Shown here one piece after another: positions 1 through 64,000 of a DNA stretch of 64,000 nucleotides (position 1 is its first letter; the number at the start of each line of letters is the position of its first letter). Under the pieces are notes generated by a model. That model made no database searches, had not been told where the DNA came from, and worked only from the letters and a program-made list of their open reading frames with translations. Position numbers and translations under genes: made by a program. Source of the DNA: Sphingopyxis sp. OPL5 (GTDB taxonomy: Bacteria > Pseudomonadota > Alphaproteobacteria > Sphingomonadales > Sphingomonadaceae); the NCBI RefSeq assembly GCF_003797775.2, contig NZ_CP060725.1, positions 2,288,001 through 2,352,000 of the forward strand, in the 5' to 3' direction.

Positions 1-913
1 CGAGCGCGTTGCCCAGCAGGCTGCCGTCGGCGACCGGGGCGCGGACCGCGGCCTCGCCGATCGCGACGGCATTGCCTTGCCAGCTTTGCACGAGACGACC
101 GGGAGCGTCGCCGCCCGCCGCGATCGTCGCGCTCCATGGGCGGGTTTGCCAGTGCAGCGCGTCGGATGCCGTCGTCAGCACCTCCTCGCCGATCGCGCCG
201 GCGCCTCCGGGCGCGACGGCAAGCGTCAGCGCCGGCAGCGATGGCGACCAGTCAAGCCAGCCAACACCCAGTGCGGACAGCAGGCGCGAGCGCGGACCGG
301 CGGCGTCGATGTAAAGATCGGCGGTCAGCGTTTCGCCCGCCGGGGTGACGATGCCCTGGATGGCCTTGCCGCCGGTTTCGACCCGAATGCCGGCAGCGTC
401 GCGCCGGACGATGTTCAGCGTCGCCGCCATGTCACCGAGCAAGGCGGCATAAGCGGCGGCATCGAAACGCGCGCCGAAACCGCCTTCGTCGCCGCGCGCG
501 TCGCGCAGCGCGAGCAGCATCGCGGCGAAATCGGGGGTGGCGTCGGTGGTTTCGGCGCGGTGGCGGAGCCAGATCTGATGGAGCGCGACGCCTTCGACGA
601 AGGGAATCGCGGTGGTGGCCGCCTCGCGAACCGCGGTGCCATCCGCCGCGACATAGCGTCGCAGATGAACCGGTTCGGCCTTGGCGCGCCGGGCGAACAG
701 CCGGGGGTCGAGGCCGATCTGGCGGTGAAATTTGTGGATGACCGGGGTGGCCGCGCCGAGCCGGTCGATCCAGCCTCCCCGATCGGCCGGCAGCTGGACG
801 AGCGTGACCGCCGCGCCCGGCAACGCCCGGCGCAGCGCGATCGCCGCCGCGAGACCGACGATACCGTCGCCGATGACCAGCACCGATCGGGTTTGGGCGT
901 GCGCGCCGGTCAT
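1..913 (-). CDS. Tryptophan halogenase-like flavoprotein, divergent, partial (C-terminus outside window)
   Basis: Reading down from ATG at 913 the frame stays open for 304 codons to the window edge. The N-terminus (MTGAHAQTRSVLVIGDGIVG) has a Rossmann FAD-binding GxGxxG. A later segment, LTADLYIDAAGPRSRLL, matches the 'DLFIDCSGFRALL' segment of flavin-dependent halogenases, so I place it in that superfamily. It lacks the GVGEAT loop: the equivalent position reads RLGAATPVIHKF. I also cannot find the FKLG lysine that forms the halogenating adduct in PrnA-type enzymes. It may therefore be a degenerate or non-halogenating paralogue. Its ATG overlaps the stop of the neighbouring canonical halogenase by 4 bp (ATGA), so it is the third gene of the GH43-halogenase-halogenase-like operon. 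Confidence 0.7.
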   Translation of the reverse strand, partial: MTGAHAQTRSVLVIGDGIVGLAAAIALRRALPGAAVTLVQLPADRGGWIDRLGAATPVIHKFHRQIGLDPRLFARRAKAEPVHLRRYVAADGTAVREAATTAIPFVEGVALHQIWLRHRAETTDATPDFAAMLLALRDARGDEGGFGARFDAAAYAALLGDMAATLNIVRRDAAGIRVETGGKAIQGIVTPAGETLTADLYIDAAGPRSRLLSALGVGWLDWSPSLPALTLAVAPGGAGAIGEEVLTTASDALHWQTRPWSATIAAGGDAPGRLVQSWQGNAVAIGEAAVRAPVADGSLLGNAL

Positions 914-2421
914 GCCGCCTCCCACGCCCCCGCCTGCCGCAGATATTCAGCGTGGTCGGGCCACGCCGCGACGCGGCTCCGGATCGCGCCGTCAAGGTCC
1001 GCCAGCGACTGCGCGATGCGGTTCTGCGGCGGGATGTCGGCGCGCTGGTCGTAACCGCGCGGCATCACCCCCTGGCCGAGGTACACCGCGACCCAGCTCG
1101 CCTCGAGGAACAGGCCCTCGGTATAGAGTTCGACCCGCCCGCTGTCTTTCCACAGCGCCATCTTGCGCTCGAGTTCGGGGGGCAGCGCCATCGTGCGGAC
1201 ATGGTTCCAGAAGTCCGAATCGTCGCGCCGCGTTGCATGATAATGGAGGATCAGGAAGTCGCGGATACGGTCATATTCGCGGTCGACCAGCGCGTTGAAA
1301 CTGTCGCGATCGCACGCGTCGATCCGGCGCTGCGGAAACAGCTCGACCAGCCGTGTCACCGCCTGCTGGACGAGGTGGATACTCGTCGATTCGAGCGGCT
1401 CAAGGAAACCGCTGGCGAGCCCGATCGCGACGACGTTGCGATCCCAGCTTTTCGTCCGCCGCCCGGCGCGAAAGCGCAGCACGCGCGGGTCGGCGAGCGG
1501 CTCGCCCTCGACTGCGCCGAGGATCGCGGCGCAGGCCTCGTCCTCCGACACATGGTTGCTGGAAAAGACATAGCCATTGCCGACGCGATGCTGCAGCGGG
1601 ATGCGCCAGCGCCAGCCGGCGGGCATCGCGGTCGCGCGCGTATAGGGTTCGATCGGACCGTCGGGCGCGGCGCAGGGCAGGGCGGCGGCGCGGTCGCACG
1701 GCAACCATTCGGACCAATCCTCCCACGGCGATTGCAGGGTTTCGCCGATCAGCAGCGCGCGAAAGCCCGAGCAGTCGATGAACAGGTCGCCTTCGATCAC
1801 ATCGCCGCGATCGGTGCGCAGCCGGGCGACATCGCCGCTTGCCGCGTCGCGTTCGACCGCGACGACCTTGCCCTCGGTGCGCCGGGTGCCATGCGCCTCG
1901 GCGAAGCGGCGCAGCATCGGCGCCATGCGGGTGGCGTCGAACTGATAGGCATAGCTGTAGCTGCTATCGAGGAGGTCGCCGCCCTCCGGGACCGGGGCGA
2001 AGCGTTTGCCGCGTGCCGCGACGATCGGCAGCGAGAAATCGCAGATCGGCGGGACCTGTCCCGCGGCCTGCATCCGCAGCCAATAATGGTGGAAACCGAC
2101 CCCCGCTATGTCGGTGCCATAAGCCCCGAAGGGATGAATATAGCGCTCGCCGATCGCGCCGAAATCGACGAAGTCGATGCCGAGCTTGAAGGTCGCGCGG
2201 GTGGTGCGCATGAATTCCATCTCGTCGAGCCCGAGGCGGCGGATGAATTCGCGCAGATGCGGCAAGGTGGCTTCGCCGACCCCGACGATGCCGATTTCCT
2301 CGGACTCGATCAGCTGGATGTCGGCCTGTCCGGGCAGCAATTTGGCGAGCGCGGCGGCGGTCATCCAGCCGGCGGTGCCGCCGCCCAATATGACGACGCG
2401 GACGGGGGCGGGGGCGTTCAA
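910..2421 (-). CDS. Flavin-dependent tryptophan halogenase family protein
   Basis: 503 aa, starting at TTG 2421, which overlaps the GH43 stop (TTGA). Seen in the sequence: FAD-binding ILGGGTAGWMTAAALAK near residues 11-27, GVGEATLP near 47-54, the lysine of TFKLGIDF at residue 79, the WRWRIP (WxWxIP) motif and the EPLEST segment. These are the hallmarks of flavin-dependent halogenases, which use FADH2, O2 and halide to make a hypohalous acid carried by the active-site lysine. The substrate is unknown. Family members next to TonB receptors in sphingomonads and Caulobacter are annotated as tryptophan halogenases without tested substrates. Position in a xylanolytic operon behind a xyl-type operator implies co-expression with xylan breakdown. 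No partner flavin reductase is seen in the window. Confidence 0.87.
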   Translation of the reverse strand: MNAPAPVRVVILGGGTAGWMTAAALAKLLPGQADIQLIESEEIGIVGVGEATLPHLREFIRRLGLDEMEFMRTTRATFKLGIDFVDFGAIGERYIHPFGAYGTDIAGVGFHHYWLRMQAAGQVPPICDFSLPIVAARGKRFAPVPEGGDLLDSSYSYAYQFDATRMAPMLRRFAEAHGTRRTEGKVVAVERDAASGDVARLRTDRGDVIEGDLFIDCSGFRALLIGETLQSPWEDWSEWLPCDRAAALPCAAPDGPIEPYTRATAMPAGWRWRIPLQHRVGNGYVFSSNHVSEDEACAAILGAVEGEPLADPRVLRFRAGRRTKSWDRNVVAIGLASGFLEPLESTSIHLVQQAVTRLVELFPQRRIDACDRDSFNALVDREYDRIRDFLILHYHATRRDDSDFWNHVRTMALPPELERKMALWKDSGRVELYTEGLFLEASWVAVYLGQGVMPRGYDQRADIPPQNRIAQSLADLDGAIRSRVAAWPDHAEYLRQAGAWEAA

Positions 2422-4124
2422 GGCGCCGCGTCCGCGCGCGCGGCGTGCGGGCCGATCACCGCGCCGGTGAACAGGCCGGCACCGACGGTCGCGAGGATCG
2501 ACGCGTCGACTCCGGTCGCCAGTTGCTGCCAGTCGGCGGCGCCGTGCACGCGCCACCGCAGGTCGGCCTTGTCGCGCCTGATGCGGACCTGCAGGTCGAT
2601 CGCCCCCGGCACCTTGTCGGCGAGCGCGACGCGGCCCGTCACCACGCCGTCCGCCGGTTCGCCGTCGCCGGCGCGGCGGCGCACGACGATCGCGTCGCCG
2701 TCCGCCAGCCGCTCGCGGCCGAGGAAGAGGAAATGATTCTCGTCGGTGAGCGCGAGCAGCCCGGCACGGTCGCCGACCGCCTGCGGCGCGAACGCGACGC
2801 TGGTCTCGATCACCGCGTCATGGTGGCGCAATCTTTTGCCGACGAAACTCGGCTGGTCCAGCGATCCCGCGGCGACCGGCCGCGCGGTCAGGTGCAGCGC
2901 GCCGCGCTGGTCCGACAGGCTCCACCAGTTTCGCCCGCGCAGCGTGCGCAGCATCATCCAGTCGAGCGCCAGCCGGCTGTCGTCGAATTCGTCGCGCCAG
3001 TCGTCGAGGCTGTCGCCCGCGAACGCCGGCAGGGCGGGGCGCCTGGCGGTCGGCGGCACCGCCGCCCCCGGCGGCAATATCTCCGGCCAGCCGTCCTTCC
3101 ATGCCACCGGCAACAGGAAGATCTCGCGCCCCAAATTGGTCTGTTGCCCCGCATAGGGGCGCGTCGCGAGGAACACCGCCCACCAGCTGCCATCGACGAG
3201 CTCGACGAAGTCGGCATGGCCGGTCGCCTGCACCGGCCACGCGCGGCCCTCGGGCAGGTCGCGCTGGGTCAGGATCGGATTGCGCGGACCCGCGACATAG
3301 GGTCCGGTCACCGTCTCGGCGCGGTAGATCGTCTGGCTGTGCCGGTCGGCGGTGCCGCCCTCGGCCGCGGTCAGATAATAGAAGCGCCCGACCTTGTAGA
3401 TATGCGGCCCCTCGGCCCACACCGGCTTGTCGGCGGCGACGACGCCCTTGTCGACAAGCAGGGTGCGCGTCGCGGCCATCTTCATCGCGGCAAGGTCGAT
3501 CTGCTGGATCCACAGCGCCCGGTGGCCATCATATTCGGGCGGTCCGGGCGGCGCATCATTATAGGCGATCCACGCGCGCCCGTCGTTATCGACGAACAGC
3601 GACGGGTCGATGCCGCCGAAATCCAGCCAGTGCGGATCGGACCAGGGCCCCGCCGGGTCGTCGGCGGTGATGATGAAATTGCCCCCGCAGTCGATGCAGG
3701 TGTTGACGATATAGAAACGGTCGCCGTGGTGGCTGATCGCCGGCGCGAACAGGCCGCGCGTCACCCCGACCTTGCCGATCGTCAGCTGGCCGGGCCGGTC
3801 GATCGCATTGCCGATCTGGCGCCAGTGGACGAGGTCGCGGCTGTGATAGACCGGCAGGCCTGGGAACCAGCTGAAGGTCGAATTGACCAAATAATAATCG
3901 TCGCCGACCCGGACGACCGACGGGTCAGGCTGGAACCCCGGGAGAACCGGATTGGCAAATTCTCCGGGTTTCAGGGCAGACGATTCGGCATCGGGCGTGC
4001 CCGAATAGGCGACATAGTCGAAGCGAGCGACCGGCGCGGCGGCACCCTGCGCGGCGACCGGTGCGGTCGCCAGCGCCAACACCAGCGCTGACGTCGGCCA
4101 AGCAATATTGCGCCAACCTGGCAA
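2418..4124 (-). CDS. Glycoside hydrolase family 43 (beta-xylosidase / alpha-L-arabinofuranosidase), secreted
   Basis: 568 aa from TTG 4124, chosen because GGGAGGAAC lies just upstream and the resulting N-terminus is a clean signal peptide (hydrophobic run about residues 8-25, cleavage near PVAAQG). An in-frame ATG at 4202 would add 26 residues. The GH43 five-blade propeller starts at FANPVLPGFQPDPSVVRVGD, with the catalytic base Asp near 67 (QPDPS), then YLVNSTFSWFPGLPVYHSRD. The C-terminal part (from about WRDEFDDSRLALDW) looks like the beta-sandwich found in two-domain GH43 xylosidases. It removes xylose or arabinose from xylo-oligosaccharides, probably in the periplasm. It is first in an operon with two halogenase-type genes, transcribed away from xylX across a shared operator. 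Confidence 0.88.
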   Translation of the reverse strand: MPGWRNIAWPTSALVLALATAPVAAQGAAAPVARFDYVAYSGTPDAESSALKPGEFANPVLPGFQPDPSVVRVGDDYYLVNSTFSWFPGLPVYHSRDLVHWRQIGNAIDRPGQLTIGKVGVTRGLFAPAISHHGDRFYIVNTCIDCGGNFIITADDPAGPWSDPHWLDFGGIDPSLFVDNDGRAWIAYNDAPPGPPEYDGHRALWIQQIDLAAMKMAATRTLLVDKGVVAADKPVWAEGPHIYKVGRFYYLTAAEGGTADRHSQTIYRAETVTGPYVAGPRNPILTQRDLPEGRAWPVQATGHADFVELVDGSWWAVFLATRPYAGQQTNLGREIFLLPVAWKDGWPEILPPGAAVPPTARRPALPAFAGDSLDDWRDEFDDSRLALDWMMLRTLRGRNWWSLSDQRGALHLTARPVAAGSLDQPSFVGKRLRHHDAVIETSVAFAPQAVGDRAGLLALTDENHFLFLGRERLADGDAIVVRRRAGDGEPADGVVTGRVALADKVPGAIDLQVRIRRDKADLRWRVHGAADWQQLATGVDASILATVGAGLFTGAVIGPHAARADAAP

Positions 4125-4219
4125 CCCGTTCCTCCCGCCCCATACGTCCGGTCGGGTATCCCTCCCTCGCGGCGCATGATTTTCTATCGCCAACCTTGAC
4201 ACGATCCCCTAGAGCGTGA

Positions 4220-4233
4220 TGGTAGCGCTATCA
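4220..4233. promoter_or_regulatory. LacI-family (XylR-like) operator, site 1
   Basis: TGGTAGCGCTATCA, centred on the perfect 8-mer TAGCGCTA, lies between the divergent GH43-halogenase operon and the xylXABC-esterase operon. The same 14-mer recurs with at most two changes at 15578, 23387 and 26496, all in promoter regions of this locus. The lacI-type gene at 12221-13321 is the obvious candidate regulator. From memory, unverified, it resembles the site in the Caulobacter xylX promoter. Confidence 0.8.
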
Positions 4234-4263
4234 CAACAATGGCTGCGGGGAGGTTTCAGGTCA

Positions 4264-5403
4264 ATGGGTTTTGCGTTGAAGGCCGTTTTGCCGTCCGATT
4301 GGCGCGCCGCGCGCCTGCTCGGGCGAGTCGATTTTGGTGCGGGGCCGACCCCCGTGCTGATCGATGGCGGCACGCTCCATGACCTCACCCCCAGCGCTGC
4401 GACGGTATCGGCGGCGATCGCGCGGCGACAATGGCTGCCCGAACATGGCGAGCCGGTGTGCGAACTCGACGCGGACGCCCCGGCGCTGCCCGACGGCGCG
4501 ACCTTGCTCAGTCCCATCGACCTGCAATGCATCAAGGCGGCGGGGGTGACCTTCGCCGTCTCGGCGATCGAGCGGGTGATCGAGGAGCGCGCGCGCGGCG
4601 ACGCCTCGCAGGCGGCGACCATCCGCGCCGGGCTGGAGCAGCATGTCGGACAGGGCATAAGATCGGTCGTTCCCGGCTCGCCCGAGGCCGCGGCGCTCAA
4701 GGCGGCGCTGATCGCCGAGGGCATGTGGTCGCAATATCTGGAGGTCGCGATCGGCCCCGATGCCGAGGTCTTCACCAAGTCGGCGGTGCTCTCGTCGGTC
4801 GGTTATGGCGCCCCGATCGGCGTGCGGTCGGATTCGAGCTGGAACAATCCTGAACCCGAAATCGCGCTGATCATGGACGGCGCGGGTCAGGCGGTCGGCG
4901 CGACCTTGGGCAACGACGTGAATCTTCGCGATTTCGAGGGTCGCTCGGCGTTGCTGCTCGGCAAGGCGAAGGACAATAATGCCTCGGCCGCGCTCGGCCC
5001 CTTCATCCGCCTGTTCGACGACGGCTTCACCATCGACGATGTCCGGGGTGCTGAGGTCGACCTGCGGATCGAGGGCGCCGACGGCTATGTGCTGACCGGC
5101 CACAACCATATGGGGCAGATCAGCCGCGATCCGCTCGACCTCGCGGCGCAGGCGCGCAGCGAGCATCATTATCCCGACGGCTATGCGCTCTATCTCGGCA
5201 CCTTGTTCGCGCCGACCCAGGATCGCGACGTCGTCGGCGGCGGTTTCACCCACAAGGTCGGCGACCGGGTGACGATCTCGGCCGAACGGCTGGGGACGCT
5301 GGAGAATATCGTCACCACATCGCGCGATGCCCCCGCCTGGACGCTGGGCATCGCGGCCCTGTTCCGCAATCTGGCGAGCCGCGGGCTCATCGATCGCATC
5401 TGA
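4264..5403 (+). CDS. xylX: 2-keto-3-deoxy-D-xylonate dehydratase (FAH family)
   Basis: 379 aa. ATG 4264 follows GGGGAGG by about ten bases; upstream in-frame starts overlap the operator and were rejected. The fumarylacetoacetate-hydrolase fold shows the metal-binding set: WNNPEPEIAL (Glu197, Glu199) and LGNDVNLRD (Asp218), then the GKAKDNNASAALGP segment. In the Caulobacter Weimberg pathway XylX dehydrates 2-keto-3-deoxy-xylonate to alpha-ketoglutarate semialdehyde. Immediate linkage to the semialdehyde dehydrogenase, xylose dehydrogenase and lactonase genes makes that the likely reaction here. An arabinonate-pathway role cannot be excluded because FAH dehydratases of both pathways are similar. 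First gene of a five-gene operon behind operator site 1. Confidence 0.87.
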   Translation: MGFALKAVLPSDWRAARLLGRVDFGAGPTPVLIDGGTLHDLTPSAATVSAAIARRQWLPEHGEPVCELDADAPALPDGATLLSPIDLQCIKAAGVTFAVSAIERVIEERARGDASQAATIRAGLEQHVGQGIRSVVPGSPEAAALKAALIAEGMWSQYLEVAIGPDAEVFTKSAVLSSVGYGAPIGVRSDSSWNNPEPEIALIMDGAGQAVGATLGNDVNLRDFEGRSALLLGKAKDNNASAALGPFIRLFDDGFTIDDVRGAEVDLRIEGADGYVLTGHNHMGQISRDPLDLAAQARSEHHYPDGYALYLGTLFAPTQDRDVVGGGFTHKVGDRVTISAERLGTLENIVTTSRDAPAWTLGIAALFRNLASRGLIDRI

Positions 5404-5419
5404 AGGATCCGACTGCACA

Positions 5420-6859
5420 ATGACTTTGAAGCTTGGCCATTTGATAAACGGCGAACGCATCGGCGCCGACAGCGCCGCGCTGGAAAGCCTGAACCCGTCG
5501 AACACCGACGAGGTCGTGGCGCTGTTCCCGGCCGGTGACACGGCTGCGGTCGATGCCGCGGTCGCCGCCGCGCGGGCCGCGCAGCCGGGCTGGGCCAACG
5601 CCTCGCCCGAAGTGCGCGCCGACCTGCTCGACAAGGTCGCAGCGACGATCTTGGCGCGCGCCGCCGAGCTTGGCGAACTGCTCGCGCGCGAGGAGGGGAA
5701 AACCCGTGCCGAGGGCATGGGCGAAGTGATGCGCGCCGCGCGCATCTTCCGCTATTTCGGCGGCGAGGCGCTGCGCCGCCATGGCCAGACGCTCGAATCG
5801 ACGCGCCCCGGCCTCGACGTCGCGACCTATCGCGAGGCGGTCGGCGTGTACGGCCTGATCACCCCGTGGAATTTCCCGATCGCCATTCCCGCTTGGAAAT
5901 CCGCCCCCGCACTCGCCTTCGGCAATGCGGTGGTGATGAAGCCCGCCAATGTCACCCCGGCGACCGCGAGCGCGCTCGCCGACATCATCGTCGAATGCGG
6001 TGCGCCGCCGGGGGTGTTCAACCTCGTCCTCGGCCAGGGCCAGGTCGGCGCCGCGATCGCCGACCATGGCGGCATCGATGCCATCTCCTTCACCGGCTCG
6101 CAGGGCGTGGGGGCAAAGGTCGGCATGGCCGCGATGGCGCGGCAGGCGCGGGTGCAGCTGGAGATGGGCGGCAAGAATCCGCTCGTCATCCTCGCCGATG
6201 CCGATCTCGACAAGGCGGTGGGAATCGCGCTCGACGGCGGCTTCTTCCAGACCGGCCAGCGCTGCACCGCCTCGTCGCGGGTGATCGTCGAGGATGCGAT
6301 CCACGACCGTTTCGTTGCCGCACTGGCGGAAAAGGCCAAAGGGCTGCGCGTCGGCGCGGCGCTCGACCCCGAAACGCAGGTCGGCCCCGCAGCGAGCGAA
6401 GCGCAGTTCGAGCAGAATCTGCGCTATGCGAAGATCGCCGTCGATGAAGGCGGGCGCTGTGTCACCGGCGGCGGCGAAGTGAAGGGCGCGACGCCCGGCT
6501 ATTATATGGCGCCGACGCTGATCGCCGACACCGATCCCGATATGCGGATCAACAACGAAGAGGTGTTCGGCCCGGTGGTCTCGACGGTGCGGGTCAAGGA
6601 CTATGACGCCGCGCTCGAACTCGCCAACGCCGGCGAATTCGGGCTGTCGTCGGGCATCGTCACCAACAGCCAGAAACACGCCCGCCATTTTCGCAAACAT
6701 GTCCGCGCCGGCATGGTGATGGTCAATCTGCCGACCGCCGGGGTCGATTATCACGTCCCCTTCGGCGGCACGCGAAAATCGAGCTATGGTGCGCGCGAAC
6801 AGGGCTTTGCTGCGGTCGAATTCTACACCCAGATCAAAACGGTCTACACGGGGGATTGA
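5420..6859 (+). CDS. xylA: Alpha-ketoglutarate semialdehyde dehydrogenase
   Basis: 479 aa from ATG 5420 (AAGGA about 12 bp upstream). NAD(P)-dependent aldehyde dehydrogenase fold: ITPWNFP (Asn151), FTGSQGVG cofactor loop, LEMGGKN with the general base Glu248, and GQRCTASS with nucleophile Cys282. It oxidises 2,5-dioxopentanoate to alpha-ketoglutarate, the last Weimberg step, feeding the TCA cycle. The assignment to this substrate rests on position between xylX and xylB, the same order as the Caulobacter xylXABCD operon. Do not confuse it with E. coli xylA, which is xylose isomerase. 16 bp separate it from xylX; its stop overlaps the earliest possible start of xylB. Confidence 0.87.
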   Translation: MTLKLGHLINGERIGADSAALESLNPSNTDEVVALFPAGDTAAVDAAVAAARAAQPGWANASPEVRADLLDKVAATILARAAELGELLAREEGKTRAEGMGEVMRAARIFRYFGGEALRRHGQTLESTRPGLDVATYREAVGVYGLITPWNFPIAIPAWKSAPALAFGNAVVMKPANVTPATASALADIIVECGAPPGVFNLVLGQGQVGAAIADHGGIDAISFTGSQGVGAKVGMAAMARQARVQLEMGGKNPLVILADADLDKAVGIALDGGFFQTGQRCTASSRVIVEDAIHDRFVAALAEKAKGLRVGAALDPETQVGPAASEAQFEQNLRYAKIAVDEGGRCVTGGGEVKGATPGYYMAPTLIADTDPDMRINNEEVFGPVVSTVRVKDYDAALELANAGEFGLSSGIVTNSQKHARHFRKHVRAGMVMVNLPTAGVDYHVPFGGTRKSSYGAREQGFAAVEFYTQIKTVYTGD

Positions 6860-6861
6860 GC

Positions 6862-7650
6862 GTGCTGACTCGGGCGACCATGATCGACAAATCGGCGGCG
6901 AAATATCCCAGCCTCGCCGGCAAGCGCGTGCTGGTGACCGGCGGCGCGACCGGGATCGGCGAAGCGCTGGTGACCGGCTTTGCGAAACAGGGCGCGCATG
7001 TCGCCTTCCTCGACATGCAGGGTGACGCGGGCGCGGCGCTGGTCGAACGGCTGTCGGGCGCGGTCGCGGTGGCGCCGCGCTTCGCGCTGTGCGACCTCAC
7101 CGACCTTTCCAGCCTCGACCGGACCGTCGCGGCGCTGCGCGCCGACGTCGGCGACTTCGACATATTGCTCAACAATGCGGCGAGCGACGATCGTCACGCG
7201 ATCGGCGATGTAACCCCCGCCTATTGGGACGAAAGGATCGCGGTCAATCTGCGCCACCTGTTCTTCGCGGCGCAGGCGGTGATCCCGGGGATGAAGGCCG
7301 CCGGCGGCGGGTCGATCGTCAATTTCGGGTCGATCAGCTGGCACCTCGCGCTGCCCGACCTCGTCCTCTACCAGACCGCCAAGGCCGCGATCGAGGGGAT
7401 GACGCGGTCGATGGCGCGCGAACTCGGCGCCGACAATATCCGCGTCAACACGATCATCCCCGGCAATGTCGAAACCCCGCGCCAGGCGCAATGGTACACG
7501 CCTGAGGGCGAGGCCGAGATCATCGCGGCGCAATGTCTGAAGGCGCGCATCCAGCCTGCCGATATCGCGGCGATGGCGCTGTTCCTCGCCTCCGACGACG
7601 CGCGCATGTGCACCGGCCACGACTATTGGGTCGACGCGGGCTGGCGCTGA
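6862..7650 (+). CDS. xylB: D-xylose 1-dehydrogenase (SDR family)
   Basis: 262 aa from GTG 6862, preceded by GGGGGA. TTG 6856 and ATG 6880 are alternatives; ATG 6880 would give the shorter N-terminus MIDKSAAKYPSLAGKRV. Classical short-chain dehydrogenase: TGGATGIG (about 26-33), NNAA (about 104-107), and the catalytic Ser157, Tyr170 and Lys174 (GSISW, YQTAK). The residues around KYPSLAGKRVLVTGG resemble Caulobacter XylB. It oxidises D-xylose to xylonolactone with NAD+, the entry step of the Weimberg pathway. Its stop overlaps the start of the lactonase by one base (TGATG). Confidence 0.85.
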   Translation: MLTRATMIDKSAAKYPSLAGKRVLVTGGATGIGEALVTGFAKQGAHVAFLDMQGDAGAALVERLSGAVAVAPRFALCDLTDLSSLDRTVAALRADVGDFDILLNNAASDDRHAIGDVTPAYWDERIAVNLRHLFFAAQAVIPGMKAAGGGSIVNFGSISWHLALPDLVLYQTAKAAIEGMTRSMARELGADNIRVNTIIPGNVETPRQAQWYTPEGEAEIIAAQCLKARIQPADIAAMALFLASDDARMCTGHDYWVDAGWR

Positions 7651-8525
7651 TGGCGACGACGCCCGAACCGGTCGCCTTTCCCTCGACGTCGCTGGGCGAG
7701 GGGCCGGTGTGGGACGCCGCGCGGCAGCGCCTGTGGTTCGTCGATATCAAGCTGCGCCGGCTTTTCCGGTTCGATCCCGCGTCGTCGACGCTCGACCAAT
7801 GGGACGCGCCGGGCGAAATCGGCTGGGCGCTGCCGGCCGACGACGGGCGCCTGCTCTGCGGATTGCAGGATGGGCTCCACTGGTTTGACCCGGCGCGCGG
7901 CGCATTCGCCGCATGGCTGGCGGTCGAGGCGGATAGGCCCGGAAACAGGCTCAACGACGCGTGCACCGATCGCGACGGCGCGGTCTGGTTCGGGTCGATG
8001 GACAACGCGTGCGTTGCCGAAACCGGCAGCTTCTATCGACTGGCGGCGGGGCAGGTCGAGCAAGCCGGGCCGAGCAAGGTCGCGATCACCAACGGCCCCG
8101 CCATCGCGCCCGACGGTGCGACGATCTATTTCACCGACACGATGGCCGGGAAAATCTGGGCCGCGACGATCGGGCCGGACGGGATGCCCGGCGCGCTGCG
8201 ACCCTTTGTGACCTTCAGCGGCGATATGGGTCACCCCGACGGATCGATCACCGACGCCGCGGGCAATCTCTGGGTTGGCTGCTACGCCGGCTGGGCGGCG
8301 CGCTGTTTCAACCCGGCGGGCGAGGAGATTGCGAAGGTTGATTTCCCGACCGCCAACATCACCAAGCTCGCCTTTGGCGGCGCCGGCCTCGCGACGCTCT
8401 ATGCGACCTCGGCGCATCAGGAAATGATCGACGCCGACCGCGCCGCGCAGCCGCTCGCGGGCGCCTTGTTCGCATTCCGTCCAAAGGTCGGTGGCCATCC
8501 GCTACCGCTGGTGCGCGCGTCGTGA
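7650..8525 (+). CDS. xylC: Xylonolactonase (SMP-30/gluconolactonase family)
   Basis: 291 aa. ATG 7650 overlaps the xylB stop (TGATG). SMP-30 six-bladed propeller features: LGEGPVWD with metal-ligand Glu17, then GNRLNDACTDRDGAVWFGSMD-like text with the Asn and Asp ligands, YFTDTMAGKI, and GHPDGSITDAAGNLWVG. These enzymes hydrolyse sugar lactones with a divalent metal. In this operon the substrate should be D-xylono-lactone released by XylB. There is no signal peptide, so it is cytoplasmic. The stop overlaps the GTG of the downstream esterase. Confidence 0.87.
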   Translation: MATTPEPVAFPSTSLGEGPVWDAARQRLWFVDIKLRRLFRFDPASSTLDQWDAPGEIGWALPADDGRLLCGLQDGLHWFDPARGAFAAWLAVEADRPGNRLNDACTDRDGAVWFGSMDNACVAETGSFYRLAAGQVEQAGPSKVAITNGPAIAPDGATIYFTDTMAGKIWAATIGPDGMPGALRPFVTFSGDMGHPDGSITDAAGNLWVGCYAGWAARCFNPAGEEIAKVDFPTANITKLAFGGAGLATLYATSAHQEMIDADRAAQPLAGALFAFRPKVGGHPLPLVRAS

Positions 8526-10435
8526 TCGGCCGCGCGCTGATCGCTTTGGTCGCGGCCTTCGTGGCTTTTCCTTCAGCGGCACAAGTCGCGCTGGCGCCCG
8601 CTTTTGCCGACCACGCCGTGATCCAGCGCGGCCAGCCGATCCCGGTCGCAGGCACCGCGGCGCCGGGCGAAAAGCTGACCGTCGAACTGGCCGGTAACAG
8701 GGCAACCGCGACCGCCGACCGCGACGGGGCGTGGCAGGCGCGCCTGGCTGCGCTTTCGGCGGGTGGCCCCTATGATCTAACCGTTCTCGGCGGCGACGGA
8801 CGCGCGGTCGCGACGGCGAAAGACGTCATGCTCGGCGATGTCTGGCTCTGTTCGGGCCAGTCGAACATGGAATTGCCGGTGCGCCGCGCGCTCGATTTCG
8901 ACAACCAGGCGGGCGGTTTTGCCGACCCCGGCCTGCGGCTGCTGACGGTCGAAAAGGCGACGGCGACGGTGCCGCAAACCCGCTTTTCCGCCGCGCCGTC
9001 GTGGCTGCCGGCGTCGGCCGACAGCGTCCCCGATTTTTCCGCCGCCTGTTACTATATGGCGCGTGACCTGCGCGCGGCGCGTGGGGTCGCGATCGGCGCG
9101 ATCGACGCGACCTGGGGCGGCACGCAGATCCGGGCATGGCTGACCCCCGCTGCGACGCGCACCATCTATGGCGAGAGCGAGGCCGACCTGCTCGCGCTCT
9201 TTACCCGCGATCCGCTTGCGGCGAACCAGGCGTTTTTTCCGCGCTGGGCCGACTGGTGGCGAAAACTCAGCGGCGATGCGGCGGGGAACGAACCGTGGAA
9301 CAAGCCCGACCGCCTGACATGGACGGCCTTTCCCGCGATGTCCTATTGGGACGAGTGGAAGGGGACCGACTTCAAGGCCTTCAACGGTTATGTGTGGGCG
9401 CGGCGCAGCGTCACGCTGACCGCCGGGCAGGCCGCCCAGGGCGCGACGCTCTCGCTCGGGGTGATCGACGACAGCGACGAGACTTTCGTCAACGGCAAAG
9501 TGGTCGCCAATACATTCAGCTGGTCCGACGCGCGCCATTATGCCGTTCCCGCCGGCCACTGGCGCGCGGGCGTCAACGAGATCGTCGTGTTGGTCGGCGA
9601 CAGCTGGGGCAATGGCGGGTTCCGGGGGCCCGCCGACGCGCTGGAACTGCGCTTCGCCGATGGCAGCACCATCCCGCTCGGCGAGGGCTGGTCCTACGCG
9701 ATCGCCACGACGCAGGCCGGCGGCGCTCCGCGCCCGCCTTGGGACCAGATCGCCGGGCTGGGCCTGATCCACAATGCGATGGTCGCGCCGCTCGGCCCGA
9801 TCCGCCTCGACGGCATCGCCTGGTATCAGGGCGAGGCCGATGTCGGCATGCCGAAATATGACGCGCGCCTCGCCGCGTTGATCGGCGGCTGGCGCCGGCA
9901 GTTCGGCCGGACCGACTTGCCGGTGCTGGTCGTCGGCCTCGCCAATTTCGGCGCGCCGGCGGTGAAACCGGTCGAGAGCGGGTGGGCGCTGCTCCGCGAC
10001 GAACAGCGCCGCGCCGCCGACACGATATCGGGCGTGACGCTGGTCCCGGCGCTCGACCTCGGCGAGCGGCTCGACATCCATCCCGCGAACAAGATCGAGC
10101 TCGGCCACCGCCTCGCGCGCGCTGCTGAGGGCAAGCCGCTGCCCCGCGTCGCCGGCGCAGCGAGGCAGGGCGATACGATCGTCGTGCGGTTCGACAGGGT
10201 GACCGGGGCGCTCGCAAGCTGGAGCAGCGACCGGGCGATCGGCTTCGAACTCTGCGACGACGCCGCGGGCAGCTGCCGTTTCGCCGCCGCCGTTGCCGAC
10301 GGCGCGACGGCGCGGATCGCCGCCGACGGCCAGCCGGCGACGCGCGTTCGCTATGCCTGGGCCGATACGCCGATCGTCAACCTGTTCGACGGCGCGAACC
10401 TGCCCGTCACCAGCTTCGAGATCCCGATCCGCTGA
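8522..10435 (+). CDS. Secreted SGNH acetyl esterase (sialate O-acetylesterase / xylan acetylesterase-like)
   Basis: 637 aa from GTG 8522, overlapping the xylC stop (GTGA). The signal peptide is MIGRALIALVAAFVAFPSAA, cleaved near residue 20. The block GDVWLCSGQSNME carries the nucleophile Ser114, and DIHPANK gives the Asp518-His520 pair, the split SGNH triad of sialate O-acetylesterase-like (DUF303) enzymes. A jelly-roll-like insert (about residues 290-400) sits between the halves, as in two-module xylan or xyloglucan acetylesterases of the CE20 type (recalled, not searched). It probably removes O-acetyl groups from glucuronoxylan so that GH10, GH67 and GH43 can act. It is last in the xylXABC operon and converges on xylD with a 7-bp gap; no terminator hairpin is visible there. 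Confidence 0.82.
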   Translation: MIGRALIALVAAFVAFPSAAQVALAPAFADHAVIQRGQPIPVAGTAAPGEKLTVELAGNRATATADRDGAWQARLAALSAGGPYDLTVLGGDGRAVATAKDVMLGDVWLCSGQSNMELPVRRALDFDNQAGGFADPGLRLLTVEKATATVPQTRFSAAPSWLPASADSVPDFSAACYYMARDLRAARGVAIGAIDATWGGTQIRAWLTPAATRTIYGESEADLLALFTRDPLAANQAFFPRWADWWRKLSGDAAGNEPWNKPDRLTWTAFPAMSYWDEWKGTDFKAFNGYVWARRSVTLTAGQAAQGATLSLGVIDDSDETFVNGKVVANTFSWSDARHYAVPAGHWRAGVNEIVVLVGDSWGNGGFRGPADALELRFADGSTIPLGEGWSYAIATTQAGGAPRPPWDQIAGLGLIHNAMVAPLGPIRLDGIAWYQGEADVGMPKYDARLAALIGGWRRQFGRTDLPVLVVGLANFGAPAVKPVESGWALLRDEQRRAADTISGVTLVPALDLGERLDIHPANKIELGHRLARAAEGKPLPRVAGAARQGDTIVVRFDRVTGALASWSSDRAIGFELCDDAAGSCRFAAAVADGATARIAADGQPATRVRYAWADTPIVNLFDGANLPVTSFEIPIR

Positions 10436-10442
10436 CCGCGTC

Positions 10443-12224
10443 TCAGTGATTGTGGCGCGGCAGCGTCTTTGACGTCTGGCGATATTTGAGCGCGAATTCC
10501 ATCACCCCGCCCTCGCCAAGCTGGCCGGTCTTTTCGCGGAACAGCTCTTCCCACGGCGTATTGCTCGGCGGGATGTCGGGCAGACCGTCGGCCTTGCGCC
10601 GTTCGATCTCGTCGGCGTCGACCAGCATGTCGCAGGTGCCGGCGTTCAGATCGACCCGGATCATATCGCCATCGCGCAGCCACGCCAGCCCGCCCCCCGC
10701 CGCGCTTTCGGGCGAGGCGTTGAGGATCGACGGGCTGTCTGACGTTCCCGACTGGCGCCCGTCGCCCAAGGTGGGAAGCCATAATATGCCGCGCTGGATC
10801 AGCGCGTCGGGCGGTTGCATGTTGACCACCTCGGCCGACCCCGGCCAGCCGAGGATGCCCGACGAGCGCATCACCAGGATGCAATGTTCGTCGATGGCGA
10901 GCGCCGGGTCGTTGATCCGGTGATGATAGTCGTCCGACCCGTCGAACACGATTGCGCGCGCCTCGAAAATCCCTTCGGCGCCCGGGCGCGACAGATAGCG
11001 GGTGCGAAATTCGTCCGAGATCACCGACGTCTTCATCACCGCGAAATCGAACAGATTGCCCTTCAGGGTCAGGAATCCCGCCTTTGCCTGCAACGGATCG
11101 GCGAAGGGGCGGATCATTTCACGGTCGTCGCTTTCGTGCCCCGCCAGATTGTCGGCGATGCTGCGCCCCGTCACCGTCAGACAATCGCCGATCAGCTTGC
11201 CGGCGTTCAGCAATTCCCACATCGCCGCGGGGACCCCGCCGGCGCGGTGGAAGCGCTCGCCCAGATATTGCCCCGCCGGCTGCATGTTGACGAGCAGCGG
11301 CAGGTCGTAACCATGGTCGGTCCAGACCGCGGGCTCCAGCTCGACCCCGGCGTGCCGCGCCATCGCGACGATATGCGGCTGGGCATTGCTCGACCCGCCG
11401 CACACGCTCACCGTGGCGATCGCGTTCAAAAAGGCGTCGCGGGTGAGGATGCGCGACGGGCGCAGATCCTCATGCACCATTTCGACGATCCGCCGCCCGG
11501 TGCGATAGGCATATTGGCCGCGCTCGCGGTAGGGGGCGGGGATCGCGGCGCAGCCGGTGAGCGACAGCCCCAGCGCCTCGGCGACCGCGTTCATCGTCGA
11601 TGCGGTGCCCATCGAATTGCAATGGCCGAGCGACGGCGCGCTCGACGTCGCGCGGTCGAGGAATTCGGCCTCGTCGATCAGCCCCGCCGACAGCGCGCGG
11701 CGGCTGCGCCAGATCACCGTCCCCGACCCGACCAGTTCGCCGTCGTGCCAGCCGTCGAGCATCGGCCCGCCCGACAGCACGATCGCCGGGATGTCGACCG
11801 TGGTCGCCGCCATCACCTGCGACGGCGTCGTCTTGTCGCAGCCGGTGGTGAGCACGACGGCATCGAGCGGATAGCCGTTCAAAATCTCGACGAGCCCAAG
11901 ATAGGCGAGGTTGCGGTCGAGCGCCGCGGTCGGGCGGCGGCAATTCTCGAAGATCGGGTGGACCGGAAACTCGATCGGAATCCCGCCCGCATCGCGAATG
12001 CCGTCGCGAACCCGTTTCGCCAGATCGACATGGACGCGGTTGCACGGGGACAGGTCGCTGCCCGATTGCGCGATGCCGATGATCGGCTTGCCCGACTGCA
12101 ATTCCTCGGGCGTCGTGCCGTAGTTCATGAAGCGCTCGAGATAGAGCGCGGTCATGTCCCAGCGGTCGGGGTTGTCGAACCAGTCGCGCGACCGCAGTCT
12201 GGGGGGCTGGCCCGGCGCCGTCAC
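10443..12224 (-). CDS. xylD: D-xylonate dehydratase (IlvD/Edd family)
   Basis: 593 aa. Three conserved cysteines of the IlvD/Edd 2Fe-2S cluster are visible: SPCNRVH (Cys61), TTGCDKTTP (Cys129) and GHCNSMGTAST (Cys202), followed by SVCGGSSNAQPH. It dehydrates D-xylonate to 2-keto-3-deoxy-xylonate, filling the one Weimberg step missing from the plus-strand operon. Its ATG overlaps the lacI stop by 4 bp, so it is co-transcribed with the regulator and, given the short gap, with the GH67 gene. Splitting xylD away from xylXABC differs from the Caulobacter order, where it follows xylC. L-arabonate dehydratase is a possible alternative substrate specificity. Confidence 0.87.
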   Translation of the reverse strand: MTAPGQPPRLRSRDWFDNPDRWDMTALYLERFMNYGTTPEELQSGKPIIGIAQSGSDLSPCNRVHVDLAKRVRDGIRDAGGIPIEFPVHPIFENCRRPTAALDRNLAYLGLVEILNGYPLDAVVLTTGCDKTTPSQVMAATTVDIPAIVLSGGPMLDGWHDGELVGSGTVIWRSRRALSAGLIDEAEFLDRATSSAPSLGHCNSMGTASTMNAVAEALGLSLTGCAAIPAPYRERGQYAYRTGRRIVEMVHEDLRPSRILTRDAFLNAIATVSVCGGSSNAQPHIVAMARHAGVELEPAVWTDHGYDLPLLVNMQPAGQYLGERFHRAGGVPAAMWELLNAGKLIGDCLTVTGRSIADNLAGHESDDREMIRPFADPLQAKAGFLTLKGNLFDFAVMKTSVISDEFRTRYLSRPGAEGIFEARAIVFDGSDDYHHRINDPALAIDEHCILVMRSSGILGWPGSAEVVNMQPPDALIQRGILWLPTLGDGRQSGTSDSPSILNASPESAAGGGLAWLRDGDMIRVDLNAGTCDMLVDADEIERRKADGLPDIPPSNTPWEELFREKTGQLGEGGVMEFALKYRQTSKTLPRHNH

Positions 12225-13321
12225 CGCCGCTCCACACCCTTTGCCGCGCGCGTCGCGAGGCTCGGCGCCGCGTCGGATTCGCGGCGGATCAACGCATAGG
12301 GCAGGGTCATCTGCTGCTCCTCGGCGCGCTCGCCCGCCTTGCGCGCGCGCATGATCGTGGCGATCGCCGCGACCGCCCAGGCGGTCATCTCGCGGATCGG
12401 CTGGCGGATCGTCGTCAGTTCGGGCCAGATCGTGCTCGCCATCGCGGTGTCGTCGAAGCCGCAGACGGTGATGTCGTTCGGCACGTCGAGGTGGCGCCGG
12501 TGCGCGACCGCGACGGTCGCCGCCGCCATATCGTCGTTCGAGGCGAAAATCGCCGTCGGTCGCGGGTCGACCGCGAGCAGCCGTTCGGCGCCGTCCATCC
12601 CCGACCGATAGCTGAAACGCCCCTGCACGATCAATTCGTCGAGGACGGCGAGTCCGGCGTCGGTCATCGCGGCGCGATATCCGTTCAAGCGGCGACCGCT
12701 GGCGACCTGTTCGGGATTGCCGATGATGAAACCGATGCGTTCATGCCCCAGGTCGATGATATGCTTGGTCATGTCGTACGCGGCCTGGAAATCGTCGATC
12801 ATCACCGCGCCGTGCGACCCCGTCGCCTTGCCCGGTCCGACCGCGATCGCGATCGCATCGAGTTCGCTGACCAGGTCGAGCACGCTCTGGTCGTCGCACA
12901 AAGGCGGCGGCAGGATGAACCCCTTGATGCCGCCCTGCGTCAGGTTGCGCATCAGCGCCTGCGCGTCGGCCACATCGAGGCAGCTTTGCACGATCAGGTG
13001 GATATCGCTGCGCGTCGCTTCTTCGAGCGCCCCCATCAGAAATTCGCTGAGATACGACGCCGACGGATTGTCGAAGAGCAGCGCGATCCGCAATTGCTCG
13101 CCGCCGGCGAGGCTGCGCGCGGCGCGGTTCGGCATGTAACGCAGCGCGGCGATCGCCTCCATCACTTGGCTACGCGTCGCGGCGCGGACGTTGGAATCGC
13201 CGTTGATCACGCGGCTCACCGTCATCGGCGAACAGCCCGCGGCGGCGGCGACGTCGGAAATGGTCGGGGCCTTGCCCTGGCGGCGGCCCTGACGGGGCAT
13301 GGTAGCGCTCTTTTGGCTCAT
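12221..13321 (-). CDS. LacI-family transcriptional regulator of the xylan/xylose locus
   Basis: 366 aa. N-terminal LacI helix-turn-helix APTISDVAAAAGCSPMTVSR (about 18-37) with hinge VRAATRSQVMEAIAALRYMPN, then a periplasmic-binding-like effector domain (IALLFDNPSASYLSEFLMGA through CGFDDTAMASTIWPELTTIRQP). The start at 13321 has AGGGA seven bases upstream; ATG 13300 is an alternative. The operator half-site TGGTAGCGCT lies at 13300-13309, inside the first codons, consistent with weak autoregulation. It most likely represses all five transcription units until xylose or a derivative binds. It sits between GH67 and xylD, 64 bp downstream of GH67, and overlaps xylD by 4 bp. Confidence 0.88.
   Translation of the reverse strand: MSQKSATMPRQGRRQGKAPTISDVAAAAGCSPMTVSRVINGDSNVRAATRSQVMEAIAALRYMPNRAARSLAGGEQLRIALLFDNPSASYLSEFLMGALEEATRSDIHLIVQSCLDVADAQALMRNLTQGGIKGFILPPPLCDDQSVLDLVSELDAIAIAVGPGKATGSHGAVMIDDFQAAYDMTKHIIDLGHERIGFIIGNPEQVASGRRLNGYRAAMTDAGLAVLDELIVQGRFSYRSGMDGAERLLAVDPRPTAIFASNDDMAAATVAVAHRRHLDVPNDITVCGFDDTAMASTIWPELTTIRQPIREMTAWAVAAIATIMRARKAGERAEEQQMTLPYALIRRESDAAPSLATRAAKGVERR
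13300..13309. promoter_or_regulatory. Half-operator in the lacI 5' end, site 2
   Basis: TGGTAGCGCT matches the left ten bases of the palindrome shared by the locus, but the right arm reads CTTT instead of AYCA. It falls within the first eight codons of the regulator gene. It may be a weak autoregulatory roadblock, or chance constrained by coding. Confidence is lower than for the complete sites. Confidence 0.4.
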
Positions 13322-13385
13322 GCCAGCGTCCCTAAATCTTCTTTTCCGCCCGCGCTAGGCGAATATCGGGCGGGGTGCGGCGCGC

Positions 13386-15548
13386 TCATATGCCGGGCGC
13401 CTCGGGGAAGCGTTGGGCGCGGTACCAATCGAGCGAATGCGCCGGCGCGGCATGGCCCGCGGGCAGCGGACGCTTCGACAGCGACTGGAAATAGGCGATT
13501 GAGGCGTCGCGCCACCAGCGCGCCTCGGCCTGCTGGACCGCGAGCAGTGCGGCGACCTCGCCATGGCGCCGCGCGTCGACCTGTCCGCGGAGGCCGTCCC
13601 ACCGCGCCGCCATGGCGTCGACCCCGGCGACGCCGCGGTCATAGCGCGTGACGAGTTCGTCCCATACCGTCCGCCCGGTGCTCAGCCGGTCGTCCCAGCG
13701 CTTGCGGTGAAACCAGAGCAACCAGGGCAGGGCAGGGTCGCGCTGATCGGCGTAGTGCTTCGCCAGCGGGGCGCGATATTGGGCGAGCGCGTTGCTGCCG
13801 GTCGCGGTGCGATCGAACCCGATCCCCTCGGCATCGGCGCGGTGGTAATAGACCGGGTTCCAGTCGGGGCGGGCCAGATCGTCGACCCACGGCGCGGGTC
13901 CATAATGATGGTCGCTGCCCATCAGATGCGCGAGGCCGAGCGGGGTCATATAATCGACCAGTGTCTGTCGGCTCGGCATCATCATCGCCGCGACGGCGTC
14001 GACCAGCGGCGGGTCGGGGGCGAAAGTCTGCGCCGCCCATTCGCGGGCGATGGCGTCGGACGACAGGGCAGAGTTCCATGCCAGCCGGCCAAAGGCATAC
14101 CAGTTCGCCTGGTCGAAATGCGATCCGCTCCAGTTGCGATCGGCGCCGATATTGGCGACCCCTGCGATCAGGCTGGTCGGACCGCCGGCCACGACCTCGG
14201 CGAGCGTCGCGCGCCCGTCCTTGCCCAACCCGCCGGTATCGAGCGCTTCCTCGAACAGCGGCGCCAGATAGGCGAGGTGGGTCGAGAAGCCGAGATATTC
14301 CTTGGTGATCTGCAGCTCGAGCCCAAGCTGCGTGTGCGGCATCGCGCCGAACAACGGACTCACCGGCTCGCGCGGCTGGAAATCGAGCGGGCCGTTCTTG
14401 ACCTGCACGACGACATTGGCGTCGAATTGCCCGTCGAGCGGCTGGAACGCGTTGTAGGCCTGCATCGTGCGTTCGACCGCCGGGTCGGGATCGTAGACGA
14501 AGGCGCGCCAGATCACGACGCCGCGCTGGCCCACCGCGCGCGCCAGCATATTGGCGCCGTCGGCGTGGGTGCGGCCATAATCCTGCGGCCCCGGCTGACC
14601 TTCGCTGTTGGCCTTGACCAGAAAGCCGCCGAAATCGGGGATGGCGGCATAAATCTCGTCGGCCTTCGCCCGCCACCAGCGCTGGACGTCGGGGTCGAGC
14701 GGGTCGGCGGTGGCCAGCCCGCCCAGATCGCGCGGCGCCGAAAAGCGCGCCGACAGGAAGACGCGGATGCCATAGGGGCGCAGCGTATCGGCGAGCGCCG
14801 CGGTCTTGGCGATGAAGCGCGGGGTCAGGAAGGTCGCGGGCGCGTTGACATTGTTCACCGCGACGGCGTTGATCCCGATCGAGGCATTGGCGCGCGCATA
14901 GTCGGTCAGCCGCGGATCGACATACCCCGGCAGGCGCCACCATTGAAAGATCGAGCGCCCCGCATAGCCGCGCTCGACGCTGCCATCGACATTGTCCCAA
15001 TGGTCGAGCATGCGGATCGCGACGCGCGGGGCGTCGGCTTGCGGCAGCTCGGCGAGCGGGGCCTGTTGCTGGATTTGGCGGAGCAGCGCGAAGCTGCCGT
15101 AGAGCAGGCCGATGTCGTCGCGGGCCGAAATGATGACGCGGCCACCGTTCAGGCGGTCGATACGGAACGCGCCGGGGAGAGCGGGGGCTTTTCCGGCGGC
15201 TTCCGGCAACGCTTCGGCGCATGGGCGATCGACGCGACATAACAACAGGCCGGCCCCGTTGTCGGCGATCGGAAGCGGCCGGTCGAGCCACACCGCGAAG
15301 GCGCGGCGGAGTTCGCCCGTTGCCGCATCGATCGTCATGCTGGACGGGGCATCGACCATCAATGTCGGCGCGACGGCGGCGAGCTCGTCGGTATAGGACG
15401 GGCTGAGCGGGCGATAGCGCAGCCACAGCTCATAGCCGTCCTCGGCCTGCGCCGGGGCGACGCATGAAAGAAGGGCGATCGCCCCTGCCATGATGGCTGC
15501 GATGACCCGCGTTGCCCTGATCCCGTCCTCCCCCAAAGCGTTCGCCAT
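13386..15548 (-). CDS. Alpha-glucuronidase, GH67
   Basis: 720 aa from ATG 15548. In-frame ATGs at 15578 and 15617 overlap or precede the operator and were rejected. The signal peptide has its hydrophobic core near residues 14-30 and cleaves around APAQA. The mature part starts EDGYELWLRYRPL, a GH67 hallmark, followed by the (beta/alpha)8 barrel with GINAVAVNNVNA, FLSARFSAPRDLGG and KANSEGQPGPQDYGR (acidic catalytic region). It removes (4-O-methyl)-glucuronic acid from the non-reducing end of xylo-oligosaccharides, so the locus is tuned to glucuronoxylan. First gene of GH67-lacI-xylD, divergent from GH3-GH10 across operator site 3. Confidence 0.9.
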   Translation of the reverse strand: MANALGEDGIRATRVIAAIMAGAIALLSCVAPAQAEDGYELWLRYRPLSPSYTDELAAVAPTLMVDAPSSMTIDAATGELRRAFAVWLDRPLPIADNGAGLLLCRVDRPCAEALPEAAGKAPALPGAFRIDRLNGGRVIISARDDIGLLYGSFALLRQIQQQAPLAELPQADAPRVAIRMLDHWDNVDGSVERGYAGRSIFQWWRLPGYVDPRLTDYARANASIGINAVAVNNVNAPATFLTPRFIAKTAALADTLRPYGIRVFLSARFSAPRDLGGLATADPLDPDVQRWWRAKADEIYAAIPDFGGFLVKANSEGQPGPQDYGRTHADGANMLARAVGQRGVVIWRAFVYDPDPAVERTMQAYNAFQPLDGQFDANVVVQVKNGPLDFQPREPVSPLFGAMPHTQLGLELQITKEYLGFSTHLAYLAPLFEEALDTGGLGKDGRATLAEVVAGGPTSLIAGVANIGADRNWSGSHFDQANWYAFGRLAWNSALSSDAIAREWAAQTFAPDPPLVDAVAAMMMPSRQTLVDYMTPLGLAHLMGSDHHYGPAPWVDDLARPDWNPVYYHRADAEGIGFDRTATGSNALAQYRAPLAKHYADQRDPALPWLLWFHRKRWDDRLSTGRTVWDELVTRYDRGVAGVDAMAARWDGLRGQVDARRHGEVAALLAVQQAEARWWRDASIAYFQSLSKRPLPAGHAAPAHSLDWYRAQRFPEAPGI

Positions 15549-15577
15549 GACTTGACAGCCCGGGGCGCTTTCTTTCA

Positions 15578-15591
15578 TGGTAGCGCTAACA
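15578..15591. promoter_or_regulatory. LacI-family operator, site 3
   Basis: TGGTAGCGCTAACA, with the invariant TAGCGCTA core, lies in the 92-bp gap between the divergent GH67-lacI-xylD and GH3-GH10 operons. It is about 30 bp upstream of the GH67 ATG and 50 bp upstream of the GH3 ATG, so one repressor site could control both directions. Confidence 0.8.
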
Positions 15592-15640
15592 TAAGCGCGG
15601 GGAATCGATCTGCGCAAGAAAAATCGGGAGAGACACGATC

Positions 15641-18049
15641 ATGCGCATGACTTTGGCGGCCGCGCTGTTGGCCACGACAATGACGCTGCCGATGGCACAG
15701 GTCATGGGCCAGCAGACCGCCCCGGCATCGGCCGCCTCGACCGCCAGGCCTCCCGCCAACGCCCCGTATCGCGACGCCAGCTTGCCCGTCGATGCGCGCG
15801 TCGCCGACCTGCTCGCGCGGATGACGCTCGAGGAAAAGGTCGGGCAGATCATCACCCTGTGGGACAGCAAGGCCGAGGTGCAGGACGCCGACACGACGTG
15901 GAACCCGGCAAAGGCGTCGCGGAAATATCCCGACGGCCTCGGCCAGATCGCCCGCCCGTCGGATCGCAGCGGGCCGAGCAGCCCGCGCACCAACAAACTG
16001 CGCTCGATTCCCGAAAGCGTCGACTATGTGAATGCGGTCCAGACCTGGGCGACCAAGAATACGCGGCTCGGCATCCCGGTGCTGTTCCACGAAGAGGCGC
16101 TCCACGGCCTCGCGGCGCGCGACGCGACCAGCTTTCCCCAGTCGATCGCCATGGCCTCGACCTGGGACCCCGATTTGATCCGCGACGTCAACAGCGTCAT
16201 CGCGCGCGAGGTCCGCGCGCGCGGCGTTCCGTTCGTGCTGTCGCCGGTCGTCGACGTCGCGCGCGACCCGCGCTGGGGACGGATCGAGGAGACCTTTGGC
16301 GAGGATCCCTATCTGGTCAGCGAAATGGGGGTCGCGGCGGTCGAGGGGCTGCAGGGCAAGGGCGGCCCCGGGCCGCTCGCGCCGGGCAAGGTGTTCGCGA
16401 CGCTCAAGCATATGACCGGCCATGGCCAGCCCGAAAGCGGTACCAACGTCGGCCCCGCGCCGATCGCCGAACGCACGCTGCGCGAGGACTTTTTTCCCCC
16501 GTTCGAGGCGGTGGTCAAGCGCACCGGGATCGAGGCGGTGATGGCGAGCTATAACGAGATCGACGGCATCCCCAGCCACGTCAATAAATGGCTGCTCGGC
16601 GATGTGCTGCGCGGCGAATGGGGGTTCGAGGGCGCGGTGGTCAGCGACTATTATGCGATCGACGATCTGGTCAAGCTGCACAAGATCGCGGTCGACCTGC
16701 CCGATGCCGCGCGCCAGGCGCTCGCCGCCGGGGTCGACAGCGACCTGCCCAACGGCGCGGCGTACACGACGCTCGTCGACTCGGTGCGCGCGGGCAAGGT
16801 CAAGGAGGCCGACATCGACGCCGCGGTGACGCGGATGCTGCGGATCAAATTCCTCGCCGGATTGTTCGAAAATCCGTTCGCGACGATGAAGGCGACTGCG
16901 GTCACCAACGATGCCGAGGCGATCGCGCTGGCGCGGCGCACCGCCGACAAGTCGCTGGTGCTGCTGAAGAATGACGGAGTCCTTCCGCTCGCCCTGCCGA
17001 CGGCGGGCGCAGCCGCCAGGCCGACCATCGCGGTCATAGGTCCCAATGCCGCGGTGGCACGGCTCGGCGGCTATTACGGCATCCCGCCCAAGACGGTCTC
17101 GCCGCTCGACGGCATCAAGGCGCTCGTCGGCGACAAGGCGACGATCGTCTACAACGAAGGCGTCAAGATCACCGAGAATGACGATTGGTGGGCTGACGAG
17201 GTCAAGCTCGCCGATCCCGCCGCCAACCGCCAGCGCATCGCCGCGGCGGTCGAGGCGGCGCGCGGCGCCGACCATATATTGCTGTTCATCGGCGACACCG
17301 AACAGACCAGCCGTGAAGGCTGGGCCGACAGCCATCTCGGCGACCGGTCGGACATCGACATCGTTGGCGAGCAGGAGCTATTGCTCGATGCGCTGAAGGC
17401 GCTCGGCAAGCCGGTGATCGTCGTCCTCGTCAACGGGCGCCCGCCCTCCTATCCCGGCGTTGTCGCCAAGGCCGATGCGATCCTCGAAACCTGGTACGGC
17501 GGCGAGCAGCAGGGGCATGCGATCGCCGATGCGCTGTTCGGGCGTAGCAATCCCGGCGGCAAATTGCCGGTGACGGTCGCGCGCAACGTCGGTCAGCTGC
17601 CCTTTTTCTACAACCACAAGCCGACTGCGCGGCGCGGCTATCTGTTCGACGACAAGGCGCCGCTGTTCCCGTTCGGCTATGGCCTCAGCTACACCAAATT
17701 CACCATCGGCGCGCCGCGCCTGTCGGCCCCGTCGATCGCCGCGGGCCAGCCGGTGACGGTCACCGTCGACGTCGCCAACAGCGGCGCGCGCGCCGGCGAC
17801 GAGGTGGTGCAGGTCTATGTCCGCGACAGCATCAGCTCGGTCACAAGGCCGGTCAAGGAACTCAAGGGCTTCCAGCGCGTCACGCTGAAGCCGGGCGAGA
17901 CGAAGGCGGTGGCGATCACGCTGCCGCCCGCGGCGTTCCAGATGTGGAACGGTGCCATGAAGCGGGTGATCGAACCCGGCGATTTCGAGATCATGGTCGG
18001 CCCCAATTCGGCCGAGGTACAGAGCGTCAAGCTGGTGGTGACGCCGTGA
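15641..18049 (+). CDS. Beta-xylosidase / beta-glucosidase, GH3, secreted
   Basis: 802 aa. ATG 15641 is preceded by GGGAGAG; ATG 15647 is also possible. Signal peptide of about 24 residues ending AQVMGQQ. GH3 N-terminal barrel: LSPVVDVARDPRWGRIEETFGEDP, then the KHMTGHG loop, then the nucleophile Asp336 in AVVSDYYAI. The middle alpha/beta domain begins near SLVLLKNDGVLPL, and a C-terminal fibronectin-III-like domain (VTVDVANSGARAGDEVVQVYV) completes the three-domain form. It releases xylose from xylo-oligosaccharides, probably periplasmic. Its stop overlaps the GTG of the GH10 gene by 3 bases, indicating translational coupling. Confidence 0.9.
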   Translation: MRMTLAAALLATTMTLPMAQVMGQQTAPASAASTARPPANAPYRDASLPVDARVADLLARMTLEEKVGQIITLWDSKAEVQDADTTWNPAKASRKYPDGLGQIARPSDRSGPSSPRTNKLRSIPESVDYVNAVQTWATKNTRLGIPVLFHEEALHGLAARDATSFPQSIAMASTWDPDLIRDVNSVIAREVRARGVPFVLSPVVDVARDPRWGRIEETFGEDPYLVSEMGVAAVEGLQGKGGPGPLAPGKVFATLKHMTGHGQPESGTNVGPAPIAERTLREDFFPPFEAVVKRTGIEAVMASYNEIDGIPSHVNKWLLGDVLRGEWGFEGAVVSDYYAIDDLVKLHKIAVDLPDAARQALAAGVDSDLPNGAAYTTLVDSVRAGKVKEADIDAAVTRMLRIKFLAGLFENPFATMKATAVTNDAEAIALARRTADKSLVLLKNDGVLPLALPTAGAAARPTIAVIGPNAAVARLGGYYGIPPKTVSPLDGIKALVGDKATIVYNEGVKITENDDWWADEVKLADPAANRQRIAAAVEAARGADHILLFIGDTEQTSREGWADSHLGDRSDIDIVGEQELLLDALKALGKPVIVVLVNGRPPSYPGVVAKADAILETWYGGEQQGHAIADALFGRSNPGGKLPVTVARNVGQLPFFYNHKPTARRGYLFDDKAPLFPFGYGLSYTKFTIGAPRLSAPSIAAGQPVTVTVDVANSGARAGDEVVQVYVRDSISSVTRPVKELKGFQRVTLKPGETKAVAITLPPAAFQMWNGAMKRVIEPGDFEIMVGPNSAEVQSVKLVVTP

Positions 18050-19218
18050 TCGATGCGGCGTTTAGTCGGCGGGAGGTGGTGGCGGGCCTGTCGGCGTTGT
18101 CGCTGACCGCCTGCGCGGGCGCCGCCGGGCTGACCACCGCCGCGCCGCCGGCCACCGGCGAAGGCCTGCACCGGATCGCGGCGCGCAAGGGACTGCGGTT
18201 CGGTTCGGCGATCGGTTATGGGGCGGAAGGGTCGGACAGTGGTTCGATCGGCAACCCGGCGTACCGGGCGATCGTCGAGCGCGAGTGCGGGCTGGTCGTC
18301 GCCGAAAATGAAATGAAGTGGCAGGCGATCCGCCCCGGCCCCGACGCTTATGACTTCGCCGCCTTCGACGCGATCGTCCGCTACGCGAAATCGAAGGGCC
18401 TCGATATTCGTGGTCACACCCTGCTCTGGCATCGCCCGAAATGGCTGCCCGAGTGGGTCAACAACTACGACTATGGCGCCCGCCCCGCGACCGAGGCCGC
18501 GCGGCTGGTGACCAGCCATATCGAGACGGTGACGCGGCGCTATCGCGGCACCATCCACAGCTATGACGTCGTCAACGAATTGTTCGACGACAAGAGCGGC
18601 GCCTTCGTCGACACGTCGCTGTCGACCGCGATGCGCAGTCATGAGGCCGTCGTCGACCTGGCGTTCCACACCGCGCGGCAAGAGCTGCCCGACGCCGAAC
18701 TCGTCTATAACGACTATATGAGCTGGGAGCCGGGCCATGCGAACCATCGCGCCGCGGTGCTCCGCCTCCTCGAAGGATTCCGCAAGCGCGGCGTGCCGTG
18801 CGACGCGCTCGGCATTCAGTCGCATATCGAGATGCGGACGATCGACCGCGCGACGGGTATCGGCCCCTATGACCTGAAAGAATGGCGCGCCTTCTGCGAC
18901 GACGTCACCGGCATGGGCTACCGGCTGCTGCTCACCGAATTCGACGTCAAGGACAATGGCCTGCCCGCCGACCATGTCGCGCGCGACGCCGGGGTCGCCA
19001 ACTACACCCGCGCCTATCTGGAGGTGATGCTGTCCTATCCGCAGCTTCGCGACATATTGGGCTGGGGCATGGTCGACAAGTTCAGCTGGCTGCAGGGTTT
19101 CGCCCCGCGCGCCGACGGCCTGCCGCAGCGCTGTTGCCCCTATGGCGACGATTACCGGCCGCATCCGATGCGCGCCGCGCTCGCCGATCTGTTCGCCGGT
19201 GCCGCGCCGCGCGCTTGA
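18046..19218 (+). CDS. Endo-1,4-beta-xylanase GH10 with Tat-lipoprotein-like signal
   Basis: 390 aa from GTG 18046, overlapping the GH3 stop (GTGA). The N-terminus FSRREVVAGLSALSLTACAG combines a twin-arginine-like SRR motif with a lipobox (LTAC, Cys23), suggesting Tat export and lipid anchoring. GH10 catalytic residues are visible: acid/base Glu178 in DVVNELFD and nucleophile Glu298 in LLLTEFDV; GHTLLWHRPKWLP is also typical. It cleaves the xylan backbone to oligosaccharides taken up by the TonB receptor or processed in the periplasm by GH67, GH43 and GH3. 30 bp separate it from the DUF6445-like gene downstream. Confidence 0.9.
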   Translation: MIDAAFSRREVVAGLSALSLTACAGAAGLTTAAPPATGEGLHRIAARKGLRFGSAIGYGAEGSDSGSIGNPAYRAIVERECGLVVAENEMKWQAIRPGPDAYDFAAFDAIVRYAKSKGLDIRGHTLLWHRPKWLPEWVNNYDYGARPATEAARLVTSHIETVTRRYRGTIHSYDVVNELFDDKSGAFVDTSLSTAMRSHEAVVDLAFHTARQELPDAELVYNDYMSWEPGHANHRAAVLRLLEGFRKRGVPCDALGIQSHIEMRTIDRATGIGPYDLKEWRAFCDDVTGMGYRLLLTEFDVKDNGLPADHVARDAGVANYTRAYLEVMLSYPQLRDILGWGMVDKFSWLQGFAPRADGLPQRCCPYGDDYRPHPMRAALADLFAGAAPRA

Positions 19219-19248
19219 CCCGGCCGCGATAACCGCGACAACGGGCGC

Positions 19249-19977
19249 ATGAACGCCGCGCCCGATTGCAGGCCCGCCGACGCCGCGGTCATCGACATCC
19301 TCGCGATCGGGGTCGAGCAGGTGCCGCTGATCCGGATCGACGGCGCGACCACCGATCCGCAGGCGCTCGTCGCTTTCGCCGCCGACGCGGTGGCCTTCGC
19401 GCCGGTCACGGGCAATCTCTACCCCGGCCTGCGCGCGCCGATGCCGCTCGCCTATGTGAGGTCGATGGTTGCGCGGCTCGATCCGCTGATCCGCCGCGTC
19501 CATCGGCTGGGGCCTGTGCGGCTGGTCCGCGCCGAATGTTTCTTCTCGATCGTCACGACCCCGGCCGCCGAGCTCGTCCCGCTGCAGACGGTGCCGCATA
19601 TCGACACCAGCGACCCGCTGCATTTCGCGACCGTCCATTATCTCTGCCCGCCACATTTCGGCGGCACCGCCTTTTTCCGCCAGCTGTCGACGGGGTTCGA
19701 GACGATATCGCCGACCCGTGAGGCGGCGTGGGATCGCGCGCGCGACGCCGCGATGCCCGCGTACGGGAATCCCGCTTACCCGTCCCGCGATACGCCCGGC
19801 CATGCCCGCGTCGCCGCGATTGCGGCGGTATTCGACCGGCTGATCCTCTATCGCAGCAACGCGCTGCATGCGGGCATCATCGATCCGGCGATCGACCATC
19901 CGGGTGATCCGCGCGCCGGCCGGCTCACCGCGACGATGTTCATCGCCTATCGGCCGGACTCGCTGTCGCGGACATAA
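19249..19977 (+). CDS. DUF6445-like protein with a 2OG-Fe(II)-type residue pattern
   Basis: 242 aa, soluble, no signal peptide; ATG 19249. I recall similar proteins (DUF6445) beside TonB receptors and tryptophan halogenases in Caulobacterales and sphingomonads; no function is established to my knowledge. The sequence shows VPHIDTSDPLHFATVHYL (His117-x-Asp119), a distal His207 in NALHAGI and Arg225 in GRLTATMF. This order is that of the HxD...H...R facial triad plus 2-oxoglutarate-binding Arg of prolyl-hydroxylase-like Fe(II) dioxygenases. Dioxygenase activity is my inference from spacing only. It lies 30 bp after GH10, so it is probably co-expressed with xylan enzymes under operator site 3. 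Confidence 0.65.
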   Translation: MNAAPDCRPADAAVIDILAIGVEQVPLIRIDGATTDPQALVAFAADAVAFAPVTGNLYPGLRAPMPLAYVRSMVARLDPLIRRVHRLGPVRLVRAECFFSIVTTPAAELVPLQTVPHIDTSDPLHFATVHYLCPPHFGGTAFFRQLSTGFETISPTREAAWDRARDAAMPAYGNPAYPSRDTPGHARVAAIAAVFDRLILYRSNALHAGIIDPAIDHPGDPRAGRLTATMFIAYRPDSLSRT

Positions 19978-19980
19978 GAA

Positions 19981-20011
19981 GGGCCGCCGCTTTCACAGAA
20001 AGCGGCGGCCC
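19981..20011. terminator. Bidirectional terminator hairpin
   Basis: Perfect 14-bp stem GGGCCGCCGCTTTC / GAAAGCGGCGGCCC with a 3-base loop (ACA), placed between the converging GH3-GH10-DUF6445 operon and the TonB receptor gene. No long U tract follows, but the stem is very stable and serves both strands. Confidence 0.75.
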
Positions 20012-20033
20012 CCAAGCGAGGCGGGATGCGCCC

Positions 20034-23000
20034 CTAGAAGGTAAAGCGGGCCAGGATCGTGAAGCGCCGGTCGCTCATATACCATTGGCGCGGGACATAT
20101 TGGATATCGCCGCTGCCGTTGAGCACCGCCGCTTCGGTCTTGGTCTGCGAGTTCAGGATATTCACCGCCTGAATGCCCAGCTTGAACTGGTCGGTGACGG
20201 TGACCGTCGCCGAGGCGTCGAGCTGGCCATAGGCGCGCTGGAAGATCGGATCGAACGGTGTGATCACGTCGCGGATCGTCAGCAGATAGCGCGAGCGCCA
20301 GTTGTACGAGGCGCGCAGCGACAGCGGGCCGATGTCGATGAACGGCGTGATGTTGATCGTATGTTTCGACAGTCCCTGGAGCGGGAAACTGTCGCCGGAA
20401 ATCGCCGACTGGCGCCCCGCGGCGACATCGGGGTCGGTCGCCGACAGCGTCGTCTGCGGCACCCCCGACGATTTGACATAGGTATAGGTCGCCTGCAGCC
20501 CGAGTCCCGACAGAGGTCCCGGCAGGAAGTCGAAGACCTGCTGGTACGACACCTCGGCGCCGGTGACCTTGCCGGTGTCGGGCGAGTTGATCGCGGTCGT
20601 CAGCACCACCGGGAAGGTCGCGCCGTTGTTGGTCAGGTCGGTCGAAACCGTCGCGTTGGTCACGACATTGTGCAGCCGTTTGTGGAACATCGACAGCGTC
20701 ACCTGTCCGACCTTGCTGAAATAATATTCGGCGGTGAGGTCGAAATTGTCCGATGTCGTCGGCAGCAGATTGGGATTGCCCGCCGTGACCGTCGACTGGA
20801 TCGTGAAGCTGCCCGGGATCGCCGCGCCGCTACTGTCGACATTCTGGTTGGCGCTGAGACCCGTGACGTTGAAATAGTTGCGCGAGAAGCCGAAGGGCGG
20901 GGCGAAGACGCCCTTGAAATAGCCGGCGCGGAATTGCAGCCCGCCGCCGACTTCGAGCTTCAGGTTCACGCTCGGCAGGAAATAATCATAGTTGGTCTTG
21001 GCGTCGATCGGCAGCAGCGCGCCGTTCAGATAGTTGCGTGCCTGCTGGCGCACCGCCGGGGTGAAGGTACAGAAACCCGTCGCCGGCTGCCCGGCGTTCG
21101 CCGCATCGATGCAAGCCTGTTCGCTGGTGATCGACGTCGGGTTGTTGGCGAACTGCTGGAACCCCTGCGAGGTGCGCTTGGTGCGCGTATACCGCAGCCC
21201 GACATTGCCGGTGAAGCGCATCCCGCTGCCGAATTCGCTGTCGAACTTGATCATGCCGTAAAGCGCCAGATTCTTGTTCTGCTGCGGATTGATCTCGCCC
21301 GGCTGGAACGGCGTACCGGCGACATTGCCGCAGCGATCGGCCAGCGAGTTCCACCCCGCATTGATCGTCCGGCCGTCGATGCCGCAGGTGGTCGTCCCCT
21401 GCCATTCGCGCGCGATCGCATTGGCATAGGCGATATAGGCGGCGCGGTCCTTGACCGTGTTACCCGAATAGAAAAGGCGGCCCTGGCCCGCGATCGGGTT
21501 GTTGGCGGCGCCGCGGAAGAAATTGGGATAGAAGACCTCTTCATACCCCGGCAGCGGTGCCCCGCCATTGCCGCCGGTCACGTTGTCGACATTGTCGTCG
21601 AACCACACCGGGCCGCCATTGCCCCATTGCTCGCTGAGCACGCCCCAATTGTAGATCGAGAAACGCGCGGTCTGCTCGGTGTCGGCATAGCGTCCGCCGA
21701 CCTGCAGCGATTTCAGGAAGCCGCTGTCGGGAAAGGACAGTTCGGCGTCGACGCGGAAGGCGTCCTCGCTGCCATCACTCTGTTCCAGATGGTCCATCGC
21801 CGAACGGTAGAAGCTGTTGAACGGATCGGTGAAGCTTTGGTGGCTGCCGGTGAAATAGGAGGGCGAATTGGCGGCGAAGCCGGGATTGCCCTGGCAGGGC
21901 GCGGGATCGCAATTCTGCGGCGGGATGAACTGCACGAATGGCAGGCCATGGCCATTGAGGTCGATCATCGCATCCTGATAGGTCGAGCCCCAAAGCGTAT
22001 TGTCCTCGACGTCGCTTTTCGAATCGACATGCTGATAGTCGAGATTGATCGCCAGGTTTTCGCTGGGGGTCCAGCGCAAGTTCGCCGAATAATCGGTCGT
22101 CTTGATCCGTTCATAATGGTCGCGGCGGATATTGTTCGACTGCAGCCCCAATATGGGCGTGCGAATGTCACCCGTCGCATTTTGCTGGTCGGCGCGCCAG
22201 CCGGTCGGGCCGGTGATCACGCCATTTTCGAAGACGCCGCTGTCGTCGAATTCCAGCGAGGTGCCCGCGACGGCGCGCGAATCGCCATTGTTCGACACAT
22301 TGTCGGTGGCGATTTCGATCGTATTCTCGCTCCACGCCTGACGCGCGTCGGACCGCAGGAACTGGAAGGTCGCCGCGAGCGTCCCGTCGTTGCTTTCCCA
22401 CTGCGCGGCGGCCGAATAGCCATAGCGTTCGCGGTTGAAATTCTGGCGGCCGAGCACGGCGCCGCGCGGGAACAGCGCCGAGGGTCCCGCGGTCGCGCCG
22501 GCGAACGGTACGACGTCGGTGCGCGTCCCGTCCGAATAGGTGGTGCGCGGGCGGAAGCTGGAGATACCGATGCGATCGGCCTGCGAATAAAGCTGCGAAT
22601 AGGAGGCGCTGGCGAGCAGGCCGATTTCGCCGATTCCGGTCGACCAGCGGTTGCTGATCAATCCCGAAAAGGTCGGCGCCGATTTCTTGACGAAGTCGCC
22701 ATAGTTGAGTTCGAGCGAGCCCGCGACGAGCAGGCCGCTCTGGTCGAAGGGCAGGCGGGTGCGCAGGTTGACGATGCCGCCGATGCCGCCTTCGATCAGG
22801 TCGGCCGACGGGGTCTTGTAGACGTCGACCCCGGCGAGCAGTTCCGACGGCACGTCGGCGAAGCTCAGCCCCGACCCGTTGCCGGCGCTGAACGCGTCGC
22901 GGCCGTTGAAGCGCGATCCGACATAGCTGAGGCCGCGAATGGTGACGCCCGATCCCTCGACCGAGAAATGGTCGGGATCGACGCCCGCCGAAAAGCGGTT

Positions 23001-23330
23001 GATGGTGACCCCGGGGATGCGCTGCAGCGCCTCGGTCACCGAGCGGTCGGGGAGGGCGCCGATATCTTCGGCGGTGATCGAATCGATGACGGTGTCGGCG
23101 TTTTCCTTGCGCCCCTGCGCGCTTTGCAGCGCGGCGCGGAAGCCGGTGACGACGATCTCGGGCGCGTTCGACGGGTCGGCGACCTCGTTGGTGTCGGTGT
23201 CCTGGGCAAAGGCCGGGGTAGCGATTATCGCGGAGGCGACGAGCGCCAGCGTCGAAACGCCCAGGCGAAGCCAGGGCGCGTTGTGATTCGTGAGCCGAAC
23301 GTCACGAGAAAACGTCGTTACAACAGGCAT
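20034..23330 (-). CDS. TonB-dependent receptor, xylo-oligosaccharide type
   Basis: 1098 aa. ATG 23330 with AGGGG upstream. Signal peptide to about residue 42 (ATPAFAQ), TonB box PEIVVTG (about 57-63), then the plug domain (ENADTVIDSITAEDIGALPD, ALQRIPGVTINR). The long 22-strand barrel ends in aromatic RFTF, as expected for Bam-assembled outer-membrane proteins. This size and plug wording match the carbohydrate TonB receptors of Caulobacter and sphingomonads rather than siderophore receptors. Context and operator site 4 directly upstream imply import of xylo-oligosaccharides. It is monocistronic, divergent from a halogenase. Confidence 0.88.
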   Translation of the reverse strand: MPVVTTFSRDVRLTNHNAPWLRLGVSTLALVASAIIATPAFAQDTDTNEVADPSNAPEIVVTGFRAALQSAQGRKENADTVIDSITAEDIGALPDRSVTEALQRIPGVTINRFSAGVDPDHFSVEGSGVTIRGLSYVGSRFNGRDAFSAGNGSGLSFADVPSELLAGVDVYKTPSADLIEGGIGGIVNLRTRLPFDQSGLLVAGSLELNYGDFVKKSAPTFSGLISNRWSTGIGEIGLLASASYSQLYSQADRIGISSFRPRTTYSDGTRTDVVPFAGATAGPSALFPRGAVLGRQNFNRERYGYSAAAQWESNDGTLAATFQFLRSDARQAWSENTIEIATDNVSNNGDSRAVAGTSLEFDDSGVFENGVITGPTGWRADQQNATGDIRTPILGLQSNNIRRDHYERIKTTDYSANLRWTPSENLAINLDYQHVDSKSDVEDNTLWGSTYQDAMIDLNGHGLPFVQFIPPQNCDPAPCQGNPGFAANSPSYFTGSHQSFTDPFNSFYRSAMDHLEQSDGSEDAFRVDAELSFPDSGFLKSLQVGGRYADTEQTARFSIYNWGVLSEQWGNGGPVWFDDNVDNVTGGNGGAPLPGYEEVFYPNFFRGAANNPIAGQGRLFYSGNTVKDRAAYIAYANAIAREWQGTTTCGIDGRTINAGWNSLADRCGNVAGTPFQPGEINPQQNKNLALYGMIKFDSEFGSGMRFTGNVGLRYTRTKRTSQGFQQFANNPTSITSEQACIDAANAGQPATGFCTFTPAVRQQARNYLNGALLPIDAKTNYDYFLPSVNLKLEVGGGLQFRAGYFKGVFAPPFGFSRNYFNVTGLSANQNVDSSGAAIPGSFTIQSTVTAGNPNLLPTTSDNFDLTAEYYFSKVGQVTLSMFHKRLHNVVTNATVSTDLTNNGATFPVVLTTAINSPDTGKVTGAEVSYQQVFDFLPGPLSGLGLQATYTYVKSSGVPQTTLSATDPDVAAGRQSAISGDSFPLQGLSKHTINITPFIDIGPLSLRASYNWRSRYLLTIRDVITPFDPIFQRAYGQLDASATVTVTDQFKLGIQAVNILNSQTKTEAAVLNGSGDIQYVPRQWYMSDRRFTILARFTF

Positions 23331-23386
23331 TTAAACCCCTCCCATGTCATGGGCCTTTTCGGCCTCATCGGGTTGCGCTGCCGAAA

Positions 23387-23400
23387 AGGTAGCGCTACCA
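23387..23400. promoter_or_regulatory. LacI-family operator, site 4
   Basis: AGGTAGCGCTACCA lies in the 179-bp gap between the divergent TonB receptor and halogenase genes, 57 bp upstream of the receptor ATG. The inner 12 bases are a perfect palindrome; only the first base departs from the shared 14-mer. Confidence 0.8.
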
Positions 23401-23509
23401 TTTACCTGTCATATGATATAGGTCGGGTTTCGACAAGCGGTGATTTGCCTTAGCGACGAATAGCGACGATCGTGTGTGATAAAAATGCCGACGTTGAAGG
23501 GGGAGTGCG

Positions 23510-25012
23510 ATGGAAGCGACCAGGATTCAATCGATCGTCATCGTCGGCGGCGGCACCGCCGGCTGGATGACCGCGGCGGCCCTCGCGCGGATATTGGGCC
23601 CCGATTATGCCAGCATCACCCTCGTTGAATCGGACGAGATCGGCACCGTCGGGGTCGGCGAGGCGACGATCCCGCAGATCAACATCTTCAACCGCATGCT
23701 CGGGATCGACGAGGACGACTTCGTCCGCCGTACCAAGGGCAGCTTCAAGCTCGGGATCGAATTCGTCGACTGGGGCGGCATCGGCCAGCGCTATTTCCAC
23801 CCCTTCGGCAATATCGGGGTCGATATGGGCGGGGTGTCGTTCCACGCCTTCTGGCAGCGGCTGCGCGGCGAAGCCGAATTCGCCGACGTCGAGGATTATT
23901 CGGTGATGGCCAAGGCGGCGCGCCACGGCAAGTTCATGCGCCCGACCACCGCCCCCGGCTCGCTGCTCTCCTCGATCGCCTATGCCTTTCATTTCGATGC
24001 CGGGCTTTACGCCCTCTATCTGCGCGAGCTGGCCGAGGGCAGCGGGGTCACCCGGATCGAAGGCAAAATCACCGGCGTGACGCGAAACGGCGAGAGCGGC
24101 CACATCGAAAATGTGACGATGCAGGACGGCCGCACGGTGGACGGGCAGTTGTTCATCGACTGCTCGGGCTTTGCCGGCCTGCTCATCGGCCGCGAGCTCG
24201 AAGTGCCCTATATCGACTGGTCGGCGTTTCTGCCGTGCAACCGCGCGGTCGCGGTGCCGTGCGAACTCGGCGAAGATTTTTCCCCCTATACGCGCTCGAC
24301 CGCACGCTCGGCGGGCTGGCAGTGGCGCATCCCGCTCCAGCACCGCGTCGGCAACGGCCATGTCTATTGCAGCGACTATATCGGCGACGACGAGGCGGCG
24401 GCGGTGTTGCTCGCCAATCTGGGCGGCAAGCCGCTCGCCGATCCGCGCTTCCTGAAATTCACCACCGGTCACCGCGCGCGTTTCTGGGAAAAGAACTGCG
24501 TGTCGATCGGCCTGTCGGCCGGCTTCATGGAGCCGCTGGAATCGACGAGCATCTGGATGATTCAGACCGGCATTGCGCGCCTCCTGTCGAACTTCCCCGA
24601 TACCGGCTTCGAAGCCGCGAGCATCGACCGCTATAATCGCCTGATGGTCGAGGAGAGCGAATTGGTGCGCGATTTCCTCGTCCTTCATTACCATGTCACG
24701 ACGCGCGACGATTCGGACTTCTGGAATTATTGCCGGACGATGCCGATCCCGGACCGGCTCGCCGAAAAGATCCGCGTCTTTCAGAGCAGCGGCCGCGCCT
24801 TTCGCGAACATGAGGAATTGTTCAACGACACCAGCTGGTTCGCGGTGATGGAGGGGCAGCGGCTCGGCGCGCGCCGCTACGATCCCGTCGCCGAACTGAT
24901 GCCGATCGAGCAGACGCGCGATCGGCTGCGCCAGATCAAGGCGGCGGTGACCGCATCGGTCGACCATATGCCGCGCCACCGCGACTATATCCGCGACCAT
25001 TGCGCCGCATGA
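23510..25012 (+). CDS. Flavin-dependent tryptophan halogenase family protein
   Basis: 500 aa; ATG 23510 with GGGGGAG upstream. Motifs: IVGGGTAGWMTAAALAR (about 11-27), GVGEATIP (48-55), catalytic-lysine segment GSFKLGIEF (Lys80), WQWRIP (Trp270/Trp272) and EPLESTS (341-347). All residues expected for a working halogenase are present. It is divergent from the TonB receptor across operator site 4, so it is probably induced with it. It is a paralogue of the 910-2421 enzyme. Substrate unknown: free tryptophan, an aromatic released from plant cell wall, or a protein side chain are all open. It converges on the MFS permease gene with a shared terminator. Confidence 0.88.
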   Translation: MEATRIQSIVIVGGGTAGWMTAAALARILGPDYASITLVESDEIGTVGVGEATIPQINIFNRMLGIDEDDFVRRTKGSFKLGIEFVDWGGIGQRYFHPFGNIGVDMGGVSFHAFWQRLRGEAEFADVEDYSVMAKAARHGKFMRPTTAPGSLLSSIAYAFHFDAGLYALYLRELAEGSGVTRIEGKITGVTRNGESGHIENVTMQDGRTVDGQLFIDCSGFAGLLIGRELEVPYIDWSAFLPCNRAVAVPCELGEDFSPYTRSTARSAGWQWRIPLQHRVGNGHVYCSDYIGDDEAAAVLLANLGGKPLADPRFLKFTTGHRARFWEKNCVSIGLSAGFMEPLESTSIWMIQTGIARLLSNFPDTGFEAASIDRYNRLMVEESELVRDFLVLHYHVTTRDDSDFWNYCRTMPIPDRLAEKIRVFQSSGRAFREHEELFNDTSWFAVMEGQRLGARRYDPVAELMPIEQTRDRLRQIKAAVTASVDHMPRHRDYIRDHCAA

Positions 25013-25013
25013 A

Positions 25014-25041
25014 AAAGGGGACCGGTCGCCCGGTCCCCTTT
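25014..25041. terminator. Bidirectional terminator hairpin
   Basis: Stem AAAGGGGACCGG / CCGGTCCCCTTT with loop TCGC starts just after the halogenase stop and lies 21 bp from the stop of the converging MFS gene. The A/T-flanked 12-bp stem works as a rho-independent-like terminator in both directions. Confidence 0.8.
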
Positions 25042-25062
25042 GAAGGCGTCGCTGGGACTCGC

Positions 25063-26472
25063 TCAGCCTTCCATGGCTTCAAGCTCCTTGCCCTTGGTCT
25101 CGACGATGAAGCGCTGGACCAGGAAGAAACTGATCACCGCGCAAATCGCATAGAAGCTGTAACTCACCGCCAGCCCCAGCCCGACCGCCATGATCGGAAA
25201 GGTGAAGGAGATGAGGAAGTTGGCGAACCACTGAAAGAATCCGCACACGGCCAGCGCCGAGCCGCGGATCTGGTTCGGGAACATTTCGCCCAGCATCACC
25301 CACATGATCGGGCCCCAGCTGAGGTTGAAGAAGATCACGTACAGATTGGCCGCGATCAGCGCGAGCGTGCCGAGCGACGACGAGAGCTGGAGCTTCCCGC
25401 CGGCATCGAGCGTGCCGTTGGCAAAGGCATAGACGAGCGCGAACAACGTCACCGCCATGCCCGCCGACCCGATCAGCAGCAGCGGCTTCCGCCCGATCCG
25501 GTCGACCAGCAATATGGTGCCGAAACAGGCGGCAATCGACACGATCCCCGACACGATGTTGATCTGCAGCGACTGGTCCTCGGTAAAACCGGCGAGCTGC
25601 CACAGCGTCGCACCATAATAGAAGATCACGTTGATCCCGACGAGCTGCTGGAACACCGCGAGCAACAGCCCGGCCCAGACGATCGGGCGCACCCCGCCCT
25701 TCACCGGATCGAATATGTCGGACAGGCGCGGGCGGTGGTCGGCGCTGAAGCTGACCCTGATCTCGTCGACCTTGGTCGCGGCGGCGGCGGCGCCGAACAG
25801 GCGGGTCAACACCGTGCCGGCCTCGTCGATCCGCCCCTTCGACACCAGATAGCGCGGGCTTTCGGGAATGAAGAACAGCGCGACGAGAAAGACCGCCGCC
25901 GGCACCGCCTGCATCAGGTACATCCAGCGCCACGCCTCGATCCCCGCCCAATAGGGCGCGGTCGATGCTCCGGCGCTGGCGGCGAGGAAATAATTGACGA
26001 CGAAGGCGGCGGTCAGCCCGGTGATGATCATGATCTGTTGCACCGTCGTCATCCGGCCGCGGATATGGGCGGGGGCGACCTCGGAGATATAGGCCGGCGA
26101 CAGCACGCTCGCGGCGCCCACCGCCATGCCGCCCATCATCCGGGCGACGACGAACAGCGGCTGGGCATGGGCAAAGCCCTGGATCAGCGCGCCGATGAGG
26201 AACAGGATCGCCGACAGGATCATGACGTTGCGGCGCCCGATCGCGTCGGCGAGCGTGCCGGCAAGAAAGGCGCCGATGAAGCAGCCGATCAACAGCGATC
26301 CGACGGTGAAGCCGAGCCCCGCCTCGCTCAGGGAGAACGCCGACCGCAACCCGTCCTGGGTGCCGTTGACCGCCCCGCTGTCATATCCGAACAATAATCC
26401 GCCGATCGTCGCCACCGCGACGATCGCCGTAATGAGCGCCAGATTGGTCTGGCCTCGCGACGCTGTGTTCAT
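25063..26472 (-). CDS. xylE: MFS sugar porter (D-xylose permease-like)
   Basis: 469 aa, twelve predicted membrane segments. Sugar-porter signatures: GYDSGAVNGTQDGL in TM1, GRRNVMI after TM2, RGRMTTVQQIMIITG, PESPRYLVSKGR before the central loop, RIGRKPLLL and the C-terminal VETKGKELEAMEG. ATG 26472 follows GGGAGAGG. It is an inner-membrane proton symporter for a sugar. Its placement and operator site 5 in its promoter imply D-xylose or short xylo-oligosaccharide uptake, as with Caulobacter xylE. Specificity cannot be read from the sequence alone. Confidence 0.85.
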   Translation of the reverse strand: MNTASRGQTNLALITAIVAVATIGGLLFGYDSGAVNGTQDGLRSAFSLSEAGLGFTVGSLLIGCFIGAFLAGTLADAIGRRNVMILSAILFLIGALIQGFAHAQPLFVVARMMGGMAVGAASVLSPAYISEVAPAHIRGRMTTVQQIMIITGLTAAFVVNYFLAASAGASTAPYWAGIEAWRWMYLMQAVPAAVFLVALFFIPESPRYLVSKGRIDEAGTVLTRLFGAAAAATKVDEIRVSFSADHRPRLSDIFDPVKGGVRPIVWAGLLLAVFQQLVGINVIFYYGATLWQLAGFTEDQSLQINIVSGIVSIAACFGTILLVDRIGRKPLLLIGSAGMAVTLFALVYAFANGTLDAGGKLQLSSSLGTLALIAANLYVIFFNLSWGPIMWVMLGEMFPNQIRGSALAVCGFFQWFANFLISFTFPIMAVGLGLAVSYSFYAICAVISFFLVQRFIVETKGKELEAMEG

Positions 26473-26495
26473 TCACCTCTCCCAAGGTTCTGTTA

Positions 26496-26509
26496 TGGTA
26501 GCGCTATCA
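26496..26509. promoter_or_regulatory. LacI-family operator, site 5
   Basis: TGGTAGCGCTATCA, identical to site 1 in all 14 positions, sits 24 bp upstream of the MFS permease ATG. It marks the right-hand boundary of the xylan regulon. Confidence 0.8.
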
Positions 26510-26510
26510 T

Positions 26511-26662
26511 GAAGGGCAAGCCGCGCGCGCGCAAGCCCCATTCACGCCGCGCCGGACGCGGCCGGAACGCCTGTACGCGACGGCGACCGCGATAAAGCCG
26601 ATTGCGAAAGCGCGGCATTGCTCTATGGGCTTGCGCCGCGGGGGCCTGGCCCCCGCAAGATC
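26511..26662. other. Intergenic stretch without a gene, upstream of the riboswitch
   Basis: I see no credible gene here. It should hold the promoter of the B12 operon. A G/C hairpin, GCGGGGGC-CTG-GCCCCCGC, sits at about 26637-26655 directly before the riboswitch; its role is unclear. Together with the riboswitch and leader it makes up the 578-bp gap 26473-27050. Confidence 0.5.
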
Positions 26663-26870
26663 GCGCCGGTGCCCGAAAGGGCTTAAAACGGGAACACGGT
26701 GAGAAGGCCCGGCTCGGGCTTTCGACTCCGAGGCTGTCCCTGCAACTGTAAGCGGTGAGCGCGATGCACCGGTCCGGACTCCTTGTCGGGGCCAGCCACT
26801 GGGGCAACCTGGGAAGGCGTGCATCAAGCTGTGACCCGCGAGCCAGGAGACCTGCCAGCGCACCGGTCGC
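26663..26870 (+). ncRNA. Cobalamin (adenosylcobalamin) riboswitch
   Basis: The B12 box GAGCCAGGAGACCTGCC lies at 26840-26856. The closing stem pairs CCGGTGC near 26666 with GCACCGG near 26860. Between them are AAAACGGGAA, CCCTGCAACTGTAAG and GCCACTGGGG segments in the order expected of the cobalamin class. It ends about 180 bp before btuB, leaving room for an expression platform; CTCCGTC at 26910-26916 can pair with GACGGAG at 26959-26965. Expected role: B12 binding shuts off btuB and the uptake operon. Confidence 0.92.
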
Positions 26871-27050
26871 TCTTGCCTTGGTCCAGGGGATGGTCATGGC
26901 ACGGTAATCCTCCGTCTGAGCGACGACCTGTGCGGCTGGGGCCGCATCGGTGCGTGGCGACGGAGCGACTTGTGCCCGCCCTTCGCCTGCACCGACCGGT
27001 TCGCCGGTACGCCCCCGCCACTTCGCTCTGGCGCAAAGGGGGCTTATCCC

Positions 27051-28955
27051 ATGTTGAAGACCGGTTTCATTTCCCTCCTCGCGCTGACGGCGGCGACGCC
27101 CGCCTTCGCGCAGTCCAATCCCGACGAAACATCGACCGACGCGAACGGTGATACCATTGTCGTCACGGCCAGCGGCGTCGAACAGAGCCGCACCGAAACG
27201 GGCCACACCATTTCCGTTATCACGCGCGACGATCTGGAAACATCGCAAGTGACGTCGATCAGCGACGCTTTAAACCTCGTGCCAGGCGTAGCTGTCGCAC
27301 AAAGCGGACCCGTCGGATCGCAAACCAGCGTGTTTATCCGCGGCGCCGAAAGCAGCCAGACGCTGGTGCTGATCGATGGCGTGCGGATCAATGATCCTTC
27401 GACGCCCAATGGCGCGTTCGATTTCGGTGGATTGCTTACGGGCAATATCGACCGGGTCGAGGTGCTGCGCGGTGCCAATTCGGTCATCTGGGGCAGCCAG
27501 GCGATCGGTGGCGTCATCAGCGTGCAAACCGTCGCACCCACGGACACGCTGTCGGCCAATGCTTTCGCCGAATATGGCAGCCATGACACCGCCAAAGTCT
27601 TTGGCAATGTGTCGGGCAAGAGTGGGATCATCTCCGGCAGCGTCGGCGCCGGCTATTATCGCACCGACGGTATTTCGTCGCTCATCGGCGGCACCGAACG
27701 CGATGGGTACAGGAACTTGTCCGCCAACGGAAAGTTGCTCGTCGAATTCTCGCCTGCCCTCGCGCTCGATCTGCGCGGTTATTACAACAAGGGCCGGATT
27801 GAATATGACGACGCCTTTGCCTTTCCGGGCAACCCGGCAAATTCCATTCCCGAATCCGATAACGAACAGTTCGTCGGCTATGCCAGATTGAACCACGACC
27901 TGCTCGACGGCAAGTGGAAGGGGCGCCTGTCGTACAGCCGTACCGAGCTGACCCGCAAAGGCAGCGAGGATGGCGCGACCGGTCCTTTCAACTACAATGT
28001 TTTCACCGCGCGCGGCAAAGTCGACCGTTTTGCCTATGACGGCAATGTCGACTTCGGCATCGCGTCACTGGTTTTCGGCGGCGCCCATGAAGAGACGTTC
28101 GCCAGCACTTTCTATCCCTTGGGCGGTGACACCACACCCACCAGGTTCAAAAGCGACTATTCCAGCTTTTACGGACAGATTGGCGTACACCCGTTTGACG
28201 GCCTGACGGTCAACGGCGGCGTGCGATACGAAGATCATTCACAATATGGCGACCACACAAGCTTTGGTGCCGACGCGGCCTATACGCCCAATGATGGCAA
28301 GACCATATTCCGCGCGAGCTATGCCGAAGGTTTTCGTGCGCCGACGTTGAGCGAGGCATTGCCGCCATTCGGCAACATCAATCTGAAACCGGAAACCTCC
28401 AAAGGCTTTGACGCCGGAATCGAGCACAGTTTTATCGATCGCAAAGTCACGGCGACCGCGACCTACTTCCATCGCAAAAGCAACGACCTCATCGCCTATA
28501 ATCCCGCGACATTCCAATCGGAGAATATCGGGCGGGTGAAGTCGGAGGGCGTCGAGCTTGGACTTATCGTCCGGCCCAACGACAATCTGGACGTGCGGGT
28601 GAATTACGCACTGGTCGATGCTACCACCCGCTCCCCGGGTGCCAATTTTGGCAACCAGCTTGCCCGCCGCCCAAGGGACAAAGCGAGTTTCGTCGCCGAC
28701 TGGAAATCGCCTTGGGGCCTGAAACTGGGTGCAACGATTGCCCTGACCGGCGACAGTTTCGACAATATCAACAACAGCTTCGCCAATCGCCTCGACGGAT
28801 ACTGGCTGACCGCCGTGCGTGCGGCTTTCCCAATCACCGATCAGCTCGAAGTTTATGGCCGGATCGAAAATCTGTTCGATGAGGATTATGTGGTTGTCAA
28901 AGGCTATAATACTTACGGTCGCACAGCCGCCATTGGTATCCGCGTAAAAATCTGA
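27051..28955 (+). CDS. btuB: Vitamin B12 TonB-dependent outer-membrane receptor
   Basis: 634 aa. ATG 27051 with AAAGGGGG upstream. Signal peptide MLKTGFISLLALTAATPAFA, TonB box DTIVVTA (34-40), plug with VFIRGAESSQTLVLIDGVR and GANSVIWGSQAIGGVI, then a beta barrel ending NTYGRTAAIGIRVKI. Length and plug wording match BtuB, and the cobalamin riboswitch directly upstream decides the assignment. By eye the gene has more A/T in third codon positions than its neighbours, a possible sign of separate acquisition, but I have not computed it. Its stop overlaps the btuF ATG (TGATG). Confidence 0.9.
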   Translation: MLKTGFISLLALTAATPAFAQSNPDETSTDANGDTIVVTASGVEQSRTETGHTISVITRDDLETSQVTSISDALNLVPGVAVAQSGPVGSQTSVFIRGAESSQTLVLIDGVRINDPSTPNGAFDFGGLLTGNIDRVEVLRGANSVIWGSQAIGGVISVQTVAPTDTLSANAFAEYGSHDTAKVFGNVSGKSGIISGSVGAGYYRTDGISSLIGGTERDGYRNLSANGKLLVEFSPALALDLRGYYNKGRIEYDDAFAFPGNPANSIPESDNEQFVGYARLNHDLLDGKWKGRLSYSRTELTRKGSEDGATGPFNYNVFTARGKVDRFAYDGNVDFGIASLVFGGAHEETFASTFYPLGGDTTPTRFKSDYSSFYGQIGVHPFDGLTVNGGVRYEDHSQYGDHTSFGADAAYTPNDGKTIFRASYAEGFRAPTLSEALPPFGNINLKPETSKGFDAGIEHSFIDRKVTATATYFHRKSNDLIAYNPATFQSENIGRVKSEGVELGLIVRPNDNLDVRVNYALVDATTRSPGANFGNQLARRPRDKASFVADWKSPWGLKLGATIALTGDSFDNINNSFANRLDGYWLTAVRAAFPITDQLEVYGRIENLFDEDYVVVKGYNTYGRTAAIGIRVKI

Positions 28956-29860
28956 TGCAGGGGGTCGGCCTGGCGTCTGTGTTTGCCGCCGCGGTGCTGC
29001 TGGTTTCGACCGGCAGCGCCGTGGCGCCGCCCGACGCCGGGCCGCCGCCTTCTAAGCCACTGCGCGTCATGTCGACGAACCAGTGCACCGACCAGCTGGT
29101 GCTGGCGCTGCTGCCGCCCGAACGGATCGCGTCGGTGACCTGGCTGTCGCGCGATCCGTCGGGGTCGCTGATGGCCGAGGCGGCGCAGCGAGTCGGCATC
29201 AATCACGGCCTTGCCGAAGAGGTCGTCCAGCAACAACCCGATCTGATCGTCGCCGACCGTTTTTCGAAACCGACGACGCGGGCGATGCTCAAACGGCTCG
29301 GCTATCCGATGATCGAGGTCGACGACGCGACCAGCTTCGATGCGATCCGCGCCAATGCCCGGCAGGTCGCGCGGGCGGTCGGCGAAGTCGCGCGCGGCGA
29401 GGCGATGATCGCCCAAATGGACCGCGAGCTTGCCGAACTGGCTCGCGATCCCGGGCCGCCGCTGCGTGTCGTCGCGTGGGACGGCGGTGGTTTCAGCGCG
29501 AGCAAGGGGTCGCTCTATAACGCGGTGCTCGAAGCGGCGGGCGCGGTGAACATCGCCAACGAGCCGCCGGTGTCGCGCTATAATCGCCCCGACACCGAAG
29601 TGCTGCTCGTCGCCGCGCCGACCCTGCTCGTCAAGGGCGCCGGGGTCCGCCCCGAATATGGAATGCGCGAGAATATCGAGCGTCATCCGCTCGTTCGCCG
29701 CTATTGGGACGGCGCGCGGACGGTGGCGATTTCGCCGGCCTATTATGGCTGCGGCACCCCCAGGATCAGCGAAGCGGCGATCCGGCTGCGCGCCGAACTG
29801 CGCGCCGCGGCGAGCCGGGTCCGCACCCCGCTTCCCTTTGCCGGGGTTCATGCGCTGTGA
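28955..29860 (+). CDS. btuF: Cobalamin ABC transporter substrate-binding protein
   Basis: 301 aa. ATG 28955 overlaps the btuB stop. Signal sequence of about 20-25 residues, then the class III binding-protein fold: RVMSTNQCTDQLVLALLPPERI, VVQQQPDLIVADRFSKPTTRAMLKRLGY-type text, and a long connecting helix. It should capture B12 in the periplasm and deliver it to the permease encoded next. Similar proteins bind iron chelates, but riboswitch control and linkage to btuB favour cobalamin. Stop overlaps the next ATG (TGATG). Confidence 0.85.
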   Translation: MQGVGLASVFAAAVLLVSTGSAVAPPDAGPPPSKPLRVMSTNQCTDQLVLALLPPERIASVTWLSRDPSGSLMAEAAQRVGINHGLAEEVVQQQPDLIVADRFSKPTTRAMLKRLGYPMIEVDDATSFDAIRANARQVARAVGEVARGEAMIAQMDRELAELARDPGPPLRVVAWDGGGFSASKGSLYNAVLEAAGAVNIANEPPVSRYNRPDTEVLLVAAPTLLVKGAGVRPEYGMRENIERHPLVRRYWDGARTVAISPAYYGCGTPRISEAAIRLRAELRAAASRVRTPLPFAGVHAL

Positions 29861-30843
29861 TGCGCTGGTTCGTCCCGCTGCTGCTCGTCCTGCTGCTGGC
29901 CGCGGGTTTCGTCTCGCTGCTCGCCGGAACGGTGTGGCTGACCCCCGAACAGGCGCTCGGCGGGTTGCTCGCGGGCCGCACCGACCTCGCGTCGCTGATC
30001 CTCATCGAAATCCGCCTGCCACGATTGATCCTCGGCCTGATGGTCGGCGCGATCCTCGGCCTGTCGGGTGCGGTGCTGCAGGGGCTGCTGCGCAACCCGC
30101 TCGCCGAACCCGGGCTGCTCGGGGTGTCGGCGGGGGCGTCGCTCGGCGCGGTGATCGCGATCTATTTCGGCTTCGCGGCGAGCTTCGCGATGGCGCCGCC
30201 CTTGTTCGGCCTCGTCGGCGGTTTCGTCACCGCGGGCACCGCGCTCGCCTTGTCGCGGCGCGGCGGCACATTGTCGCTGATCCTCGCCGGCGCCGCGGTC
30301 AGCAGCATCGCCGCCGCCGGGGTCAGCGTCGCGCTCAACGTCGCGCCCAACCCCTATGCGGCATACGAGATCATGGTCTGGCTGATGGGCTCGCTCGTCG
30401 ACCGCAGCTGGGACCATGTCTGGCTCGCGGCGCCTTTCATCCTCGTTGGCGCTATGCTGTTGCTGCTCACCGGCCGCGCGCTCGACGCGCTGGCGCTCGG
30501 CGAGGCGCAGGCCGAAAGTCTCGGCATCCATGTCGCGCGCACCCGCCTGCTCGCGCTGCTCGGTACCGCGATGGGGGTCGGCGCGGCGACCTCGGTCGCG
30601 GGGGCGATCAGCTTCGTCGGGCTGATCGCGCCGCATATCGTTCGACCGCTCGTCGGGCACCGGCCCGGCCAGACGCTGGTCCCTGCTGCGCTCGTCGGCG
30701 CGCTGCTCGTGACCCTCGCCGATGTCGGCACAAGGCTGCTCGTCGTCGACGGCAAGATCCTCGCGCTCGGGGTGTTCATCAGCCTGTTCGGCGCGCCCTT
30801 TTTCCTGTGGCTCGTCCTTCATGTGCAAAGGCGCACCGCATGA
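29860..30843 (+). CDS. btuC: Cobalamin ABC transporter permease (FecCD family)
   Basis: 327 aa, about ten membrane helices. The FecCD/BtuC signature is present: IRLPRLILGLMVGAILGLSG, LRNPLAEPGLLGVSAGASLG, and near the C-terminus GAISFVGLIAPHIVRPLVG, the loop contacting the ATPase. The start at ATG 29860 directly follows a GTG codon and overlaps the btuF stop. It forms the inner-membrane channel for B12 with the product of the next gene, whose ATG overlaps its stop (ATGA). Confidence 0.88.
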   Translation: MRWFVPLLLVLLLAAGFVSLLAGTVWLTPEQALGGLLAGRTDLASLILIEIRLPRLILGLMVGAILGLSGAVLQGLLRNPLAEPGLLGVSAGASLGAVIAIYFGFAASFAMAPPLFGLVGGFVTAGTALALSRRGGTLSLILAGAAVSSIAAAGVSVALNVAPNPYAAYEIMVWLMGSLVDRSWDHVWLAAPFILVGAMLLLLTGRALDALALGEAQAESLGIHVARTRLLALLGTAMGVGAATSVAGAISFVGLIAPHIVRPLVGHRPGQTLVPAALVGALLVTLADVGTRLLVVDGKILALGVFISLFGAPFFLWLVLHVQRRTA

Positions 30844-31607
30844 GCGCGCTGACCTTCGCCGCAGTGGCCGCGAAACGCGATGCGCGCGTCGTGCTGCGCG
30901 ACATAGACGCCGTTTTTGCGCCGGGCCGGCTGACTGCGGTGATCGGCCCCAATGGCGCCGGTAAAAGTACGCTCCTCGAAGTCGCGGCGGGGCTACGCGT
31001 GCCCGATGCCGGACGCGTCGAACTCGGCGGGCAATCGCTCGCGAGCATCGGTCGCCGGATGCTCGCGCGGCGCCGCGCCTATCTGCCGCAGCGCGCCGAG
31101 GTCGAATGGCCTATCAGCGTCGAGCGCGTCGTCGCGCTCGGGTTGACCCCGGTGCTGCCGAGCTTCGGCGATCTGCCAGCCGCGCTGCGCCCCGCGATCG
31201 ATGACGCGCTCGCCGCCTGCGACCTCACCAGCTTGCGCGACCGCCCGGCGACCAGCCTGTCGGGCGGCGAACTCGCCCGCGCGATGCTGGCGCGCGCGAT
31301 CGTCGGCGATCCCGAATTGCTGATCGTTGACGAGCCCACCGCGGGGCTCGACCCGCGTCATGCGCTCGACGCGGCGCGGCGGCTGCGCGCGCGTGCCGAT
31401 GCCGGGCGCACCGTGATCATGGCGATCCACGACCTCGACCTCGCGCTGCGCCACGCCGACGATGTCGTCGCGATCAAGGACGGCGCGTTGCTCGCGGCGG
31501 GGTCGGTCGCCGAGGTGATGAGCGAGGACCTACTCGGCGCGCTTTACGAGGTGCAGGTGCGTATCACCCGCGATGCCGACGGTGCCGCGATCCGCTTTCG
31601 CGACTGA
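30840..31607 (+). CDS. btuD: Cobalamin ABC transporter ATP-binding protein
   Basis: 255 aa; ATG 30840 overlaps the btuC stop by 4 bp. Walker A GPNGAGKST (36-44), signature LSGGE (140-144), Walker B LLIVDEP (160-166), D-loop GLDP, and switch His in MAIHDLDLAL. It energises the BtuFCD importer. It is last in the riboswitch-controlled operon and ends 3 bp from the stop of the converging amidohydrolase gene, with no visible terminator. Confidence 0.88.
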   Translation: MSALTFAAVAAKRDARVVLRDIDAVFAPGRLTAVIGPNGAGKSTLLEVAAGLRVPDAGRVELGGQSLASIGRRMLARRRAYLPQRAEVEWPISVERVVALGLTPVLPSFGDLPAALRPAIDDALAACDLTSLRDRPATSLSGGELARAMLARAIVGDPELLIVDEPTAGLDPRHALDAARRLRARADAGRTVIMAIHDLDLALRHADDVVAIKDGALLAAGSVAEVMSEDLLGALYEVQVRITRDADGAAIRFRD

Positions 31608-31610
31608 ACC

Positions 31611-33302
<1,692 letters not shown>

Positions 33303-33434
33303 GTCCCGTCTCCTGTTCGCCGCCGAGGGCATATCCTGCCCGAGCAAGATGCACTTGGCCATGCGCATTATCGGGCTTGATCGCCGCCAGCCCGCGCGCC
33401 AAGGGTTTCGCAACAAAACCGATGGGAGGAAGCT

Positions 33435-34403
33435 TTGATCAAGACGCGTATTACCGAGAAGTTCGGCATCGAAACCCCGATCATCATGGGCGGCATGACC
33501 GGCGTGGGCTATGGCCCGCTCGTCGCCGCGGTCGCCAATGCGGGGGCTCTGGGCTTCATCACCGCGCATATGTATCCGACCGGCCAAGCCTTGTTCGACG
33601 AGATCGAGGCGACCCGCAAGCTGACCGACAAGCCGTTCGGGGTGAACCTGACCCTGCTGCCGTCGATCAACCCCATTCCCTATGACGAATATCGCGAGGC
33701 GATCATCGCCAGTGGCATCAGGATCGTCGAAACCGCGGGCCGCGCCCCGACCGACCACCTGCCGGCCTTCAAGGACGCCGGGGTCACGGTGATCCACAAA
33801 TGCACCTCGGTGCGCCACTCGGTGTCGGCGGTGAAAAAGGGCGTCGACATGATCAGCATCGACGGCTTCGAATGCGCGGGTCACCCCGGCGAGGACGATG
33901 TCGGGCTCGTGGTGCTGCTGCCGGCGACGGTCGACGCGCTGCCCGACACCCCGATCATCGCCTCGGGCGGCATGGCCGACGGGCGCAGCATCATTGCCGC
34001 GCTGGCGCTCGGCGCCGATGCGGTCAACATGGGCACGCGCTTCTGCGCTACCGTCGAGGCCGTGATCCACCAGAATGTGAAGCAGCGCATCGTCGATGCG
34101 ACCGAGACCGATACGGTGCTCGTCGGCCGCACGCTGCGCAACACCGCGCGTGTCGCGAAGAATGCAGTGTCGGTCGAGGTTGCCGAGATCCAGCGCGATC
34201 CGACCAAGACCTTCGAGGATGTGAAGCATCTGATGGCGGGCGTGCGCGGGCGCGAAAATGTGCTGCGCGACGGCGATGTCGACGGCGGCATCTGGACCAG
34301 CGGCCAGAGCCAGGCGTTGATCCACGACATCCCGACCTGCGCCGAGCTGGTCGCGAATATCATGGCGCAGGCCGAAGCGGTGCGGGCGCGCATCGCGGGG
34401 TAA
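33435..34403 (+). CDS. Nitronate monooxygenase / 2-nitropropane dioxygenase family flavoprotein
   Basis: 322 aa from TTG 33435, preceded by GGGAGGA. FMN-binding TIM barrel: PIIMGGMTGVGYGPLVAAVANAG, PFGVNLTLLP, HKCTSVRHSVSAVKKGVD, FECAGHPGEDDVG with the catalytic-type His, PIIASGGMADGRSI, and GADAVNMGTRFCAT phosphate-binding loop. Such proteins oxidise alkyl nitronates; relatives act as FabK-type enoyl reductases. No fatty-acid synthesis genes are adjacent, so nitronate detoxification is the default call. Single gene, followed by an interspersed palindromic repeat. Confidence 0.8.
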   Translation: MIKTRITEKFGIETPIIMGGMTGVGYGPLVAAVANAGALGFITAHMYPTGQALFDEIEATRKLTDKPFGVNLTLLPSINPIPYDEYREAIIASGIRIVETAGRAPTDHLPAFKDAGVTVIHKCTSVRHSVSAVKKGVDMISIDGFECAGHPGEDDVGLVVLLPATVDALPDTPIIASGGMADGRSIIAALALGADAVNMGTRFCATVEAVIHQNVKQRIVDATETDTVLVGRTLRNTARVAKNAVSVEVAEIQRDPTKTFEDVKHLMAGVRGRENVLRDGDVDGGIWTSGQSQALIHDIPTCAELVANIMAQAEAVRARIAG

Positions 34404-34407
34404 TATT

Positions 34408-34498
34408 CTTCGTCATTGCGAGGAGCCGAAGGCGACGCGGCAATCCAGAGCGGTTTACGCCTGCCCTGGATTGCTTCGCTCCGCTCGCAATGACGAAG
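34408..34498. repeat. Interspersed palindromic repeat (CGTCATTGCGAG family)
   Basis: Outer arms CTTCGTCATTGCGAG (34408-34422) and CTCGCAATGACGAAG (34484-34498) are perfect complements; inner arms CAATCCAG / CTGGATTG add a second stem. This family is widespread in alphaproteobacterial intergenic DNA. Its minus-strand translation gives the familiar spurious peptide HCERSEAIQ...RNDE. It sits between two converging genes and could act as a terminator. Confidence 0.85.
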
Positions 34499-34503
34499 GT
34501 TGA

Positions 34504-35913
34504 TTAGGCGCCGCCGTCCTGCCAGCCGCCGCCCAGCGCGAGGAACAGCGAGACGAGGTTCGTCGCGCGGGTCTGTTCGGACTGGGCGATGCTCGCGTTG
34601 ATCGATGCCAGCGTCCGCTCGGCATCGAGCACGACCTGGAAATTCTCGCGTCCCGCCTGATAGCGCAGCCGCGCGATGCGGGCGGCGTCGCCGGCCTCGG
34701 CCGCCGCGCGGCGCAGCGCCGCGAGCCGGTCGAGTTCGCCCGCATAATTGGCGAGCGCGCTTTCGCTTTCCTGCAGCGCGGTCAGCCAGGTGCCGTCGAA
34801 ACTCGCGAGCGCGCCATCGGCCCCGGCTTCGGCCTGTTTCAGCCGCGACCGCGCGACCTCCATGTTCGGGAAGCTCCACGAGATCAGCGGGCCGAGCGAG
34901 AAGCGGAAGCCGTCGGACTTGCCGAGTCCCGAGATCGAGCTGGCGGTCGAGCCGACCGAGCCGCCGAGGCTGATGCTCGGGTACAGATCGGCGGTCGCGA
35001 CATTGACCCGCGCCGCCGCTGCGGCGAGCTGGCGCTCGGCGCGGCGGATGTCGGGGCGCCGAGCAAGCAGCGACGCACCGTCGCCGACGGGGATCGGGCG
35101 GTTCAATTCGGGCGGCGCCTGGCAGGCGAGCACGGCAGCGGGCGCTTCGGCGGGCGGCTTGCCGGTGAGCACCGCGAGGCGATAGAGCGCGGCGGCGCGC
35201 TGCGCGGTCAGCGTCGGGATCGTCGCCCGCGTCTGTTCGAGCAGTGCGCCCGCCTGTCCGGTCTCGAGCCGCGTCGCGCGGCCACCCTCGAACAGGCGGC
35301 GGGTGAGGTCGAAGGTCTGCTGCTGGATGCGCAGCGTGTCCTCGGCGACCGCGATCTGGCGGTTGAACGAACAGACGTCGGTGTAAGCGCGCGTCGTTTC
35401 GGCGGCGACGGTGATGCGGGTCAGGTCGAACGCCGCCTGTACCGCATCGGCGTCGGCGCGGCTGGCGCGGATCGCGCTTTCGACGCGGCCGAACAGGTCG
35501 ACCTGATAGCCGATGTCGAGCCCGACGTCATAGCTGTCGCCCTCGATCGAGCCGGCGCCGAGCGGGTTCGCCTGGCGCGCATAGGTGCCGCCGGCGCCCA
35601 CCGTCGTCGTCGGCAGGCGGCCGGCCCGCGATTCGCGCAGCACCGCGCGCGCCTGCGCCAGATTGGCGGCGGCGACGCGAAGATCGGTGTTCGCCGTGAG
35701 CGCTTCACCGACGAGCTGGTCGAGCAACGGGTCGCCGAACAGGCTCCACCATGGACCCGGCGGCTGTTCGCCGCTGAAGGCGGGCGACTTGCCGGCTTCG
35801 AGGAAGGGCGCCTGCGACGGCGCCGCGGGAACCGGCGAGACATAGCGGGGGCCGACGGTACAGGCCGACAGCGCCAGCATGCTCGCGGCGGCAAGGATCA
35901 GGTTGCGGGTCAT
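34504..35913 (-). CDS. RND efflux outer-membrane lipoprotein (NodT/OprM family)
   Basis: 469 aa. Lipoprotein signal MTRNLILAAASMLALSAC (lipobox LSAC). Two repeats of the TolC/OprM fold are visible: PGPWWSLFGDPLLDQLVGEAL with LRVAAANLAQARAVLRES, and later ARRPDIRRAERQLAAAAARVNVATADLYP. It forms the outer-membrane channel for the RND pump. Its ATG overlaps the RND stop in TAATG. Last gene of the MFP-RND-OMF operon. Confidence 0.92.
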   Translation of the reverse strand: MTRNLILAAASMLALSACTVGPRYVSPVPAAPSQAPFLEAGKSPAFSGEQPPGPWWSLFGDPLLDQLVGEALTANTDLRVAAANLAQARAVLRESRAGRLPTTTVGAGGTYARQANPLGAGSIEGDSYDVGLDIGYQVDLFGRVESAIRASRADADAVQAAFDLTRITVAAETTRAYTDVCSFNRQIAVAEDTLRIQQQTFDLTRRLFEGGRATRLETGQAGALLEQTRATIPTLTAQRAAALYRLAVLTGKPPAEAPAAVLACQAPPELNRPIPVGDGASLLARRPDIRRAERQLAAAAARVNVATADLYPSISLGGSVGSTASSISGLGKSDGFRFSLGPLISWSFPNMEVARSRLKQAEAGADGALASFDGTWLTALQESESALANYAGELDRLAALRRAAAEAGDAARIARLRYQAGRENFQVVLDAERTLASINASIAQSEQTRATNLVSLFLALGGGWQDGGA

Positions 35914-38900
35914 TAGCGGGTCTCCGCCGGGCTGGTGTCCGGCTGTTTCTGCTTGCGGTCGCGGCGGGCGAAGGCGGTCGCCTTGTCGCCGAGCTTGCGG
36001 CAGAGGACATAGAAGAGCGGGGTGAAGATCAGTCCGAAGATCGTCACGCCGAGCATGCCAAAGGTCACCGCGGTGCCCAGCGCCTGCCGCATTTCCTGTC
36101 CCGGGCCGCTCGCGATCGCCAGCGGCACGACGCCGAAGATGAAGGCGAAGCTGGTCATCAGGATCGGGCGGAGGCGCGAGCGTGCGGCGTGGACCGCGGC
36201 GTCGATCGTGCTCATCCCGTCCTGTTCCTCGGCCTGTTTCGCGAACTCGACGATCAGGATCGCATTCTTCGCGGCGAGCGCGATGAGCACGACCAGACCG
36301 ACCTGTGTCAGGATATTATTGTCCATCCCGCGCAGGTTGACGCCGAGCATCGCCGCGAGGATGCACATCGGCACGATCAGGATCACCGCGAGCGGTAGCG
36401 GCAGCGATTCATATTGCGCCGCGAGCACGAGGAAGACGAACACCACCGCGAGGCCGAAGATCAGCACCGCGCCGCCGCCCGCCGCCTTTTCCTGATAGGC
36501 GAGGCCGGTCCATTCATAGGCGAAGCCCGACGGCAACGTCTTGTCGGCAAGCCCCTCCATCGCGGCGAGCGCCGCACCCGACGACACGCCCGGCGCCGCC
36601 TGTCCCTGCAGTTCGACCGCGGGGAACAGGTTATAGCGCACGACGCGCGTCGGGCCGCTGTCGTCGCGGAAGGTCGCGACCGACGACAGGGGCACCATCT
36701 CGCCCGAGGTCGAGCGCACCTGCAGCCGTCCGACATCCTCAATGCTGGCGCGCGAGGTCGGTTCGGCCTGCGCGGTCACGCGGAAGGTGCGGCCGAGGAA
36801 GTTGAAGTCGTTGACGTATGTCGACGCCAGATAGGTACCGAGCGCGGCATAGACCTGGCTCGGATCGACACCCAGGATCTGCGCCTTGTCGCGGTCGACA
36901 TCGGCGAAGATGCGTGGGCTTCCGGTGTTGAACAGCGAGAAGACCTGCTGCACATCCTTCATCTGCGCCGCGCCGCCCATCATGGCGCCGGTGGCCTGTT
37001 CGAGCTCCTTGTAGCTTTCGCCGCTGCGGGCCTGGATCATCATCGTGAAGCCGTTGCCGTTGCCCAGCCCCTGCACCGCGGGGGGCGCGATGACGAAGGC
37101 GTTCGCTTCGGGCAGCGCATTGGCGAGCACGCCCGACAGTTGCTGCGACAGCGCGGTCGCGGAGAGCTTGCTGCCGCGCTCGCCCCAGTCGGTCAGGCGG
37201 ATGAACATCGTGCCCGCGTTCGACGCGGTCGAGAAACTCGATCCGTCGAGGCCCGAGAAGGTCGCGATGCTGGCAACACCGTCGATCTTCTTCACTTCCT
37301 GTTGCGCGCGGGCGAGGACTTCGCTGGTGCGGTCGAGCGACGCGCCCGGCGGCAGCTGGACGACGCCGATCAGCACGCCCTGGTCCTGGTCGGGAATGAA
37401 GCCCGTCGGCGTGTCGGCGAGGCGCCAGCCGGTCGCCGCGAGCAGCACGGCATAGATGGCGAGCATCAGCCCGCCCTTGCGCACCAGCGAGGCGGTGGTG
37501 CGGCCATAGCGGTCGGACAATTTGTCGAAGCCGCTGTTGAACTTGTCGGCTGCGCGCCGGACGACGCGCATCACCGGGTTCTTTGGCTCTTCATGATGCT
37601 CTTCGTGCGGCTTGAGCAGCAGCGCCGCCATCGCGGGCGACAAGGTGAGCGAGGTGAGCAGCGAAAACACCGTCGCCGCCGCGATCGTCACCGCGAACTG
37701 CTGATAAAAGATGCCGGGGATGCCGGGGACGAAGGCGGTCGGCACGAACACCGCGACGAGCACGAGCCCGATCGCGATCAGCGCGCCCGACACTTCCTCC
37801 ATCGTCCGGTGCGCGGCTTCGCGCGGACTGAGGCCTTCGCGGATATGCTTTTCGACCGCCTCGACGACGACGATCGCGTCGTCGACGACGATCCCGACCG
37901 CGAGCACCAGTGCGAAGAGCGACAGCGAGTTGATCGAGAAACCGAGCGCGAGCTGGACCGCGAAGGTGCCGACGAGCGCCACCGGAATCGCGACGATCGG
38001 GATGATCGCGGCGCGCCAGGTCTGCAGGAAGACGAGCACGACGAGCACGACGAGGAAGATCGCCTCGACGAGCGTTTCCTGCACCGCGGTCACCGACGCC
38101 TGGACATATTCGGTCGGGTTGAAGGGGATTTCATATTCGAGTCCCGGGGGGAAGTCGGCCGAGGCCTTCTTCACTTCCTCGAGCACGAGGTTCGCCGCGT
38201 TGAGCGCATTGGCACCCGGCTGCTGGATCACCGCCATGCCGACGCCTTCGCGGCCGTTGAACACGCCGCGCACGCCATAGTCCTGCGCGCCGAGCTCGAC
38301 GCGCGCGACATCCTTCAGCCGGGTGATCGCGCCGTTCGTCGTGTCGGTCTTGATCACGACATTGGCGAACTGGTCGGGGGTGACGAGGCGGCCCGGGACT
38401 TCGACGGGCAGTTCGAACGCCGGATTGCCCTTGCCATAGGGCGGGGCGCCGACCGAACCGCCGGCGACCTGGACATTCTGGCTTTGCAGCGCGGCGACGA
38501 TTTCGGGCGCGGTCAGGTTGCGCGCCGCGGCCTTGTCGGGGTCGATCCACACGCGCATCGAATAATAGCCGCCGCCGAAGATCTGGACGCCGCCGACACC
38601 TTCGAGGCGGAGCAGGCGGTCGCGCAGCGTCGAATTGGCGTAGTTGCCGACATAGTCGGTGTCGATCGCCGGATCGGTCGAGGTCAGCGCGACGATCATC
38701 AGGAAGCCCGATTCCTGCTTGTTCACCTGCACGCCGATCTGGCGCACCTGTTCGGGCAGGCGCGGCTCGGCGAGCGCGACGCGGTTCTGGACCAGCACCT
38801 GCGCGGCATCGAGGTCGGTGCCGGGTTCGAAAGTCACGGTGATCTGCGCGGCGCCCTGCGTCGAGCTGCTCTGGATATAGAGCATATTCTCGACGCCGTT

Positions 38901-39113
38901 GATCTCCTGCTCCAGCGTCGAGGCGACCGTTTCGGCGATCGTCTCCGACGAGGCGCCGGGATAGGCGGCGGTGATGCTGATCGTCGGCGGCGCGATCTCC
39001 GGATATTGGGCGAGCGGAAGCTGCGGATAGGCGAAGGCGCCGATCAGCGTGATGAAGATCGCGATGACCGCCGCGAAGATCGGGCGGTCGACGAAGAAGC
39101 GGCTGATATTCAC
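35913..39113 (-). CDS. RND efflux inner-membrane transporter (HAE1, AcrB/MexB-like)
   Basis: 1066 aa. Typical HAE1 N-terminus MNISRFFVDRPIFAAVIAIF, the DN-type periplasmic loop with YPEIAPPTISITAAYPGAS, twelve membrane helices, and the TM4 proton-relay acids in LAVGIVVDDAIVVVEAVEKH. Full length for an AcrB homologue. It exports hydrophobic drugs or toxic organics by proton antiport. The ATG overlaps the MFP stop by 4 bp (ATGA). Confidence 0.94.
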   Translation of the reverse strand: MNISRFFVDRPIFAAVIAIFITLIGAFAYPQLPLAQYPEIAPPTISITAAYPGASSETIAETVASTLEQEINGVENMLYIQSSSTQGAAQITVTFEPGTDLDAAQVLVQNRVALAEPRLPEQVRQIGVQVNKQESGFLMIVALTSTDPAIDTDYVGNYANSTLRDRLLRLEGVGGVQIFGGGYYSMRVWIDPDKAAARNLTAPEIVAALQSQNVQVAGGSVGAPPYGKGNPAFELPVEVPGRLVTPDQFANVVIKTDTTNGAITRLKDVARVELGAQDYGVRGVFNGREGVGMAVIQQPGANALNAANLVLEEVKKASADFPPGLEYEIPFNPTEYVQASVTAVQETLVEAIFLVVLVVLVFLQTWRAAIIPIVAIPVALVGTFAVQLALGFSINSLSLFALVLAVGIVVDDAIVVVEAVEKHIREGLSPREAAHRTMEEVSGALIAIGLVLVAVFVPTAFVPGIPGIFYQQFAVTIAAATVFSLLTSLTLSPAMAALLLKPHEEHHEEPKNPVMRVVRRAADKFNSGFDKLSDRYGRTTASLVRKGGLMLAIYAVLLAATGWRLADTPTGFIPDQDQGVLIGVVQLPPGASLDRTSEVLARAQQEVKKIDGVASIATFSGLDGSSFSTASNAGTMFIRLTDWGERGSKLSATALSQQLSGVLANALPEANAFVIAPPAVQGLGNGNGFTMMIQARSGESYKELEQATGAMMGGAAQMKDVQQVFSLFNTGSPRIFADVDRDKAQILGVDPSQVYAALGTYLASTYVNDFNFLGRTFRVTAQAEPTSRASIEDVGRLQVRSTSGEMVPLSSVATFRDDSGPTRVVRYNLFPAVELQGQAAPGVSSGAALAAMEGLADKTLPSGFAYEWTGLAYQEKAAGGGAVLIFGLAVVFVFLVLAAQYESLPLPLAVILIVPMCILAAMLGVNLRGMDNNILTQVGLVVLIALAAKNAILIVEFAKQAEEQDGMSTIDAAVHAARSRLRPILMTSFAFIFGVVPLAIASGPGQEMRQALGTAVTFGMLGVTIFGLIFTPLFYVLCRKLGDKATAFARRDRKQKQPDTSPAETR

Positions 39114-40279
39114 TTGCTGTTCGCCCCGCCCTTCGCGGCGGGCGCGGCCTTGGCCGTCAGCACCTTGCCGTCAGCCGCGATCGTCCCGGCCTGCACCTTG
39201 GCGGGCTGGCCCGGCCGCGCGCGCTGGAGGCCGCCGACGATGATGCGGTCCTTCGCGGTGACGCCGGTCTTGATCACACGCAGCCCGTCGACGACGGGGC
39301 CGAGGGTGACCGGGCGCGCCTGCACCACATCCTTGGGGCCGATGACGTAAACGACGCGGCGCGCGCCGTCGGTGACGATCGCGGTGTCGGGGAGCAGGAA
39401 GGCCGGACGCGGCGCCGAGGCGGCGAGCTGGAGCTGGCCGAACAGGCCCGGGCGCAGCTTGCCGTCGGGGTTCTGGACGACCGCGCGCACGGCGATCGTG
39501 CCCGATCCGTTCGACAGCGCATTGTCGACGAAATCGATGCGGCCGTTGATGGCATAATCGTCGGCGCCCTGCAGCTTGATGCGCACCGGGGCGTTCTGCA
39601 GCGTGTCGCCGCGCCGCTCATAGTCGAGCAGGCTGGCTTCGGAACCCTGGAAGCTGAAATGGATGGGGCTGGTCGACACGATGGTGGTCAGGATCGTCTG
39701 GTCGGCGATCACCGAATTGCCCGGATCGACCAGGCGTTGCGACACGCGGCCCGAAATCGGCGCGGTGACGCGGGTAAAGCCGACGTTGAGCGCCGAGGCG
39801 CGAATCGCGGCATTGGCGGCGGCGACATCGGCCTCGCCGGTGCGGACGGCGGAGCGGCGCTGCTCGACTTCTTCCTGGCTCGCGGCCTGCGATGCGGCGA
39901 GCGTCGTCGACCGCGCGAGTTCGGTGCGGGCGTTGGCAAGCGTCGCCTGCGCGCGGGCAAGCTGGGCGCGGGCCTGGTCGAGCGCGGCCTGGCTCGGGCG
40001 CGCGTCGATGGTGAACAGCAACTGCCCGGCGCGGACATATTGGCCGTCGGTGAAATGGGCGCGCTGCAGATAGCCCGAGGCGCGCGGCCGGACCTCGACG
40101 CTGTCGACCGCTTCGAAGCGGCCGACATAATCGTCCCATTCGGTCACGTCGCGCACCAGCGGCGCGGCGGCGGTCACGGGGAGCTGGGGCGGGCCGCCCT
40201 GGGCGTCGTCAGCACCCGAACAGGCGGCGAGCGTCAGCGACAGCAGAATCGAAAGCGCGATGGGAAAGCGCAAGGTCAT
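39110..40279 (-). CDS. RND efflux membrane fusion protein (AcrA/MexA-like lipoprotein)
   Basis: 389 aa. Signal with lipobox LTLAAC, barrel-sandwich hybrid VEVRPRASGYLQRAHFTDGQYVRAGQLLFTID, an alpha-helical hairpin (about residues 95-165, QARAQLARAQATLANARTEL), and FTRVTAPISGRVSQRLVDPGN. It bridges the inner-membrane pump and the outer-membrane channel. It is the first gene of the operon, divergent from the TetR gene, with the operator palindrome in the 151-bp gap. Confidence 0.92.
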   Translation of the reverse strand: MTLRFPIALSILLSLTLAACSGADDAQGGPPQLPVTAAAPLVRDVTEWDDYVGRFEAVDSVEVRPRASGYLQRAHFTDGQYVRAGQLLFTIDARPSQAALDQARAQLARAQATLANARTELARSTTLAASQAASQEEVEQRRSAVRTGEADVAAANAAIRASALNVGFTRVTAPISGRVSQRLVDPGNSVIADQTILTTIVSTSPIHFSFQGSEASLLDYERRGDTLQNAPVRIKLQGADDYAINGRIDFVDNALSNGSGTIAVRAVVQNPDGKLRPGLFGQLQLAASAPRPAFLLPDTAIVTDGARRVVYVIGPKDVVQARPVTLGPVVDGLRVIKTGVTAKDRIIVGGLQRARPGQPAKVQAGTIAADGKVLTAKAAPAAKGGANSK

Positions 40280-40382
40280 AGCGTGTATCTTTTCTTTTTT
40301 CAGGGCGGTCCGGCATCGCGCGACAGGGAGGGGGGAGGTGCCACGCGATGCCAGACTTTGCCGCCTAATCTGGGTTAGCGAT

Positions 40383-40404
40383 TAAGTCAACAGGTGTTGA
40401 TTTA
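40383..40404. promoter_or_regulatory. TetR-type operator palindrome between efflux operon and regulator
   Basis: Inverted repeat TCAACA-GG-TGTTGA at 40387-40400, extended by matching TAA / TTA three bases outside on each side, giving a 22-bp near-perfect dyad. It is 27 bp from the regulator's ATG and about 104 bp from the MFP ATG. It is the natural binding site of the adjacent TetR protein. Confidence 0.75.
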
Positions 40405-40430
40405 TTTCTCAGCCGCGATAATAGGGCGCC

Positions 40431-41024
40431 ATGGAGAGAGAAATCATCGTCAAGAAACGTGACGCGGTCGCGACGCGCGCCGCGATCCTTGCGGCGGCGC
40501 GCCAGCGTTTCCTCCGCGAAAGCTACGGCAGTGTCGGCCTGCGCGATATCGCGGGCGACGCGAAGGTCGATGTCGCGCTGATCAGCCGCTATTTCGGCGG
40601 CAAGGAGGGGCTGTTCCGCGAAGTCGTCGCCGACGAGGAGAAGCCGAAGATCTTTTTCGAGCCGAAAAGCATCGACGAGCTCCCCGGTTTTCTGGCGCAA
40701 CTTGTCGTCGATGACGCCGACGAGGACCTCGAAAAGCGGATGGAGATGTTCATCATCATGCTCCGTTCGGCCTCCTCGCCGCAGGCCGGTGCGATCATCC
40801 GTGAGTTCGTCCATCGCGATGTCCTCGCCCCGCTCACCGAACTCATCGGCGGCGAACAGGGTGAACTGCGCGCGAATATGCTGCTCGCGATCCTGATGGG
40901 GGTCGGGGTGCTGCGGTCGATCATGATGGTCGACGGCTTCGCGGACGAGGAAGACGAGGAAGCCGTGATCGCCGAATGCGCCGAGCGCTTCCGCAGCCTG
41001 TTCGCGGCGGCGCTGACTTGCTGA
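40431..41024 (+). CDS. TetR-family transcriptional regulator of the efflux operon
   Basis: 197 aa. N-terminal TetR helix-turn-helix: TRAAILAAARQRFLRESYGSVGLRDI and AKVDVALISRYFGGKEGLFREVV (about 15-65), then a helical ligand domain. Divergent from the MFP-RND-OMF genes, with one strong palindrome between them, so it should repress the pump and itself until a substrate binds. It converges on dnaE2 with a 17-bp gap. Confidence 0.88.
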   Translation: MEREIIVKKRDAVATRAAILAAARQRFLRESYGSVGLRDIAGDAKVDVALISRYFGGKEGLFREVVADEEKPKIFFEPKSIDELPGFLAQLVVDDADEDLEKRMEMFIIMLRSASSPQAGAIIREFVHRDVLAPLTELIGGEQGELRANMLLAILMGVGVLRSIMMVDGFADEEDEEAVIAECAERFRSLFAAALTC

Positions 41025-41041
41025 ATATTCCACGACAAGCA

Positions 41042-44000
41042 TCAATGAAAATCCCGCGATTTGGGCAGGATGCGGACATCGCGCGGATGCCCGTGGCGAA
41101 GCCCGCGCGGTTGCTGCGGATGCACGACCTCGTCGGCGCGGCATAACTCGGGTTCGAAATGCCGGTCGCTGCCCAGCGTATCGAGCAGCGCGGTGCGATC
41201 GACGATACGGTTCGCCATCAGATGAACGACGCCCTCCCTGCTCCGCTGCACCTCGCCCGCAACCTCCATCAGCCGCGACGCCATGACGGCACGGCGATAG
41301 CGCTCGAACTGGCGCGCCCAGAGCAGGACATTGACGATCCCGCCCTCATCCTCGAGCGTGATGAAGATCGCATTGCCCTTGCCGGGGCGCTGGCGGATCA
41401 GCACGACGCCGGCGGTGCGGACGAGCGCGCCATTCTTTGCCGCGCCGACCTGGAGGCAGCTCAAAACCCCTTCGCCGTCGAGACGCTGCCGCAAAAACGC
41501 CATCGGATGGCCTTTGAGCGACAGCCGCGTCGTCTGATAATCGGTCAGCACATGTTCGACGAGCGGGGTGGGGGGCAGCGCGGCGTCCGCCTCGTTGCCG
41601 AGCTCGTTCGCTTCGGCGGCGCCGAACAAGGGCAGCACCCCCTGCCGCACCCGCCGCGCATCCCACAAGGCGGGGCGGCGCTCGAGTCCCATCGAATGAC
41701 ACGCATCGGCCTCGGCGAGCAGCCGCAGCGCGCGCGAGGGCAAGTTCGCACGCCGCGCGAGTTCTTCGACGCTGGCAAACGGCGTCGTGCGGGCGTCGGT
41801 GATCTGCTCCGCCCACGCCTCGCGAAATCCGTCGACCTGCCGAAAGCCGAGCCTGAGCGCGAGGCTGCCATCATCGCGCCGTTCGAGGCTGTTGTCCCAG
41901 CTGCTGAAATTGACATCGACCGCGCGCACCTCGACCCCATGCTCGCGCGCATCGCGGACGAGCTGGGCGGGGGCGTAGAAGCCCATCGGCTGGGCGTTCA
42001 AAATCCCGCAGGCGAAGACCGCGGGGTGGTGGCATTTCAGCCAGGACGAGACATAGACGAGCTTGGCGAAAGACTGGGCATGGCTTTCGGGAAAACCATA
42101 GCTGCCGAAACCCTCGATCTGCTTGAAACAGCGCGCGGCGAAGTCCGGCTCATAACCGCGGCGGACCATGCCCCCGATCATCTTTTCCTTATATTGATGG
42201 ATCGTCCCGGCATTGCGGAAGGTTGCCATCGCACGCCGCAGGCCGTTGGCTTCGTCCGGCGTGAATTCGGCGGCGACGATGGCGAGTTTCATCGCCTGTT
42301 CCTGAAACAGCGGGACGCCGCATGTCCTGCGAAGCAGATTATACAGTTCCTTGGGGTCGTGCGGCGGCGCAGGCGACGGATAGTCCACCGCTTCTTCGCC
42401 GCTGCGGCGCTTCAGATAGGGGTGGACCATATCGCCCTCGATCGGCCCCGGCCGGACGATCGCGACCTGGATGACGAGGTCGTAAAATTCGCGTGGCCGC
42501 AGGCGGGGCAGCATGTTGATCTGCGCGCGGCTTTCGACCTGGAATACCCCGATGCTGTCGCCCTCGCACAGCATGTCGTAAACGACCGGGTCTTCGGTCG
42601 GGACCGATTTGAGATCATGATCGCCCAGATCGTGCAGCCGCATCAGGTCGAAGCATTTGCGGATGCAGGTCAGCATCCCGAGCGCGAGGACATCGACCTT
42701 CATCAGCTTGAGTTCGTCGATGTCGTCCTTGTCCCATTCGATGAAGGTGCGGTCTGCCATCGCCGCATTGTGGATCGGCACCGTCTCGTCGAGCCGATCC
42801 TCGGTCAGCACATAGCCGCCGACATGCTGCGACAGGTGGCGGGGGAAGGTCAGCAGCTGCGCGACGACCCATTGCAGCCGCGCGATATCGTCTTGCTCAG
42901 GGTCCAGCCCCGCTTCGACGAACCGCTCGATCGGCATCTCACTGCCCCAGCTGCCCCAAGTGGTGTCGGCAAGACGAGCAGTGACATCTTCGCTTAGCCC
43001 CAGCGCCTTACCCGCCTCTCGTACCGCGCTGCGCGGGCGATAGTGGATCACCGTCGCGGCGATGCCCGCGCGCCGACGCGTGTAGCGACGGTAAACATAT
43101 TGCATCACCTCCTCGCGCCGCTCGTGCTCGAAATCGACGTCGATATCGGGCGGCTCGCGCCGTTCTTCGGACAGGAAGCGCGTGAAGAGCAGGTTGTTGG
43201 CGATCGGATCGATCGAGGTGATTTCGAGCAGGTAGCAGACGAGCGAATTGGCCGCCGATCCGCGCCCCTGGCACAGGATCGGCGGATCCTGCGTGCGCGC
43301 GAATTGCACGATGTCGTGGACGGTCAGGAAATAGCAGGCGAACTTGCATGTGGCGATGAGCGTCAGCTCTTCTTTGAGCACCTCCCGCCAGCGGTCGGGC
43401 AGTCCATCGGGATGCAGCTTCGTCGCGGCATTGATCACCATATGCTCGAGCCAGCTTTGCGGCTCCCACCCTTCGGGCACCGGCTCGTGCGGATATTCAT
43501 ATTCAAGGTCGCGGAGCGAAAAGCCGATGCGGTCCAATATATCGATGCTCTCGCCCACCGCTTCGGGACAGTTGCGGAAGAGGCGGCGCATTTCCTTGGG
43601 CGATTTCAGGTGACGCTCGCCATTGGCGCGCAGCAGGCGGCCGGCATCGTTCAGGGTCTTGCCCTCGCGAATGCAGGTGACGACATCGTGGAGCGGCCGT
43701 TGCTCGCGCGTCGCATAAAGCGCATCGTTGGTCGCGAGCAGCGGAATGCCGATGCGGCTGGCCAAAGCCTCCAACTGGGCGAGGCGTCGCCGATCCGCGC
43801 CGCCCTGCGACATCGTCGCGCCGAGCCATAAGGACCCCGGCGCGCGCCTCGCGAGGCGGCGCAGCAGAAATTCATCCTTCTCCGTCCCCATCGCGATCAG
43901 CAGCATATCCTCGCAATGGATCAGCAGATCCTTGAACTTGAGTATGCAGCTGCCCTTTTCGGCCCGGCGATTGCCGATGGTGAGCATGCGGGTCAGGCGG

Positions 44001-44308
44001 CCCCAGCCGTGGCGCGTGGTCGGATAGGCGATGATGTCGGGGGTGCCGTCGTCGAACACCAGCCGGGCGCCGACGACGATCTTGAGCGGCGGAAGTTCGA
44101 CCCCCTCCTCGGCGGCCTCCTCGCCCAGCTTGCGTAATCCGGTCAGCGCCCGCACCACCCCGGCGACGCTGTTGCGATCGGCGATGCCGATGCCGGGCAT
44201 GCCGAGCGCGATCGCCTCGGCGACCATGTCAGCGGGGTGCGAGGCGCCGCGTAGGAAGCTGTAATTGGTCGCCGCGACCAGCTCGGCAAAGGCGGGTGTC
44301 TCGCTCAT
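41042..44308 (-). CDS. dnaE2: Error-prone DNA polymerase DnaE2 (ImuC)
   Basis: 1088 aa, full length for the DnaE2 branch of C-family polymerases. PHP domain at the N-terminus (FAELVAATNYSFLRGASHPADM), catalytic acids in PPDIDVDFEHERREEV (about residues 386-401), LCQGRGSAANSLVCYLLEI, and a C-terminal OB fold (GAAKNGALVRTAGVVLIRQRPGKG-type text). It performs translesion synthesis in SOS mutagenesis with ImuA and ImuB. It overlaps imuB by 4 bp (44305-44308), so all three are one operon under the LexA box at 46550. Confidence 0.93.
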   Translation of the reverse strand: MSETPAFAELVAATNYSFLRGASHPADMVAEAIALGMPGIGIADRNSVAGVVRALTGLRKLGEEAAEEGVELPPLKIVVGARLVFDDGTPDIIAYPTTRHGWGRLTRMLTIGNRRAEKGSCILKFKDLLIHCEDMLLIAMGTEKDEFLLRRLARRAPGSLWLGATMSQGGADRRRLAQLEALASRIGIPLLATNDALYATREQRPLHDVVTCIREGKTLNDAGRLLRANGERHLKSPKEMRRLFRNCPEAVGESIDILDRIGFSLRDLEYEYPHEPVPEGWEPQSWLEHMVINAATKLHPDGLPDRWREVLKEELTLIATCKFACYFLTVHDIVQFARTQDPPILCQGRGSAANSLVCYLLEITSIDPIANNLLFTRFLSEERREPPDIDVDFEHERREEVMQYVYRRYTRRRAGIAATVIHYRPRSAVREAGKALGLSEDVTARLADTTWGSWGSEMPIERFVEAGLDPEQDDIARLQWVVAQLLTFPRHLSQHVGGYVLTEDRLDETVPIHNAAMADRTFIEWDKDDIDELKLMKVDVLALGMLTCIRKCFDLMRLHDLGDHDLKSVPTEDPVVYDMLCEGDSIGVFQVESRAQINMLPRLRPREFYDLVIQVAIVRPGPIEGDMVHPYLKRRSGEEAVDYPSPAPPHDPKELYNLLRRTCGVPLFQEQAMKLAIVAAEFTPDEANGLRRAMATFRNAGTIHQYKEKMIGGMVRRGYEPDFAARCFKQIEGFGSYGFPESHAQSFAKLVYVSSWLKCHHPAVFACGILNAQPMGFYAPAQLVRDAREHGVEVRAVDVNFSSWDNSLERRDDGSLALRLGFRQVDGFREAWAEQITDARTTPFASVEELARRANLPSRALRLLAEADACHSMGLERRPALWDARRVRQGVLPLFGAAEANELGNEADAALPPTPLVEHVLTDYQTTRLSLKGHPMAFLRQRLDGEGVLSCLQVGAAKNGALVRTAGVVLIRQRPGKGNAIFITLEDEGGIVNVLLWARQFERYRRAVMASRLMEVAGEVQRSREGVVHLMANRIVDRTALLDTLGSDRHFEPELCRADEVVHPQQPRGLRHGHPRDVRILPKSRDFH

Positions 44309-45855
44309 GCGAACACCCCGTGGATATACCAGAGCGGATGCTCCTTCTCCTCATACAGCCCGTGACGGAACAGCCAGAAGCGGCGGCCTTGGGCATCTTC
44401 GACGCGGTAATAGTCGCGCGTCAGCCCGGCGTTGTCGCGGCGGCGCCACCATTCGGCGGCGATGCGTTCGGGGCCTTCATAGCGGCGCACCGCGTGGGTC
44501 GCCCGTCGCCAGCGGAACTGGTGCGGCGGGCCGTCGGGGACCTCGGCGATCACCTCGATCGGCTGCGGCGGGTCGAACAGATGGAAGGGCCGCGTCGGTG
44601 GTTCGCCGGGCTCGGGCATCTCCCACGGCAGCGGCGGCGGCGCGTCGATCGCGGGCAGCGCGAGCTGCGCCTGTTCGGGGATATGCGTGTCGGCGGCGAT
44701 CAGGCGCCGGACGCGGACGCGGCCCAGCCGCGTCGTCATCCGGTCGACGAGTTCGTCCATCTTCGCATCGCGCACCGCGCCGCCTTCGAGCTTCAATTGC
44801 GTCGCGCCGAGCGCCTCGAGCCGCGGCACCGCGAGGCGGATCATGTCGAAACCGAAGCCGGGGTCGAGCGGGTCGGCGAGGCTGTCCATGCGCTCAGCGA
44901 AGAGCCGCATCACCAGCGCGGTGTCGCGCGTCGGGTGGCCGGTCTCGATCTCGATGCCGCGCGCGAGGCCGTCGCTGCGAAAGAAGGTCGCGCGGAAATG
45001 ACGTCCGCCCTTGCCGCGCTCGCCCAGCTCGCCCATCGCCTCGCCCACCAGTTCGGCGAGCACCCTCGTTGCATGCGCGCTGCTGCCGAGCGGTTCGGCG
45101 AAGCGGCGTTCGGTCGCGACGGGGGGTGGGGCGATACGCGGGTCGAGCGGGCTCGGCGCGTCGCCGAGGATGCGGCGTAGAGCGCTCGCCGCCTCGGCGC
45201 CGAAGCGCGCGGCGATATTCGCCATCGGGCGGCTCGCGAGGTCGCCGATCGTCTTGAGTCCCGCGCGCACCAGCGCGGTCGTCGCCTCGGCTTCGAGTTC
45301 GAGCGCGGCGACGGGCAGGCGGCGCACGGCCTGCGCCTCGTCGGGTGCGGGGCGCGTCTGGTAACGCGCGAGCGCGCGCGCCGCATCGGCGGTCGGGCCG
45401 AGCGCGATGCGCACACTCATGCCGAGGCGGCCGAGGCGCATCTCGACATCGTCGATCAGTTCGGCCTCACCGCCCAGCAGATGCTCGGCCCCCGCGATGT
45501 CGAGGATCAGCCCGTCGGGGGCGTCGATCGCCACGAGCGGCGTGTAGCGGTTGCAGCCGAGCGCGAGCCGGTCGAGCCAGGCGGCATCGGCGACCGGGTC
45601 GTGCGCCACGACCAGCAGCTCGGGCACCCGCGCGCGCGCGTCGGCGAGCGGCATGCCGGGGGTGAGTCCGGCCGCCTGCGCGGCGCGGTCGACGCTCGCG
45701 AGGCGGAGCGCGCCGCGTATCTTCTCGGCGAAGACGAGCGGGGCGTCAGGCGGCCGCGGCGCCGTGCGGCAGAGCCGCTCGGCGGGCAGCCAGGGGAAGA
45801 ACAGCGCCAGATAGCGCCGCTTCGCCGGCATTCGGCCCGAAGACTTGTTCGTCAT
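44305..45855 (-). CDS. imuB: ImuB, Y-family-like mutasome protein
   Basis: 516 aa from ATG 45855; ATG 45831 (MPAKRRYLALFFPWLPAE) is an alternative. Related to DinB/UmuC polymerases, but the N-terminal YLALFFPWLPAERL and the following segments lack the paired catalytic acids, as is known for ImuB, which is a scaffold rather than a polymerase. EQAQLALPAI is a candidate beta-clamp-binding motif. It recruits DnaE2 to the clamp. Its 5' end overlaps the 3' end of imuA by 110 bp in another frame. Confidence 0.88.
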   Translation of the reverse strand: MTNKSSGRMPAKRRYLALFFPWLPAERLCRTAPRPPDAPLVFAEKIRGALRLASVDRAAQAAGLTPGMPLADARARVPELLVVAHDPVADAAWLDRLALGCNRYTPLVAIDAPDGLILDIAGAEHLLGGEAELIDDVEMRLGRLGMSVRIALGPTADAARALARYQTRPAPDEAQAVRRLPVAALELEAEATTALVRAGLKTIGDLASRPMANIAARFGAEAASALRRILGDAPSPLDPRIAPPPVATERRFAEPLGSSAHATRVLAELVGEAMGELGERGKGGRHFRATFFRSDGLARGIEIETGHPTRDTALVMRLFAERMDSLADPLDPGFGFDMIRLAVPRLEALGATQLKLEGGAVRDAKMDELVDRMTTRLGRVRVRRLIAADTHIPEQAQLALPAIDAPPPLPWEMPEPGEPPTRPFHLFDPPQPIEVIAEVPDGPPHQFRWRRATHAVRRYEGPERIAAEWWRRRDNAGLTRDYYRVEDAQGRRFWLFRHGLYEEKEHPLWYIHGVFA

Positions 45856-46546
45856 GGTTCCATTCCATTTGCCAGCGCCCGCCCGCGGCGCCGCCGCGCC
45901 AGCGCAGCAGTTCGAGGTCGAAGGCGGGAGCGCCCGGCGCATGGGCTTCCAGTTCGCGCGACGGCGCGGCGGCGACGCTCCAGCGCGTTTCGGCGACGCT
46001 TGCGCTGGGGACCGCGTTCAGCCGCAGCATCAGCAATGTGGTTCCCGCATCGCGCGCGCCGAGCGCGAGCCGCCGCCCCGCGGTCAGGTCGAGCAGCGGG
46101 AATTTGCCCCAGCTTTCGACGATCACCGCCGCCGATCCGGCGCAGCGGATCGCATCATTGGCGCAGGCGAGCAACAATTTGGGATCGGGCGCCTCAATCA
46201 GCAGCAGCCGGTCGGGATCGCCGCCAAGTTCGGCGATGCCGGGCGCATAGAGTTGCCCGCCGCGCCGGCCCGCATCGGTGGTGCGCAGCCAGACCAGCGG
46301 TGCCGGGCCGGGAAGGCGCAGCGCGAGCAGCGCGACAAAGGCGGCGGCGCTGCTCGCGTCGAGTGCGTCGGCGGCGAAAAATTCATGCACGCGCTCCGTC
46401 GCGAGTCCGCCGCCGAGCGCGGCGTCGAAGTCCGCATGACCGCTCGCCAGCCGCCCCGCCGTTTCGGCGCGCGGCTCGGCCTCGCCGGTGATCCGGGCGA
46501 GACGCCGACGCAGGCCGGCAATAGAAGGGTGCGACTCGTGGGGCAT
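45746..46546 (-). CDS. imuA: ImuA, SOS mutasome RecA-like protein
   Basis: 266 aa from ATG 46546, placed just downstream of the LexA box, with AGGAAC as ribosome site; a 46594 start would lie upstream of the box and was rejected. The sequence RLASGHADFDAALGGGLATERVHEFF is typical of the ImuA/SulA-like family, related to the RecA fold. In Caulobacter and others ImuA is needed with ImuB and DnaE2 for damage-induced mutagenesis. The last 110 bp overlap imuB in a different frame; the C-terminus (LPLAARRAALPHGAAAA) may therefore be lineage-specific. Confidence 0.87.
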   Translation of the reverse strand: MPHESHPSIAGLRRRLARITGEAEPRAETAGRLASGHADFDAALGGGLATERVHEFFAADALDASSAAAFVALLALRLPGPAPLVWLRTTDAGRRGGQLYAPGIAELGGDPDRLLLIEAPDPKLLLACANDAIRCAGSAAVIVESWGKFPLLDLTAGRRLALGARDAGTTLLMLRLNAVPSASVAETRWSVAAAPSRELEAHAPGAPAFDLELLRWRGGAAGGRWQMEWNHDEQVFGPNAGEAALSGAVLPLAARRAALPHGAAAA

Positions 46547-46549
46547 GAT

Positions 46550-46564
46550 GTTCCTGATTTGTTC
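46550..46564. promoter_or_regulatory. LexA (SOS) box, GTTC-N7-GTTC
   Basis: GTTCCTGATTTGTTC matches the alphaproteobacterial LexA direct repeat GTTC-N7-GTTC exactly. It lies 4-18 bases upstream of the imuA ATG and overlaps its ribosome site, so bound LexA would block initiation of the imuA-imuB-dnaE2 transcript. Confidence 0.85.
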
Positions 46565-46633
46565 TATTAGCGCCTTCAGAGCCGCGCTTGTCAAGGCGAG
46601 TCAGGGACAGCCTGACCCTCTCGCCTAAAACCC

Positions 46634-46784
46634 CGTCATCCCCGCGAAGGCGGGGATCCAGCTTCCTTCTTCTTCTCTTTTCTTCGTGCCTTTGCGCCTT
46701 TGCGTGAACCCACAAAAATCACACGCAAAGGCGCAAAGGCACGAAGAAGGAAAAAGCTAGATCCCCGCCTTCGCGGGGATGACG
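46634..46784. repeat. 151-bp nested palindromic repeat
   Basis: Outer arms CGTCATCCCCGCGAAGGCGG at 46634 and its complement ending at 46784 each contain their own hairpin (CCCCGCGAAGGCGGGG). Inner arms CGTGCCTTTGCGCCTTTGCGTG-like (46687-46708) pair with CACGCAAAGGCGCAAAGGCACG (about 46722-46743). Two repeat families are nested. It fills the gap between imuA and the LysR gene and holds no ORF. Confidence 0.85.
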
Positions 46785-46808
46785 AAGAAGGGGAGGCGAA
46801 GAGTCTGC

Positions 46809-47696
46809 TCACCCCGGAACGAACAACCCCCGGCTCTCGCGCACCTCGGCGTCGAGCCAGTCGATGAAGGCGCGGATGCGTGGTTGCGGGGCGACGTCGC
46901 GGTGAAGCGCGAGCCAGAAGGCGCGCGCGATGACCTGGTCGGGTCGCACCCGCACCAGCGCGGGGTCGTTCGCGGCGAGGAAGCAAGGCAAAACCCCGAC
47001 CCCGGCGCCGCCCGCGATCATCCGCCTTTGCGCGAGAATGCTCGACGAGCGCACCCCGGCGCGCAGCCCCGGCTCGATCTCGCCCAGATAGTCGAGTTCG
47101 GGGGCGTAGAGGATGTCGGGGACATAGCCGATCACCGGCACCCCGGCGCGCGACAGCGGGGTCGCGGCGACCGCCGCTTGCCAGTCGGTGCGGTCGGCGG
47201 GCGCATAAAGACCGAGGCTATAGTCCGACAATTTGCGCGTGATCAGCGGGCCTTTTCGCGGCCGCGCGAGCAGCACCGCCATATCGGCCTCGCGCCGCGA
47301 CGGGTTCAAAAACCCCGACGAGGCGACGAGGTCGATCTCGAGCTCGGGATGCGCGGCGACGAAACCCGCGAGGCGCGGCGCGATGAAATTGCCCCCGAAC
47401 CCTTCGGACACGCTGATCCGCAATTGCCCCGACAGCGCCGCGCCGCCGTCGCCGGCCGAGCGGATGCGCGCCGCCGCCGCCGCCATCGCCTCGGCATGCG
47501 GGACGAGCGCGCGGCCGGCCGCCGTAAGCAGGAAACCGCCCGGCGCGCGTTCGAACAATGTCTGTTGCAACCCCGCCTCGAGCGCGCTCAGCTGGCGGCT
47601 GACGGTCGTCGCATCGACCTGCAGCGCCGCTCCGGCGCGTGCGAGGGTGCCATGCTGCGCGACGGTCAGGAAATATTGCAGCTTGTCCCAGTCCAT
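46809..47696 (-). CDS. LysR-family regulator, divergent from mmsA
   Basis: 295 aa from ATG 47696 (MDWDKLQYFLTVAQHGTLAR). LysR winged helix: AGAALQVDATTVSRQLSALE (about 20-39), then a LysR substrate domain beginning GQLRISVSEGFGGNFI. An upstream in-frame start at 47741 would overlap the putative operator. Divergence from mmsA with clustered CTGCA half-sites between them suggests it activates the valine-degradation operon in response to a pathway intermediate. The Pseudomonas mms operon uses an AraC-type regulator instead. Confidence 0.85.
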   Translation of the reverse strand: MDWDKLQYFLTVAQHGTLARAGAALQVDATTVSRQLSALEAGLQQTLFERAPGGFLLTAAGRALVPHAEAMAAAAARIRSAGDGGAALSGQLRISVSEGFGGNFIAPRLAGFVAAHPELEIDLVASSGFLNPSRREADMAVLLARPRKGPLITRKLSDYSLGLYAPADRTDWQAAVAATPLSRAGVPVIGYVPDILYAPELDYLGEIEPGLRAGVRSSSILAQRRMIAGGAGVGVLPCFLAANDPALVRVRPDQVIARAFWLALHRDVAPQPRIRAFIDWLDAEVRESRGLFVPG

Positions 47697-47699
47697 GAC

Positions 47700-47725
47700 C
47701 TGCAAATATGCAGCATTGTCCTGCA
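47700..47725. promoter_or_regulatory. Candidate LysR binding region (clustered CTGCA half-sites)
   Basis: Two overlapping dyads share one arm: CTGCA-AATA-TGCAG (47700-47713) and TGCAG-N7-CTGCA (47709-47725). A further TTGCA lies at 47736-47740. They occupy the 95-bp gap between the divergent LysR and mmsA genes, as expected of a LysR recognition and activation site. Confidence 0.55.
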
Positions 47726-47791
47726 AGTCTATCCCTTGCAATCGCGGCGCACCTGGTCTGTGGAAGGCGCAACATTTTTGGGAGACAGACC

Positions 47792-49285
47792 ATGCGACAG
47801 ATCGACCATCTTATCGTCGGCGGCGCCGGTGGCAGCAGCCGCCGCAGCCCGATCTTCGACCCCAACAACGGCAATGTGCAGGCCGAGGTCGCTTTGGGCG
47901 ATGCGGCATTGCTCGACAAGGCGGTCGCCGCGGCGAAGGCGGCGCAGCCCGGCTGGGCCGCGACCAACCCGCAGCGCCGCGCGCGCGTGATGTTCGAATT
48001 CAAGCGCCTCGTCGAAGCGAACATGGACGAACTCGCGCATCTGCTGTCGAGCGAGCATGGCAAGGTGATCGCCGATTCGAAGGGCGACATCCAGCGCGGG
48101 CTCGAAGTCATCGAATTCTGCTGCGGCATCCCGCATGTGCTGAAGGGCGAATATACGCAGGGCGCCGGCCCCGGCATCGACGTCTATTCGATGCGCCAAC
48201 CGATCGGCATCGGCGCGGGCATCACCCCGTTCAACTTCCCCGCGATGATTCCGCTGTGGATGTCCGGCGTCGCGATCGCGACCGGCAACGCCTTCCTGAT
48301 CAAGCCCAGCGAGCGCGACCCCTCGGTCCCCGTCCGCCTCGCCGAACTCTTCCTCGAGGCCGGGCTGCCCGAGGGCATCTGCCAGGTCGTCCATGGCGAC
48401 AAGGAAATGGTCGACGCGATCCTCGACCATCCCGATATCGGCGCGGTCAGCTTCGTCGGCTCGTCGGACATCGCGCATTATGTCTACAATCGCGGCGTCG
48501 CCAACGGCAAGCGCGTGCAGGCGATGGGTGGCGCGAAGAATCACGGCATCGTCATGCCCGACGCCGACCTCGACCAGGTGGTGAACGACCTTGCCGGCGC
48601 CGCCTTCGGCTCGGCGGGCGAGCGCTGCATGGCGCTTCCTGTGGTGGTCCCCGTCGGCGACGAGACCGCCGAGCGGCTGAAGGCCAAGCTGATCCCCGCG
48701 ATCGAGGCGCTGCGCGTCGGCGTATCGACCGATGCCGAAGCGCATTACGGCCCGGTGGTGACGCAGGCGCACAAGGAAAAGGTCGAAGGCTGGATCCAGA
48801 AATGCGCCGACGAAGGCGCCGAACTGGTGGTCGATGGCCGCGGCTTCACGCTGCAGGGATATGAAAAGGGCTTCTTCATCGGCCCGACCCTGTTCGACCA
48901 TGTCACCACCGACATGGAATCGTACAAGGAAGAGATTTTCGGCCCGGTGCTGCAGATCGTCCGCGCCCCCGATTTCGAAACCGCGCTGGCGCTGCCCTCG
49001 AAGCATCAATATGGCAATGGCGTCGCGATCTTCACGCGCAACGGCCATGCCGCGCGCGAATTCGCGGCGCGGGTCAACGTCGGCATGGTCGGCATCAACG
49101 TGCCGATCCCGGTGCCGGTCGCCTATCACAGCTTCGGCGGCTGGAAGCGTTCGGCGTTCGGTGACACCAACCAGCACGGCATGGAAGGCGTAAAATTCTG
49201 GACCAAGGTCAAGACGATCACCGCGCGCTGGCCCGACGGATCGCCCGACGGCGGCAATGCTTTCGTCATCCCGACGATGGGCTGA
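47792..49285 (+). CDS. mmsA: Methylmalonate-semialdehyde dehydrogenase (acylating)
   Basis: 497 aa. ATG 47792 with GGGAGA upstream. Aldehyde dehydrogenase fold: ITPFNFPAMIPLWM, FVGSSDIAHYVYN, AMGGAKNHGIVMPDAD, and GERCMALP with the nucleophile Cys. In MMSDH the general-base Glu of ordinary ALDHs is replaced by Asn; here the equivalent reads GGAKNHG, as expected. It converts methylmalonate semialdehyde to propionyl-CoA in valine catabolism. The remaining pathway genes follow on the same strand. Confidence 0.93.
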   Translation: MRQIDHLIVGGAGGSSRRSPIFDPNNGNVQAEVALGDAALLDKAVAAAKAAQPGWAATNPQRRARVMFEFKRLVEANMDELAHLLSSEHGKVIADSKGDIQRGLEVIEFCCGIPHVLKGEYTQGAGPGIDVYSMRQPIGIGAGITPFNFPAMIPLWMSGVAIATGNAFLIKPSERDPSVPVRLAELFLEAGLPEGICQVVHGDKEMVDAILDHPDIGAVSFVGSSDIAHYVYNRGVANGKRVQAMGGAKNHGIVMPDADLDQVVNDLAGAAFGSAGERCMALPVVVPVGDETAERLKAKLIPAIEALRVGVSTDAEAHYGPVVTQAHKEKVEGWIQKCADEGAELVVDGRGFTLQGYEKGFFIGPTLFDHVTTDMESYKEEIFGPVLQIVRAPDFETALALPSKHQYGNGVAIFTRNGHAAREFAARVNVGMVGINVPIPVPVAYHSFGGWKRSAFGDTNQHGMEGVKFWTKVKTITARWPDGSPDGGNAFVIPTMG

Positions 49286-50231
49286 CACCGCCTTGTTGCG
49301 GCGGCTGTTCCTGCCTCTGCTGATTCTGTTGCTGCTGCCGGTCCCGGCGGCGGCGCAGAAGATGATCGCGCTGTCGTTTGACGACGCGCCGCGCGGGCGC
49401 GGGGCTTTCTTCACGCCCGAGGAACGCACCGCGCGCATCATCGCCGAACTGAAAAAAGCGGAGGCGCCGCAGGCGGTGTTTTTCGTCAACCCGGCGGCGA
49501 TCGGGCATGGCGACGGGGCGCATGGCGAGGCGCAGCTCGCGGCTTATGTCGCCGCGGGGCATGTCATCGCCAACCACAGCAACAGCCATCCGCATCTGAG
49601 CGGCATGACGGCCGAGGCCTATCTAGCCGACATCGATGCCGCCGAGGTCTGGCTCAAGGGCCGCCCCGGCTATCGCCCCTGGTTCCGCTTCCCCTTCCTC
49701 GACGAGGGCGGCAAGGACAAGGTCAAGCGTGACGCGCTGCGTGCGGGACTCGCGGCGCGCGGATTGCGCAATGGCTATGTCACCGCCGAATCGTCGGACT
49801 GGCATCTCGAATCGCTGACGATCCAGGCGGCGAAGGCGGGCAAGCCGATCGACCGCGCGGCACTCGGTGACCTCTATGTCACCTGGCATGTCGAGGCCGC
49901 CGACTATGCCGACGGGTTGATGCAGAAGGTCATCGGGCGCCAGCCGGTGCAGGTGATGCTGCTCCACGAAACCGACTTGGCCGCACTCTATATCGGCGAC
50001 CTCGTCCGCGCGCTGCGGGGGGCGGGCTGGACCGTGGTCAGCGCCGACACCGCCTATGCCGACCCGATCGGCGCGCTGATGCCCGACGTGCCATCGGCGC
50101 AGGGCACGCTGACCGAGGCGCTCGCCTGGGCTGCCGGCGTGCCCGCACCGCGCTGGTATCGCTACAACGACACCGCGCTCGCGACCGCCGAATTCAATGC
50201 CAAGGTGCTGCACGAAGGGGGCGGCGAATGA
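49257..50231 (+). CDS. Secreted polysaccharide deacetylase-like (NodB) protein
   Basis: 324 aa from ATG 49257, overlapping mmsA by 29 bp; TTG 49293 is an alternative start. Strong signal peptide (LRRLFLPLLILLLLPVPAAA). NodB-homology motifs: motif 1 ALSFDDAP with the catalytic and metal Asp pair, motif 2 ANHSNSHPHL (HxxxH), motif 3 WFRFPFLDEGG, and VMLLHET near the C-terminus. Such enzymes remove acetyl groups from sugars, for example peptidoglycan or exopolysaccharide. A role in valine breakdown is not evident; it may simply share the promoter. Confidence 0.78.
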   Translation: MLSSSRRWADTALLRRLFLPLLILLLLPVPAAAQKMIALSFDDAPRGRGAFFTPEERTARIIAELKKAEAPQAVFFVNPAAIGHGDGAHGEAQLAAYVAAGHVIANHSNSHPHLSGMTAEAYLADIDAAEVWLKGRPGYRPWFRFPFLDEGGKDKVKRDALRAGLAARGLRNGYVTAESSDWHLESLTIQAAKAGKPIDRAALGDLYVTWHVEAADYADGLMQKVIGRQPVQVMLLHETDLAALYIGDLVRALRGAGWTVVSADTAYADPIGALMPDVPSAQGTLTEALAWAAGVPAPRWYRYNDTALATAEFNAKVLHEGGGE

Positions 50232-50278
50232 AACCGCTCCCGGCGCCTGCGCATTTCTCCTCGCGAAGGAGAATGACG

Positions 50279-50821
50279 ATGAAAGCCTATCTGCTCCCCC
50301 TTGCTGTGTTGATGCTCGCTGCCTGCGGCGATGCGACCGACAAGGCCGCACCCGAAGAAAAGGCCAGCGCCGCGCCGATCGTTCCCGATGCACCAGCCGA
50401 AACTTCGCCCGAAGCTCCGGCGGCGACCACCACGGAAGACTATAAGCCCGATCCGGCGATCAAACCGCCCGCCGCGCCCGAAGCGGGCGTCGGCAGCGGC
50501 GACAAGACGATTCCCGCCGCGATCCAGGGCCGCTGGGCGCTCGACGCGAGCGATTGTCCCAAGCGCCCGGGCACCGATCTGACCGCACTGGTGATCGACG
50601 CCGCGAACCTGCGCTTCCACGAATCGCACGGCGAACTGGCGCGGGTGCGCGAACGCGGCGCGACCCGCCTCGCCGCCGACTATAAATTTAGCGGCGAAGG
50701 GATGGACTGGGACCGGCTGATGGTGCTCAGAGTGGCCGACGGCGGCAAGACGCTAGTCCGCCGCGACTATGGCGATGGTGCCGCGCCGGACGCGATGCGC
50801 TATACGCGCTGCGCCGGATAA
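50279..50821 (+). CDS. Lipoprotein of unknown function
   Basis: 180 aa from ATG 50279, seven bases after AAGGAG; earlier in-frame ATGs at 50228 and 50273 are less likely. Lipoprotein signal MKAYLLPLAVLMLAAC (Cys16). Then an Ala/Pro/Glu-rich linker (about 20-75), and a compact C-terminal domain, IQGRWALDASDCPKRPGTDLTA..., ending AMRYTRCAG, with two Cys that could pair. I do not recognise a named family. It probably sits in the periplasm, attached to a membrane. Confidence 0.75.
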   Translation: MKAYLLPLAVLMLAACGDATDKAAPEEKASAAPIVPDAPAETSPEAPAATTTEDYKPDPAIKPPAAPEAGVGSGDKTIPAAIQGRWALDASDCPKRPGTDLTALVIDAANLRFHESHGELARVRERGATRLAADYKFSGEGMDWDRLMVLRVADGGKTLVRRDYGDGAAPDAMRYTRCAG

Positions 50822-50844
50822 TGGTTTTCAAAGGGAGACTCACG

Positions 50845-51144
50845 ATGGACATTCGCCTGCTCGCAATCGCCGCCGTCCTGCCGCTTGCCGCCTGTGCGGG
50901 CAGCGATGCGCCCGTCGAATCGACCCCGCCGCCTGCCGAAGCGGCCTGCAAGGCCGATGCCGCGCAATCCTATGTCGGCCAGATCGCAACCCCCGATCTT
51001 GGCGGCGCGATCCTCAAGGCATCGGGCGCGCGCACGCTTCGCTGGGGCCCGCCGCGTTCGGCGATGACAATGGACTACCGCATCGACCGCGTGAACGTCA
51101 TGTATGACGACGCGTACAAGATCACGCAGGTCACCTGTGGCTGA
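50845..51144 (+). CDS. Peptidase inhibitor I78-like lipoprotein
   Basis: 99 aa from ATG 50845 with GGGAG upstream. Lipoprotein signal MDIRLLAIAAVLPLAAC. The mature part CKADAAQSYVGQIATPDLGG... ending RVNVMYDDAYKITQVTCG is the I78 pattern: C..A..YVG, a central W/G stretch, then RxNVxxDxxxxIxxVxCG, with two Cys that likely form a disulfide. I78 proteins resemble potato inhibitor I and are thought to inhibit serine proteases. Its 3' end overlaps the Rid gene by 8 bp. Confidence 0.82.
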   Translation: MDIRLLAIAAVLPLAACAGSDAPVESTPPPAEAACKADAAQSYVGQIATPDLGGAILKASGARTLRWGPPRSAMTMDYRIDRVNVMYDDAYKITQVTCG

Positions 51145-51541
51145 CGCGTCCCGGCGTAACCACTCTTCGGCGTCCCCATTCGAACCCGTTTACGGCTACA
51201 GCCGCGCGGTTCGGGTGGGCAACCGCATCGACGTCGCCGGCTGCGCGCCGATCGAACCCGACGGTTCGTCGACCCCCGGCGATGCCGGGGCGCAGGCCAA
51301 GCGCTGCCTGACGATCATCCGCGAGGCGCTGGAGGCGCTCGGCGGCGCACCCGCCGATGTCGTGCGCACGCGCATGTATATCACCGACCCCGCCGATGCC
51401 GATCTCGTCGGGCGCGCGCATGGCGCGATGTTCGGCGACATCCGCCCGGCATCGACGATGCTCGTCATCCCCGCGCTGATCCGCCCCGAGTGGAAAGTCG
51501 AAATCGAAGCCGAAGCCATCCTTATCGAGAAGAGCGCATGA
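51137..51541 (+). CDS. RidA/YjgF-family protein
   Basis: 134 aa from GTG 51137. Rid fold: PFEPVYGYSRAVRVGNRIDVAGCAPI, TIIREALEALGGAPADVVRTRMYIT, and the late RPASTMLVIPALIRPEWKVEIEAEAI. Family members of this length hydrolyse reactive enamine/imine intermediates or take part in degradation pathways. The R of the RidA active-site motif (usually R105) may be RMYIT, which I cannot confirm. Its stop overlaps the acyl-CoA dehydrogenase ATG (ATGA), so it is part of the valine operon and may clear imine by-products of branched-chain amino acid breakdown. Confidence 0.82.
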   Translation: MADASRRNHSSASPFEPVYGYSRAVRVGNRIDVAGCAPIEPDGSSTPGDAGAQAKRCLTIIREALEALGGAPADVVRTRMYITDPADADLVGRAHGAMFGDIRPASTMLVIPALIRPEWKVEIEAEAILIEKSA

Positions 51542-52683
51542 CCGACCAGTTTCAGCTTACCGACGACCAGCTCGCCATCCAGGACATGGCGCGCAAGTTC
51601 ACCGCCGATCGCATCACGCCCTTCGCCGCCGAATGGGACGAAAATAACCATTATCCCGTCGACGTGTGGAAGGCGGCGGGCGAACTGGGTTTCGGCGCGA
51701 TTTATGTCGCCGAGGAATCGGGCGGTATCGGGCTCGGCCGGATGGAGGCGGCGCTAATCATGGAGGCGATGGCCTATGGCTGTCCCGCGACCTCCGCCTA
51801 TGTCTCGATCCACAATATGGCGACCTGGATGATCGACCGCTTCGGCGGCGCCGAGGTCAAGGCGCGCTTCCTGCCCGAGCTCGTCAGCATGGAAAAGATC
51901 GCGAGCTATTGCCTGACCGAACCGGGGTCGGGGTCCGACGCCGCGGCGCTCAAGACGACCGCGAAAAAGGATGGCGACCATTATGTGCTCAACGGCACCA
52001 AGCAGTTCATCTCGGGCGCCGGCTATAACGACATCTATGTCTGCATGGTGCGCACCGGCGAGGAGAAGTCGAAGGGCATCAGCTGCCTCGTCATCGAAAA
52101 GGACACCCCGGGCCTCAGCTTCGGCGCCCCCGAGAAAAAGCTCGGCTGGAATGCGTCCCCCACCGCGCAGGTGATCTTCGAGGATTGCCGCGTGCCGGTC
52201 GAAAATCTCGTCGGTGCCGAGGGCGACGGCTTCCGCTTCGCGATGGCGGGGCTCGACGGCGGCCGCCTCAACATCGGCGCCTGCTCGCTCGGCGGCGCGC
52301 AGCGCTGCCTCGACGAGGCGATCGCCTACACCAAGGACCGCCAGCAGTTCGGCCAGCCGATCGCCGATTTCCAGAACACGCAATTCATGCTCGCCGACAT
52401 GGCGACCGACCTCGAAGCCTCGCGCGCCTTGCTCTATCTCGCGGCGGCGAAGGTCACCGCCAACGCCCCCGACAAGTCGCGCTTCTCGGCGATGGCGAAG
52501 CGGCTCGCGACCGACAACGGCAGCAAGATCGTCAACGACGCGCTGCAGCTGTTCGGCGGTTATGGCTATCTGCGCGATTATCCGATCGAGCGCTTCTGGC
52601 GCGACCTGCGCGTCCATTCGATCCTCGAAGGCACCAACCAGGTCATGCGGATGATCGTCGGACGGGACCTGCTGCGGCAGTAG
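51538..52683 (+). CDS. Acyl-CoA dehydrogenase, likely isobutyryl-CoA dehydrogenase
   Basis: 381 aa. FQLTDDQLAIQDMARKFTADRI start, CLTEPGSGSDAAAL, KQFISGAGYNDIYVCMVRTG, and the catalytic Glu region IERFWRDLRVHSILEGTNQVMR. FAD enzyme oxidising a short branched acyl-CoA; the neighbours HIBCH, mmsA and mmsB make isobutyryl-CoA the expected substrate (to methacrylyl-CoA). It follows the Rid gene by overlap. A 180-bp palindrome-rich gap separates it from the hydrolase gene. Confidence 0.88.
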   Translation: MTDQFQLTDDQLAIQDMARKFTADRITPFAAEWDENNHYPVDVWKAAGELGFGAIYVAEESGGIGLGRMEAALIMEAMAYGCPATSAYVSIHNMATWMIDRFGGAEVKARFLPELVSMEKIASYCLTEPGSGSDAAALKTTAKKDGDHYVLNGTKQFISGAGYNDIYVCMVRTGEEKSKGISCLVIEKDTPGLSFGAPEKKLGWNASPTAQVIFEDCRVPVENLVGAEGDGFRFAMAGLDGGRLNIGACSLGGAQRCLDEAIAYTKDRQQFGQPIADFQNTQFMLADMATDLEASRALLYLAAAKVTANAPDKSRFSAMAKRLATDNGSKIVNDALQLFGGYGYLRDYPIERFWRDLRVHSILEGTNQVMRMIVGRDLLRQ

Positions 52684-52688
52684 TTATC

Positions 52689-52850
52689 CCCTCTCCCGTC
52701 GGGAGAGGGTTGCGCAGACTTGCCAGCTTGCTGGCTAGTCGTAGCTGGGTGAGGGGCGGTGCGCCATCGACAGGGCGTAACCCCTCGTCCAACTCCGCCT
52801 AACCGCTTTCAGCGGCAAGGCTTCGATATCCTTCTCCCAATGGGAGAAGG
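52689..52850. repeat. Palindromic element in the valine cluster
   Basis: Two terminal hairpins frame the gap: CCCTCTCCCG-T-CGGGAGAGGG (52689-52709) and CCTTCTCCCA-A-TGGGAGAAGG (52830-52850). Between them are CCAGCTTGCTGG and ACCGCTTTCAGCGG hairpins. It resembles a composite intergenic repeat and holds no ORF. Confidence 0.75.
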
Positions 52851-52863
52851 TTTGTGAGGGTGA

Positions 52864-53910
52864 ATGACCGAAGATATTCTCATCTCGACCGAAGGCGGCG
52901 CGGGCCGGCTGTCGCTCAACCGCCCCAAGGCGATCCACGCGCTCAATCTCGACATGGTCCACGCCATGACCGACGCGCTCGTCGCATGGAAAGACGATGC
53001 CGACGTGCAGGCGGTGCTGATCGATCACAGCGAGGGCCGCGGCTTCTGCGCCGGGGGCGACATCGCCTTCCTGCGCAATTCGGCGCTCACCGACGACGGC
53101 GCCTCGGGCCGCCGCTTCTTCCACGACGAGTACCAGCTCAACCACCTGCTCTTCACCTATGCCAAGCCCGTGGTCGTCTTCATGGATGGCATCACCATGG
53201 GCGGCGGGGTCGGCATTTCGCTGCCCGCCAAATATCGCGTCGCAACCGAGAATACCCGGCTCGCCATGCCCGAAACGGGGATCGGCCTGTTCCCCGACGT
53301 CGGCGGCGGCTGGTATCTCTCGCGGCTCGAAGGGCGCGTCGGTCCCTTCCTCGCGCTCACCGGCGCGCGGCTCGACGGCGCCGAATGCCTCGCGCTCGGC
53401 CTCGCGACCCATTATCTCCCGGCGGACAAGCTCGCCGAGGCCAAGGCGCGCATAGCCGAGCACCCCGACCGCATCGGTGGCATCCTCGGCGAATTGTCGA
53501 CGACCCCGCCAGAGGCGAAAATCGTCGCGCATATCGCCGACATCAACCGCCTGTTCGCCTCCGACCGCCTGGAGGATATCCTCGCCGCGCTCGAAGCCGA
53601 TCCGGGCGAATGGGCGGCGAAGGAACTCGCGGCGCTGCGCACCAAAAGCCCGCAGACATGCAAGGTCGCGCTGCGCCAGCTGGCAGACAGTCTCGATTTG
53701 CCCGATTTCGCCGCCAACATGGCGATGGAATATCGTATCGGCAGCCGCGTCCTGACCCGCCCCGACTTCGCCGAGGGCGTGCGCGCGGTGATCGTCGAAA
53801 AGGACAACAAGCCGCAATGGGATCCCGCGACGGCCGAAGGCGTGGACGACGACCTGATCGCCGCGATCTTCGCGCCGCTCCCCGAACAGGAAGAATGGAA
53901 ACCGCTATGA
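52864..53910 (+). CDS. 3-hydroxyisobutyryl-CoA hydrolase (crotonase family)
   Basis: 348 aa, longer than ordinary enoyl-CoA hydratases because of the C-terminal extension typical of HIBYL-CoA hydrolases. Oxyanion-hole segments [11 protein letters not shown] and [11 protein letters not shown], then [20 protein letters not shown] carrying the catalytic Glu/Asp. It releases 3-hydroxyisobutyrate, the substrate of MmsB, from its CoA ester. GAGGG lies upstream of ATG 52864, partly within the flanking repeat. Stop overlaps the next ATG (ATGA). Confidence 0.88.
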
Positions 53911-54689
53911 CCTACGAAACCATCCTCGTCGAACAAAAGGGCGCGGTGACGCTCGTCACGCTGAACCGTCCGCAGGCGCTGAACGCGCTGAACTCGGGCG
54001 TGCTCGACGACCTGATCGCGGCCTTTGCGGCGTTCGAAGCCGACGACAGCCAGCGCTGCGCGGTCCTCACCGGATCGGGCGACAAGGCCTTCGCCGCAGG
54101 CGCCGACATCAAGGAAATGGCCGACAAGCCCGCCGCCGATTTCTACCTCGAAGATTTCTTCTCGAAATGGACGAGCGACTTCGTGAAGAAGGTCCGCAAG
54201 CCGTGGATCGCCGCGGTCAACGGTTTCGCGCTCGGTGGCGGCTGCGAACTTGCGATGATGGCCGACTTCATCATCGCCAGCGAGAAAGCGAAATTCGGCC
54301 AGCCCGAAATCAAGCTCGGCGTCGCCCCCGGCATGGGCGGGTCGCAGCGGCTGACCCGCGCCGTCGGCAAGGCGAAGGCGATGGAAATGTGCCTCACCGG
54401 CCGGATGATGGACGGCGCCGAGGCCGAGCGTTCGGGCCTCGTCGCGCGCGTCGTGAGCCATGAAAACCTGCTCGAGGAAGCCCTCAAGACCGCCACCGCG
54501 ATCGCAAGCATGCCGCCGATGGCCGCGATGGTGAACAAGGACATGGTCAACGCCGCCTATGAAACCACGCTCGACCAGGGGCTGATCTACGAACGCCGCC
54601 TGTTCCAGATCCTCGCCGCGACCGAGGATAAGGCCGAAGGCATGGCCGCCTTCATCGAGAAGCGCGAAGGCGTGTGGAAGGGGCGGTAG
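53907..54689 (+). CDS. Enoyl-CoA hydratase
   Basis: 260 aa. Crotonase fold with [11 protein letters not shown] and [17 protein letters not shown] oxyanion-hole segments, and both catalytic glutamates (GGGCEL and [18 protein letters not shown]). It should hydrate methacrylyl-CoA to 3-hydroxyisobutyryl-CoA between the dehydrogenase and hydrolase encoded next to it, though it could also serve general beta-oxidation. ATG 53907 overlaps the hydrolase stop. Confidence 0.9.
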
Positions 54690-54698
54690 CCCAAGTCC

Positions 54699-54801
54699 CC
54701 CTCCCGCTTGCGGGAGGGGTTAGGGGAGGGCCTGTTGGCTCTCCGACAGTGCAATATTCGGGACAGGCCCTCCCCCGGCCCCTCCCGCAAGCGGGAGGGG
54801 A
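54699..54801. repeat. Nested palindromic element preceding mmsB
   Basis: Two identical terminal hairpins, CCCCTCCCGC-TT-GCGGGAGGGG (54699-54720) and the AA-loop version (54780-54801), flank a central stem GGGGAGGGCCTGT / ACAGGCCCTCCCC (54724-54736, 54764-54776). The last arm GGGAGGGGAGC is also the only ribosome site for mmsB at 54808. Confidence 0.85.
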
Positions 54802-54807
54802 GCAGAT

Positions 54808-55677
54808 ATGAAAATCGCCTTTATCGGACTCGGCAATATGGGCGGCGGCATGGCCGCGAACCTCGCCAAGGCGGGCCATGAGGTCCGCGCCTTCGACCTC
54901 AGCGAAGAAGCGCTCGCGCGCGCGGTCGAGGCGGGCTGCACCCGCGCCGCATCGGCCGCCGAAGCGGTGACCGGTGCCGAAGCCGTCGTCACCATGCTCC
55001 CCGCCGGCAAGCATGTCGCGAGCGTCTACGAAGGCGACGTCTTCCCCAATGCCGCGCCGGGGACCTTGCTGCTCGACTGCTCGACGATCGACGTCGCGAC
55101 CGCGCGCTCGAACATCGAAGCCGCCACCGCCAAGGGCCTCGTTGCGGTCGACGCGCCAGTGTCGGGCGGCATCGCGGCCGCCAATGCCGGGACGTTGACC
55201 TTCATGGTCGGCGGCACCGGCGAGGGCTTCGCGCGCGCCGAACCGATCCTTGCCAGGATGGGCAAGGCGGTGATCCATGCCGGCGACGCGGGCGCGGGGC
55301 AGGGGGCGAAGATCTGCAACAACATGCTGCTCGGCGCCTCGATGATCGCGACGTGCGAAACGCTTGCGCTCGCGCAGAAGCTCGGACTCGATCCGCAGAA
55401 ATTCTTCGACATCGCCAGCGTGTCGTCGGGGCAGTGCTGGTCGCTGACCAGCTACGCACCGCTTCCCGGCGTCGGCCCGGTGACCCCTGCCGACAATGGC
55501 TATGCCGGCGGCTTCGCCGCGGCGCTGATGCTCAAGGACTTGCGCCTCGCGATGGAGGCGGCAGAAAGTGTGGGTGCGACGGTCCCGATCAGCAGCCACG
55601 CACGCGATTTGTATGAGGCGTTCGTTGCGGCCGACAGGGACGGCCGCGACTTTTCGGCGATCATCCAGACGCTCTAA
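54808..55677 (+). CDS. mmsB: 3-hydroxyisobutyrate dehydrogenase
   Basis: 289 aa. NAD-binding FIGLGNMGGGMAANLAKAGH (5-24), substrate loop APVSGGIAAANAGTL (117-131), catalytic Lys168 in GAGQGAKICNNML. It oxidises 3-hydroxyisobutyrate to methylmalonate semialdehyde, the substrate of MmsA, closing the valine pathway. The ribosome site is supplied by the right-hand arm of the adjoining palindrome. Confidence 0.93.
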   Translation: MKIAFIGLGNMGGGMAANLAKAGHEVRAFDLSEEALARAVEAGCTRAASAAEAVTGAEAVVTMLPAGKHVASVYEGDVFPNAAPGTLLLDCSTIDVATARSNIEAATAKGLVAVDAPVSGGIAAANAGTLTFMVGGTGEGFARAEPILARMGKAVIHAGDAGAGQGAKICNNMLLGASMIATCETLALAQKLGLDPQKFFDIASVSSGQCWSLTSYAPLPGVGPVTPADNGYAGGFAAALMLKDLRLAMEAAESVGATVPISSHARDLYEAFVAADRDGRDFSAIIQTL

Positions 55678-55692
55678 CCCAGCCAATCCAAA

Positions 55693-55783
55693 CCCAACTC
55701 CGTTTGCATCGAGCGAAGTCGAGATGCGTCTGGCGCGGTGCTGGCGTGTCTCGACTTCGCTCGACACAAACGGGAGGTTGGGG
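55693..55783. repeat. Interspersed palindrome (CGAGCGAAGTCGAGA family)
   Basis: Arms CCCAACTCCGTTTG...CGAGCGAAGTCGAGA and TCTCGACTTCGCTCG...CAAACGGGAGGTTGGG pair across a 20-base loop. It stands between mmsB and a converging small gene and may terminate both. Confidence 0.8.
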
Positions 55784-55792
55784 TGACGGCTG

Positions 55793-56029
55793 CTAGTAAA
55801 AATCTGCCGTCTCGCCGCCGTCCTTCCGTTCGCCGCGGTGCACCTGCGTCGGTGCCTTGCGGTCGCCGGTGCGGACTTCCAGCCGCCCATCGACCCGCCG
55901 CACTTCCGCCGGCGCGATGATTCGCGCCCGCGCGATGCCGACCGCGCTCGCTTGCGGCGTCGCGACCGGCGCCGAGGCGGCCGTGCTTCCGGTGAGCAGC
56001 AGGATAGCGAGCAGCGACATGGCATTCAT
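55793..56029 (-). CDS. Small secreted protein of unknown function
   Basis: 78 aa from ATG 56029 (ATG 56020 possible). Signal peptide MNAMSLLAILLLTGSTAASA, then a charged 55-residue mature part, ARIIAPAEVRRVDGRLEVRT..., ending GGETADFY. The end pattern and length resemble small periplasmic proteins common in sphingomonads, but I cannot name a family. Ribosome site AGGGCAGAGC is weak. Converges on mmsB across the 55693 repeat. Confidence 0.5.
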   Translation of the reverse strand: MNAMSLLAILLLTGSTAASAPVATPQASAVGIARARIIAPAEVRRVDGRLEVRTGDRKAPTQVHRGERKDGGETADFY

Positions 56030-56117
56030 GCTCTGCCCTAACGGCAGGTCTTGCCAGCGCTTTAACCCTGAATCGCAAGTCTTCGCTCATGCCTGCGGCG
56101 GCTCCCAGGCAAAAGAA

Positions 56118-56150
56118 AGGCCGTCTGCCCCGCGGTGGGACAGACGGCCT
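56118..56150 (-). terminator. Terminator hairpin after the minus-strand beta-oxidation operon
   Basis: Stem AGGCCGTCTG / CAGACGGCCT with a 13-base loop, 25 bp beyond the stop of the FadB-like gene. On the minus strand it is followed by TTTCTTTT, a T-rich tract as expected for an intrinsic terminator. Confidence 0.8.
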
Positions 56151-56174
56151 GCCTTTCGTGAGTGAAGGGGCCTT

Positions 56175-58208
<2,034 letters not shown>

Positions 58209-58229
58209 TTCAGGCTCCTTGAATGGGGA

Positions 58230-59444
58230 TCAGTCGTTGAGCGCGGCGTGGATCAAGGTCTTGACCTCGCGCCGCACGGGATAGGTGGAAGAGGGCATGA
58301 GCTGGGTCATGAAGACCATCGCGATTTCTTCGACCGGATCGACGAAGAAGCCGGTCGAGAACATGCCGCCCCAATAATAGTCGCCGACCGACCCGGGGGT
58401 CAGTGTCTGCGCCGGCTGCTCGGTCACCGCGAAGCCGAGCCCGAAGCCGACCCCGGCATTTTCGGCCTCCGAAAAGATGCCGACGCTATGCTGGACGAGG
58501 TCGCCGCCGCCGACGAGATGGTTCGCGGTCATCAGCGCCAGCGTCTTACGGCTGATGATCCGCACGCCGTCGAGCGCCCCGCCGCCGAGCAGCATCAGGC
58601 AGAAGCGATGATAGTCGGCGAGCGTCGAGACCAGTCCGCCGCCGCCCGAATGGAAGCTGCGGTCCTTCGCCCAGCGGCTCTTGTCGCCGCTGTCGAACGC
58701 TTTCATCTTCGCCTGCGGGTCGAACATATAGCAGTCGGTCAACCGGTGCTGCTGGTCGGCGGGGACCTTGAAGCCGGTGTCGACCATGGCGAGCGGGCCG
58801 AAGATGCGCTCTTGCAGCACCTGCGCGAACGGCTTGCCCTCGATGCGTTCGACCACCGCGCCGAGCACGTCGGTCGCCATCGAATAGTTCCAGTGCGCGC
58901 CGGGGTCGAACTGCAGCGGGATTTTCGCGAGCCCCGCGATGAAGCTGTCCATCGTATAATCGGCGTCGAAATCGTCGATTCGCGCCTTGCGGTACGCGGC
59001 ATCTACGGGGGTGCGCTCCTGAAACCCGTAAGTCAGCCCGGCGGTGTGGCGCAGCAGGTCGACCATGCGGATCGGCTGCGACGGTGCGCGGGTCAGGAAG
59101 GGCACATTGCCGCCGCCCGCGACAAAGACGCCGGTGTCCTTGAACTCGGGGCAAAATTTGGTGAGCGGATCGGAAAGCGCGACCTTGCCCTCCTCGACCA
59201 GCATCATGAAGGCGATGCTGGTGATCGGCTTGGTCATGCTCGCGATGCGGAAGATCGCATCGTCCTTGAGCGCCTCGCCGGGCCGGCCCTCGCCGACGAG
59301 CGACTGATGCACGATCTCGCCGCGCCGCGACACCAAGGTCGCCGCATGCGGCAGGCGGCCGGTGTCGACATATTTGGCCTTGAGGAAGGCAGGGATGCGG
59401 TCGAGCCGCGCGGCATCGAAACCCGGATTCTTGGACCCACTCAC
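58230..59444 (-). CDS. Serine beta-lactamase family hydrolase (class C-like / EstB-like)
   Basis: 404 aa from GTG 59444, overlapping the AKR stop by 4 bp (GTGA). Nucleophile motif Ser69-Met-Thr-Lys72 in [11 protein letters not shown], second-motif Tyr in [12 protein letters not shown], and a late GxSTG-like region [15 protein letters not shown]. No signal peptide, so it is likely cytoplasmic and probably an esterase or amidase rather than an antibiotic-resistance enzyme. Its place in a lipid/alcohol operon favours ester hydrolysis. Confidence 0.82.
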
Positions 59445-60388
59445 GAAATGCGAACTCCTTCGAGGATGGCGGCGGCCTCGGCGAGCAGCGCATGATCGAT
59501 CGTCAGATCGGCCGCGGCGGCGGTCTCGCGCAACTGTTCGGGTCGGCTTGCGCCGACAATCGCGCTGGTGATGCCCGGCTGCGCGAGCACCCAGGCGATG
59601 GCGAGCTGCGCCATGGTGCAACCCGCCTTGTCGGCGAGCGGATTCAGCCTTTGCACCGCTTCGAGCACCGGGTCGGTCAGGTAGCGGCCCATGAAATGGG
59701 CATCCTCGCCCGATGCGCGGCTGCCGGCGGGGATTTCGGCGCCGGGGGCATATTTGCCGCTGAGCACCCCCATCGCGAGCGGCGACCAGACGATCTGCCC
59801 GATGCCATTCGCGATGCTGATCGGGATCACCTTCGCCTCGGCACGGCGATAGAGCAGGCTGTATTGCGGCTGGCTCGACACGAATTTGACATGGCGAGGC
59901 GCGAGCGCCAGCGCCGCCTCGATATTCTCGGGCGACCATTCGGAAAAGCCGATCGCGCGCGCCTTGCCGCTCGTCACGACCGCGCTCAACGCTTCCATCG
60001 TTTCCTCGAGCGGGGTGTCGGGATCGTAGCGATGGCATTGATAGAGATCGACATAGTCGGTTTTCAGCCGCGCCAGGCTGGCATCGATCTGCTTTTCGAT
60101 CTGCGCCCGGCTCAGTCCCTTGTCGCTGTCCGACATCGGAAAAAAGGCCTTGGTCGCGAGGACATAGGAATCGCGCGCATGCCCCTTCAGCGCTTCCCCC
60201 AGAAACTCCTCGGCGGCGCCCCGGCCATAGACGTTGGCGGTGTCGATGAAGTTGATGCCCACATCCAACGCCGCCTCGACGCAGGCGCGCCCGGCGCTGT
60301 CGTCGACCCCGACCCCGTAAGTGAGCCAGCTGCCGAGGCAGATCGTCGAAACGCGGATGCCGCTGTCGCCGAGCTCGCGATATTTCAT
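59441..60388 (-). CDS. Aldo/keto reductase
   Basis: 315 aa. AKR tetrad visible: Asp49 in FIDTANVYG, Tyr54, Lys in LATKAFF, and His in LYQCHRYD; cofactor region [12 protein letters not shown] resembles voltage-channel-beta-like/AKR-13 types. NADPH-dependent carbonyl reduction; substrate unknown. 13 bp after the preceding SDR gene. Confidence 0.87.
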
Positions 60389-60401
60389 GCGTCCAAATTC
60401 C

Positions 60402-61205
60402 TTAGTGCGAGGTCTGGCCCAGAAGCTGGCGCGTCACCGGGTGCGAGCTGGTCAGCCCGCCATCGACCGCGATCGCCTGTCCGTTGACATAGCTCGCCTG
60501 GTCGCTGGCGAGGAAGAGCGCGACATTGGCGAGTTCCTCGGGCTGCGCCGCGCGCTTCAGCGGATTGAGCTGGCCCAGCTTGTGGGTGACCTCCTTGGCC
60601 TTGGCATAGTCGAAAGTCGGCTTGGTCATCCCCGTCTCGGTCAGCCCGGGGCAGATCGCGTTGACGCGCACGCCGCTGGTGGTCAGCTGTTGCGCGGCGG
60701 TCTTGGCGAGGTTGATCACCCCCGCCTTCGACGCCGAATAGGCGCCGGGGCCGGCGCCCGAATTGATCCCCGCGACGCTCGCGGTCAGGACGATCGCGCC
60801 GCCGCGGCCCTGGTCGACCATCGCCTTGCCGGCATGCTTCACCATCAACGCCGGGCCGATCAGGTTGACGCGCAGCGTCTCGGCCCAGGCGGCCGGATCG
60901 AAATCGAAAATACCGCCCATGTCGCCGATGATACCGGCGTTGGCGAAGGCCACGTCGAGTCCGCCGAAGCTGTCCTTCGCGGTCGCGACCAGCTTTTCGA
61001 CATCGGCCTCGACGCCCGCGTCGATTTCGAGCGCGACGACCTCGCCGCCCGCGTCCTTCACCAACTGCGCCGTATCATGCACCGCTGCGGTCTTGTCGCC
61101 GAGCACCAGCTTCGCGCCCTCGGCGGCGAAGCGCAGCGCGCTCGCGCGTCCGATACCCGAACCGGCGCCGGTGATGATCGCGATCTTGCCGTCCAATGCG
61201 CCCAT
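60402..61205 (-). CDS. SDR-family oxidoreductase
   Basis: 267 aa from ATG 61205. Rossmann TGAGSGIG (12-19), NAGIIG, Ser-Tyr-Lys set in TASVAGI and YSASKAG, C-terminal [12 protein letters not shown]. Acts on hydroxyl groups of an unknown substrate, possibly 3-hydroxyacyl-CoA or a secondary alcohol given the operon. One base separates it from the upstream SDR. Confidence 0.87.
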
Positions 61206-61206
61206 C

Positions 61207-61980
61207 TTATCCTCCGCTCGAAGTGTTGCCGCCGTCGATGACGATCGTCTGGCCGGTGGTGAAGCCGCCGGCACGGCTGGCGAGGAACACCGCCGCCCCG
61301 GCGATTTCCTCGGGCTCGCCGATCCGGCGCAGCGACGATCGCCGCGTCGAAACTTCCAGATTCTCGGGATTTTCCCACAAAGCGCGGGCGAAATCGGTCT
61401 TGATCAGCCCCGGCGCGATGCAATTGACGCGCACGCCCTGCGGCCCGAATTCGTCGGCCAAATTGCGCGCCATCTGCATGTCGGCGGCTTTCGAAATCGC
61501 ATAGGCGCCGAGGATCGACGAGCCTTTGAGGCCGCCGATCGAGCTGATGATCGTGATCGACCCCTTGCCCGCCGCCAGCATCGCGGGCGCACACATATGC
61601 GCCAGCCAATGGTTCGACAGGATGTTGTTTTCCATGATCTTGCGGAACTGGTCGTCGCTGATTCCCGCCGACGGCCCGTAATAGGGGTTCGACGCGGCGT
61701 TGCAGACGAGCGCGGTGACCGGGCCGAAGGCCGCGACGGTCTCGTCGGCCAGATTCTGCAGCCCGTCCTTCGACGAGATATTGGCGGCGATCGCGATCGC
61801 GGTGCCTTCGCCATATTGCGCGTTGAGTTCGGCCGCGACCGCGTCGCACGCGTCCTGCTTGCGGCTCGAAATCACGACCTTGGCGCCGTGGAAGGCCATC
61901 GCCTCGGCGATGGCCTTGCCGATGCCGCGCGACGATCCGGTGATCAGCGCGACCTCGCCGGTCATGTCGAACAGGTTCAT
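61207..61980 (-). CDS. SDR-family oxidoreductase
   Basis: 257 aa. TGSSRGIG (14-21), CNAASNP at the usual NNAG position, [21 protein letters not shown] with catalytic Ser/Tyr/Lys, and [12 protein letters not shown] at the end. Similar genes accompany the APH-like kinase below in fatty-acid operons. Its ATG overlaps the kinase stop by 4 bp. Confidence 0.87.
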
Positions 61981-63044
61981 GCGCCCGCCTTCTTTGCGAA
62001 ATCCCAGGCCCTTTCGGCGAGCGGGCGGACACGCTCGGACATGTCGCGCGCATGCTGCGACGAGGCGGTGCCGTCGATCACGCGCTTCTTGATGCCTTGG
62101 ATGATGCCCGCGAGGCGGAAGAAATTATAGGCGAAATACCAGTTCATGTCGGGCACCCCGTCGCGGCCCGTCGCGGCGCAATAACGGGTGACCATTTCGC
62201 CCAGTTCGGGAATGCCCAGGCCCACGCGGTCGAGATCCTCGACCCCCGACCGGCCGCCATTTTCGGTGACCCACGCCATCGCGACATAGGTGAAATCGGC
62301 GAGCGGATCGCCCAGCGTCGACAGCTCCCAATCGAGCACCGCGAGCACTTCGGGGCGGTCCTTGGCAAAGATCATATTGTCGATGCGGTAATCGCCATGA
62401 ACGACGCTGGTGCGCGTCTGTTCGGGCAGCGTCGCGGGCAGCCACGCAATCAGCCGCTCCATCTCGTCCATCGTCTCGGTTTCGGAGAGGCGGTACTGCT
62501 TGGTCCAGCGGTCGACCTGGCGGCCGAAATAATTGCCCGGCTTGCCATAGTCCGACAGCCCCGCCGCCTCCACATCGACATTGTGCAGCGCGGCGAGCGT
62601 ATCGATCATCGCCTCGTAAGTGGCGCGGCGATTCTCCGGCGTCGACCCCGGCATCGCGCCGTCCCAGATCGTCTGGCCATCGACCATGCCCATGACATAG
62701 AACCAGCTGCCGACGACGCTGTCATCGGTGCACAGGCCATATTGGCGCGCGACGGGGAAACCGGCCTTATGAAGCCCCGCTTGCACCTTATATTCGCGGT
62801 CGACCGCATGCGCCGAGGGCAGCAGCTGGCCATAGGGCTTGCGGCGGAGGACATAATTGCCCGACGGCGCCGAAATCTTGTAGGTCGGGTTCGACTGGCC
62901 GCCGGCAAATTTGCCCTGCGTCAGCGGGCCCTCGAAGCCCTCGACATTCGCCTCCATCCATGCGGTCAGCTTCGCCTCGTCGAGGATATCGGCGCCCTCG
63001 GGCGCGACGGTGCCGCTGAAGGCCTTTTGTGCGTCCAATGTCAT
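61977..63044 (-). CDS. Phosphotransferase (APH / ACAD10-N-like kinase)
   Basis: 355 aa from ATG 63044. Aminoglycoside phosphotransferase-like fold: KFAGGQSNPTYKI, YVLRRKPYGQLLPSAH, HGDYRIDNMIF (Brenner catalytic Asp) and AVLDWELSTLGDPLADF (metal Asp). This matches the kinase domain of ACAD10/11-type proteins, which in animals phosphorylate 4-hydroxyacyl-CoA so that it can enter beta-oxidation. Linkage to SDR, alcohol dehydrogenase and FadB-like genes fits a similar hydroxy-acid route (inference). It overlaps the ADH stop by 4 bp. Confidence 0.82.
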   Translation of the reverse strand: MTLDAQKAFSGTVAPEGADILDEAKLTAWMEANVEGFEGPLTQGKFAGGQSNPTYKISAPSGNYVLRRKPYGQLLPSAHAVDREYKVQAGLHKAGFPVARQYGLCTDDSVVGSWFYVMGMVDGQTIWDGAMPGSTPENRRATYEAMIDTLAALHNVDVEAAGLSDYGKPGNYFGRQVDRWTKQYRLSETETMDEMERLIAWLPATLPEQTRTSVVHGDYRIDNMIFAKDRPEVLAVLDWELSTLGDPLADFTYVAMAWVTENGGRSGVEDLDRVGLGIPELGEMVTRYCAATGRDGVPDMNWYFAYNFFRLAGIIQGIKKRVIDGTASSQHARDMSERVRPLAERAWDFAKKAGA

Positions 63045-64000
63045 TGGTCGAATACGATCACCGAACGGGCGGCGTCGCCTTTCTTCATCTTGTCGAACCC
63101 TTCGTTGATCTGCGCGAGCGGGATCGTCTCGGCGACGATGCTGTCGAGGTCGAGCAGTCCGCGCAGGTAGAAATCGACGAGGCGCGGAATATCGACCGGG
63201 AAGCGGTTGCCGCCCATGATCGCGCCCTGCAGTTTCTTGCCGCTGAGCAGGTCCATCGCCGACAGGCCGACCTTCTCGCTGAGCGGCATCATGCCGAGGA
63301 TCGTCGCGGTGCCGCCGCGGCGTAGCGAGGCGACCGCGAGGCTGGCCGAGGCCGGGCGCCCGACCGCTTCGATTGCATGGTCGACGCCGCCCTTGGTCAG
63401 CTCCAGAATTTGCTTCGCGGCATCGTCGGCGAGTGCGTCGACGACGTCGGTGGCGCCGAGCTTGATCGCCAGCGCGCGCTTTTCGGGCACCGGATCGGCG
63501 GCGATGATCCGCCCCGCGCCGGCGATCTTCGCGGCGTTGATCGTCGCGAGGCCGACGCCGCCGCATCCGACGACCGCGATCGTCTCGCCCGGGGTCACCT
63601 TGCACGCGTTGAAGATCGTTCCCGCACCGGTCGTCACCGCGCAGCCGATCACCGCGGCGCGGTCGAGCGGCATGTCGGGGTCGATGCGTACACAGGCATG
63701 TTCGTGGACCAGCATCGTCTCGGCAAAGGCGCTGAGGTTGAGCATCTGGTTGACGATGCTGCCGTCGGGGCGCGTGATGCGCGGCGGCTGACCGGGCGCG
63801 CGGCGGGTGTCGCCGCCCATGCACAAGGACATGCGGCCGCTGACGCAGAATTCGCAATGGCCGCAAAAGGCCGACAGGCAAGTCACGACCGCGTCGCCGA
63901 CCTTGACCGTGCGCACTTCGCTGCCGACCGCCTCGACGATGCCAGCGGCCTCATGGCCGGGAATGGCCGGAAGGGGATGCGGATAGGCCCCGTCGATGAA
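63041..64000 (-). CDS. Zinc alcohol dehydrogenase (class III-like), partial at N-terminus
   Basis: 320 codons to the window edge, reading in frame to 64000; the start lies outside. Seen: GHEAAGIVEAVG (catalytic-Zn His/Glu), structural-zinc cysteines in CGHCEFCVSGRMSLC, GCAVTTGAGTIFNACK, and Rossmann GCGGVG. Matches medium-chain dehydrogenases oxidising primary alcohols or S-(hydroxymethyl)glutathione. First in-window gene of the minus-strand operon. Confidence 0.88.
   Translation of the reverse strand, partial: FIDGAYPHPLPAIPGHEAAGIVEAVGSEVRTVKVGDAVVTCLSAFCGHCEFCVSGRMSLCMGGDTRRAPGQPPRITRPDGSIVNQMLNLSAFAETMLVHEHACVRIDPDMPLDRAAVIGCAVTTGAGTIFNACKVTPGETIAVVGCGGVGLATINAAKIAGAGRIIAADPVPEKRALAIKLGATDVVDALADDAAKQILELTKGGVDHAIEAVGRPASASLAVASLRRGGTATILGMMPLSEKVGLSAMDLLSGKKLQGAIMGGNRFPVDIPRLVDFYLRGLLDLDSIVAETIPLAQINEGFDKMKKGDAARSVIVFDQ

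Follow-up and report, generated by a model that had tools for sequence, protein, structure and literature searches.

Halogenase genes of a glucuronoxylan locus in Sphingopyxis: a candidate operator in common, a link to TonB-dependent receptors and a conserved degenerate partner

Why should genes for flavin-dependent halogenases lie among genes for the breakdown of xylan? This question is raised by a window of 64,000 nucleotides from Sphingopyxis sp. OPL5, in which a glucuronoxylan locus carries two predicted intact halogenases of the BrvH/Xcc4156 type, here called HAL1 and HAL2, and one divergent copy, DIVg.

Gene content and a common palindrome

On the reverse strand at the beginning of the window, a GH43 beta-xylosidase with a GH43_C2 domain (2418..4202, by profile match) is followed by HAL1 (910..2421, slot S1; PF04820 617.7 bits over the full length) and by DIVg (1..913, slot S2), which is cut by the window start and is complete in locus L011 (15655-16926). 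The TTG start of HAL1 overlaps the stop of the GH43 gene (CCTTGA), and DIVg starts at 913 in an ATGA overlap with the HAL1 stop, so that the coupling of this halogenase pair to the xylosidase, proposed in an earlier note on this DNA, was confirmed. In L011, DIVg is listed from an upstream GTG.

The divergent catabolic unit on the forward strand consists of a FAA-hydrolase-like enzyme (4216..5403 as listed; PF01557 23.5 bits, cut-off 23.9), an aldehyde dehydrogenase (5327..6859, PF00171), a short-chain dehydrogenase (6856..7650, PF13561), a SMP-30/gluconolactonase-like lactonase (7533..8525, PF08450) and a SASA-type carbohydrate esterase (8522..10435, PF03629). On the reverse strand there are an IlvD/Edd-type sugar-acid dehydratase (10443..12224; PF00920/PF24877, NF009560 994.8 bits), a LacI-family regulator (12221..13321; PF00356, PF13377) and a GH67 alpha-glucuronidase (listed as 13386..15617; PF07488, PF07477). 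On the forward strand there are a GH3 enzyme (15641..18049, PF00933), a GH10 xylanase (17944..19218, PF00331, with a listed start that overlaps GH3) and a DUF6445 protein (19249..19977; PF20043 237 bits). A TonB-dependent receptor of the class TIGR01782 (20034..23330, reverse strand, 645.5 bits) and HAL2 (23510..25012, forward strand, slot S4; PF04820 623.4 bits over the full length) are divergent, as the earlier note had it, with a gap of 179 bp, and a sugar transporter of the MFS type follows (25063..26472, reverse strand, PF00083). Thus, the locus unites a TonB-dependent receptor, degradative enzymes, an inner-membrane transporter and a sugar regulator, the same combination that is described, in the passages we draw on, for the CUT loci of Xanthomonas and Caulobacter (PMC1790865). 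The difference is that the word 'halogenase' is absent from the main text of that paper.

Regarding the regulation, a palindrome of 14 bp, TGNTAGCGCTANCA, has four exact sites in the 4.68-Mb genome, all of them within 35 kb (2279576-2314509). Exact copies are found before both the GH43-HAL1-DIVg unit and the catabolic unit that diverges from it (TGGTAGCGCTATCA, 4220..4233), at the GH67/GH3 divergence (TGGTAGCGCTAACA, 15578..15591), upstream of the MFS gene (TGGTAGCGCTATCA, 26496..26509) and in front of a run of GH5, aldose epimerase and a third intact halogenase, HALF (L011:10637-12136, forward strand, around 4 kb beyond the window), whose genes are joined by ATGA-type overlaps. A copy with one mismatch, AGGTAGCGCTACCA, lies between the receptor and HAL2 (23387..23400). 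The listed frames of the FAA-hydrolase-like gene and of GH67 overlap the sites at 4220..4233 and 15578..15591, and the real start of each is probably downstream of the site. As the palindrome stands at all these transcription units, they are predicted to form a single LacI-type regulon, and we count the halogenases as its members because this sequence is common to the units. HAL1, HALF, HAL2 and DIVg would then be under one operator with the xylan receptor and the xylan enzymes; the LacI-family protein, the candidate owner of the operator, would bind it and the halogenase units would be induced. The claim that two canonical halogenases and a divergent copy belong to the regulon therefore stands at the level of the sequence.

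Intact halogenases and their link to receptors

HAL1 has its best PDB matches in BrvH (6frl), Xcc4156 (6y1w) and 9luq, with 474-482 bits and the next best at 290 bits, and these three are also the only PDB matches of HAL2 under 1e-100 (477-513 bits). In this comparison both proteins are closer to BrvH and Xcc4156 than to the halogenases of free tryptophan. The GxGxxG motif, the catalytic Lys, the WxWxIP motif and the active-site Glu, whose roles are those known from the PrnA-type enzymes, are kept in HAL1, HALF, HAL2, HALA, HALC and HALE, but not in DIVg and DIVb. HAL1 and HAL2 thus resemble the three structures in the PF04820 domain and in the catalytic Lys, Glu and WxWxIP, and HAL1, HALF and HAL2 are predicted flavin-dependent halogenases of the BrvH/Xcc4156 group. 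Furthermore, H55, Y433, G436 and L439 are particular to the HAL1-type enzymes.

According to the passages we cite from the BrvH and Xcc4156 papers, both enzymes brominate free indole in vitro, do not accept free tryptophan and have an active site that is open, and no native substrate is known for the class. Both groups of authors likened the open active sites to that of MibH, a peptide tryptophan halogenase with 26% identity to Xcc4156, and suggested a larger or peptide substrate. A second halogenase gene, 42.7% identical, was reported upstream of brvH. These passages deal with single enzymes, whereas here we find a set that shares a candidate operator, is linked to a receptor and includes a dead paralogue.

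The neighbourhood analysis that the earlier note had suggested bore out the receptor link: among 58 TIGR01782 receptors sampled from 17 other genomes of the order, with at most 21 candidates scored per genome so that some receptors were possibly missed, 27 had a halogenase within 3 kb on either side and 31 had none nearby. In 21 of the 27 linked cases less than 200 bp separated the open frames of receptor and halogenase. Among 79 loci chosen by their similarity to HAL2, 57 had a TonB receptor within 600 bp. Moreover, in the same genome like cassettes adjoin TIGR01782 receptors in a locus with GH18 and GH20 (chitin-type) and in a third locus. The halogenase set goes with the TIGR01782 receptor class rather than with xylan. 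Thus, of the idea that the halogenases are hard-wired into xylan utilisation, the operator and the gene overlaps stand, but the tie to xylan itself does not.

The dead copy and its pairing with the HAL1-type gene

DIVg lacks the catalytic Lys, WxWxIP and EPLES, and matches PF04820 with 87.6 bits over its N-terminal half; with none of catalytic Lys, Glu and WxWxIP it does not qualify as an active halogenase. In all 40 database relatives of DIVg the Lys is absent and Asp takes the place of the Glu, and 24 of them share 97 invariant columns. For the dead copies (slot S2), dN/dS could be computed in 12 of 13 pairs and was 0.13-0.34. That the divergent copy is a pseudo-halogenase, and one kept under purifying selection, is a new finding of this analysis. 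The dead copy evolves very fast, with a mean log distance of 1.67 versus 0.61-0.63 for the other three slots.

Among 39 loci with at least three halogenase rows, the dead copy was found in order in 36, and in all these 36, the loci with an assignable slot, it is the second (30 in the order active-dead-active-active and 6 in related orders). The other three are L080, whose three halogenases are all intact, L039, where the contig begins inside the first gene, and L092. We called a copy dead when it had lost the Lys, either Trp, the P/G or the Glu, so by definition none of the 38 dead copies (those of the 36 loci and two of our own genome) keeps all these residues; the Lys is kept in 8, the second Trp in 4 and the Glu in 5. 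The dead rows fall in one slot and, on long branches, apart in the tree. Among 171 other halogenase rows the Lys or the Glu is missing in only 4, all from L087 (an incomplete match) or L092 (disrupted genes). One step of this analysis took rows longer than 330 aa.

The dead copy lies directly behind a HAL1-type gene in 35 of 35 cases within the clade, whose tree was built from rows with a slot and shorter than 620 aa, in 10 of 10 among 30 order-wide loci taken from among the matches listed, in 8 of 8 additional cases from whole genomes and in the single case found phylum-wide. In the whole genomes ten dead copies were told by score before their residues were read; the residues showed these, and L241 (392 bits) as an eleventh, to be degenerate, and each of them immediately follows an intact gene in the same orientation, in a count that set aside five rows below 30 bits and a reading confined to rows outside the range of around 400-435 bits. 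The converse does not hold, as the dead copies in L034, L044 and L241 follow intact genes outside the HAL1-type clade. Of the 35 junctions, 25 match NTGA, 22 being in-frame overlaps of 4 bases and three (L017-L019) longer ones.

Two apparent HAL1-type genes without a dead partner were rejected: L120 is not HAL1-type by the tree, and in L220 a very divergent dead copy was found by profile in a wider stretch. The pair is retained across records titled Alpha- and Gammaproteobacteria. In two Caulobacter loci, L037 and L042, it is absent at the receptor, and in each of the two genomes a HAL1-type gene and its dead copy are found at another place. Thus, the pair stays together after leaving the receptor.

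The receptor as candidate substrate and the alternatives

Among the targets that the earlier note had proposed, an outer-membrane protein agrees best with the gene linkage, but a search for a target Trp that is invariant in the receptors compared (48 linked to halogenases, 38 unlinked) found none. At the best column, W1011, 37 of the 48 linked and 5 of the 38 unlinked receptors have Trp, a distribution that largely follows the tree and was not significant in an independent-pairs test. W1011 was near-invariant in the loci selected by HAL2, but we rejected it as a general target site since it is not Trp in 11 of the 48 linked receptors after the order-wide sample. There may be several different target sites. 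Trp did not differ between receptors whose locus has S1/S2 and those whose locus lacks them, L037 and L042 holding the pair elsewhere. These two loci had been considered as a loss experiment, with the receptor Trp unchanged; they are not a loss, because both genomes keep the pair.

Regarding the evolutionary distances, whose correlations are not independent data, the partial correlations over 28 loci were 0.42 for S1-S2, 0.37 for S2-receptor and 0.06 for S1-receptor. With GH10 as control (14 loci), S2-receptor (0.56) and S1-S2 (0.34) stay, whereas S3-receptor falls to 0.20 and S4-receptor to 0.07; the receptor as a hub of all three active halogenases was rejected on this ground. The chain S1-S2-receptor held, S1 also tracking GH10, its strongest partner (0.45). 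The S2-receptor value was lower, 0.26, when the receptor alignment was reduced to 440 columns.

The reading we favour, tentatively and at somewhat less than even confidence, is a halogenation module dedicated to the receptor, in which the dead paralogue would be an adaptor for one active enzyme and a protein or peptide, perhaps the receptor, would probably be modified. The dead copy is the constant companion of the HAL1-type gene and would most likely act as a non-catalytic subunit for binding or presenting the substrate. As this substrate, a protein or peptide of the receptor side is most likely; the strongest single candidate is the receptor itself, whose aromatic side chains would be halogenated before export. 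A small aromatic, such as an indole derivative or a plant cell-wall phenolic, might instead be halogenated for signalling, defence or detoxification during polysaccharide feeding; the bromination of indole by BrvH and Xcc4156 and the operator common to halogenase and polysaccharide genes agree with this, but the BrvH authors judged indole unlikely as natural substrate in the passage cited, and different loci, among them a chitin-type one, have separate paralogues next to their receptors, so that we consider it rather unlikely, if a serious competitor.

Instead of being an adaptor, the dead copy might stabilise or regulate HAL1, for instance by joining it in a heterodimer and gating the active subunit. 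The standing pairing with its gene overlap, the S1-S2 correlation and the GxGxx(G/A) motif kept in 30 of the 38 dead copies would suit such a role, which we nevertheless hold to be doubtful, since the S2-receptor correlation exceeds that of S1-receptor and hints at a contact of the dead copy on the receptor side. It is quite improbable that the intact proteins have ceased to halogenate and catalyse another flavin-dependent oxidation, e.g. hydroxylation, on a shared substrate: there is nothing direct for it, the NCBIfam matches to flavin monooxygenases and a halogenase being weak and far below the cut-offs, and the Lys, Glu and WxWxIP of HAL1, HALF and HAL2 as well as the bromination by the nearest tested relatives, in the passages cited, argue against it. 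Finally, the very fast divergence could make the dead copy a decaying pseudogene in a hitch-hiking cassette without a role in glycan uptake. This view is largely refuted by the low dN/dS, the invariant columns and the pairing kept across alpha- and gammaproteobacterial records and after relocation, and we give it hardly any credence.

The receptor-dedicated module could point to something wider, a bacterial post-translational halogenation system for outer-membrane receptors in which the glycan receptors belonging to a single TonB-dependent class have halogenase sets of their own, with one halogenase steered by a receptor-recognising dead paralogue, and are halogenated on aromatic residues before export; this extension is unlikely as matters stand. 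Among the titles and abstract starts listed from the open-access full-text literature, none described the receptor link or a dead partner of halogenases, and PMC11337851, in the passages we draw on, reports transcripts of halogenases from Colwellia and phages and no gene link between halogenase and receptor. The receptor link, the common operator and, most of all, the constant dead partner indicate where to look for the native substrate, and an assay of a HAL1-type enzyme by itself may leave out half of the enzyme. Should proteins be what is modified, bacteria that are widespread in soil and water would have a novel type of surface modification. Further modifications may come from the cupin_8 and DUF6445 proteins found in these loci; the DUF6445 protein has, like its relatives, an H-x-D ... 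LH pattern, which we take to be like that of 2OG/Fe(II) oxygenases.

Xylan locus and candidate operator

The window (G000:C1:2288001-2352000) starts inside a glucuronoxylan utilisation locus. This locus holds glycoside hydrolases and an esterase (GH43, GH67, GH3, GH10 and a SASA esterase), catabolic genes (FAA-hydrolase-like, aldehyde dehydrogenase, SDR, SMP-30 lactonase and IlvD/Edd dehydratase) and genes for control and uptake, specifically, a LacI regulator, a sugar transporter and a TonB-dependent receptor of class TIGR01782 (20034..23330, minus strand). We take its sugar-acid enzymes to resemble those of an oxidative (Weimberg-type) pentose route. The flavin-dependent halogenase HAL1 (910..2421, minus strand) is joined to the GH43 stop through a TTGA overlap and to the following gene through an ATGA overlap, as the earlier note had claimed, and the halogenase HAL2 (23510..25012, plus strand) does form a divergent pair with the xylan receptor. 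A protein of Sphingopyxis sp. H050 is 93% identical to HAL2. The minus-strand run continues beyond the window, in the order GH43, HAL1, divergent halogenase copy (DIVg, complete at L011:15655-16926 in an adjoining stretch), GH3 and cupin_8. A third intact halogenase, HALF (L011:10637-12136, plus strand), lies about 4 kb from the window as the final gene of a GH5 - aldose epimerase - HALF run with four-base frame overlaps.

As query we used the palindrome TGNTAGCGCTANCA, a pattern of XylR-type operators. There are four exact matches in the genome, a single contig of 4.68 Mb, and all of them fall within one 35-kb stretch, which is far from chance: before the GH5-epimerase-HALF run, at window 4220 between GH43-HAL1 and the catabolic unit, at 15578 in the GH67/GH3 divergence and at 26496 upstream of the transporter. 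Copies with one mismatch were found at window 23387, between the receptor and HAL2, and elsewhere in the genome at 1011188, 1243413 and 4610419. Regarding the motif as such, it is not over-represented in the genome (8 per strand versus 79 for the reversed control, at up to one mismatch); within the window, at up to two mismatches, we counted 5 sites versus 1.14 expected, a number reached in 1 of 100 shuffles. Because these sites are shared and clustered in one 35-kb stretch, the sequence suggests that the halogenase units and the xylan genes may be co-regulated through this candidate operator. Exact copies occur in 24 of 218 loci, some of which are overlapping stretches, and in four loci (L108, L126, L128 and L129) they lie at the gap that separates the receptor from the first halogenase.

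Further along, the window encodes a second TonB receptor that scores below the TIGR01782 cut-off; together with a Peripla_BP_2 protein and an ABC ATPase it makes up what looks like a vitamin- or siderophore-type uptake set (26970-31607, plus strand). An RND efflux set (OEP, AcrB-type, HlyD-type) occupies 34504-40279 (minus strand), and adjoining DNA polymerase III alpha-like and ImuB-like genes (41042-46594, minus strand) look like an imuAB-dnaE2-type mutagenesis cassette.

Linkage of halogenases to a receptor class

The genome has ten PF04820 matches, nine of them within three glycan loci: HAL1, DIVg, HAL2 and HALF in the xylan locus, HALA, DIVb and HALC in a GH18/GH20 locus, and HALD and HALE in a third locus with SapC, cupin_8 and GH3. 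The wiring into the xylan locus that the earlier note proposed is supported by the shared candidate operator and the gene overlaps. A tie to xylan itself is not supported, since cassettes of this kind also adjoin TIGR01782 receptors in the other two loci. The linkage is to the TIGR01782 receptor class. Six such receptors score above the cut-off in the genome, and the top three are those with an adjoining halogenase. In the same order we sampled 58 TIGR01782 receptors from 17 further genomes: a halogenase lies no more than 3 kb away from 27 of them and is absent from that range in the other 31. The gap between the open frames is below 200 bp in 21 of the 27 and 695-1875 bp in the remaining six. 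On the receptor tree 5 changes account for the linkage, versus a shuffled mean of 28; it therefore mostly follows receptor clades, with some gains or losses. In a sample of 79 loci picked by similarity to HAL2, a TonB receptor was present in 67, at most 600 bp away in 57.

Regarding the neighbouring families, the best three of the seven cupin_8 matches of the genome sit one per glycan locus. DUF6445 has two copies, one in the xylan locus, and SapC two, one in the third locus, the other copy of each lying elsewhere. The DUF6445 relatives listed carry H-x-D and LH, the pattern of 2OG/Fe(II) oxygenases. The order HALD - SapC - cupin_8 - HALE beside the receptor (L013:14242-17513) recurs in Sphingopyxis L082-L086, L089 and L094, the L082 contig being without a receptor. 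The tenth halogenase, HALL (398 bits, L014:10764-12302; G000:C1:1006778-1008154), stands by itself, apart from the glycan loci; its neighbours are an extensin-like protein and a weak Alginate_exp match, and the one-mismatch operator copy at 1011188 is about 3 kb from it.

A pseudo-halogenase behind HAL1-type genes

Most of the 209 halogenase-type rows have the full catalytic set (Lys, Glu and WxWxIP). The rows lacking it, hereafter dead copies, stand directly behind the first halogenase in all 36 loci where the slot could be assigned. The order is active-dead-active-active in 30 loci and active-dead-active in four; the two variants are L023, cut by a contig end, and L078, where the HAL1-dead pair is inverted, still together. 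A FastTree phylogeny of 192 rows places 35 genes in the HAL1-type clade; all 35 have a dead copy next in line, and 25 of these 35 junctions show an NTGA overlap. A dead copy also stands behind each of the 10 HAL1-type genes, besides the window's own, in 30 order-wide loci selected independently of HAL2. In 12 whole genomes we found 11 dead copies, in nine genomes, each lying immediately downstream of an intact gene in the same orientation; eight of the partners were new and HAL1-type by the tree, two were already known (L024, L045) and one (L241) was of another type. Among 299 genomes phylum-wide there was one further HAL1-type gene, in a genome of another class, with a very divergent dead copy. 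Thus, none of these four samples contained a HAL1-type gene without a dead copy. In Caulobacter L037 and L042 the receptor locus has two halogenases only and the HAL1-dead pair lies elsewhere, likewise in the window's genome.

Dead copies also stand behind intact halogenases of other types, in L034, L044 and L241 (G069:C4:16800-20800), the last with Arg replacing Lys. Because the partner in L241 is not HAL1-type, there may have been more than one origin, or more than one move, of dead copies. The dN/dS of the dead copy was 0.13-0.34 (12 computable of 13 pairs, which have loci in common and are not independent), exceeding that of the other halogenases in each pair; the receptor was higher in one pair (0.50). 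All 40 DIVg relatives, drawn from 8,000 candidates scored among 5.8 billion proteins, lack the Lys and carry an Asp where the Glu would be, and some are annotated as tryptophan 7-halogenase. A second pseudo-halogenase of the genome, DIVb (L012:14269-16023), has Asn in place of Lys and is flanked by two intact halogenases, in a chitin-type locus with a TIGR01782 receptor, GH18, GH20 and GntR. Asticcacaulis biprosthecium C19 (the genome of L058) has 25 halogenase-family matches, the highest number among the 12 genomes, and two HAL1-type/dead pairs.

The enzyme class and the locus type are already known, and remarks on halogenases near TonB receptors may exist in print. In the titles and abstract openings listed by searches of an open-access library, we found no description of the receptor-class link, the shared operator or the standing pseudo-halogenase.

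Possible substrate and partner of the halogenases

The nearest solved relatives of HAL1 and HAL2 are BrvH, Xcc4156 and 9luq. The BrvH and Xcc4156 papers report an open active site and bromination of indole and not of Trp, and call the native substrate unknown, perhaps a peptide. When the receptors were compared, no tryptophan common to all the linked ones was found and the best tryptophan column mostly follows the tree, which speaks against the receptor as substrate. Halogenation at different sites in different receptors is possible, and so is another protein as substrate; the main rival is a small aromatic.

As for the dead copy, in the simplest view it would serve HAL1 as a partner subunit. 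Partial rank correlations of pairwise distances across 28 loci were 0.42 for HAL1-dead copy (bootstrap interval 0.19 to 0.59), 0.37 for dead copy-receptor (0.19 to 0.47) and 0.06 for HAL1-receptor (-0.17 to 0.35); trimming the receptor to 440 columns gave 0.43, 0.26 and 0.12, respectively. When GH10 was added (14 loci) they were 0.34, 0.56 and 0.03, HAL1 versus GH10 gave 0.45, and the receptor correlation of the other halogenases was lost. The chain from HAL1 through the dead copy to the receptor persists with GH10 added. Taken together, these correlations hint, short of proof, at the dead copy facing the receptor.
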